Virus record (IMG/VR): IMGVR_UViG_3300026077_000023
Location: 1-26,090 of that record
Reading direction: 5' to 3' (one strand)
From: a virus
Length of the DNA stretch: 26,090 bases
Shown here: positions 1 to 26,090 of the stretch, piece after piece
Layout: each line of letters starts with the position of its first letter
Position numbering within the stretch: position 1 is the stretch's first letter
Notes under the pieces: model-generated
Told to the model about the DNA's origin: nothing
Databases searched by the model: none
Seen by the model: only the letters and a program-made list of their open reading frames with translations
Translations under genes and position numbers: made by a program

Positions 1-2350
1 TAGGAACTGCATAATAGTTCTCACCTATGATATAAGGGAATACAGGTTCATTAGATGAACTAACAGTTACAAAGTAAGCATAGACACCATCAGGATACTC
101 AGGTGTTATACAGTAACGACCATTGTTCTGATCTAGTGTTCCTTGCTTATGTGTATACTTGTAATCCTCAAAGAAAGTACCTAGTGGGTAAGCAGCCGTG
201 GAAGGTCCTATCGATCTTCCCAAATTCAATGAGTAACTAGAGCTCATCTTACTGATAGTACTAGTACTGTCTAGGGGATTGCTGTATCCGTAAGCACCAT
301 AGATAGGGTTCCCATCATAAGCATACCCCATAATAGGACTATGAGCCGAACCATCGTCGCCACTACGCAACGCAGCAGGAACAGGATTTGTTTGAGTTAA
401 CTTATACCTATCCTTAGTCCATGAGAGAATACTCGCATCTGCTGTCGCTCCAGAACCAACTGGGATAATATCGATCCGAATATTACCAGGGGAATAACCA
501 CTACCAGCAGTGACTAGGGTACATGCAGTCAACTCACCACTATTTGAGACCTCTGCTTTATATTCCGCAAACCTTCCCTTACCAGCTAAGTCTAAAATTC
601 TGATTACAGGTGGAGATGAATAATACTCACCTGCATTTGCTACGACCATACTGGTGATAGCACCATTTGTTATAACTGGAGTAACTACTGCGTTCCTACC
701 AGAGAGTATCTCTATGGTGGGTGTAGCAGTGTACAACAGTGGTGTATCGATAATAACTGATTCGACTACCTGACCTGCTAACTTAGTCCTTGCAAGACCA
801 GCATCACCGTTTATAAGGACATATGGTTCTTTAGCGTATCCGCTACCCCTATGAGTAACAGTAATTTTCTGAATTGCACCATTAAGTATACTATCAGTGT
901 GCCTTGCACCCATAGCAAGACTACCATCAAGGAAAACACCAATGTCCTTATTGTTGGTTTTATAGATTTCAGTAGTTAGAGTAGGTTCTTTAGGAATAAT
1001 ACGTAACTGATTATTTGGTGACGCAATATAGTAATCATCACCATCCTCAAAGATTGCAGATATGTTAGATAGATCCCATCTAACATTATTAGAAGAATCG
1101 AATACCTTTACATCTGTATTGATAAAACCAGGATCTGATATCTCAAGTCTCTCTCCTACATTAGCATAAGGACTTGGACTGGTGGGTGTAGCACTGTAGA
1201 GTACGCCCAATATGAGTACAGAGTCAGTACCGACACTCACATTAGCAGCGTCATATACTAAATCACCAGCATAATGTGAAGAAGCGGCCGATCTAGTCTT
1301 AATAGTGAACTGATCTATAGTCTTTTCTTCAAAAGTGAAGGTCTCGTTGTTGATATTGAACTTTCCTTTGTCATTCCACCCCATTGTGGAGAACACATCA
1401 ACTACGGTACTGGAATTATCGATATCCGCACTCAAAGTAGTCTTTGCGGATAATATGAACTTACCGTTAACAGTTTCTTCCGCAAGTATCAATTCATACA
1501 AATCGACACCATCATGCCTTCCACTGAAGAGGACGTTATCTATGACCGCAGAAGCGTAGGCCCCGTCTACGTTTTGGACGATCTCTTTTCCGATAAATGA
1601 CTCTGGAGTGCCAGAAAGAATTTTTGCCTTAAGAGAATAATTTTTGATCCAAGTAGACTCAGAAGACTTGATCGTTTGCTCTCTAGGGTATTTTACTTCT
1701 GGAGCAGGATCATCCTTAACTATACATTTGAATAAAAACTTAATTGATTGAGCAGTACCCTTCGATTTATAGAAACTCGCAATATTTTTGATTAAAGTAC
1801 GCTGATCAACGCTCTCATTAAGATATGCAACAGGAAAATCAGGTAAATACTGAGATTCGAAACTTTTTACTAGTGCATAGAGAAAAAGATTACTAATATT
1901 GTATACTTTATCAGCAACAGTGTGATCTGCTGCATTGGTAGTAACAAATGTAGACTCCTTATAGAGATCTCCCAGCTGCGTATTGCCTGATACTCCTCTA
2001 CTGACCTCTAGGAACTGTGTAGCTGATTTAGACTTATAGAAACATATCTCATCATCAACCTTGAGATAACCACTATCAGGAAATGCACTAGTGTCCCCTA
2101 CGGTTAGTGACGTATCCGTTGATTGAGCAAACTGGGTTAACTGTGTATACTGTTGGAGTATTTCCTGATCATAGAAATCAATGTCACGGTATGTTGTGAG
2201 ATGATTCGCAATATCAAGAGGTTGACCCTGTAATTCTAATTGCTCATAGTACTTTTGTACGAACTTTCCGAATAGTTCATACTCTTCGCTTATAAAAGAA
2301 GCGAGTTGATTCTCTATTAATAGTGAGGTCTTCCTTGCAGTCTTAGACAC
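1..2350 (-). CDS. Baseplate structural protein at the gp7 position, YHYH domain (partial, runs off left edge)
   Basis: The frame is open from a GTG start at 2350 to the window edge, giving about 783 visible residues with no stop. The GTG shares one base with the TAG stop of gp6 (TAGTG), so translation is probably coupled. The N-terminus is mostly helical. Around residues 187-205 a segment FYKSKGTAQSIKFLF resembles the phage tail protein I (gpI) family, and T4 gp7 carries a gpI-like domain, so a baseplate-wedge gp7 role is inferred from this segment plus position. The middle has beta-rich repeats with GSGY-type signatures (about residues 498, 573 and 615). Around residues 665-690, GYAYDGNPIYGAYGY matches the YHYH domain signature. 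The C-terminus lies outside the window. Virion structural protein is well supported; the exact gp7 equivalence is less sure. Confidence 0.85.
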   Translation of the reverse strand, partial: MSKTARKTSLLIENQLASFISEEYELFGKFVQKYYEQLELQGQPLDIANHLTTYRDIDFYDQEILQQYTQLTQFAQSTDTSLTVGDTSAFPDSGYLKVDDEICFYKSKSATQFLEVSRGVSGNTQLGDLYKESTFVTTNAADHTVADKVYNISNLFLYALVKSFESQYLPDFPVAYLNESVDQRTLIKNIASFYKSKGTAQSIKFLFKCIVKDDPAPEVKYPREQTIKSSESTWIKNYSLKAKILSGTPESFIGKEIVQNVDGAYASAVIDNVLFSGRHDGVDLYELILAEETVNGKFILSAKTTLSADIDNSSTVVDVFSTMGWNDKGKFNINNETFTFEEKTIDQFTIKTRSAASSHYAGDLVYDAANVSVGTDSVLILGVLYSATPTSPSPYANVGERLEISDPGFINTDVKVFDSSNNVRWDLSNISAIFEDGDDYYIASPNNQLRIIPKEPTLTTEIYKTNNKDIGVFLDGSLAMGARHTDSILNGAIQKITVTHRGSGYAKEPYVLINGDAGLARTKLAGQVVESVIIDTPLLYTATPTIEILSGRNAVVTPVITNGAITSMVVANAGEYYSSPPVIRILDLAGKGRFAEYKAEVSNSGELTACTLVTAGSGYSPGNIRIDIIPVGSGATADASILSWTKDRYKLTQTNPVPAALRSGDDGSAHSPIMGYAYDGNPIYGAYGYSNPLDSTSTISKMSSSYSLNLGRSIGPSTAAYPLGTFFEDYKYTHKQGTLDQNNGRYCITPEYPDGVYAYFVTVSSSNEPVFPYIIGENYYAVP

Positions 2351-4155
2351 TATTCTTTAGTCGCTGTAAATTTGCTCTTTGCTACATCTACGTCAAGATA
2401 TACTTCTCTAAGTACAGTGACATCGTTAGATGCAGGTTTTACACGCAGTTCGATTCTATTATCAGAGAAACTTCCTTGAATGAGGGTCACGTCATATAAC
2501 ATGATCTCACCTTTAGCATAATCAACATCACCCAAAGAGTCATTTAAGATAATTTTCTCGCCTGACACTGGATCTAGTCTATATAGTACTATTTTTCCAG
2601 ATCGATCCTCCAAATACGTGGTATAGTTTGGATATTCTAGTGTTATGAAACCAGTAGAAGAGACCACTGGATTATCACAATCTGTATCAAATGCATTCTG
2701 ATAACAGATCTCATAGAATGTAGATGAATTCAACTGTGCAATAAAATCTTTTCTGAGTGTGACTGAAGTTAGGTTAGATCTAATTGCTCTATCCGACTCA
2801 TCAATGACACTTACAAATTTAGAATATCTGAACTTACCATTGAACTTCTCTGTCTGAGAAGTCTTCAAATATTCTGTGATGCCCTTAGCAGCATTACCTG
2901 CTACTTGTTGCGGAAGTAATTCTGTCTTAGTTCCATCAAAGAAGATATGTGAATCTAATTCAACATACAAAATAGATGGATCAACCAATACTGGTCTAAT
3001 TGATCCAATAGAATACTTCTTCAGATCATTCACAATCTCATTCTTAGTATATGCAGAAAGGAATGATGCATCATTAGGTTTGATAGCAATAAAGACCTTA
3101 CCATAGTCAGGTGGAACTTGCTCTTCTCCACCAAACACAATAATATCACTAATTGCAGGATATACGTTACGTGCAATCACTTCATAGTCAGAACTTGTGA
3201 CTGCTCTGTTCTGTGAAGAGAAAAACTTAGGTGCAAGATACTTGATCTTAGCAATACTCTCAATATCCTCTCCACCCTCTGCTTTTTGCAAAGTGCTGAT
3301 TCCAGTAATAGAGAAAGGTACTGTTAATGTGCTAGTACCATCGTCTAGAACGCCACCAAACGTAAATGTCTTAGCACCATTAACATCTTTGCCGTGAGTG
3401 ACCACATAGGACATCTCAACGACGTTTCCGTTAGCTAATGGTTTTCCTAATACACCGTCTCCAAAGATAACCTCATAAGACTCATCTTCAATCTCATTCA
3501 CAAAATAGATTAATGAATCTGAATTCACACCAGGATCTAGAATGTTATCTGCTTTCTTCCACTCTTCGAAGTCTGTGCTATTTGAGCTATTGTATATCTT
3601 TATCGTTAAAGTGTTGATATCTGCCTTACTATTCTCAATTTTGAACTTCTGTCCTTTCTGGGCTGTGGAAAACGCAGTTCTAGTTGTGACTAACGTACCC
3701 TCAACTATCTCGATATCCCGAAATTGTGCAACACCGTTTGCAACTTCTGCCTTAAAGTCTTTTGTTGCTACAAATTGATAGTTCGTATCGTCAAAATTAG
3801 TTAAAAATCCTGTTCCTGCTTTTAGAAGAACATAATTAGGAGCATTATTCGGAATATTGACGTTAAAATTAAGTCTCGCTGTTGATGCTGTAATTGACTT
3901 GGGAGTATAACCTAACTGTTTCGCCAGAGACACCACATTGTCCCTCAGAGACGCAGAATCCAAGAACAGTTCATTCACTACCATATTGGTATTGAACGCT
4001 GTATAATACGTATTATAAGCAAGTACGTCTAATAGTTGACTTAAGGTAGATCCTTCGAAGTCATAATCGGTAAAATCTGATTCTGCTCTCAAATAATCCT
4101 TGAGAGTTGACTTTATATCTTTAAAGTCAAGATTGGCGAGTTGTGTGTAAGGCAT
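2350..4155 (-). CDS. 6: Baseplate wedge subunit gp6 (baseplate J family)
   Basis: A 601-residue protein with the T4-type gp6 N-terminus (LANLDFKDIKSTLKDYL, then LLDVLAYNTYYTAFNTNMVVNE and LDSASLRDNVVSLAKQLGY). Gp6 forms the dimeric wedge core that ties the baseplate rim together, and its central region belongs to the baseplate J (P2 gpJ) family. The length is close to cyanophage homologues and a little shorter than T4 gp6. The ATG start at 4155 overlaps the gp25 stop as TAATG, and the TAG stop overlaps the GTG of the next gene, so gp25, gp6 and the gp7-position protein form one coupled late operon. Identification is confident. Confidence 0.95.
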   Translation of the reverse strand: MPYTQLANLDFKDIKSTLKDYLRAESDFTDYDFEGSTLSQLLDVLAYNTYYTAFNTNMVVNELFLDSASLRDNVVSLAKQLGYTPKSITASTARLNFNVNIPNNAPNYVLLKAGTGFLTNFDDTNYQFVATKDFKAEVANGVAQFRDIEIVEGTLVTTRTAFSTAQKGQKFKIENSKADINTLTIKIYNSSNSTDFEEWKKADNILDPGVNSDSLIYFVNEIEDESYEVIFGDGVLGKPLANGNVVEMSYVVTHGKDVNGAKTFTFGGVLDDGTSTLTVPFSITGISTLQKAEGGEDIESIAKIKYLAPKFFSSQNRAVTSSDYEVIARNVYPAISDIIVFGGEEQVPPDYGKVFIAIKPNDASFLSAYTKNEIVNDLKKYSIGSIRPVLVDPSILYVELDSHIFFDGTKTELLPQQVAGNAAKGITEYLKTSQTEKFNGKFRYSKFVSVIDESDRAIRSNLTSVTLRKDFIAQLNSSTFYEICYQNAFDTDCDNPVVSSTGFITLEYPNYTTYLEDRSGKIVLYRLDPVSGEKIILNDSLGDVDYAKGEIMLYDVTLIQGSFSDNRIELRVKPASNDVTVLREVYLDVDVAKSKFTATKE

Positions 4156-4553
4156 TATCGTGTACGGCTCAAGAAGAAGTCTACTGTAACAGGAGGTTGT
4201 CTAAGTCCTAAGATCTTATAACTCATCTCTACATCAAATCCATCATCGAATTGATTTGGATCAATGGTTAATGATGTAATCGCAACTCTTGGTTCATACT
4301 CTTGTATAGAACTCATGATTGCTGACTTAATTAAACTCGCAGTAGCGTAATCCAACGGTTCAAATAAAAAACGGCGAAGACTGCTACCCAATTCGGGTTG
4401 AAACAGTCTTTCGCCTTTATTAGTTAATAATAGTGATGTGATTGATTGTTGAATGGCAGCAGCATTCTTTGTAACCAACAAATCGTCAGTTACAGGATGT
4501 TTTTTGAACGTAAGAGATAAATCCTTGAAGGATTGTGTATACTTCGTAGCCAC
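4155..4553 (-). CDS. 25: Baseplate wedge subunit gp25 (gpW/gp25 lysozyme-like fold family)
   Basis: A 132-residue protein with the gp25 family signature: SITSLLLTNKGERLFQPELGSSLRRFLFEP (about residues 38-67), then IKSAIMSSIQEYEPRV. Gp25 sits at the sheath-baseplate junction and helps nucleate the sheath. Despite the family's lysozyme-like name it is structural. The start codon is GTG; no ATG lies near the conserved N-terminus, and the nearest GGAG is about 19 bases upstream. A late-promoter-like TCTAAATA lies at 4579-4586. The stop overlaps the gp6 start. Confidence 0.95.
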   Translation of the reverse strand: MATKYTQSFKDLSLTFKKHPVTDDLLVTKNAAAIQQSITSLLLTNKGERLFQPELGSSLRRFLFEPLDYATASLIKSAIMSSIQEYEPRVAITSLTIDPNQFDDGFDVEMSYKILGLRQPPVTVDFFLSRTR

Positions 4554-4578
4554 TCAAACAAATTAGAATACTCCAATT

Positions 4579-4586
4579 TATTTAGA
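4579..4586 (-). promoter_or_regulatory. Possible late promoter for gp25-gp6
   Basis: TCTAAATA on the minus strand is one mismatch from the T4 late -10 motif TATAAATA. It overlaps the stop codon of the SET-domain gene and lies about 26 bases upstream of the gp25 GTG. The position fits a late structural operon, but a single 8-mer in AT-rich DNA is weak evidence. Confidence 0.35.
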
Positions 4587-4875
4587 CGCTATAAAATGTA
4601 TATTTCAAGAACAACTCTTCCCCCTTCTTAATTGCTTTGATAGTTCTCATGTGATATATCTTACCCCACTCCTCCTCTTCAAAGACTTTCACGCAATTTG
4701 GATCATCGGAATGATTCACAAACCCTCCTAACGGAGTTCTCATAATCTCTTCATCTACTACAACATGAGATATACCCAGATAAACATCATTAGGTATATC
4801 CTGTGTTGCAAAAAGACCTTGCCCTGCGATAGGACTATCTTTAACATGTAGACAATTGGGTAATGCTTGATACAT
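4582..4875 (-). CDS. Small SET-domain protein (putative protein lysine methyltransferase)
   Basis: A 97-residue protein that is essentially a bare SET domain. It has SPIAGQGLFAT (residues 14-24, the GxG SAM-binding start), GGFVNHSDDPNC (50-61, the NHS..PN signature), and KKGEELFLKYTF (83-94) with the GEEL motif and the tyrosine expected at the active site. SET enzymes methylate lysines using S-adenosylmethionine. No pre-SET or post-SET cysteine clusters are present. It lies between virion genes, so its target could be a host protein or a phage structural protein; this is inference. No strong Shine-Dalgarno sequence precedes the ATG at 4875. Confidence 0.85.
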   Translation of the reverse strand: MYQALPNCLHVKDSPIAGQGLFATQDIPNDVYLGISHVVVDEEIMRTPLGGFVNHSDDPNCVKVFEEEEWGKIYHMRTIKAIKKGEELFLKYTFYSV

Positions 4876-4920
4876 TTTAAATATTCATTCGGAGATTTCG
4901 GCGTTTCGGAGCACCGCCTC

Positions 4921-5070
4921 CTAGAATTGCTTCGGATGAGTTATCACGTCACCGTGTATTTCACCGATATCATCTATATGAGCATGGTCAATATCTACAT
5001 GTAGACCTTTCTCATAGTAATCTGCTATACGCTCAAGAGCATTAGCGATTCTAACTAACTCGTCACTCAT
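4921..5070 (-). CDS. Hypothetical acidic small protein (49 aa)
   Basis: The protein begins MSDELVRIANALERIADYYE and ends HPKQF. The N-terminal half looks like an amphipathic helix (LVRIANALERIADYYEKGL), followed by a His/Asp-rich stretch (HVDIDHAHIDDIGEIHGD). The ATG overlaps the stop of the gene at 5067-5219 as ATGA, the coupling used throughout this genome. Function not recognised; position suggests late expression with virion genes. Confidence 0.65.
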   Translation of the reverse strand: MSDELVRIANALERIADYYEKGLHVDIDHAHIDDIGEIHGDVITHPKQF

Positions 5071-5219
5071 GATCGACCTTGACCTCTGTAACGCTTTTTA
5101 GCCTTGTTACGTGAAGTAGCAGAATATTTCGTATGCTTTCCAAGACCCTGACGAGTCTTCTTAGGAATCGCCTCTACAAAAAGATTTGTACCACTCAACG
5201 TTTGTTTACGAATTGCCAT
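5067..5219 (-). CDS. Small basic hypothetical protein (50 aa)
   Basis: The protein starts MAIRKQTLSGTNLF and is very rich in Lys and Arg (IPKKTRQGLGKH, RNKAKKRYRGQGRS at the C-terminus). The charge suggests binding to nucleic acid or to an acidic protein surface. A GAGGAG about 13 bases upstream and a TATAAT at 5241-5246 precede the start. The stop overlaps the next gene (ATGA). It sits between the PAAR spike gene and gp25, so a minor virion role is possible. Function not recognised. Confidence 0.7.
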   Translation of the reverse strand: MAIRKQTLSGTNLFVEAIPKKTRQGLGKHTKYSATSRNKAKKRYRGQGRS

Positions 5220-5240
5220 ATGTATTGACTAACTCCTCAT

Positions 5241-5269
5241 ATTATAACACAAGATCATTCATCCTGCAA
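5241..5269 (-). promoter_or_regulatory. Sigma70-like promoter at the end of the PAAR gene
   Basis: TATAAT at 5241-5246, extended as TGTTATAAT, is preceded by a 17-base spacer and TTGCAG at 5264-5269 (4 of 6 matches to TTGACA). It would drive the 50-aa and 49-aa genes and perhaps the SET gene. It lies partly inside the PAAR coding sequence. Confidence 0.55.
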
Positions 5270-5564
5270 TAACACTGCTATCACCTGCATTGATTTTACC
5301 ACTTGCACTACATCCGATTCCATCGCCTACTCTTGCAAGGGGTTTGCCATTGACCAGCACACTATTTGATCCCTCTGTTACTTTGGTAGAGTGTGGCAAA
5401 CACTTATCACCAGCAGGGGCGGTATGTGTTGTCAGGTTAGAACCCTGCACTGCTGCATCCTTCCCACCAATCTTCACAGAGTCATCCCCATCTAGGATAG
5501 TGGTCGTTGCTGTACAACCATGTCCAGTAGTTACTTCACTACCCTTAGTCGCTGCTGCTGGCAT
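5259..5564 (-). CDS. PAAR-motif tail spike tip protein
   Basis: A 101-residue PAAR protein. It shows repeated beta-strand and turn units (SVKIGGKDAAVQGSNLTTH, SVLVNGKPLARVGDGIGC, KINAGDSSVIAG) typical of the cone that sharpens phage tail spikes and type VI secretion spikes. Candidate zinc ligands near the tip are His15, Cys17, His47, Cys55 and His58. In T4 the equivalent is gp5.4 on the gp5 spike. The gene sits in the baseplate region, as expected. GAGGATAAAG precedes the ATG as a Shine-Dalgarno sequence. Confidence 0.92.
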   Translation of the reverse strand: MPAAATKGSEVTTGHGCTATTTILDGDDSVKIGGKDAAVQGSNLTTHTAPAGDKCLPHSTKVTEGSNSVLVNGKPLARVGDGIGCSASGKINAGDSSVIAG

Positions 5565-5655
5565 CTTTATCCTCTAATGCGATTTGTACACTATCGATAA
5601 ACTTACCCATAGAAAGGTGTAAAGAGTTTATCGATATAATATCATGTATCAACAT
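5545..5655 (-). CDS. Possible small protein overlapping the PAAR start (36 aa)
   Basis: The frame starts MLIHDIISINSLHLSMGKF and ends ALEDKDASSSD, overlapping the PAAR start by 20 bases. It begins 20 bases after the stop of the upstream 72-aa gene and fills an otherwise empty interval, which fits the tight packing here. The upstream AGAG is a weak ribosome-binding site. Function not recognised. It could be a chance frame. Confidence 0.4.
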   Translation of the reverse strand: MLIHDIISINSLHLSMGKFIDSVQIALEDKDASSSD

Positions 5656-5674
5656 AATATCTCTATAAGTTTTA

Positions 5675-5893
5675 TCATCCACCTGTATACCGTCCTAAAA
5701 TATCAATCTTCTTATACAAGTCATTCAGTGTCTGGGTCAGAGTCCAATACTCCTCCGACATAGGTGGCTTGTACATTAATTGGAGGTTCTCTAAACTCTT
5801 CACTCTCTGTTCCAAGTTCGTCAATCTCTGAGACAACTGCTGGAGTTGCTCGTTCAACTGTTTTAGTGTCAATAGTTGCTGTTGATCCATCAT
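5675..5893 (-). CDS. Coiled-coil small protein, overlaps the 91-aa gene in another frame (72 aa)
   Basis: The protein starts MMDQQQLL (the second Met may be the true start). Residues 8-42 form a heptad-like coiled coil rich in Leu and Gln (LKQLNEQLQQLSQRLTNLEQ, then RVKSLENLQ). The C-terminal part (SEEYWTLTQTLNDLYKKIDI, then LGRYTGG) reads as a normal folded protein and continues past the end of the overlapping gene. An AGGTG lies about 7 bases upstream of the start. The first 173 bases are also coding for the gene at 5721-5996. Either one frame is a shadow or this is true dual coding. Confidence 0.55.
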   Translation of the reverse strand: MMDQQQLLTLKQLNEQLQQLSQRLTNLEQRVKSLENLQLMYKPPMSEEYWTLTQTLNDLYKKIDILGRYTGG

Positions 5894-5996
5894 CTACACC
5901 TGCATAACGTTTAGTTGCAGCATTCTCAAATTCATCACAGAAGTGCTCAAAATCATTTAATGCCTTTTCATAATAGTTGAGATTCTCTTTGGTCAT
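5721..5996 (-). CDS. Acidic hypothetical protein in the structural module (91 aa)
   Basis: The protein begins MTKENLNYYEKALNDFEHFC and is strongly acidic, with a Thr/Val/Glu-rich, probably flexible C-terminal half ending in SDPDTE. Its ATG overlaps the stop of the gene at 5993-6226 as ATGA, which supports this start. It shares 173 bases with the 72-aa coiled-coil frame. Function not recognised; a minor virion or assembly protein is possible from location. Confidence 0.6.
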   Translation of the reverse strand: MTKENLNYYEKALNDFEHFCDEFENAATKRYAGVDDGSTATIDTKTVERATPAVVSEIDELGTESEEFREPPINVQATYVGGVLDSDPDTE

Positions 5997-6226
5997 AATC
6001 CCATGCTCTTTCCAAAACTTGATACTGGTTTACCACCAGACATACCTGGTAGATCACCAATGGGGTCATTCGCTGGATCACTCTTGAACCTTGCGTCTAA
6101 TTCGAATTGTTCGAATCGTTTCTCAATATGTGTCAAACGGCGATCTAGCGATTTCTCCATGTCACCTACCCGACTCTGCAATTGCATCAACTGCATCAGA
6201 ATTTCACTTGTAGTAACTCTTGCCAT
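5993..6226 (-). CDS. Coiled-coil small protein near the baseplate genes (77 aa)
   Basis: Residues 8-42 form a predicted coiled coil (ILMQLMQLQSRVGDMEKSL, then RRLTHIEKRFEQF). A Gly/Pro/Ser-rich tail follows, ending in SSFGKSMGL. A TATAAT at 6248-6253 lies 22 bases upstream of the ATG. Its stop overlaps the next start (ATGA). Function not recognised. Confidence 0.7.
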   Translation of the reverse strand: MARVTTSEILMQLMQLQSRVGDMEKSLDRRLTHIEKRFEQFELDARFKSDPANDPIGDLPGMSGGKPVSSFGKSMGL

Positions 6227-6228
6227 GT

Positions 6229-6414
6229 TTATAAAATGATTAATGTAATTATAACACCCTCAGCGAAACTTAACCACTGTATTTGATAATTTGATAACCC
6301 AGTCTTTTTCTGAAACCATCGGATGCTCTTCTTATGCAGCATTGCAGTTCCGATACGTCTCTGGTTAAACCATCGTGCAACCTTTTCTGCTTTACTTAAT
6401 TCTCTATATGCCAT
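6229..6414 (-). CDS. Basic small protein with hydrophobic C-terminus (61 aa)
   Basis: The start chosen is the ATG at 6414 (MAYRELSKAEKVARWFNQRR). An in-frame ATG further upstream would add residues from a low-complexity A/T-rich leader and is unlikely. The N-terminal 45 residues are basic and aromatic; the last 15 (LSFAEGVIITLIIL region) are hydrophobic and could touch a membrane. A late-type GATAAATA at 6492-6499 lies upstream. Function not recognised. Confidence 0.65.
   Translation of the reverse strand: MAYRELSKAEKVARWFNQRRIGTAMLHKKSIRWFQKKTGLSNYQIQWLSFAEGVIITLIIL
6248..6253 (-). promoter_or_regulatory. Extended -10 promoter element
   Basis: TGTTATAATTACA has a consensus TATAAT with a TGn extension and lies 22 bases upstream of the gene starting at 6226. 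No good -35 box is seen at 17 bases. It is inside the C-terminal coding end of the upstream gene. Confidence 0.4.
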
Positions 6415-6491
6415 GATAAACTTTTCGGGCGAATTTTTTGCTGGAAAATTTTTTTGAAAATGAAGGTTTTCAAATTTTAATTTTGTATTTC

Positions 6492-6499
6492 TATTTATC
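6492..6499 (-). promoter_or_regulatory. Candidate T4-type late promoter for the structural module
   Basis: GATAAATA matches the NATAAATA late promoter form. It lies between the terminator at 6575-6602 and the first structural-module gene (start 6414), exactly at the boundary between the accessory region and the virion genes. The leader of about 75 bases is A/T-rich with poly-T runs on the minus strand. Confidence 0.5.
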
Positions 6500-6574
6500 A
6501 CGCTCTGGGAAACGTTTGTAGGTTAGAAAGACGGTACTTTTTTCGCTCGGCAACCCCCATCGGTCGGGGATCAC

Positions 6575-6602
6575 AAAAAAACCCTGTCGTTTGGGACAGG
6601 GT
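6575..6602 (-). terminator. Strong rho-independent terminator
   Basis: On the minus strand an 8-bp GC-rich stem (ACCCTGTC with GACAGGGT) has a 6-base loop and is followed by six T. It lies 12 bases after the stop of the gene at 6615-6878. It separates the accessory small-gene region from the late structural module. Confidence 0.9.
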
Positions 6603-6614
6603 GTGATATACTGA

Positions 6615-6878
6615 TTACATCCAGCAACCGTTGAGACTGTCGCCCCAACCATTCCTGAAATACTCCTCACGCTCACGGTCTCTAAGTTGTGGGTCACCGA
6701 GATCATCCATTACATCTTGTAAAAAGTTGACTGGTGAAACCTCAACTGTGTGAGGTGCGATTCCTGCGGATGCTCTGTCATGCTCTTGAGTCATGCGAGC
6801 GAGGATTGATTTCATTGCTGCCTGGACAACAGGGTCACGGCGAGCAGATTCGTTTGTGAGAAAGATGTCTTTGTTCAT
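6615..6878 (-). CDS. Hypothetical protein (87 aa)
   Basis: The protein starts MNKDIFLTNESARRDPVVQA and contains a helical segment (VVQAAMKSILARMTQEHDRA) and a charged stretch (LRDREREEYFRNGWGD). Function not recognised. The -10 box TATAAT at 6885-6890 is so close that a start site 7 bases downstream would fall on the A of the ATG, implying a leaderless or nearly leaderless message. A strong terminator follows the stop. Confidence 0.7.
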   Translation of the reverse strand: MNKDIFLTNESARRDPVVQAAMKSILARMTQEHDRASAGIAPHTVEVSPVNFLQDVMDDLGDPQLRDREREEYFRNGWGDSLNGCWM

Positions 6879-6884
6879 GCTCTT

Positions 6885-6920
6885 ATTATAGAGGAGAGGG
6901 CATGCAGTAGCAATGCCCTC
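6885..6920 (-). promoter_or_regulatory. Stem-loop plus TATAATAAG promoter
   Basis: A hairpin with 8-bp arms (GAGGGCAT at 6896-6903 and ATGCCCTC at 6913-6920) is followed within 12 bases by TATAATAAG (6882-6890). This is the stem-loop plus promoter arrangement seen elsewhere in the window. A half-site resembling the 18-bp palindrome (AACAATT on the plus strand, 6923-6929) sits at the usual 32-base distance, but the second half is not conserved. Confidence 0.6.
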
Positions 6921-6927
6921 TTAACAA

Positions 6928-7059
6928 TTAGTTGCAAAGTTCGCAACGTATGCCAGCACCTTGATAAAATGCCAACATGTCCAACGCTTTGGATTTAGAG
7001 GAGAATGTGATGACTCTCCCGTTGCGTTGGTCGGTTGCTGTCCAGTAGCGAATGCTCAT
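6928..7059 (-). CDS. Small hypothetical protein (43 aa)
   Basis: The protein begins MSIRYWTATDQRNGRVITFS and ends GIRCELCN. The ATG overlaps the stop of the DUF3574-like gene as TAATG, so it is probably translated by re-initiation. It has two cysteines near the C-terminus (CELC). Function not recognised. Confidence 0.65.
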   Translation of the reverse strand: MSIRYWTATDQRNGRVITFSSKSKALDMLAFYQGAGIRCELCN

Positions 7060-7364
7060 TAGTTAAAGATGGCGTTGGTTTGCACTTGTGATATAAGAAC
7101 AGAGTCTTGATTGAACTGTTTCTTATATGCTGCTGCTATGCAGTTGAGTGAGATCATGTGCTCATCAACCTCATTGTCAGCGACCTCAAGATAAAAAATC
7201 TTGGTTTGTTCTAGTTCACCTTTCCAGAGACCTTCGCCGTCAATGAATGTGCCATACTCAAAATGTGGCATGATTTCAACTCTTATGAAATCGTTCATCA
7301 TATGATCGGTGACAGTTCCGTTGTTAGGAATGTTGCGACCCATGATTAGTTCAAGACGTTTCAA
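7059..7364 (-). CDS. DUF3574-like protein (101 aa)
   Basis: The start is TTG at 7364, chosen because AAAGGAG lies 5 bases upstream; the first ATG is seven codons later. The order LELIMGRNIPNNGTVTD, FIRVEIMPHFEYGTFID, GEGLWKG and AAAYKKQFNQDSVL resembles the DUF3574 family, small secreted or cytoplasmic proteins of unknown function. No signal peptide is seen. It is the first gene of a two-gene unit under the palindrome promoter at 7391-7446. The family resemblance is from pattern memory and needs a profile search. Confidence 0.7.
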   Translation of the reverse strand: MKRLELIMGRNIPNNGTVTDHMMNDFIRVEIMPHFEYGTFIDGEGLWKGELEQTKIFYLEVADNEVDEHMISLNCIAAAYKKQFNQDSVLISQVQTNAIFN

Positions 7365-7390
7365 GTGTGCTCCTTTGTGTGTACATTCTT

Positions 7391-7446
7391 ATTATACACA
7401 AAAAAAGCACCCTGTGTAGGATGCTTGGGACACTTTCTCAACTGTC
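7391..7446 (-). promoter_or_regulatory. Palindrome-promoter cassette A
   Basis: The 18-bp imperfect palindrome GACAGTTGAGAAAGTGTC (7429-7446) is followed after 32 bases by TATAAT (7391-7396), part of TATAATAAG. The leader to the TTG start is about 20 bases. The stop codon TGA of the upstream gene is formed by the first bases of the palindrome. No -35 box is evident. A terminator lies inside the 32-base gap. Confidence 0.75.
7400..7426 (-). terminator. Rho-independent terminator inside cassette A
   Basis: The stem AAGCA with TGCTT, plus an inner CCT/AGG pair after one mismatch, is followed by seven T on the minus strand. It ends the three-gene unit whose last gene is 7445-7696, immediately before the next promoter. 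Confidence 0.8.
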
Positions 7447-7696
7447 ACCCAGTGATAAAACAATCGGGTGGATTGATGCCATAATGAGTTGAGATGATCT
7501 CATCTGCTGTATCTTCACACTCAACCTCGTTGATGTGGTCTATCAATTCTCTTTCAGTCATTCTCTCATATTGTGCTGAGAGTGTTTCATAAATGAATTG
7601 ATATGCACTGTCGGGGTCTTCGTGCAATCGATTCGCTTGTAACTCGGCGTAATCTTCGATAAGTTGATCGAAGGTGCAGTCTTGATACTGTGGCAT
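7445..7696 (-). CDS. Acidic hypothetical protein (83 aa)
   Basis: The start is taken at 7696 (MPQYQDCTFDQLIEDYAELQ) because that ATG overlaps the previous stop as TAATG; a start three codons upstream is possible. The protein is acidic and helical. Its TGA stop is the first half of the conserved palindrome. Function not recognised. Confidence 0.7.
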   Translation of the reverse strand: MPQYQDCTFDQLIEDYAELQANRLHEDPDSAYQFIYETLSAQYERMTERELIDHINEVECEDTADEIISTHYGINPPDCFITG

Positions 7697-7842
7697 TACT
7701 GACAAAGCGATTCGAAACGTTGACGCACAGCGAACTCGATATCATCTGAGTTCATCATAGCAATATCACCTGTGTCAGTGATTTCTTGCATGACCTCTTC
7801 GTAACAGGTCTCTAGAATTGATTCGTGATGAAGTGTACTCAT
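7696..7842 (-). CDS. Small acidic hypothetical protein (48 aa)
   Basis: The protein begins MSTLHHESILETCYEEVMQE and ends RFESLCQ. Both ends use TAATG overlaps with neighbours, so it is the middle gene of a three-gene coupled unit. Function not recognised. Confidence 0.65.
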   Translation of the reverse strand: MSTLHHESILETCYEEVMQEITDTGDIAMMNSDDIEFAVRQRFESLCQ

Positions 7843-7997
7843 TAGTCGTAGCAAAATGGGGTTGGATTGAAAATGATTTCACAAGCAGAGTCGAAGTCTG
7901 CTTCGTTGATGTGATCGGGTACTCCCAAATCCATCAGCATCACAAGAGCATCAGCGAGGGCGGATTCTTGTGCTTCGGTGAGTCGTATGTTTCTCAT
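7842..7997 (-). CDS. Small hypothetical protein (51 aa)
   Basis: The ATG at 7997 (MRNIRLTEAQESALADALVM) is chosen over an upstream in-frame ATG that would place the promoter inside the gene. TATAATAAG ends 4 bases before this ATG, so the message is predicted to be leaderless or nearly so. The protein is acidic with a helical N-terminal half. Function not recognised. Confidence 0.65.
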   Translation of the reverse strand: MRNIRLTEAQESALADALVMLMDLGVPDHINEADFDSACEIIFNPTPFCYD

Positions 7998-8003
7998 GTC
8001 CTT

Positions 8004-8059
8004 ATTATAGACAAAATCCACACCAATGAAACCCACACTGTGACACTTTCTCAACTGTC
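8004..8059 (-). promoter_or_regulatory. Palindrome-promoter cassette B
   Basis: The palindrome GACAGTTGAGAAAGTGTC (8042-8059) is identical to that of cassette A and extends to 9-base arms with one mismatch. After 32 bases comes TATAAT (8004-8009). The palindrome supplies the TGA stop of the upstream 41-aa gene. No separate terminator hairpin is obvious in the gap. Confidence 0.75.
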
Positions 8060-8183
8060 ACTTGTACTCACACTCAGACACCAATAGTGCATTAGAATGA
8101 CATTCTAAGGGGTCATCCTCTTCGGGGTGCTCGTCATAATATTCGAGCTCGTTTTTTAAATACTCTTCAAACGTTTTTTCCAT
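8058..8183 (-). CDS. Small acidic hypothetical protein (41 aa)
   Basis: The protein begins MEKTFEEYLKNELEYYDEHP and ends VSECEYK. GGAGGGC lies about 10 bases upstream of the ATG. The TGA stop is part of the conserved palindrome. TATAAT at 8213-8218 precedes it. Function not recognised. Confidence 0.65.
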   Translation of the reverse strand: MEKTFEEYLKNELEYYDEHPEEDDPLECHSNALLVSECEYK

Positions 8184-8313
8184 TACGGCTGCCCTCCGTG
8201 ATATGTTCTATATTATAACATGTGTCAACATGCTCCCACACTTTCTTAGCAAAAAGAAACATAAACCAGGTCTGCAACTCTTCGTTGCAATACGACGCAA
8301 TGTAACGTGCCAT
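8167..8313 (-). CDS. Possible small protein (48 aa)
   Basis: The frame begins MARYIASYCNEELQTWFMFL and overlaps the next gene by 17 bases. It is aromatic and cysteine-containing with a hydrophobic centre (WFMFLFAKKVW). No clear ribosome-binding site precedes it, and it would contain the TATAAT at 8213. It may be a real gene read through from 8684 or a chance frame. Confidence 0.35.
   Translation of the reverse strand: MARYIASYCNEELQTWFMFLFAKKVWEHVDTCYNIEHITEGSRNGKNV
8213..8218 (-). promoter_or_regulatory. Extended -10 promoter element
   Basis: TGTTATAATATAG is an extended -10 consensus about 30 bases before the 41-aa gene. A TTGACA occurs only 5 bases upstream, too close to be its -35 box. 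No palindrome lies at the distance seen in the other cassettes. Confidence 0.45.
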
Positions 8314-8340
8314 AATATTAAAGGGTTAAGGGTAAAGGAT

Positions 8341-8362
8341 AAAGGGGTGGAAGGTCCACCCC
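8341..8362 (-). terminator. Rho-independent terminator
   Basis: The 8-bp stem GGGGTGGA with TCCACCCC has a 3-base loop and is followed by TTTATCCTTT on the minus strand. It lies just after the stop of the gene at 8370-8684. The T tract is interrupted, so termination may be partial. Confidence 0.65.
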
Positions 8363-8369
8363 GTGTTGG

Positions 8370-8684
8370 TCATCGTTGGATAGTAAACCCGTCAAAAAAT
8401 GGGGTGTTACGGTCTCCAACGTACCAGGTAAAGTCGTGTTGGAAAATTCTTAGAGTGTATCCAAAGAAATTCTCTAGAAGTGCATTCAGTCTTGACTTAG
8501 TTGTGACAGTCTCCCAACCTGCACTGCTGAGTTGGAGATCGCCATTGTCATACACTGTTGCAATGTGATTGTTATGCAAGTAAACCTCAGAACGGTTGCC
8601 CATGCGATCAACCCTTGTATTTGAGTTTGACCATGATGTGCGGTTGTTGACTGCGTTGTTCATTTGCTTTTCAATCTTTCTCAT
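8370..8684 (-). CDS. Conserved-looking hypothetical protein (104 aa)
   Basis: The protein begins MRKIEKQMNNAVNNRTSWSN. The central part (VYLHNNHIATVYDNGDLQLS) followed by SAGWETVTTKSRLNALLENF resembles a family common in marine T4-like phages, in which a short beta-hairpin precedes a TTKSRLNALL helix. No function is known to me. AAAGG lies 7 bases upstream of the ATG. It is a single-gene unit under cassette C. Confidence 0.75.
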   Translation of the reverse strand: MRKIEKQMNNAVNNRTSWSNSNTRVDRMGNRSEVYLHNNHIATVYDNGDLQLSSAGWETVTTKSRLNALLENFFGYTLRIFQHDFTWYVGDRNTPFFDGFTIQR

Positions 8685-8709
8685 GAGTGACCTTTGTTTG
8701 TACTCTCTT

Positions 8710-8766
8710 ATTATAGAGGGAAAAATACCCCTGTGAAGGGGTAGGGTGACAGTTTGTGAACTGGTC
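8710..8766 (-). promoter_or_regulatory. Palindrome-promoter cassette C
   Basis: The palindrome GACCAGTTCACAAACTGTC (8748-8766, one base longer in one arm) is followed after 32 bases by TATAAT (8710-8715, within TATAATAAG). The leader to the ATG at 8684 is about 19 bases. A terminator fills the gap. Confidence 0.75.
8721..8743 (-). terminator. Rho-independent terminator inside cassette C
   Basis: The 7-bp stem TACCCCT with AGGGGTA has a 4-base loop and is followed by five T on the minus strand. It ends the four-gene unit whose last gene is 8769-8921. Confidence 0.85.
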
Positions 8767-8768
8767 TA

Positions 8769-8921
8769 TCATAGATCTTCATCTAGATCAAGTACAGTAC
8801 AATCAATGTCCCAACTAACTGCTGAGGGATCATAACCATTTTTAGCAAGTGCTTCGGCAATGTCCTCTGCTATGCGGTCAACCGTGCGACCGTCAAGCAT
8901 TGAATACACATCAACTTTCAT
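8769..8921 (-). CDS. Small acidic hypothetical protein (50 aa)
   Basis: The protein begins MKVDVYSMLDGRTVDRIAED and ends with an acidic LDLDEDL. GGAGGAATT directly precedes the ATG, and ATGA overlaps the upstream stop. Function not recognised. Confidence 0.7.
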   Translation of the reverse strand: MKVDVYSMLDGRTVDRIAEDIAEALAKNGYDPSAVSWDIDCTVLDLDEDL

Positions 8922-9085
8922 AATTCCTCCACAGTCTCAATAGACCATTCTGATGTGTATTCATCCTCAATATCAAATGAATTGATATTTGCATGAGCAA
9001 GTTCCCTTGCTGCGTCTTCGGTCTCTGCTTCAACTAATATTGTGAAGTAGTTAACCTCTGAGCATTCGATTCTAAATTGATTCAT
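8918..9085 (-). CDS. Small acidic hypothetical protein (55 aa)
   Basis: The protein begins MNQFRIECSEVNYFTILVEA, with a beta-alpha pattern then an acidic C-terminus (WSIETVEEL). ATGA overlaps occur at both ends, so it is coupled with its neighbours. Function not recognised. Confidence 0.7.
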   Translation of the reverse strand: MNQFRIECSEVNYFTILVEAETEDAARELAHANINSFDIEDEYTSEWSIETVEEL

Positions 9086-9261
9086 GAGAATAAAGGACGC
9101 ATGTAATCTTTGAACTCTTCACACATAGCAACAGCGAGAATTCTTAATTGTTTCTCATCTGAGTTGTTGCCATCTGCTACTAGTTCATCATAACACGCCT
9201 GTCGTATCCCTAAGTCGGTGATATCGTATTCATGTAGTTTGACGTGCTTGAAAAATGACAT
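9082..9261 (-). CDS. Small hypothetical protein (59 aa)
   Basis: The start at 9261 (MSFFKHVKLHEYDITDLGIR) is preferred to an upstream in-frame ATG because the extra residues are low quality. It ends FKDYMRPLFS. The stop overlaps the next start (ATGA). No good ribosome-binding site is seen, so it may depend on translation from upstream. Function not recognised. Confidence 0.6.
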   Translation of the reverse strand: MSFFKHVKLHEYDITDLGIRQACYDELVADGNNSDEKQLRILAVAMCEEFKDYMRPLFS

Positions 9262-9320
9262 AGTTTGAATGTAAAGAATAAAAGAGGACTTATGTTTGCT
9301 GAGGTTCGAATTAAATGCGA

Positions 9321-9467
9321 TTAGTGAACGCAACCCCTGCCAGTCTTACGGATGCCTCTAGAGTGTGGGACAGTAATCATATAAGGAGTGTACATAGCAG
9401 ATGTCTGTAGTACGATCACCATGTTCAATACACGGTCATTTAAGATCCTTCTACTCAGGGATGCCAT
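9321..9467 (-). CDS. Small hypothetical protein (48 aa)
   Basis: The protein begins MASLSRRILNDRVLNMVIVL and ends RKTGRGCVH. An alternative GTG start at 9503, in frame and at the expected transcription start of cassette D, would add 12 residues and be leaderless. The longer frame back to 9551 crosses the terminator and is rejected. The centre is hydrophobic (VLNMVIVLQTSAMYTPYMI) and the tail basic. Function not recognised. Confidence 0.55.
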   Translation of the reverse strand: MASLSRRILNDRVLNMVIVLQTSAMYTPYMITVPHSRGIRKTGRGCVH

Positions 9468-9509
9468 GTATGCCGTGTCCAAAATGATTGAACCCTGTCC
9501 CACTTCTTT

Positions 9510-9564
9510 ATAATAACAAAAAAAGACCCCGTGTGGGGTCTTAGTGGTCACTTTGTAAACTGTC
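9510..9564 (-). promoter_or_regulatory. Palindrome-promoter cassette D
   Basis: The palindrome GACAGTTTACAAAGTGAC (9547-9564) is followed after 31 bases by TATTAT (9510-9515). A strong terminator lies in the gap. The palindrome also encodes the last residues (QFTK and stop) of the upstream 80-aa gene. Confidence 0.7.
9518..9542 (-). terminator. Rho-independent terminator inside cassette D
   Basis: The 8-bp stem AAGACCCC with GGGGTCTT has a 4-base loop, with seven T continuing from the stem on the minus strand. It ends the 80-aa gene unit. Confidence 0.9.
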
Positions 9565-9790
9565 TCACATACTTGTTGAGTTTGGTGAGGTCTGCTGCTA
9601 ACATAGTAATTTCATACTGATGTATGCTCCAACGTGTTTTAATGTCGGACCAGTAGCGTTGGGGTGAAATCAACTTTGCTGCCGATGGTCTCTTTAACGT
9701 TGGTTTTGTGACCTTGACTGTTTTGACTGCAACCTTGCGTGTGCGTCTCTTACGAGGTGCTGTTGGTTTGGTTGCTGTTGCGACTGTCAT
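9548..9790 (-). CDS. Small protein with basic Thr/Pro-rich tail (80 aa)
   Basis: Residues 1-43 are Lys/Arg/Thr/Pro/Ala-rich (TATKPTAPRKRRTRKVAVKT), like a histone-tail or DNA-compacting segment. Residues 43-80 look folded (SPQRYWSDIKTRWSIHQYEI). DNA binding is a reasonable inference from charge only. It is a single-gene unit between cassettes D and E. Confidence 0.7.
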   Translation of the reverse strand: MTVATATKPTAPRKRRTRKVAVKTVKVTKPTLKRPSAAKLISPQRYWSDIKTRWSIHQYEITMLAADLTKLNKYVRQFTK

Positions 9791-9814
9791 TAATAAAATG
9801 CGTTAGACTCGTTC

Positions 9815-9890
9815 ATTATACAAATAAAAAGCACCCGTGAAGGTGCTTTGTAATAAAATGAAACAATTTGGGGACAGTTCCTAAACTGTC
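9815..9890 (-). promoter_or_regulatory. Palindrome-promoter cassette E (long spacing)
   Basis: GACAGTTTAGGAACTGTC (9873-9890) has perfect 7-base arms. Here TATAAT (9815-9820) follows after 52 bases rather than 31-32, about two helical turns further. A terminator (9826-9848) lies in the gap. Confidence 0.65.
9826..9848 (-). terminator. Rho-independent terminator inside cassette E
   Basis: The 7-bp stem AAGCACC with GGTGCTT has a 6-base loop and runs directly into five T on the minus strand. It ends the unit 10347-9899. Confidence 0.85.
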
Positions 9891-9898
9891 ACTACACA

Positions 9899-10078
9899 CT
9901 AGTAACCATGTACATAATTATCTGTATGATAATAACTATCATCATAGTTTTTAAACTTTGTTACTTTCTTTTTCTTATTTCTCCTTACATTTTTAACATC
10001 TAAACCGTAATCCTCGAAGTCATTAACAAATACATCCTTTAATTTGGATGATTTGTTAGTCTTACCGTGTCGTGCCAT
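9899..10078 (-). CDS. Basic Lys/Tyr-rich small protein (59 aa)
   Basis: The protein begins MARHGKTNKSSKLKDVFVND, has a KRNK-type basic run in the middle (VRRNKKKKVTKFKN) and a Tyr/His/Asp-rich tail ending VHGY. An AATAAATA at 10100-10107, partly inside the previous stop region, might act as a late promoter but could be chance. Function not recognised. Confidence 0.65.
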   Translation of the reverse strand: MARHGKTNKSSKLKDVFVNDFEDYGLDVKNVRRNKKKKVTKFKNYDDSYYHTDNYVHGY

Positions 10079-10098
10079 TGTTATTAACTAGTGGTGGT

Positions 10099-10347
10099 TT
10101 ATTTATTCTCTACTAGGACACCTGATTTGATAGATTGATTAATAAACTTGCCCACAGACCCTCCTTCTAATAGTTCTTCATGAGCTATGAGTGTTTCTGA
10201 TAGTTTATTAACGAATTCTTGTATATTTTGGCAATTAAACTCATATTCTTTGTTTATATTACTATTATACACTACTTTCACAGTGTTGTCAAGTGTTTCG
10301 ACTGATTTAATCGCACTTGATGTGAATTTTTCGTAAATCATTGACAT
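10099..10347 (-). CDS. KTSC-like small protein (82 aa)
   Basis: The pattern SSAIKSVETLDNTVKVVYNS, an aromatic YEF strand, and a C-terminal GGSVGKFINQSIKSGVL resembles KTSC-domain proteins, small beta-rich proteins of unclear function sometimes linked to RNA or lysyl-tRNA synthetase. The match is partial. Its promoter (cassette F) lies about 175 bases upstream, so the message has an unusually long leader containing inverted repeats. Confidence 0.6.
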   Translation of the reverse strand: MSMIYEKFTSSAIKSVETLDNTVKVVYNSNINKEYEFNCQNIQEFVNKLSETLIAHEELLEGGSVGKFINQSIKSGVLVENK

Positions 10348-10370
10348 TTTAGAGAGTTTGTGTTAGGTTT

Positions 10371-10390
10371 AACTCGAAAAAACTCGAAAA
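10371..10390 (+). repeat. Tandem 10-mer AACTCGAAAA x2
   Basis: Two perfect adjacent copies of AACTCGAAAA occur on the plus strand. The same core in the opposite orientation is repeated at 10536-10555. The 10-base period would place the copies on the same face of the helix. Confidence 0.85.
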
Positions 10391-10462
10391 AACGCAAAAT
10401 ACTTAAAAATAGCTTTCTTAAACTTCTTAAAAAGTCAAAAAAACCATTTTTCGTGCTTTTTC

Positions 10463-10485
10463 GTTTTCCACAGGTTGTGAAAAAC
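10463..10485. repeat. Inverted pair of DnaA-box-like sequences, 3-bp spacer
   Basis: GTTTTCCACA, GGT, TGTGAAAAAC: 10-base arms with one mismatch. One arm is an exact TTTTCCACA. It is transcribed as part of the leader of the KTSC-like gene, so it could also act as an RNA hairpin. Confidence 0.75.
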
Positions 10486-10527
10486 TCAAAAAGACTCTTT
10501 TTTGGCGTTTCCCCGAACTACTCCTTT

Positions 10528-10583
10528 ATTATAGTGTGTTTTCGAGTGTTTTCGAGTCCTTGTGTGACACTTTGAGAAGTGGC
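10528..10583 (-). promoter_or_regulatory. Palindrome-promoter cassette F
   Basis: GCCACTTCTCAAAGTGTC (10566-10583) is followed after 32 bases by TATAAT (10528-10533), then AAAGGAG. The gap carries the tandem TTTTCGAGT 10-mers instead of a terminator. The first gene start is at 10347. Confidence 0.7.
10536..10555 (+). repeat. Tandem 10-mer GTGTTTTCGA x2
   Basis: Two perfect adjacent copies lie between the palindrome and the -10 box of cassette F. Read on the minus strand they contain ACTCGAAAA, the core of the repeat at 10371-10390, so the two arrays face each other. Confidence 0.85.
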
Positions 10584-10668
10584 ACAGGCATACTTGACAT
10601 TCGGTCGCTGGCGGGCTAAGACAACATCTCTAGAGCACCTTACATATATTTTTTAATACATTTTAAAT

Positions 10669-10702
10669 GTTTTCCACAAGCACCCTAAAAACTGTGGAAA
10701 AC
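10669..10702. repeat. Inverted pair of exact DnaA-box-like sequences
   Basis: GTTTTCCACA and TGTGGAAAAC are perfect 10-base arms with a 14-base spacer. It lies 40 bases after the stop of the gene at 10742. It could be a DnaA-binding pair or a transcript-ending hairpin; no T tract follows, which argues against a simple terminator. Confidence 0.8.
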
Positions 10703-10741
10703 TCAGTGTTACCAATGTGCGGAGGATACTATCCAATACTA

Positions 10742-10945
10742 TCATTCTTGTAATTCATCTAGTCTGTATGCATACCCACGTTGCCTACTTTTATGTAGTG
10801 TGTTATACTGTCTTTCGAGTACAGATTTGATGTCTCTGAGTGATGCTGCTAGTAATGCTTCATCAGTCATGTCTATGAATAAATCTTCTAAATGTGCTAC
10901 ATGTTCTAGTGCAAATAATAGTTTAGTTTGATTGTTCATTCTCAT
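10742..10945 (-). CDS. Helical hypothetical protein (67 aa)
   Basis: The protein begins MRMNNQTKLLFALEHVAHLE and is almost entirely helical and charged, ending RLDELQE. The ATG overlaps the previous stop (ATGA). It is the last gene of the four-gene unit begun at 11991. Function not recognised. Confidence 0.7.
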   Translation of the reverse strand: MRMNNQTKLLFALEHVAHLEDLFIDMTDEALLAASLRDIKSVLERQYNTLHKSRQRGYAYRLDELQE

Positions 10946-11217
10946 TGTGGATAAGATGGTGGCATAGGTGTGTGTTGTTCAACTATATCTCTTGCTCCTT
11001 GTTCAAACTCAGGTGTGAATGCATGACGTGATTGATATTCACTATCTTCATTCAATGAGTTGTATTCATAATCAAATCCACTTTCATTTAATAGTGTGCG
11101 TCTTACATCATTTAATTCTTCCTTTGATTGGTCAGTTGATGCATGTACTGATTCTGCATCTACACACTGTATTAATAATTTAATTTGTGTGTCAGTTAGT
11201 GGGATTAGTGTTTTCAT
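10942..11217 (-). CDS. Acidic hypothetical protein (91 aa)
   Basis: The protein begins MKTLIPLTDTQIKLLIQCVD, contains an acidic middle (NSLNEDSEYQ) and a Pro-rich end (HTPMPPSYPQ). ATGA overlaps occur on both sides. Function not recognised. Confidence 0.7.
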   Translation of the reverse strand: MKTLIPLTDTQIKLLIQCVDAESVHASTDQSKEELNDVRRTLLNESGFDYEYNSLNEDSEYQSRHAFTPEFEQGARDIVEQHTPMPPSYPQ

Positions 11218-11780
11218 CGTTTAAATGTGAGATTAAATGACATTGATATTCTATTGTGATTTGTCTCATTGATACGTGTACCATGCATTAAGAATGATGG
11301 CCACAGTACAATCATACCCTTCTTAGGTGTGATTTGTCTTGCCATATCCAGATGTGCTATCATATAATTGTTCTCACTCACATAATGTGGCGAGTGAAAG
11401 TATATGTTACCATCACGTGAATTGGTACTTATATAATACACGCCACTGATGTCGCTGCCACCATGACTGTGCAAGTGTGCATACTGTCCATTAGTAGTTG
11501 ACGTGAACCATGAATTATCAATATGATAGGGATCATGATGTTCAATACCAATATCATTCAGGTATTGGGCGACGTGATATTGTAAGAACTGTTGAAATGT
11601 ATCACTCTTCTCCAATACATTTGATCCAAATGGGTCAGGTGTGAGATGATGTGTATCAGCACTCCAACCAGGTCTATGTTCAAACTCAGTGAGATTTAGA
11701 TCATCATTTAGTTCTTTTCTCTCTGGTATTGAACAAACGTATTCATATAATGGTAGGGGAAACCACTGATCAGTTGTCAT
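11214..11780 (-). CDS. 2OG-Fe(II) oxygenase, PF13759-like (188 aa)
   Basis: The C-terminal half shows the double-stranded beta-helix core of phage 2-oxoglutarate/Fe(II) oxygenases: DNSWFTSTTNGQYAHLHSHG (residues 88-107), SGVYYI, a PKKGMIVLWPSFLMHGT stretch and NRISMSFNLTF. Likely iron ligands are His104 or His106 and His166; Arg177 likely binds 2-oxoglutarate. Such enzymes couple decarboxylation of 2-oxoglutarate to hydroxylation. The substrate is unknown. T4-like cyanophages commonly carry several copies. It overlaps the upstream membrane-protein gene by 11 bases and the next gene by ATGA. Confidence 0.88.
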   Translation of the reverse strand: MTTDQWFPLPLYEYVCSIPERKELNDDLNLTEFEHRPGWSADTHHLTPDPFGSNVLEKSDTFQQFLQYHVAQYLNDIGIEHHDPYHIDNSWFTSTTNGQYAHLHSHGGSDISGVYYISTNSRDGNIYFHSPHYVSENNYMIAHLDMARQITPKKGMIVLWPSFLMHGTRINETNHNRISMSFNLTFKR

Positions 11781-11991
11781 TAGAACTCATGAATTGGTAT
11801 GGATTAGTATTTGGTCCTGTAAATTCCAATTCAATCGACTCAAAGATTCTCAGTAGTGCATTAGCATATGCTCTGTATCCACTGCCAACATATAGTTGAC
11901 CAGCAACTACAGACACAGTAGCAATACCCCAAAACATATAATAAAACCTGGATTTCATTTGTGCTCGTACCTTAGTGGTCTTATCACTCAT
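11770..11991 (-). CDS. Small single-pass membrane protein (73 aa)
   Basis: A basic N-terminus (MSDKTTKVRAQMKSRF) precedes one hydrophobic segment (YYMFWGIATVSVVAGQLYVG, about residues 17-36), then a soluble tail ending SSNDN. By charge the N-terminus would be inside. AAGGAG lies 14 bases upstream with a 5-codon frame (MNYYE, 11984-12001) between it and this ATG, whose stop overlaps the start. Function not recognised. Confidence 0.7.
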   Translation of the reverse strand: MSDKTTKVRAQMKSRFYYMFWGIATVSVVAGQLYVGSGYRAYANALLRIFESIELEFTGPNTNPYQFMSSNDN

Positions 11992-12012
11992 AATAGTTCA
12001 TTAACTCCTTAC

Positions 12013-12041
12013 ATTATAAAACCCCTTGACTGATTTGTCAA
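12013..12041 (-). promoter_or_regulatory. Consensus sigma70 promoter built into a terminator
   Basis: A perfect TTGACA (12036-12041), a 17-base spacer and a perfect TATAAT (12013-12018), followed by AAGGAG. The -35 box and spacer are part of the terminator hairpin at 12016-12047. It should be recognised by host RNA polymerase early in infection. It drives the unit 11991-10742. Confidence 0.85.
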
Positions 12042-12047
12042 GAGGTT
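12016..12047 (-). terminator. Terminator hairpin overlapping the promoter
   Basis: The stem AAACCTCTTGAC with GTCAAGGGGTTT has 12 positions with one mismatch and a 5- to 6-base loop, ending in TTTTAT on the minus strand. It ends the unit containing the 53-aa gene at 12070-12231 while providing the -35 box of the next promoter. Confidence 0.8.
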
Positions 12048-12069
12048 TGTTGTAAATATTCAGTTTTTC

Positions 12070-12231
12070 TTATGGTAGTAATGACCTACACATTCGTTTG
12101 TCTCCATGCACCGCATCTGCTTCAATTATACAATCGTAGTAATCATCTAACTTGGTCAGAGTATCCTGCGTGGTGGAAGACTCGATGTGCTTCCATTCTG
12201 CTAATTGGTTCTGCGAGATGAGATTGTGCAT
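12070..12231 (-). CDS. Small hypothetical protein (53 aa)
   Basis: The protein begins MHNLISQNQLAEWKHIESST and ends RMCRSLLP; the middle is acidic (TKLDDYYDCIIEAD). AAAGAGG lies about 9 bases upstream of the ATG. Function not recognised. Confidence 0.65.
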   Translation of the reverse strand: MHNLISQNQLAEWKHIESSTTQDTLTKLDDYYDCIIEADAVHGDKRMCRSLLP

Positions 12232-12310
12232 TTATTTTACCTCTTTAGAATTTAGTTTTACATAACGAAGATTGAAAATCACTTCATCTTTCTGTCCTTA
12301 ATTCTACCAC

Positions 12311-12318
12311 TATTTATG
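12311..12318 (-). promoter_or_regulatory. Possible late promoter element
   Basis: CATAAATA fits the NATAAATA late form and lies in the 145-base gap upstream of the gene at 12231. The gap also holds two direct copies of TTGGTAAC (about 12325 and 12343), the second inside the palindrome ATTGTTA-TTGG-TAACAAT. These could be an operator. Evidence is limited. Confidence 0.35.
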
Positions 12319-12376
12319 TGGAATTGGTAACATATATTGTTATTGGTAACAATAATTTATGCCTACGAGTTTATAC

Positions 12377-12538
12377 TCAGTCTGCTGTTAAAATGTAGTC
12401 TATACAGTTAGGATGATCATGAATGTATGGGACATCTTCTGTTGCATCTACTCGTGCTTCATATGAGTCATGGGCGTATTCACATACCTCATGAGTCTTG
12501 AGTTCATAGTCATGATAACCAACAATATAATGAGTCAT
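12377..12538 (-). CDS. Small acidic hypothetical protein (53 aa)
   Basis: The protein begins MTHYIVGYHDYELKTHEVCE and ends NCIDYILTAD. It is rich in His, Asp and Tyr. Its ATG overlaps the stop of the 2OG oxygenase gene as ATGA. Function not recognised. Confidence 0.7.
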   Translation of the reverse strand: MTHYIVGYHDYELKTHEVCEYAHDSYEARVDATEDVPYIHDHPNCIDYILTAD

Positions 12539-13098
12539 AGTCGTACTCTAAACACTATACTATATCTATACAAATGTGGGTAATCTATACTAGGTCCAAG
12601 TCCTCGATGACTGACATAAGCAGGAAACATAACAATTCTGCCTGGTTTGTACTCGTGTGTCTCTACTACTCGGTCCTTGTCTAGGATTTGAAACTGTCCT
12701 CCCCACTCTTGACACCACTCAGGGTTAGGGAATACCATGATAGTAAGTTCGTCGTTCGTACCATCTATGGAATCAATGTGTGATGATCCATCACATCCAG
12801 AGTGTTGTAAGTTGATGAAAATCTGCTGCAAATAATACTCATGCTTTGAGATAGCACATATTCTCTCAAACATATCAAAGAATGGTTGTGCTTTATCATG
12901 TAATACTGTGCATCTATTCAATGACTTGCGTTCAAATAATGTGCATCCTAACAGTCTATGTGAACCACTGTCACCAAATGGCCATGTCTTACGATTGGCT
13001 ATGTTGTTTGCTTTGTAATCTAATTCATCATTCAGTGCTTGATATATGTTATACAAATACTGTTGATCAAATTGATTATCTATTATTTTTGCGATCAT
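12535..13098 (-). CDS. 2OG-Fe(II) oxygenase, prolyl-hydroxylase-like (187 aa)
   Basis: It carries the HxD...H iron triad: GSSHIDSID (His107, Asp109) and MFPAYVSHRGLG (His164). Arg178 in LYRYSIVFRV is the likely 2-oxoglutarate ligand. WGGQFQIL and PGRIVMFP are the expected core strands. It differs clearly from the other two oxygenases of the window (HxD rather than HxH), so it is a separate lineage within the superfamily. The substrate is unknown. It overlaps the upstream 42-aa gene by 23 bases. Confidence 0.85.
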   Translation of the reverse strand: MIAKIIDNQFDQQYLYNIYQALNDELDYKANNIANRKTWPFGDSGSHRLLGCTLFERKSLNRCTVLHDKAQPFFDMFERICAISKHEYYLQQIFINLQHSGCDGSSHIDSIDGTNDELTIMVFPNPEWCQEWGGQFQILDKDRVVETHEYKPGRIVMFPAYVSHRGLGPSIDYPHLYRYSIVFRVRL

Positions 13099-13204
13099 CT
13101 TTCACTGAGTTCATTGCGAGTGTTTCAATTAACAAATAAATCCATATCATGAATAGTATCATGATTGACAGTAGTCTGATGTTCTCACCTGTTATTACTA
13201 TCAT
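13076..13204 (-). CDS. Tiny membrane protein (42 aa)
   Basis: The frame begins MIVITGENIRLLSIMILFMI and contains one strongly hydrophobic helix (LLSIMILFMIWIYLLIETLA, about residues 11-30) followed by a charged tail. It starts one base after the stop of the upstream oxygenase gene, with AAGAAGG upstream, and overlaps the next gene by 23 bases. Such single-helix proteins are easily missed. Function not recognised. Confidence 0.55.
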   Translation of the reverse strand: MIVITGENIRLLSIMILFMIWIYLLIETLAMNSVKDDRKNNR

Positions 13205-13205
13205 A

Positions 13206-13808
13206 TTATACCTTCTTTGGATTTATGTAGTAATTGAATGCGATGCTGATTCTATCTTCATCACTGTATGACTCTTCAACATAATGCCAGACATGACCAG
13301 GTAATATGTATAACTTACCTGCTTCACTCGGTACACTGTATTGAAAATCATCATACAACTGTGAATATGTTGACCCATCATTGCGAGCTACTATCATCTT
13401 ACCACTGTTATCAGGTGTCTTAATGAATGCAACTGCAATTAAATCTGTGCGTCCATGGTGATGTATAGCATTGTAGTGATGTTTCTCATTGATATTCACC
13501 CACCAACCCATATGATCTTTACGCAGTTTCTTCTGAAACTTACCAGTTGTAATACTATTACACAACTCCCAACAGTCTTTCTGAAGATTTGAGATACTTT
13601 GTGGGATCTTTCGTTGTATTTCTATTGGACACTGTGGTCCAAATACTGGAGACTGCCAACCTCCGATGTTACTGATAGACTGAGAAGGATAGTCTTGCTT
13701 AAGGATATATGTGTCCTTAGCAATACTATCCAAATCATGTTCTAAATTAACTGTGATTATGAAGTCTTGGAATATTTCATCCACGACTACACGACTCATA
13801 TCAATCAT
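13206..13808 (-). CDS. 2OG-Fe(II) oxygenase, PF13759-like (200 aa)
   Basis: The core order GWWVNINEKHHYNAIHHHGR (101-120), TDLIAVAFIKTP, SEAGKLYILPGHVWHYVEES and DRISIAFNYYI matches the family of the gene at 11214. His116 or His118 and His175 are likely iron ligands and Arg186 the 2-oxoglutarate ligand. The SG of the usual LSGVYY strand is replaced (LIAVAF). The ATG overlaps the previous stop (ATGA); a second Met at codon 4 is possible. The substrate is unknown. Confidence 0.85.
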   Translation of the reverse strand: MIDMSRVVVDEIFQDFIITVNLEHDLDSIAKDTYILKQDYPSQSISNIGGWQSPVFGPQCPIEIQRKIPQSISNLQKDCWELCNSITTGKFQKKLRKDHMGWWVNINEKHHYNAIHHHGRTDLIAVAFIKTPDNSGKMIVARNDGSTYSQLYDDFQYSVPSEAGKLYILPGHVWHYVEESYSDEDRISIAFNYYINPKKV

Positions 13809-13978
13809 GGCATTTCATTGTGTGCTTTCCATTCAGCATACATTCTACCATAAATCATACCTTCGTGTGATTTAAGTGGAGATCCTTCAAGAATCTCCCT
13901 CTCTCGCTTATTGATAACATTGAATGCGTCTGAGAGATACTCTCGTTCCCATCCTTTGATACGTTCATGGTCTACCAT
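13805..13978 (-). CDS. Small charged hypothetical protein (57 aa)
   Basis: The protein begins MVDHERIKGWEREYLSDAFN and ends YAEWKAHNEMP; it is helical and charged. It is coupled at both ends (TAATG upstream, ATGA downstream). Function not recognised. Confidence 0.7.
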   Translation of the reverse strand: MVDHERIKGWEREYLSDAFNVINKREREILEGSPLKSHEGMIYGRMYAEWKAHNEMP

Positions 13979-14118
13979 TAGCAATCCTTACAGAGTTTAC
14001 GTAGTGATTCAATGTTCTTTAAGATCTTTGCGGATGCTTCCTCATCATGTTTAGTCTGTGCTTCACAGTACTGAAGAACCAATACACGCAATGACTCTTC
14101 AATTTGTGATTGATTCAT
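13978..14118 (-). CDS. Small helical hypothetical protein (46 aa)
   Basis: The protein begins MNQSQIEESLRVLVLQYCEA and ends LRKLCKDC, with three cysteines. It overlaps the upstream gene by 20 bases and the downstream gene by TAATG. Function not recognised. Confidence 0.65.
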   Translation of the reverse strand: MNQSQIEESLRVLVLQYCEAQTKHDEEASAKILKNIESLRKLCKDC

Positions 14119-14341
14119 AGAGTTCTTTGAGCTCATACTCGTCGAAAAAATGAGTGGACTCGTCTATGTAGTTGTCGGGATCCATCCATTCGAACCATTC
14201 ATCTGCAAATGCAATGGCATCATCGACCCTCTCCTCCGTAATCAGAACTCTGAAGCGATCCATGACCCACTCACATAGTTTGTCACGCTCTCCTGATATA
14301 CGGATCTCCATGAAATGTGATTCTGGTGTGTCCTTAGTCAT
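14099..14341 (-). CDS. Acidic hypothetical protein (80 aa)
   Basis: The protein begins MTKDTPESHFMEIRISGERD and is strongly acidic and aromatic (FADEWFEWMDPDNYIDEST). It starts directly after the TAA of the gene at 14342. The acidic, aromatic character is like DNA-mimic or anti-host proteins but that is only a thought. Function not recognised. Confidence 0.7.
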   Translation of the reverse strand: MTKDTPESHFMEIRISGERDKLCEWVMDRFRVLITEERVDDAIAFADEWFEWMDPDNYIDESTHFFDEYELKELYESITN

Positions 14342-14635
14342 TTAATTACGCTCCAAAGATGCGATGTTGTTTAGATGGTCATACTTTACAAGGCGAAATC
14401 CTTGTGGTATCTTGGACTCTAGTGCTTTAACAAACTCAAGAGTGAAACAAGATTGGTAACGCCAAAATGCTCTGTAATCTCTAGAGTCAGGATCAGCGTT
14501 AGTATTAAGTCGAACGCAAAAGGCAGAGCGTTCACTGCTCGTTGGGATAGGAGCAAGTAGTTCTTTAACATAGGATACGACCAGTGGTGACAGGCGTTGT
14601 GCCTTTAGTTGTTGGTTGTAAAACTTTTTTGACAT
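14342..14635 (-). CDS. Hypothetical protein (97 aa)
   Basis: The protein begins MSKKFYNQQLKAQRLSPLVV. It contains FCVRLNTNADPDSRDYRAFW and ends IASLERN. It is the first gene of a long coupled unit running to 12070, under the promoter at 14658-14686. CAGGT lies upstream of the ATG. Function not recognised. Confidence 0.7.
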   Translation of the reverse strand: MSKKFYNQQLKAQRLSPLVVSYVKELLAPIPTSSERSAFCVRLNTNADPDSRDYRAFWRYQSCFTLEFVKALESKIPQGFRLVKYDHLNNIASLERN

Positions 14636-14657
14636 TGTAGGATAATACCTGTAGAAT

Positions 14658-14686
14658 AGTTTAGCAAAGGATGGTCAGGGTGTCAA
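14658..14686 (-). promoter_or_regulatory. Sigma70-like promoter for the oxygenase unit
   Basis: A perfect TTGACA (14681-14686), a 17-base spacer and TAAACT (14658-14663, 4 of 6 matches). It begins directly after the stop of the gene at 14687. Unlike the palindrome cassettes it has a -35 box, although the surrounding 18 bases faintly resemble the palindrome. Confidence 0.7.
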
Positions 14687-14986
14687 CTATCTCATATAGA
14701 GATAGCCTCCTGCCCAGTCTGCTCTTCCTAATGCTGTATGATATGATGCTTCATCTAATAGGTTATATCTAGCATACTTTGCTGGTCCTCTCCATGATGC
14801 TGGTTTAAACACATCACCTGTCTTCTTATCTACAAATGCATGTACACTCTCTTGAGGTGTGTAATGACAGATCTTAATATACTTACGTCCTTCTTTCATA
14901 TCAAACTTAGTGTCACCATAACCATTTTGGTCATAGTTTGCTTGTAGTGCGTTCACTAGTTCTTGAGTTCTTTCTGCTACTGTCAT
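14687..14986 (-). CDS. Conserved-looking hypothetical protein (99 aa)
   Basis: The protein begins MTVAERTQELVNALQANYDQ. The segments VHAFVDKKTGDVFKPASWRG, then ARYNLLD and DWAGGYLYMR resemble a family common in marine T4-like phages with no assigned function. AAGGA lies 9 bases upstream of the ATG. It is a single-gene unit under cassette G. Confidence 0.75.
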   Translation of the reverse strand: MTVAERTQELVNALQANYDQNGYGDTKFDMKEGRKYIKICHYTPQESVHAFVDKKTGDVFKPASWRGPAKYARYNLLDEASYHTALGRADWAGGYLYMR

Positions 14987-15013
14987 GGTAGTGTTCCTTT
15001 GGTTGATGTACTT

Positions 15014-15069
15014 ATTATAATGGATGGTTGCATGAATGCAACAGAGTGTGTGACAGTAATTAAACTGTC
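15014..15069 (-). promoter_or_regulatory. Palindrome-promoter cassette G
   Basis: GACAGTTTAATTACTGTC (15052-15069) is followed after 32 bases by TATAAT (15014-15019). The TAA stop of the upstream gene is inside the palindrome. A GTTGCA/TGCAAC stem-loop (15027-15042) lies in the gap without a T tract. The leader is about 21 bases. Confidence 0.75.
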
Positions 15070-15287
15070 TCTAGTATGATATCTCTTACTCTTTCTCTGT
15101 CTAAACTATCTCCACCACCCCAAGTATAATGTACATACTCTAGGTCACCTTTCTCAATTCTCTCAATGTACACATCAAGTGCATCTTCAATCTTCTGACT
15201 AGTTAATCCTTCAATAGGATATAATACATCCTCATGTGTTGGTAAGTAGAATGATTCAACATACTCAACGAATTCTGGTCTAGTCAT
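15060..15287 (-). CDS. Acidic hypothetical protein (75 aa)
   Basis: The protein begins MTRPEFVEYVESFYLPTHED and ends RVRDIILETV, with a VHYTWGGGDS turn. AAAGGA lies upstream of the ATG. It is a single-gene unit under cassette H. Function not recognised. Confidence 0.75.
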   Translation of the reverse strand: MTRPEFVEYVESFYLPTHEDVLYPIEGLTSQKIEDALDVYIERIEKGDLEYVHYTWGGGDSLDRERVRDIILETV

Positions 15288-15312
15288 GTGTTCCTTTGTT
15301 TGTTATGTACTT

Positions 15313-15367
15313 ATTATAATGCACACAACAACACATGCAACCAATCATGGTCACTTTTACAACTGTC
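15313..15367 (-). promoter_or_regulatory. Palindrome-promoter cassette H
   Basis: GACAGTTGTAAAAGTGAC (15350-15367) is followed after 31 bases by TATAAT (15313-15318). The palindrome contributes the TGA stop of the gene at 15366. No terminator hairpin is clear in the gap. The leader is about 19 bases. Confidence 0.75.
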
Positions 15368-15560
15368 ACAGTCTTTCTACTTCATCCCAATATGACCTGT
15401 ATATTAATACATTACATTGTCTAAATCCATGCATACTATTCTTATCTTCCCACTCTCGAACACATAACGTAAAGTATTGTGTGTCTATAAATGTGATGAA
15501 CCCTTCATCATCATTGAGTTTAACACGGTCACCGACCGCAAAAGGAAAGTTCTTCTGCAT
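15366..15560 (-). CDS. Small beta-rich hypothetical protein (64 aa)
   Basis: The start at 15560 (MQKNFPFAVGDRVKLNDDEG) lies 2 bases after the stop of the upstream gene and is preferred over a longer frame that would overlap it. VGDRVKLNDDEGFITFID resembles SH3/KOW-like beta-barrel starts, followed by WDEVERL at the end. A familiar pattern in marine T4-like phages but of unknown function. Confidence 0.7.
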   Translation of the reverse strand: MQKNFPFAVGDRVKLNDDEGFITFIDTQYFTLCVREWEDKNSMHGFRQCNVLIYRSYWDEVERL

Positions 15561-15562
15561 TG

Positions 15563-15781
15563 TTATAAAGCAAACTTGCTTATAGAAATGCATGTCATGA
15601 ATGATAGCATAATAACTACATCCCATCCTTTAGTACGAATGAAATATGGTATGCTAATCACATCAGCAATGGCATGTATGACTGTACCAACGAGTACATT
15701 AACATGTAATATAATAAAATATGAAATCACAATCATACATGATCCTATGATCCTACTGATTGTGTCCACCTTTAAACTCAT
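15563..15781 (-). CDS. Small multi-pass membrane protein (72 aa)
   Basis: The start at 15781 (MSLKVDTISRIIGSCMIVIS) forms an ATGA overlap with the zinc-ribbon gene; a start four codons earlier is possible. It has two or three hydrophobic segments (about residues 10-30, 32-46 and 54-70). It is likely in the host inner or thylakoid membrane. Function not recognised. Confidence 0.7.
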   Translation of the reverse strand: MSLKVDTISRIIGSCMIVISYFIILHVNVLVGTVIHAIADVISIPYFIRTKGWDVVIMLSFMTCISISKFAL

Positions 15782-15936
15782 AGCAAATTCCATTGTAATT
15801 TGGGTACTGACTCCTCACAGTGAGCACATGTTAATGCTGACCAACTAAAATGATATACTCTTGATGGTTGATCACAGCATGGACATACTATAATCTTACC
15901 ATTTGATGATGCTCTTGTTAGACTGGTTACTTGCAT
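15778..15936 (-). CDS. Zinc-ribbon protein (52 aa)
   Basis: Two CxxC knuckles, Cys18-Cys21 (CPCC) and Cys37-Cys40 (CAHC), spaced as in a zinc ribbon. The start is taken at 15936 (MQVTSLTRASSNGKIIVCPC); a TTG at 15966 would add 10 residues. Zinc ribbons in phages often bind DNA, RNA or RNA polymerase; which applies here is unknown. Confidence 0.7.
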   Translation of the reverse strand: MQVTSLTRASSNGKIIVCPCCDQPSRVYHFSWSALTCAHCEESVPKLQWNLL

Positions 15937-15994
15937 GAGACCACGTATAAAGGATGAGAGAAACAAAAGAGGACGTGTCCTTGTGTATGATTAC

Positions 15995-16034
15995 CTCAAC
16001 ATCATGTGTCTGCTTCTAAGTCAGACTAGTTGAG
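15995..16034 (-). other. Structured leader hairpin
   Basis: In the leader after cassette I (about 115 bases) the minus strand can fold as CTCAAC-TA-GTCTG-loop-CAGAC-ACATGAT-GTTGAG, a 6-bp outer and a 5-bp inner stem. No gene fits the leader. It might be a regulatory or stabilising RNA structure. Confidence 0.4.
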
Positions 16035-16058
16035 AACCTCTCTTTGTTTCCCAAGAGT

Positions 16059-16114
16059 ATTATAACGTGTAGTGTGTCCGTTGCAACCATTTGTTAGACA
16101 CTTGTAACACTGTC
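16059..16114 (-). promoter_or_regulatory. Palindrome-promoter cassette I
   Basis: GACAGTGTTACAAGTGTC (16097-16114) is followed after 32 bases by TATAAT (16059-16064). A TTGCAA 16 bases before the -10 box may act as a partial -35. It drives the zinc-ribbon, membrane and 64-aa genes. Confidence 0.7.
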
Positions 16115-16117
16115 ACA

Positions 16118-16474
16118 TTATAAGGTGCTACCCCTGTGAAACTTTGCTATATCTGACATAGTAATGTGAGCAGCATAATTATACTTGTTTTGCTCTGCTT
16201 TACCAGGTATAGTAGTTGGTGGTGTATATTCATACCCAACTTCAGGATCTGGTGTCCAGTCAGGGTCTTTACCCCACTCATTCCAGTCCTCCTCATTCAA
16301 TAATATTGTTTTAGGTGCTTTACCACTCATTTTATTTGCATCATCCGCATGTTGTTGATGAAATGAGCGTAGTCTCTCTAACTCTGACTCTAAATCAGCA
16401 TGAAACTCATCAACAGATGCATCATCAAGATACATTTGAATTGCTTGTGATAGCATTGTTTTCCTGCTTTTCAT
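16118..16474 (-). CDS. Acidic hypothetical protein (118 aa)
   Basis: The protein begins MKSRKTMLSQAIQMYLDDAS, is helical to about residue 48, then carries a Trp/Pro/Glu-rich segment (NEEDWNEWGKDPDWTPDPEV) and a basic end. The ATG overlaps the previous stop (ATGA). It is the last gene of the methyltransferase unit. Function not recognised. Confidence 0.7.
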   Translation of the reverse strand: MKSRKTMLSQAIQMYLDDASVDEFHADLESELERLRSFHQQHADDANKMSGKAPKTILLNEEDWNEWGKDPDWTPDPEVGYEYTPPTTIPGKAEQNKYNYAAHITMSDIAKFHRGSTL

Positions 16475-16671
16475 ACTGGTCTCCGTAATGTTGTGAGATA
16501 TTCTAATACATGTGCTCTTACTTCCATCAGTTCATTGAAACACTTCTGGTTATGAGCACACCCACGTAGGGCATTGTCTGGTTTGTGTACTGATTCTATG
16601 TATAAATCCAGTCCACGATTCCATTTCATATCATGTGATTCATGATCATCAATGGTTTGCTGATCTTTCAT
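16471..16671 (-). CDS. Small hypothetical protein (66 aa)
   Basis: The protein begins MKDQQTIDDHESHDMKWNRG and ends YLTTLRRPV, with a helical C-terminal half. ATGA overlaps occur at both ends. Function not recognised; co-translated with the methyltransferase. Confidence 0.7.
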   Translation of the reverse strand: MKDQQTIDDHESHDMKWNRGLDLYIESVHKPDNALRGCAHNQKCFNELMEVRAHVLEYLTTLRRPV

Positions 16672-17444
16672 AAGAACTTCTTCAGTGGTGTGTGACGTGT
16701 AATACGATCATTTGCCATCTTAACATACTCTTCATGAATTTCAATACCAATGTATCGTCTGTCATAATCTAAGCATGATATAGCAGTAGTGCCTGACCCT
16801 ATGAAAGGATCAAGAACTAGATCATTCACAAAACTATAGTACTGAACTATCTTATCTGATAGTTGTTGTGGATATGGTGCTAGATGTTTTGATGTAGTCT
16901 CTGGATTGAACTGCCATACATTGCTACGTTCATACCCATCAGGAACTAATGACTTCTCTAGTATCTCAGGTGAGCATGATCGTACTGTCTTATCTATAAG
17001 AAATGGTGCAGGTTTCTTGAATATTAATATAGTCTCTGTAACAAGATTTGGTTTGTATGCTACTGGTTTACGATGCTGATAGAATCCACCGTTACGATTA
17101 ACAGCAGATCCTTCAGGTTTCAACCATATAATATCATCAATGTATTGCCATCCTAGTCTCTCCATAATACTGAAGAAGTGGAATGGTATCGCAAGTCTCT
17201 TACTCTCATGTGCTCTTGACTCACGTGCTTGTATTACTGGTGATAAATTAACAGCACACATTCTACCTTGTTCAGTTACTCTGAATACTTCACGAAATAT
17301 ATCCTCAAGGAATTGTAGATACTTATCATATGTGGGCCACTGTGCGTATGCCTTTGCATTATAATATGGAGGTGATGTACATGTTAACTGTACACTCTCC
17401 TCCATGTTAGACAAATAATTTAATGCGTCATCATGTATGATCAT
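16668..17444 (-). CDS. DNA methyltransferase, N4-cytosine/N6-adenine family (258 aa)
   Basis: The catalytic motif SPPYY (residues 24-28) comes first and the SAM-binding motif DPFIGSGTT (212-220) last, the beta-class order of the N6_N4_Mtase family. SPPY is most often seen in N4-cytosine enzymes, but adenine is not excluded. It transfers a methyl group from S-adenosylmethionine to DNA. It is about 60 residues shorter than the methyltransferase at 17880. The ATG overlaps the HNH stop (ATGA), and the stop overlaps the next gene. It may protect phage DNA from host restriction. The target site is unknown. Confidence 0.9.
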   Translation of the reverse strand: MIIHDDALNYLSNMEESVQLTCTSPPYYNAKAYAQWPTYDKYLQFLEDIFREVFRVTEQGRMCAVNLSPVIQARESRAHESKRLAIPFHFFSIMERLGWQYIDDIIWLKPEGSAVNRNGGFYQHRKPVAYKPNLVTETILIFKKPAPFLIDKTVRSCSPEILEKSLVPDGYERSNVWQFNPETTSKHLAPYPQQLSDKIVQYYSFVNDLVLDPFIGSGTTAISCLDYDRRYIGIEIHEEYVKMANDRITRHTPLKKFL

Positions 17445-17860
17445 CCAATGCTCCTCGATGATGATTTGTTACTGTTGCAGTCTCCATTTAATATTGATTT
17501 ACGTCCATGACATAGTTTACAGTATGTCTTGACATTACTAGGAACATTGTTATGATGATCACCATCTAAATGGTCTAGGTCAAGACTAGTCTCAAATCCT
17601 ACAAATGTAGATACAGGACATGTCCATCCTAAATGACCATCATTATTTTCACAATAGTTCTTTTTATGTCTTGTAACACCAGGTCTATCAACACCTTTCT
17701 TACGTGCAGTAGCACAACTAGAGCATTCTGATTTGAATGACCAATACTTCCACTCTCTTACTTGTACATTATTACTACATCCATCATTGACACATGTAGG
17801 GAGTGTGTGTCCTTCAGCAAAGAATCTTGCTTTCTGTTGTTGTGATACTGTAGAAGGCAT
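17441..17860 (-). CDS. HNH-type nuclease-like protein with Cys clusters (139 aa)
   Basis: The C-terminal part has an HNH-like core: LDLDHLDGDHHNNVPSNVKT (residues 93-112) with Asp96-His97, His102-His103, Asn104 and Asn109, followed by CKLCHGRKSI (Cys114, Cys117, His118). The N-terminal part has zinc-binding pairs (Cys23/Cys28 and Cys46/Cys49). It could be a free-standing homing endonuclease, or the nuclease partner of a methyltransferase given the flanking genes. The start follows cassette J by a leader of about 15 bases. Confidence 0.75.
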   Translation of the reverse strand: MPSTVSQQQKARFFAEGHTLPTCVNDGCSNNVQVREWKYWSFKSECSSCATARKKGVDRPGVTRHKKNYCENNDGHLGWTCPVSTFVGFETSLDLDHLDGDHHNNVPSNVKTYCKLCHGRKSILNGDCNSNKSSSRSIG

Positions 17861-17879
17861 CGTTTAACTAACGCTACTA

Positions 17880-18833
17880 CTAGTATAGCGGAAGTTTGTT
17901 GGGTATGCTATTAATACGGTCAGTTTGTAAACTGGCATAGTCCTTATGGAGTTCACACCCAATATATGATCTATTATGTTTCTTAGCAACCATCGCAGTA
18001 GTACCTGATCCTAAGAATGGATCAAGTATGATGTCACCCTCCTCTGATCCTGCTAGAATGCATGGTTCAATGAGATCAGGTGGATACACTGCAAAATGAG
18101 CACCCTTGTAAGGTTTATTGGTTACTGACCACACACTACGCTTATTCTTTGTCTTATAACTCTTAGTCAAGCCTGTGTGAGGGGATAGACCAGTGCCAGC
18201 ATTATGATACTTACCTTGAGTACGATCTCTAGTACCCCAATCTTTTGCTGGTTCTTTGATTGCTTCATTGTTATAATAATATCTTTTACTCTTACTCAAT
18301 AAAAATATGTACTCATGTGATTTAGTACAACGATCACGTACACTCTCAGGCATAGGATTTGGTTTGTTCCAAATAATATCTTGTCTTAGATACCAACCAT
18401 CAGCACGTAATGCAAATGCAAGCATCCATGGAATACCAATAAGATCCTTCTCTTTCAATCCTTCAAGTTTGTTTCCTCTACGAGGACACACATCTGGTAG
18501 ATCTTGTTTTGTATTTGAGACTGTTTGTTTAACCAGTCCTTGTCCTCGCCCTGGCCTGTAATTATAGTAACTATCCCCAATATTAAGCCAAAGAGTTCCA
18601 TCATCTGTGAGCACATTCTTTACACCTCTGAATACTTCTACTAAATTCTCAACAAATTCTTCAGGTGTCTGCTCTTGACCTATTTGGTCATCCTCCCCAC
18701 CATAGTCTCTTAGACCATAGTAAGGTGGAGATGTGACACACATACGTGGTCTTTCAGCAATACCTGTAGTAATATGTGCATGTAGTGTGTCAAGTGTTTT
18801 ACGACAATCACCAAATAATACTGTATCTCTCAT
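17880..18833 (-). CDS. DNA methyltransferase, N4-cytosine/N6-adenine family (317 aa)
   Basis: TSPPYYGLRDYG (residues 34-45) is the catalytic motif IV and DPFLGSGTTA (271-280) the SAM-binding motif I, in beta-class order. A longer variable middle (about residues 90-245) would carry target recognition. It is clearly a different enzyme from the one at 16668. The ATG overlaps the previous stop (ATGA). The C-terminal codons contain the cassette J palindrome. Likely role: modification of phage DNA. The target sequence is unknown. Confidence 0.92.
   Translation of the reverse strand: MRDTVLFGDCRKTLDTLHAHITTGIAERPRMCVTSPPYYGLRDYGGEDDQIGQEQTPEEFVENLVEVFRGVKNVLTDDGTLWLNIGDSYYNYRPGRGQGLVKQTVSNTKQDLPDVCPRRGNKLEGLKEKDLIGIPWMLAFALRADGWYLRQDIIWNKPNPMPESVRDRCTKSHEYIFLLSKSKRYYYNNEAIKEPAKDWGTRDRTQGKYHNAGTGLSPHTGLTKSYKTKNKRSVWSVTNKPYKGAHFAVYPPDLIEPCILAGSEEGDIILDPFLGSGTTAMVAKKHNRSYIGCELHKDYASLQTDRINSIPNKLPLY
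17882..17936 (-). promoter_or_regulatory. Palindrome-promoter cassette J, inside the methyltransferase gene
   Basis: GCCAGTTTACAAACTGAC (17919-17936) is followed after 31 bases by TATACT (17882-17887). The palindrome is in coding sequence for residues 299-304 of the upstream methyltransferase and the -10 box overlaps its stop. It would give the HNH-methyltransferase unit its own promoter. Confidence 0.6.
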
Positions 18834-19054
18834 TTATAATGTTTCATCATAAGGTTGAAAGCAACATCATAGTTGCATGCTTTGAGTATTTCACCATTGT
18901 GTATGACCATGTATCTGTTATGCTTACCCATGACAGGGACAGCAGCCCACTCACCATAAGGTTGTTTGGTAACAAAACCTGGCATCATAAACTTATCTTC
19001 TAATAGATATGGGTTTTCTAGTTTCTCTAGGTTGGGTCTGGTACGTTTTGCCAT
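18830..19054 (-). CDS. Small basic hypothetical protein (74 aa)
   Basis: The protein begins MAKRTRPNLEKLENPYLLED and contains YMVIHNGEILKACNYDVAFN near the C-terminus. It overlaps the upstream gene by 28 bases and the methyltransferase by ATGA. Function not recognised. Confidence 0.7.
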   Translation of the reverse strand: MAKRTRPNLEKLENPYLLEDKFMMPGFVTKQPYGEWAAVPVMGKHNRYMVIHNGEILKACNYDVAFNLMMKHYK

Positions 19055-19380
19055 ACTATATCACCGTATGTATCTAAGACATACGCATTTATGAAATGAT
19101 CTGAGTCTGGACAGTCTGCTAACTTGGGGAACCAAGCACCAGCATTCACTGTAGCAGCGTCCTCTGCCTCGAATCTGATAGTAGTATACACCCCTTGCTT
19201 GATGATGTCAAGTACATACTCATCGATGAACTCTTCGTACCATGTATTGACAGTTGCTTTCTTGCTTGCATCAAGAGCATTATATGTGCTAAGGTCCATG
19301 TATACCAAATAACATTGGTTACGATTAGCATAGTATTCCATCAACTGAAATACTGATAGTTCGTTACCTTGTACAATCAT
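19027..19380 (-). CDS. Hypothetical protein downstream of the tail-fibre genes (117 aa)
   Basis: The protein begins MIVQGNELSVFQLMEYYANR and ends WQNVPDPT, with an aromatic, acidic composition. The ATG overlaps the stop of the chaperone-like gene (ATGA). Position suggests a link with tail-fibre assembly. Function not recognised. Confidence 0.7.
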   Translation of the reverse strand: MIVQGNELSVFQLMEYYANRNQCYLVYMDLSTYNALDASKKATVNTWYEEFIDEYVLDIIKQGVYTTIRFEAEDAATVNAGAWFPKLADCPDSDHFINAYVLDTYGDIVWQNVPDPT

Positions 19381-20252
19381 GACATATTACCTAACTCATC
19401 ACTTGCATCTTTAATAATTTTCTCTAAGAAATCTCTATTCTTCTCAGTATCTAGATCATCTCTAGGAGTTTCTATTCTATCTGTTTTAATCTTATCATAC
19501 TCAACCAACATATCATTGAAGTATGTCTTATCAGTCTCTGACTTGAGTGTCAAGAAATATGCTATCTTATCTCTAAACTTCTTAAGTCTGTGCTTACCCA
19601 TTTCAATGAACTGGTCAGCAGTTGCAAGATAATCTTCAGTTGGGAAGTCTACCTTGTATACTTTATTATAAAACTCTGGAGATATAGGGAACTTAGTATT
19701 CTCTGTGTCATTAGTAAACTCAGCAGAATCAGTTAGTTCTCTTAGTTTAGTTCTATACAATGTATACTGTGCTTTAGTATCAGCATCAATTGGTGCATCA
19801 GCTAACTGTGTCCAATCTGTTTCATCCAACAAGAAATTTCTTGCTAGTCTTATACTAAATGGTGATACTGCTTTCTGCTTAGAATACATTCTAGCTAATT
19901 CATCTTGGAACTCATCGTTCTCAAGTGAATCAATTAAATAGAATCCTTCAATTAGTTTATCTTTAAATGCAGTCGCTTCAGCAGCACCAACTGCCTCCAT
20001 CTCATAGTCAACCCACTTAAATGTGTTAGTCTTAAAGTCTTTTACATACTTCCTACGCTTTGCTGTGTATGAATCATTGGTAAAATACTGAAACGTGATA
20101 AGTTTATCCTTGTCACTATCCCATAAAGGGTATAACAATGGAGTGAGTGTATCCTTCCAATATGATTCAGGAATAGTCTTTGGTGTACCGTTGTACTCAA
20201 TCTCCTGATTGATTACATCTAACTGTACTTGCAGTACTGGTGCATCTGCCAT
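19377..20252 (-). CDS. Tail-fibre-associated protein with a tail assembly chaperone-like segment (291 aa)
   Basis: Residues about 133-172 (RLARNFLLDETDWTQLADAP, then KAQYTLYRTKLREL) match the RN.LL..TDW..L.D....Y..YR..LR pattern of phage tail assembly chaperone (Phage_tail_APC) proteins. The rest is acidic and helical. The family assists folding or attachment of tail fibres, which fits its place directly after the large adhesin gene. CGGAG precedes the ATG. Fibre chaperone or fibre-linked structural protein are both possible. Confidence 0.7.
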   Translation of the reverse strand: MADAPVLQVQLDVINQEIEYNGTPKTIPESYWKDTLTPLLYPLWDSDKDKLITFQYFTNDSYTAKRRKYVKDFKTNTFKWVDYEMEAVGAAEATAFKDKLIEGFYLIDSLENDEFQDELARMYSKQKAVSPFSIRLARNFLLDETDWTQLADAPIDADTKAQYTLYRTKLRELTDSAEFTNDTENTKFPISPEFYNKVYKVDFPTEDYLATADQFIEMGKHRLKKFRDKIAYFLTLKSETDKTYFNDMLVEYDKIKTDRIETPRDDLDTEKNRDFLEKIIKDASDELGNMS

Positions 20253-20277
20253 TGTATTATTAGTATCTCCGTAGTAT

Positions 20278-23200
20278 TTAGAAAGCTTTAATCAAGTACT
20301 TGCATAATATGTAAGGATGTAAGAGTGGTACATCAATATCAGGATCAATAGTTGCTTGTGGTTCTATCTTAGTAGTTGATTTTAATGTCAACGTTGCTTC
20401 AGAAGCACCAAGACCAGAACTATATGTAATACCTGGACCTGTCTCACCTTGAACAGTATAACTTAGTGAGTCAACACCTGGTTTACTGATCTTACCAGCA
20501 GTAGGAACAAATACAAGACCACTCACCTTTTCATTCCAATAAATGAATTCACATATACCATAGTGGTCACTGTCTGCATCATTATCATTGGCAGCACTAG
20601 GTGTTGCACGTGGTTGTTCAATCTTTATCTTAGTACCAACTGCTTTAGCATCAATTGGCATTGCTACTGAATAAGTATACCATTTAGTAGCACCACTTGC
20701 ACCATCCCATGCTTGACTGAGTACAGGAACATCACCAATAATAGGATCAGTTCTAACTGAGTTTGGTGTGATAATAGTATCAATCAATGTCCAACTAGTT
20801 GAGTCAGCAGGTTGATAGTATACACGTAACACTTCTTCTGGTACGTTACCACCATTGACACCATTACCTCTACATGCCTTGATGGAGAAATAATTACAAT
20901 TGGTTGTGTCAACTGGATTTAATGTAATGTATCGTGTGCCAGTTGTACCACTGAGACCACCGAACTTGACGTAGTTAGTATATTGTGATGAACTATTAGA
21001 AGTTAAGAATAATTGATCAACAACACCAGCAGCATCATCAACTGTGGATGTAACCTTAGTACCACCACCAGCTCCATTCATAACATAGATGTATGGTATC
21101 TCTGTGTATCCACCACCAGCAGAATCTAAATTGATTGCTGTTACTTTATTAGATGCTACGGTTACTGACGCAGTAGCAGCAGTAGTAGCACCACCACCAA
21201 CAATATAAACATCTGGTACTTGTGTGGTTGGTAGTTTAAAGTTGCCAGCAGTACCAGTACCAGTACCATTACCAACAATATTTACATCCCATACTGTGTT
21301 TGATTGTGATCCTGATGCAATAATGTCACCTGTTGATGTACCTGTTGATCCACCAGTGTATCCAACAATCTTACCCAATCCAATCTTAACATATCCACCA
21401 TCACCATTAGATGTAGAACCAGTAGTTTGTCCACCTGGATTGACACCTGCTCCACCAGCACCAACTGTGACTGATACTGAACTAGGATTGTTTAAGTTAG
21501 TCCATTGTATTGATCCACCCCAGTTACCACCTGATCCACCACCACCGCCACCAGCAGTCCAGTAGTCATTATTATATGTGACACTCAGGGTAACACCACC
21601 AGTACCATTATGTGAATGACTGAATGAGTTTAAACTAAACCAATCACTACGATAAGAACTAACACCTGATACACCACCAGATCCACCACCGTGACCTCCA
21701 TCTGCACCAGGTCCACCACCAGGTCCACCTGATGCTCCACCGTTTCCTTGTCCACCAAATGATATACCATTTCTAGCGACTCCAGCACCACCTGCTCCAC
21801 CGCCACCACCGATACATCCGTAACCACCGCCATTACCACCAGCACCTGGTCCTATTGGTTGAGTTGTACCATCTGGTTGAGAATATCCTGATGGTGGTCC
21901 TTGACCATTTTGACCAGCACCACCGTCATATCCGTCTCCACCACCGCCACCGCCTCCAGCAGCACCTCCAAGAATTTGTGTACCACGCATAATCATGCCA
22001 GCAGCACCACCTCCACCGCCGTCAGCATCATTATGTCCTGCACCACCTGTTCCACCATTAGCACCCATGCTATTGGTTCCACCAGCACCACCATTTACAG
22101 GTCCACCATTTTGACCTGGACTACCAACTTTGACATTCCACCCACCAGTTGAGAAACTACTCAACTGTGAACTGATCATATCAATGACCATAACCGCACC
22201 TTGATATCCCACACGGTTACCACGAGCAGTACCACCGTTTCCACCTCTTACTGTGAATTGAACTGCACTTGGATTACTAATACCCTGAGTATTAAATGTA
22301 CCATCACTATTAAGTGTCTCTGTATATGTACCACTTTGTCCACCGACACGTAGATTTATACCAGCAGTTCCATTACCATAGTCACCAAACACTCCAGCAG
22401 TACCACCACCGCCAGGATCATTTGGAAAGTCTGCGATTGGCCAACCATCTGATGTCTGACCATTAGCACCTGCACCACCATCCTGACCATCTTGATTACC
22501 AGTAGCTGAAACACTACCAGATTGTGTGGCAGTACCACCAGCTCCACCTTGTCCTCCTTGCTGTCCGTTGGATGCACCACCGCCTCCACCACCAGCAGAG
22601 ACCAAGTTAAGATCACTACCAACAACTATACTACTACTGCCACCATCATTACCAGCAACATTACCAGCAGCACCAGATCCACCACCACCAACAACTGTGT
22701 ATATTAATCTGTCTGGTGTACCTGAGATATTTCCTAAGTTAATGCTGTATGATCCTGGTGATGAATATGTCCACTCATCTGAATAATCATATACAGGAGT
22801 ACCACCAGTGTTAACTGTTCTACCACCAATATTAGATGAACCAGTAAACTGTTTCATTACTGGGTCAGGTATATAAGTTTGGAATATGTATGAACCAGCA
22901 CCTTGAGCACCTGATGCCATGTAGAACTGTTCATTTGCTGATGCTGTTGGATCTTTAAGTGATCCACAACCACCAGCACCACCAAATGCATCAAATACAT
23001 CATAGGTAGCAACAGTATTATCTGTAATAGGACTTCTTAATAGTCCATGCTTGTGTGTGAATACAATACCACCAGTAGGATACCATCTAGCAAGTCTACC
23101 TCTACCTTCACGATAGTCTTGTAGATACCTATCACCACCTGCTTCTGCTTGATAACTATTAAATCCTGGTACAGTATGATATACTGTGTGACTATGTTGT

Positions 23201-24087
23201 GGAGCACCAGAGAGTTTAGTCTCTCTCATTGATATATCAATCTGTTGTTGACCAATAATAGTACACTCAACAGTCTCAACAACATTCTCATATCCAGTAG
23301 TAACTATTCTACCAAGTGAGAAGTATTCATCTTGAGCATCTTTATCAAGATACCATGCACCACCTGTAGTACCAACACCAAGAGTTGAGTTACCTACGTT
23401 AGGAGAGTTGTTACCAAATACAGGACCATTACCAACAATCTTTCTTGTTCTTAAATCAGGTACTTTAAATGTTCCTAAGTATGGATCACCCCAGTAGTCC
23501 ATTACATTATTAGTATTGATACCTTCAATAGAACCATCAACAGTATTAATTCTTGCTACAGCAGTAGCACCTGATCCATTACCACCAGTAAATTGTACTG
23601 TTGGTGGTGAAGTATATCCTGCTCCAGGATTAACAACATCAACACGTACAATTACACCATTCTCAACAACTGCACCAGCAGTTGCTTGCACACCAGCACC
23701 ACCACCAGGAGCAGTAATTCCTACAAGTGGTAGTGTTGTGTATCCTGATCCACCATTTGTTACATCAATACCACTACTAGCTCTACCACCATACTTGTTA
23801 CCAATTAATTCAAATAATCCTGGAAAATCTCCAATATTAAACTCATCACCATTACAATACAAATAACCTTGATGAGTATATGCAGGATCATCTTTTACTG
23901 CATATGCATTACCAGTAGTTTCTGTTAGAGCAGGGAACGTGGTAGCACCAAACTTAACAAAGTTATGGTCTAGTGAGTTTGTACCAGTCTTTAAATTGGG
24001 TACAATAGCACCCACTGGTGTTGTATCTACGGTAAGATCTGTGTAGAAACCTGTCCGAGCATTTCTGTATAATTGTGATGTTGTCAT
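20278..24087 (-). CDS. Giant glycine-rich tail fibre/adhesin with collar domain (1269 aa)
   Basis: The N-terminal region carries a phage tail collar domain (GYLYCNGDEFNIGDFPGLFE, about residues 73-92) and its end FKVPDLRTRKIVGNG (about 206-220). Between them lie two GSGY-type repeats (about 107-176). A His cluster (HSHTVYHT near 297) and THKH near 349 may bind metal. Residues about 460-890 are dominated by long Gly runs with Gly-Ala/Asn/Asp (many GGGG and GGAGG), which could form stacked polyglycine-II helices as in the S16 adhesin gp38. The C-terminus YLIKAF matches the other fibres. It probably recognises the host surface. TAATG links it to the upstream fibre gene. Confidence 0.85.
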   Translation of the reverse strand: MTTSQLYRNARTGFYTDLTVDTTPVGAIVPNLKTGTNSLDHNFVKFGATTFPALTETTGNAYAVKDDPAYTHQGYLYCNGDEFNIGDFPGLFELIGNKYGGRASSGIDVTNGGSGYTTLPLVGITAPGGGAGVQATAGAVVENGVIVRVDVVNPGAGYTSPPTVQFTGGNGSGATAVARINTVDGSIEGINTNNVMDYWGDPYLGTFKVPDLRTRKIVGNGPVFGNNSPNVGNSTLGVGTTGGAWYLDKDAQDEYFSLGRIVTTGYENVVETVECTIIGQQQIDISMRETKLSGAPQHSHTVYHTVPGFNSYQAEAGGDRYLQDYREGRGRLARWYPTGGIVFTHKHGLLRSPITDNTVATYDVFDAFGGAGGCGSLKDPTASANEQFYMASGAQGAGSYIFQTYIPDPVMKQFTGSSNIGGRTVNTGGTPVYDYSDEWTYSSPGSYSINLGNISGTPDRLIYTVVGGGGSGAAGNVAGNDGGSSSIVVGSDLNLVSAGGGGGGASNGQQGGQGGAGGTATQSGSVSATGNQDGQDGGAGANGQTSDGWPIADFPNDPGGGGTAGVFGDYGNGTAGINLRVGGQSGTYTETLNSDGTFNTQGISNPSAVQFTVRGGNGGTARGNRVGYQGAVMVIDMISSQLSSFSTGGWNVKVGSPGQNGGPVNGGAGGTNSMGANGGTGGAGHNDADGGGGGAAGMIMRGTQILGGAAGGGGGGGDGYDGGAGQNGQGPPSGYSQPDGTTQPIGPGAGGNGGGYGCIGGGGGAGGAGVARNGISFGGQGNGGASGGPGGGPGADGGHGGGSGGVSGVSSYRSDWFSLNSFSHSHNGTGGVTLSVTYNNDYWTAGGGGGGSGGNWGGSIQWTNLNNPSSVSVTVGAGGAGVNPGGQTTGSTSNGDGGYVKIGLGKIVGYTGGSTGTSTGDIIASGSQSNTVWDVNIVGNGTGTGTAGNFKLPTTQVPDVYIVGGGATTAATASVTVASNKVTAINLDSAGGGYTEIPYIYVMNGAGGGTKVTSTVDDAAGVVDQLFLTSNSSSQYTNYVKFGGLSGTTGTRYITLNPVDTTNCNYFSIKACRGNGVNGGNVPEEVLRVYYQPADSTSWTLIDTIITPNSVRTDPIIGDVPVLSQAWDGASGATKWYTYSVAMPIDAKAVGTKIKIEQPRATPSAANDNDADSDHYGICEFIYWNEKVSGLVFVPTAGKISKPGVDSLSYTVQGETGPGITYSSGLGASEATLTLKSTTKIEPQATIDPDIDVPLLHPYILCKYLIKAF

Positions 24088-25451
24088 TAGATCTTAATTA
24101 GGTATTCCATTACAACAAAAGGAGCACATGCACTATCTATTGAAACTGATGAGTCTGCACCAATTGTCATGGTAGTTTGTAAGTTTTCAGGTGGAATGAC
24201 AATAGCATTTGTCTTAACCTGATAGTTATGATCACCCTTCTCCAAATCGATGCGGTGATTATGTATGGTAGGATCAAGACCTCCCTCCCGTGGTAGTTCT
24301 GCTGTATCTGTTACAGTATTCTCTAGGTCTGTTGTAGCACGACCAGTAACTACTGAATCATTTGCTTGTAGTGGTAACACATCATATAAACTATTACCAA
24401 GAAAATCTTCAGGTACACCTTGAGCACCCTGAATATATGTTGGTTGAACTGTTATAGTATCATTAGAAACAGCACCGCCACCTGGAATACAAACAAATAA
24501 TAACTGTGCAACGTTTCTATAACGTGCTATGTTAGATCCATCAGCAGAACCAGCAAGTGTTCCTCTATTAATAGGACCCATTGTTGAGTTCAATATACAA
24601 TTATATGTGTATTGATCACCAGCACCATATATGCAGTGACCCCAATAGATAGTACCCTGTGCAAATTGTGTTGATGTTGCACCACCACCTGTACCTGGAG
24701 ACCATTTATCTATAGCAAAACATGGTTGTTGTCCTGTTCCTGCTATTCCACTACTATTTGTAGTTCCATCCAACCAATCCTGAATAGGAATAGTAGAAGC
24801 ATTCCTTCTACCAAGTTGACCCTGAGGCTGAGGAGCATTAGTACCAGTCTCTGTTAAAGCTAAGTTTCTTGCTCTTACAGCAGAGTGGAAGTGTGAGTGT
24901 GGATGAATAGTATTCTCTTCAGCACCTTCACTATCTGTACGGTGTGTTGCACCAGCATATGTCCAAGAGGGTTTACCTCTAATATCAATCTCTTGACTTG
25001 GTACTGAAATAGATCCACTATAATCTATTCTAACATTCTCACCAATAGCAGAGACTGCTTCAATACCAATACCTGAACGACTTATCTCATTGTCTAATGA
25101 GTTCTTTAATCTTATATTATTATATAATCCTGAGTTAGCACCTGAAGTTGGTTCAGGATACTTAGATCCAAGATCAGGAACCATGAACTGTGAGTCAGTT
25201 AATGTATCAAAATTTGTTAGATCAGTATTCTTTCTAATAAACTTACAGTTCTGACCCACACCACATATAGCTGCTAGTTGTGGATAATCTTCAGCAAAGT
25301 ATTTTGTACCATCACATTTCAAATAACCAGCAGGTAAATTTTTTGTATTAAGAGTACCATCAGGTAATCCTTCATACTCTACTGGCCAAATAATAACTTG
25401 ACCTGTCAAGTTACCATACTTAGCTCTTTCTTTGTTATAGAATACTGCCAT
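24087..25451 (-). CDS. Tail fibre / collar-domain protein (454 aa)
   Basis: LPAGYLKCDGTKYFAEDYPQ (about residues 39-58) and DSQFMVPDLGSKYP (about 86-99) are the two halves of a phage tail collar domain. NTIHPHSHFHSAVR (about 182-195) is a His-rich site like the metal-binding sites of T4-type short tail fibres. The C-terminus VVMEYLIKI resembles the endings of its neighbours. It likely forms part of a short tail fibre or receptor-binding complex. Both ends are linked to neighbours by TAATG. Confidence 0.85.
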   Translation of the reverse strand: MAVFYNKERAKYGNLTGQVIIWPVEYEGLPDGTLNTKNLPAGYLKCDGTKYFAEDYPQLAAICGVGQNCKFIRKNTDLTNFDTLTDSQFMVPDLGSKYPEPTSGANSGLYNNIRLKNSLDNEISRSGIGIEAVSAIGENVRIDYSGSISVPSQEIDIRGKPSWTYAGATHRTDSEGAEENTIHPHSHFHSAVRARNLALTETGTNAPQPQGQLGRRNASTIPIQDWLDGTTNSSGIAGTGQQPCFAIDKWSPGTGGGATSTQFAQGTIYWGHCIYGAGDQYTYNCILNSTMGPINRGTLAGSADGSNIARYRNVAQLLFVCIPGGGAVSNDTITVQPTYIQGAQGVPEDFLGNSLYDVLPLQANDSVVTGRATTDLENTVTDTAELPREGGLDPTIHNHRIDLEKGDHNYQVKTNAIVIPPENLQTTMTIGADSSVSIDSACAPFVVMEYLIKI

Positions 25452-26090
25452 TAGAACGCCTTGATAATGAATGTCATCGTTAACGAAGGTTGTGTAGTAT
25501 CACATGAAATATTTAGTGCATTTTCGAGACTTTGTGCTTGTAATGCAGAACCATCTGCATTGTCAGCAGTATGTGATGGAGGACCAGCCATTGATCCTAT
25601 ACCCTGTTGTATCTCAAAACTACCATGATTATGTGCTCTAAATGCTGACTGAACTGGATCCTTATTCTCTGCACCTAAGTTCATTGAAGTTGGCCATGCA
25701 CCATGTCTAAATCTAAGATCATATGTACCAGAAACTAATGTTGATGAACTAAGAGTTACTTCCCACTGTGGTGTAGGATTAACATCTATTTCTTCAGCAG
25801 CTTCCATTGTCTGAACATATGTACCTTCTCTTAATATGTCATACTTATCATCCACATTAACAGGTGTCACATACATCAATGGAATGATTGCATCCCACTG
25901 ATACCATGTATCTGGTGCAGTACCATACTGTCGTCTAAGATCAGTACCACTAGGTAATATAATTTTATTAGTAGCATCAAGTATGCAACCACTAACAGTA
26001 AACACAGCAGCAGTTTCAGGATCGTCTACTAGACCATCAGATCTTACTGGTGATCCTGTATCATATCCAAAATAGTTTGGTCTAGACCTA
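25451..26090 (-). CDS. Tail fibre protein, C-terminal part (partial, runs off right edge)
   Basis: The frame is open to the window edge: 28 further codons without a stop lie before the GTG at 26005, so that GTG is internal and the true start is outside. The visible part contains a strand-rich segment, a His-containing stretch (SAFRAHNHGSFEIQQGIGSM) and SLTMTFIIKAF at the C-terminus, the same kind of ending as the two fibres downstream. It is probably a receptor-binding or short tail fibre protein. Confidence 0.8.
   Translation of the reverse strand, partial: RSRPNYFGYDTGSPVRSDGLVDDPETAAVFTVSGCILDATNKIILPSGTDLRRQYGTAPDTWYQWDAIIPLMYVTPVNVDDKYDILREGTYVQTMEAAEEIDVNPTPQWEVTLSSSTLVSGTYDLRFRHGAWPTSMNLGAENKDPVQSAFRAHNHGSFEIQQGIGSMAGPPSHTADNADGSALQAQSLENALNISCDTTQPSLTMTFIIKAF

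Follow-up and report, generated by a model that had tools for sequence, protein, structure and literature searches.

A palindromic element at a fixed distance from -10 boxes as the probable operator of an early promoter class in T4-like cyanophages

In a stretch of viral DNA of 26,090 nucleotides (positions 1 to 26,090 of the IMG/VR record IMGVR_UViG_3300026077_000023; hereafter, the window), ten near-copies of an 18-bp palindrome precede -10 boxes on the minus strand, which raises the question of what reads them. The original prediction was a phage regulon controlled by a protein bound at these sites. The palindromes are probably the operators of an activator-dependent class of early promoters that is common to the T4-like cyanophages (Kyanoviridae) and would be recognised by a dimeric DNA-binding protein that the phage specifies.

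Palindromes, -10 boxes and nested hairpins

All ten predicted palindromes are present, with an identical pair among them (7429 and 8042), and each lies at the originally given distance from its minus-strand -10 box (Table 1). Nine of the ten have a -10 box at 31 or 32 bases, compared with a mean of 0.15 for jittered placements (n = 20,000; the maximum was 3 and nine was never reached). The window contains 10 palindromes with at most two mismatches, compared with 0.5 per Markov-1 shuffle, which preserves the dinucleotide composition (maximum, 3), and at least nine composites of a palindrome and a -10 box at 31–32 bases, compared with a mean of 0.025 in the shuffles (maximum, 1; n = 200). The stop codon of the upstream gene frequently adjoins the palindrome.

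Table 1. Palindromes, -10 boxes and terminator hairpins in the window
Feature	Position	Strand	Sequence	Remarks
-10 box	7391..7396	minus	TATAAT	gap 32; gene 7059-7364 (DUF3574) next
Terminator hairpin	7405..7426	minus		in palindrome-to-box spacer; 9-bp stem, then T run
Palindrome	7429..7446	minus	GACAGTTGAGAAAGTGTC	shares last two bases of the upstream ORF's TGA stop (first base 7447)
-10 box	8004..8009	minus	TATAAT	gap 32
Palindrome	8042..8059	minus	same as 7429 copy	
-10 box	8710..8715	minus	TATAAT	gap 32; gene 8370-8684 (Kyano_Gp96)
Terminator hairpin	8726..8743	minus		in spacer
Palindrome	8748..8765	minus	ACCAGTTCACAAACTGTC	first base of upstream stop at 8771
-10 box	9510..9515	minus	TATTAT	gap 31
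Terminator hairpin	9523..9542	minus		in spacer
Palindrome	9547..9564	minus	GACAGTTTACAAAGTGAC	upstream gene's stop codon within palindrome
-10 box	9815..9820	minus	TATAAT	gap 52 = 32 + 20, about two helical turns
Terminator hairpin	9828..9849	minus		in 52-bp spacer
Palindrome	9873..9890	minus	GACAGTTTAGGAACTGTC	odd one out among the ten copies
-10 box	10528..10533	minus	TATAAT	gap 32; next gene start 10347, implied leader ~170 nt
Palindrome	10566..10583	minus	GCCACTTCTCAAAGTGTC	
-10 box	15014..15019	minus	TATAAT	gap 32; TTGCAT 16 bp upstream; gene 14687-14986 (DUF7717)
Palindrome	15052..15069	minus	GACAGTTTAATTACTGTC	upstream gene's stop codon within palindrome
-10 box	15313..15318	minus	TATAAT	gap 31; TTGCAT 16 bp upstream; gene 15060-15287
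Palindrome	15350..15367	minus	GACAGTTGTAAAAGTGAC	adjoins upstream stop
-10 box	16059..16064	minus	TATAAT	gap 32; TTGCAA 16 bp upstream
Palindrome	16097..16114	minus	GACAGTGTTACAAGTGTC	first base of upstream stop at 16120
-10 box	17882..17887	minus	TATACT	gap 31; predicted promoter of gene 17441-17860
Palindrome	17919..17936	minus	GCCAGTTTACAAACTGAC	within 3' end of DNA methylase gene 17880-18833

The promoters had been described as having no good -35 box, which holds for most of the sites but not for those at 15052, 15350 and 16097, where TTGCAT or TTGCAA lies 16 bp before the -10 box. At four of the ten sites (7429, 8748, 9547 and 9873), the -35 region is filled by a terminator hairpin, a feature that the original prediction had missed. 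Spacer hairpins occur in 113 of the 234 IMG/VR copies, compared with 14.7 for shuffled sequences; thus, about half of the 32-bp spacers house the terminator of the upstream gene, which is counted here as new. A match to the -35 consensus in four or more of the six positions is found in only 35% of the IMG/VR spacers, and in five or more in 8%; given the weak -35 retained in this 35%, the dependence on an activator may be partial. We propose that the stretch from the dyad to the -10 box, having no need of a -35, can accommodate a terminator, as it does in about half of the copies, so that the region would be a string of compact cassettes, each consisting of a stop codon, a dyad, a terminator, a -10 box and a small ORF.

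The dyad and its spread among phages

The composite is present in at least 120 IMG/VR stretches, compared with one for a permuted control pattern, and the gap is 31–33 in 127 of the 133 cases within the searched range of 24–36. The symmetry reaches three further bases on either side of the palindrome, which makes the element a dyad of 24 bp (DDD-GACASTT-N4-AASTGTC-HHM) with its centre near -54. The classical position of a class I activator is -61.5, so that the predicted class I assignment stands with respect to the location upstream of the polymerase and the -35 region and to the fixed gap of 31–33, but not with respect to the centre. It is this position that suggests activation by a factor bound to the dyad.

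The site was found in all seven T4-like cyanophages tested, which represent seven genera, with a gap peak at 31–33 and nothing comparable elsewhere; the matrix was trained on other phages, and its symmetrised version was used for the counts. In these genomes, the exact TATAAT lies at gaps of 31, 32 and 33 in 4, 22 and 8 cases, respectively, compared with 0.14 per other position. No palindrome passes the matrix in T4, in HTVC008M (a SAR11 relative) or in the cyanopodovirus P-SSP7.

The element precedes the same, orthologous genes across the genera, hypervariable small ORFs included. The gene for a ‘peptidase’ of ~720 residues is preceded by it in 7 of 7 cyanophages, and cobS is counted in six of the seven (strict matches in five, one more at a gap of 34 and one more with a weak -10 box). 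The orthologs of the Kyano_Gp96 gene in Syn9 and P-TIM40, and those of gene 15060-15287 in P-SSM4 and P-TIM40, have the element too, and the DUF7717 family has it in six phages including this one. In the seven cyanophages, the element is almost never found before replication or late genes: it is missing at gp55, gp23, gp18, gp17, nrdA, uvsX, gp45, phoH and psbA in all of them, gp43 has a single weak match, in S-H9-1, and gp32 has the element in two. The small target genes are probably early, and the lack of the element at the late and middle genes that were checked is consistent with an early class. The orientation flips with inverted genes, as in P-HM2, where three sites lie on the minus strand inside an inverted gene block at 36.4–39.2 kb. 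Taken as a regulon of dyad-shaped protein-binding sites at a fixed distance from the -10 box, the original prediction is strongly supported by the spacing, the seven-genome scan and the orthologous target genes.

Candidate readers of the dyad

The proposed mechanism is that a phage-specified dimeric protein, either brought in by the virion or produced at once, would bind the 24-bp dyad near -54 and hold the host RNA polymerase at a -10 box of the sigma70 type, probably through contact with the C-terminal domain of the alpha subunit; most of these promoters have no usable -35. Against this reading, the early genes require a factor that comes with the virion or from the host, and, to our knowledge, no virion transcription factor is known in these phages. 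A more specific version, in which a virion-carried phage activator of an unrecognised DNA-binding family turns the cyanobacterial RNA polymerase to early genes via the dyad in all T4-like cyanophages, with a terminator nested between the site and the -10 box, is tentative, a possibility rather than an expectation.

The regulator had been said not to be obvious in the window, and a wider search found none either. Pfam and NCBIfam scans of 98 small Syn9 proteins yielded no convincing DNA-binding domain, and of the cyanophage-core small proteins that emerged from phylogenetic profiling against T4 and HTVC008M (phrog_468/DUF1825, 495, 516, 507, 402, 481 and 470), none belongs to a DNA-binding family. 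The best-looking conserved candidate, phrog_507, which looks helix-turn-helix-like in sequence, was rejected: the structure predicted by AlphaFold has three helices, all in its N-terminal half, and no structural match (mean pLDDT, 73.5). The zinc-ribbon ORF 15778-15966 of the window, considered owing to P2 Ogr, was set aside as well, with a weak zinc-ribbon as its only Pfam similarity.

The dyad could instead be read by a host transcription factor around which the phage early promoters are built, given that early genes require a factor that is already there at entry. Some cyanophage genes do use host PhoB, which binds S-PM2 promoters (PMC10976474). This alternative appears unlikely. The palindrome was not found in 201 genomes of the picocyanobacterial host families, save for one phage contig, compared with nine for a control pattern, and a host regulon is rejected on this ground; the exception, a single Prochlorococcus match in GTDB, comes from a single-cell assembly, and cyanophage genes are present on the same contig. 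The extended dyad has a count of 4 in the host genomes, compared with 4 for the control, and the degenerate 22-bp form is no commoner than its control. The sequence of the PhoB box differs from the dyad, and phages of the close, nearly identical hosts NATL1A and NATL2A have differing site variants, as expected of a phage-specified factor.

Phage dyads are, in general, frequently repressor operators and early transcripts need shut-off, so that the dyad might serve a phage repressor that closes the early genes later. However, such sites normally overlap the core promoter, whereas here the site ends at -45, and a fixed gap of 31–33 combined with a degenerate -35 is the signature of an upstream activator, which makes a repressor improbable.

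The PeSLs, cassettes of an early promoter and a stem-loop in T4-type phages such as RB49/phi1 (Arbiol 2010 and Comeau 2014, as cited in PMC4503421), resemble the present cassettes in that a short intergenic unit within a hypervariable region joins a terminator to an early promoter, and they are said in PMC4503421 to mediate shuffling in close T4-like relatives. Although the present cassettes share this location and this union of a terminator with a promoter, it is very improbable that they are mainly recombination sites for small-gene shuffling: the palindromes are just 18–24 bp long and their copies diverge, and recombination has no need of exact -10 spacing. The S-PM2 deletion (5,799-15,339), the sole documented deletion considered, also speaks against shuffling as the main function, its endpoints being 0.7–1.2 kb from the nearest flanking elements (5079 and 16512).

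Finally, action as RNA, e.g. as a hairpin through which the 3' end of the upstream transcript is processed or protected, would suit the adjoining stop codon and terminator but is hardly credible and was rejected, there being no Rfam match and no pairing constraint (positions 5 and 14 are GG in 102, GC in 84, CC in 19 and CG in 14 copies, i.e. non-complementary in 121 of 234), with the palindrome locked to the downstream -10 box rather than to the stop or the hairpin.

Known promoter systems and phage biology

As originally noted, neither the consensus sigma70 promoter nor the T4 late form fits. The -10 TATAAT of host sigma70 (SigA) promoters is present, whereas the -35 TTGACA at 16–18 bp is lacking at most sites, with only the weak hexamers at three of them; T4 late promoters have TATAAATA as the sole -10 element, unlike the boxes here, TATAATAAG or similar. 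PeSL promoters are strong and sigma70-like; the present cassettes share the stem-loop fused to a promoter but not a strong promoter with both -35 and -10, differing in that an upstream dyad stands in for the -35, with the terminator placed after the dyad and ahead of the -10 box. P2 Ogr and P4 Delta (site near -55) and Mu Mor (near -43) are activators at dyads upstream of weak promoters. The likeness consists in a dimeric site just upstream of a -35-less promoter and an expected contact with RNA polymerase, but the site sequence is different, and the genes are late there and probably early here. No recognisable Ogr or Mor homolog was found, and the Ogr-type TGT-N12-ACA does not describe the dyad, which is bounded by TGT-N18-ACA instead, as in TGTGCCAGTTATTAAAGTGGCACA of P-SSM2. 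The MotA/AsiA middle promoters of T4, where the MotA box lies near -30, similarly use a phage-specific box instead of a -35, ahead of a -10 of the sigma70 kind.

An early-gene ‘novel regulatory element’ was reportedly described in the cyanophages Syn9 and P-TIM40 by Doron et al. 2016 (ISME J) and is probably the present element, so that this kind of element is probably already known. The phage group is the same, and both Syn9 and P-TIM40 have the present element before hypervariable small ORFs but not at the late and middle genes tested. That work reportedly concerned those two phages; the additions here are the seven genera, the 24-bp dyad model, the nested terminators and the exclusion of the host. 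The portions of other cyanophage transcriptome literature that were found do not describe the element.

The T4-like cyanophages, which are among the most abundant viruses of the sunlit ocean, lack Alt, ModA/B, MotA and AsiA, the proteins by which T4 redirects the host RNA polymerase (PMC2984593). The dyad is most likely the docking site for a switch protein that turns small, probably early genes on together. With the exact site, the spacing and the list of targets at hand, the missing factor is directly findable by DNA-affinity pull-down, and early genes of uncultivated phages, among them likely host-takeover genes of unknown function, can be called from their sequence.

A composite element in T4-like cyanophages

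The window (26,090 bases) is part of the genome of an uncultivated T4-like cyanophage in IMG/VR. Its genes include gp6 and gp25 for the baseplate, two for DNA methylases and others for 2OG-Fe(II) oxygenases; its closest annotated relatives belong to the Kyanoviridae, e.g. S-H9-1, P-SSM4 and P-TIM68. The original prediction of ten palindromes (starting at 7429, 8042, 8748, 9547, 9873, 10566, 15052, 15350, 16097 and 17919), nine of them 31 or 32 bases from a TATAAT-like -10 box, was reproduced exactly in both positions and gaps. The gap of the remaining copy, at 9873, is 52, i.e. 32 plus about two helical turns. All ten lie in the small-ORF block between a methylase and gp25 and drive the minus strand. 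Shuffled window sequence yields 0.5 palindromes compared with 10, and 0.025 composites compared with at least nine; when palindrome positions were jittered, no more than three of the ten fell at gaps 31/32 in 20,000 trials.

An IMG/VR scan for GACAGTTNNNNAASTGTC followed by TATAAT, with any gap from 24 to 36 allowed, matched at least 120 stretches, compared with one for the permuted palindrome; within this searched range, the gap was 31, 32 or 33 in 127 of 133 cases in the loci fetched. The matrix built from 234 IMG/VR sites describes a 24-bp dyad, DDD-GACASTT-N4-AASTGTC-HHM (D, not C; H, not G; M, mostly A or C). In seven reference cyanophages (Syn9, P-TIM40, S-PM2, P-HM2, P-SSM2, P-SSM4 and S-H9-1), scanning with a symmetrised form of this matrix gave an exact TATAAT at gaps 31, 32 and 33 in 4, 22 and 8 cases, respectively, compared with 0.14 on average over the remaining 118 positions, so that random spacings are far from being as frequent as those predicted. 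No palindrome above the matrix threshold was detected in T4, in HTVC008M (a SAR11 phage of the same family) or in the cyanopodovirus P-SSP7. The palindrome with its -10 box is a family-wide element.

Cassette anatomy and marked genes

The terminator of the upstream gene, missed in the original prediction, lies within the spacer between the palindrome and the -10 box in four of the ten window copies, and a terminator-like hairpin is present in 113 of the 234 IMG/VR spacers, compared with 14.7 in shuffles. In the window, the stop codon of the preceding gene is overlapped or directly adjoined by the palindrome at 7429, 9547, 15052 and 15350, and precedes it by 6-11 bases at 8748, 9873 and 16097. 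Given these placements, the cassette order is stop codon, dyad, terminator, -10 box, short leader and small ORF. The stem-loop that Puxty et al. (PMC4503421) described at 11369-11391 of S-PM2 lies between the palindrome and the -10 box of the element at 11350 in that phage. A weak -35 box (at least 4/6) is kept in 35% of the IMG/VR spacers versus 11.5% of shuffled ones; the window copies at 15052, 15350 and 16097 have it instead of a terminator. Because perfect TTGACA-17-TATAAT pairs also occur without the palindrome, host-like and dyad-type promoters coexist in the window; one such pair combines promoter and terminator as classic PeSLs do (the early promoter and stem-loop cassettes of T4-type phages).

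Features of the window and of two additional loci (L195, L191)
Feature	Position	Strand	Remarks
Small-ORF family with element	14687-14986		DUF7717
Small-ORF family with element	8370-8684		Kyano_Gp96
Small-ORF family with element	15060-15287
Small-ORF family with element	7059-7364
TTGACA-17-TATAAT, no palindrome	12041-12013	minus	overlaps hairpin followed by TTTT
TTGACA-17-TATAAT, no palindrome	10292-10264	minus
Long T-rich leader	10347-10521		past the 10566 promoter; CTCGAAAACA repeated upstream of -10, TTTTTTCGAGTT repeats in leader
Four-cysteine zinc-ribbon protein	15778-15966		small; phrog_5602; weakly like transposase zinc ribbons
SET-domain protein	4582-4875		adjoins gp25; Pfam SET, E 4.6e-12; unusual in phage
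phrog_507	L195:2007-2300		also IMG/VR relatives; cyanophage-core, 97-104 residues, 42/97 invariant over seven genera
phrog_468	L191:573-905		DUF1825; cyanophage-core

The element is located upstream of the ~720-residue ‘peptidase’ orthologues in 7/7 reference phages and upstream of cobS in five by strict criteria; S-PM2 and P-HM2 also have it at cobS, the former with TATAAT at gap 34 and the latter with a weak -10 box. Among the small-ORF families of the hypervariable region, those marked in the table each have the element in several phages. In the seven phages, no site was found for gp55, gp23, gp18, gp17, nrdA, uvsX, gp45, phoH or psbA, and the same gene-by-gene check gave one weak match for gp43 and two for gp32. 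Three sites lie in the inverted small-gene block of P-HM2 (36.4-39.2 kb), on the minus strand like the genes themselves. This gene set fits early genes. According to published work (PMC5082946), P-HM2 and P-SSM2 share conserved early, middle and late expression classes. In S-PM2, the ORFanage region lost in a laboratory deletion (5,799-15,339) holds three cassettes (8576, 9856 and 11350), and its loss therefore takes out part of the regulon.

A probable phage-specified reader

The dyad centre lies near -54, in fixed phase with a sigma70-type -10 box, and the -35 box is weak or missing. Such geometry is what an upstream activator would produce, whereas a repressor site would normally cover the core promoter; from this, we infer a dimeric, phage-specified activator that would bind the dyad upstream of the -10 box, the activation and its timing, like the protein, being predicted. 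A function of the palindrome as RNA is rejected. Of the 234 IMG/VR copies, 102 have G+G at positions 5 and 14, the would-be RNA pair, 19 have C+C and 98 have complementary bases; conservation is symmetric, the position is locked to the -10 box and not to the upstream stop codon, and no matching Rfam family was found. The palindrome is a DNA site.

A host-owned element is rejected: among 201 host-family genomes, the palindrome occurs only on one contig with phage genes (reversed control, nine genomes), and the degenerate extended dyad is at control level (four versus four). That contig (QCLS01000003.1, 189 kb, single-cell assembly AG-418-C09), filed as Prochlorococcus, has cyanophage genes, for a methylase and for fibre-like proteins among others, and probably represents the genome of a phage present in the infected cell; it is the sole Prochlorococcus match among ten occurrences of the composite in the genomes of 84,980 species of bacteria and archaea. 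Site variants differ by phage: P-TIM40 prefers ATTAGTGTC, P-SSM2 TGTGCCAGTT...AACTGGCACA and S-PM2 GACACTT...AACTGGC. Since the isolation hosts of P-TIM40 (NATL2A) and P-SSM2 (NATL1A) are close relatives, the variation tracks the phage and, together with the hosts lacking the element, points to a dyad reader specified by the phage.

The search for the regulator found no recognised DNA-binding domain in the cyanophage-core small proteins; phrog_507, the sole candidate modelled, gave no fold match and is missing from T4 and HTVC008M. The phrog_468 gene lies beside gp32, and in Syn9 and P-TIM40 it is also close to gp33; this neighbourhood has links to transcription. Its Pfam family, without assigned function, is cyanobacterial.

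Relation to known systems

Doron et al. in 2016 reportedly described a novel regulatory element controlling the early genes of Syn9 and P-TIM40, with host-like promoters driving the middle genes. The dyad element is present in Syn9 and in P-TIM40 at sites of the kind expected, and hence is most likely the same element. It joins terminator and promoter as PeSL cassettes do, and is similar in position to the P2 Ogr and Mu Mor activator sites, but lacks the strong sigma70-like promoter with a -35 box that defines PeSL and the TGT-N12-ACA dyad that defines Ogr sites. The present analysis contributes conservation across seven genera, the dyad model, the nested terminators and the exclusion of the host.

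Follow-up and report, generated by a model that had tools for sequence, protein, structure and literature searches.

A 394-bp intergenic gap in a T4-like cyanophage genome fragment contains an element that is conserved, single-copy and non-coding, and that carries DnaA boxes of the host type. Judged from its sequence, the most likely function of this element is that of a replication origin, and we give a probability of roughly 0.57 to the reading that it serves as the phage's early (or main) origin, a module that recruits host DnaA. These viruses, in other words, may borrow the starter protein of their host to begin replicating.

The window, by which we mean the whole 26,090-base stretch of a virus record that was analysed, is part of the genome of a T4-like cyanophage (Kyanoviridae), carries T4-type baseplate genes and has its large ORFs on the minus strand. 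The candidate region fills the gap at 10348-10741 between two small minus-strand ORFs, and the gene order runs from the element through small genes to the baseplate genes. When the gap was compared with cyanophage sequences, Blastn matches were weak, and the main ones fell in several genera of the Kyanoviridae. The features of the region and its neighbourhood, in window coordinates, are as follows.

2350-4155: baseplate gene, phrog_219, gene 6-like
4155-4553: baseplate gene, phrog_261, taken as gene 25-like by position
10099-10347, minus strand: flanking ORF of 82 aa, phrog_4357 (function unknown), E 1.7e-20
10348-10520: inverted-repeat segment rich in A/T tracts (31% GC), serving as the leader of the minus-strand promoter and as a candidate site of unwinding
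10371-10390, plus strand: tandem 10-mers, two copies of AACTCGAAAA
10464-10472, plus strand: exact DnaA-type box TTTTCCACA, by sequence match
10476-10484, minus strand: near-box TTTTTCACA, one mismatch, by sequence match
10488-10502: 15-base palindrome AAAAAGACTCTTTTT, central base unpaired
10528-10533, minus strand: TATAAT, -10 box of the leftward promoter
10536-10557, minus strand: two direct repeats ACTCGAAAAC, inverted relative to 10371-10390 and just upstream of the TATAAT at 10528-10533
10563-10586: imperfect palindrome TGTGACAC-TTTGAGAA-GTGGCACA, possible operator, read from the sequence, with columns conserved across loci
10594-10626, plus strand: conserved 33-bp core, TTGACATTCG..GGGCTAAGACAACA
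10640-10669: AT-rich spacer separating the core from the boxes, from sequence and alignment
10670-10678, plus strand: exact DnaA-type box TTTTCCACA, by sequence match
10693-10701, minus strand: exact DnaA-type box TTTTCCACA, inverted relative to the 10670 box, 23 bp start to start
10742-10945, minus strand: flanking ORF of 67 aa, no match in the family search

An earlier note on this DNA had described three exact boxes and one near-box forming two inverted pairs, and all of them were confirmed at their sites. The window contains 4 exact copies of TTTTCCACA, compared with 0.388 expected, and three exact boxes inside 240 bp were obtained in none of 500 dinucleotide shuffles of the window. When one mismatch was allowed, the total in the window was not enriched (10 against 9.91 expected), so the signal resides in the exact copies and their clustering; the remaining exact box lies at 3664-3672, distant from the region. 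The AT-rich DNA that the note reported is present (31% GC in 10348-10520 and 36% in 10348-10741, compared with 39% window-wide), as is the 15-base palindrome, which is perfect save for its central base, and the highest A/T-tract content of the entire 26 kb is found at 10361-10371. The tandem 10-mers are there and face each other, but they are better regarded as inverted repeats rich in A/T tracts, together with direct repeats lying upstream of the minus-strand -10 box, and the 10-mer sequence is not kept between genera. The best conserved part of the region is the 33-bp core at 10594-10626, which was absent from the earlier note.

Comparison of loci gave the core consensus TTGAC-NN-TCG-N9-G-N-GCTAA-RMC-AACA. 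A looser form of this pattern occurs in exactly one copy in each of eight of nine complete cyanophage genomes; in Syn9, the ninth, the exact core form is absent, and a degenerate core, read by eye, stands beside a box pair. The position of the Syn9 element was set from the boxes, and hence the evidence from Syn9 is partly circular. A core search pattern containing no box retrieved 57 viral contig stretches which, together with eight named phages and the window, gave 66 loci, or 51 once duplicates and loci with short flanks were removed. The core is antisense to the flanking genes, pointing away from all of them, and has no consensus -10. An ORF-masked ranking of conserved non-coding sequence, in which short ORFs and further intergenic regions act as confounders, placed the element of S-PM2 among the top stretches, where it was not unique.

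At the 51 core-found loci there were 82 exact copies of TTTTCCACA, compared with 0.375 expected from mononucleotide shuffles, and because the loci share ancestry, these counts are not independent events. An exact box was present anywhere in 33 loci and missing from 18, with at least one box downstream of the core in 29 and two or more in 25. The arrays were located mostly 70-160 bp past the start of the core, with the leftward promoter on the opposite side, and 27 of the 28 same-strand neighbours had a spacing of exactly 12 bp. An unbiased scan asked of every 9-mer in the nine complete genomes whether two copies fell within 60 bp of each other; the most widely clustered 9-mer was TTTTCCACA (six of nine genomes; the runner-up reached four). 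All six cluster-bearing genomes have a cluster at the element, and in five of them it is the sole cluster site. A second inverted TTTTCCACA pair was seen in S-RIM32, ~1 kb from the element at 61859-61880 (L006 2071-2092). Whole-genome totals of TTTTCCACA are low (8, 5, 0, 7, 5, 0, 12 and 2 in eight genomes, and 4 in Syn9), and with clustering at one conserved site the box is not equally frequent genome-wide; an equal frequency was what the earlier note had named as telling against an origin.

The layout also recurs in related phages, where the same note had proposed to look for it, with box clusters at the core in many and some relatives boxless. The core is present with no boxes beside it in S-RSM4, S-B43 and S-CAM4. 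Four of ten further isolates (S-SM2, S-ShM2, Syn19 and S-SM1) have box pairs beside core-like sequence, recognized by pattern match in S-ShM2 and Syn19 and by eye in S-SM1 and S-SM2. No paired boxes were found in P-SSM2, P-SSM4, P-HM2, P-RSM4, S-SSM7, S-CRM01 or T4, the core having been sought within 20 kb each in P-SSM4 and S-CRM01. In total, paired boxes occur in 10 of 19 cyanophage isolates, the first nine of which were not sampled at random, eight of them being Blast hits, and in 0 of the 4 that their records give as isolated on Prochlorococcus (P-SSM2, P-SSM4, P-HM2 and P-RSM4). The tandem-box pattern alone is unspecific: among the matches listed, a core-like match lay at most 350 bp upstream in 13 of 110 new viral stretches. 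Tandem TTTTCCACA with 12-bp spacing was seen in many viral contigs that lack the cyanophage core (e.g., L171, L186, L198, and L262), and some coreless contigs have four or more boxes within 600 bp; these are possible DnaA-box origins of other phages.

The sequence TTTTCCACA is the cyanobacterial DnaA box, and cyanobacterial DnaA(IV) gel-shifts it, according to the available text of PMC4674748. The phage box is identical to it at all nine positions, as the earlier note had supposed in calling the boxes cyanobacterial. In the cyanobacterial class, paired boxes were detected in 159 of 194 genomes, compared with 4 having a reversed control pattern, and in a Nostoc the paired boxes adjoin dnaN, beside AT-rich DNA. 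The host group of T4-like marine cyanophages was marked by CsoS2, and 20 host loci were chosen from 99 with a dnaN match in the order of a CsoS2-positive genome; genomes of 2.4-2.8 Mb were dropped as marine Synechococcus hosts, with CsoS2 in 0 of 12. Upstream of dnaN in the host order there were 14 exact copies of TTTTCCACA in 11 of the 20 stretches, along with many one-mismatch boxes (e.g., TTTTCCACC and TTTTCCACT), and DnaA domain IV is encoded in all 61 host-order genomes. Tight exact box pairs are rare in the host group, occurring in 1 of 11 alpha-cyanobacterial genomes. The DnaA-trio, (TAG)3 beside a box, was found in none of the 51 phage loci; in the host loci L523 and L526 it could be recognized by eye.

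On the core flank opposite the main box array, A and T tracts form long imperfect inverted repeats. A/T-tract content near the element ranks first in the genome in five of nine genomes, inverted 8-mer content at the element in four, and helically phased tract amplitude, as a raw value that includes tract content, also in four; the tract-rich segments of Syn9 and Syn33 are ordinary. The window's minus strand folds over 10348-10520 with a z of -3.55 (-3.66 over 178 nt), and the minus strand of the segment reached z values of -2.6 or below in 11 of 14 loci. Since the segment is an inverted repeat, folding z cannot tell RNA from DNA. The core and boxes gave no consensus pairs or RNA fold in 21 sequences, so this part more likely acts as DNA, and an RNA reading of it was rejected. 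Rfam searches of six loci returned nothing at gathering score, with sub-threshold matches only, in the window and S-PM2.

The earlier note's promoter with a long leader corresponds to the minus-strand TATAAT at 10528-10533, which would give a ~175-base leader to the ORF beginning at 10347. This -10 box is conserved in position: 27 of 51 loci have ATTATA at -110 to -50 relative to the core, compared with 2.0 expected from shuffling. A consensus -35 is missing for it, as is a consensus -10 for the plus-strand TTGACA at 10594. A perfect TTGACA-17-TATAAT promoter was noticed on the minus strand at window 10264-10292, within the ORF at 10099-10347. In Microcystis phage Mic1 (L013 ~1501-1700), about four tandem copies of TGTGACACTTT..TGGCACA..TTGACA resemble the window palindrome at 10563-10586.

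The S-RSM4 and S-B43 genomes contain zero copies of TTTTCCACA; at their elements the boxes are replaced by an inverted repeat on TTGATTCTCA / TTATTGAGAA, which is not a DnaA box, with a further copy about 50-70 bp on, and three of the five genome copies of this repeat in S-RSM4 are located at the element. Among the 51 loci, 14 have the TTGATTCTCA/TTATTGAGAA module, 29 have downstream boxes, 1 combines the two, and 6 are devoid of these repeats and of boxes altogether. Examples of this alternative inverted repeat near the core, where it stands in for the boxes, are L007 3369-3519 and L010. The exchange of boxes for the alternative repeat argues that both are binding sites, and also that the boxes are dispensable in some relatives. 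Tentatively, and at somewhat less than even odds, we propose that the large family of lytic T4-like cyanophages has one modular origin with an exchangeable initiator-binding part, consisting of host DnaA boxes in many lineages and, in sister lineages, of another inverted repeat swapped in at a similar distance from the conserved core.

What the analysis shows are conserved clusters of boxes that match the host oriC box, DnaA in the hosts, the tract-rich segment, the single copy and the position between genes 5 and 6; DnaA binding, duplex opening, priming and origin activity at the element are our inferences. Host DnaA would bind the TTTTCCACA boxes arrayed downstream of the core as well as the 10464-10484 pair. 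Bound DnaA and the A/T-tract segment of inverted repeats (curved, or easy to open) would together open the duplex. After opening, phage gp59, gp41, and gp61 would load, and divergent transcription from the promoter region might give primer RNA or aid opening, as in T4.

Genes 25 and 6 are downstream of the element in the window, Syn1 and Syn9, and in Syn9 and Syn1 gp25 and gp6 are 5-6 kb away from it; on the Syn1 map, gp5 occupies 12.5-15.4 kb, the element 58.7-59.0 kb, and gp25/gp6 are at 64.0/64.4 kb. In T4, oriE is at position 79355, near the end of gene 5 and upstream of gene 6, and the cyanophage element likewise lies in the gene 5-6 interval, although this interval is far longer than in T4, placing the element ~42 kb from gene 5 in Syn1. 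According to the T4 record, the primer RNA of oriE is complementary to the transcript of gene 5; the core of the cyanophage element, too, runs antisense to the genes around it, and the shared position and antisense core are suggestive of a likeness to oriE. T4 oriE is characterized by 12-nt iterons and by RepEA/RepEB; the cyanophage boxes have a spacing of 12 bp and a different sequence, and paired TTTTCCACA is a feature that T4 itself does not have. Near T4 oriE, repeats recurring every 24 nt fall within the coding sequence of gene 5 (L558 3403-3570), and may reflect protein repeats in that reading frame. At T4 oriF and oriG a promoter is paired with an AT-rich unwinding element, and T4 has several origins, some used via R-loops, according to the available text of a review that, in those sections, does not mention DnaA (PMC3016281). 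A promoter-like -10 and AT-rich DNA are present at the cyanophage element, and since T4 uses several origins, cyanophages may have others too. The promoter of an oriF/oriG-type origin is a MotA-dependent middle promoter, and cyanophages are not known to have MotA.

With the cyanobacterial oriC upstream of dnaN, the element shares TTTTCCACA beside AT-rich DNA; unlike that origin, it has no dnaN or DnaA-trio, keeps a strict 12-bp spacing and is located in a lytic phage. Extrachromosomal replicons whose origins depend on DnaA, P1 oriR among them, similarly combine DnaA boxes with other repeats, and they also encode a Rep protein that binds iterons, whereas no Rep protein was identified for the cyanophage element. 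An Ori-Finder-type prediction with DnaA boxes exists for another lytic phage in the available text of PMC11512268, so the mere presence of DnaA boxes in a phage has a precedent. Our search of the literature on cyanophage and cyanomyovirus origins, judged mostly by title, found nothing on DnaA boxes in a T4-like cyanophage.

Several observations count against a DnaA-dependent origin. GC skew, a check proposed in the earlier note, gave no origin signal in the nine complete genomes, with no origin/terminus switch at the element, and the missing DnaA-trio, the boxless lineages, the rarity of tight pairs in hosts (1/11) and the ordinary tract segment of Syn9 and Syn33 weigh in the same direction. 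The element might instead be a divergent early regulatory region with a leftward promoter, structured leader and operator repeats, where DnaA or another factor at the boxes regulates transcription and not replication. The conserved minus-strand TATAAT (27/51 loci), the direct repeats and palindrome at the expected upstream positions, and the leader folding (z at or below -2.6 in 11/14 loci) are in keeping with this, but the core, the most strongly conserved stretch, is oriented away from every flanking gene and lacks a consensus -10, the box arrays are mostly beyond the core and away from the leftward promoter, and the single core copy of eight of nine genomes is at the most tract-rich site in five of nine; we consider regulation alone unlikely. 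It is improbable, in our judgement, that the protein at the boxes is an initiator or regulator encoded by the phage, with a site that coincidentally equals a DnaA box, and that the alternative repeat is the site of a relative of this protein. The 14 of 51 loci with TTGATTCTCA/TTATTGAGAA, 1 of which shares it with downstream boxes, would be accommodated by such a protein, given that this repeat is not a DnaA box, but the motif equals the cyanobacterial DnaA box at all nine positions, and family searches of the ORFs adjoining the element gave no DNA-binding match (two neighbour ORFs matched KTSC below the cut-off).

A decoy that titrates host DnaA and so halts host chromosome replication would explain why the phage box equals the host box, and phage copy number would multiply the sites. 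However, the boxes at the site are few, a decoy would need no core, fixed position or tract-rich neighbour, and the clusters are confined to one place in five of the six complete genomes having any, making this role very improbable. We give almost no credence to a chance cluster, in view of the 0 of 500 shuffles and the conservation across many genera, or to a tRNA remnant. The latter derives from the S-PM2 record, which puts a tRNA-Leu over the core, but ARAGORN found no tRNA in 25 of 25 loci and the annotated stretch folds no better than shuffles, and the tRNA reading was rejected. In the S-PM2 record AJ630128, at 15256-23375 (L005), nine tRNA features are annotated where ARAGORN finds none, and the annotation coordinates look misplaced.

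For Syn9, a single theta origin is so far a prediction, according to the available text of PMC2984593. The element gives exact coordinates in cultured isolates from ten named genera, among them 19.2-19.6 kb in the S-PM2 record and 52.5-52.8 kb in Syn9. If the modular origin proposed above is true, T4-type replication in these phages would depend on a host initiator, unlike that of T4. If host DnaA is needed, phage production would be tied to host replication control, and the box-free lineages would provide natural controls.
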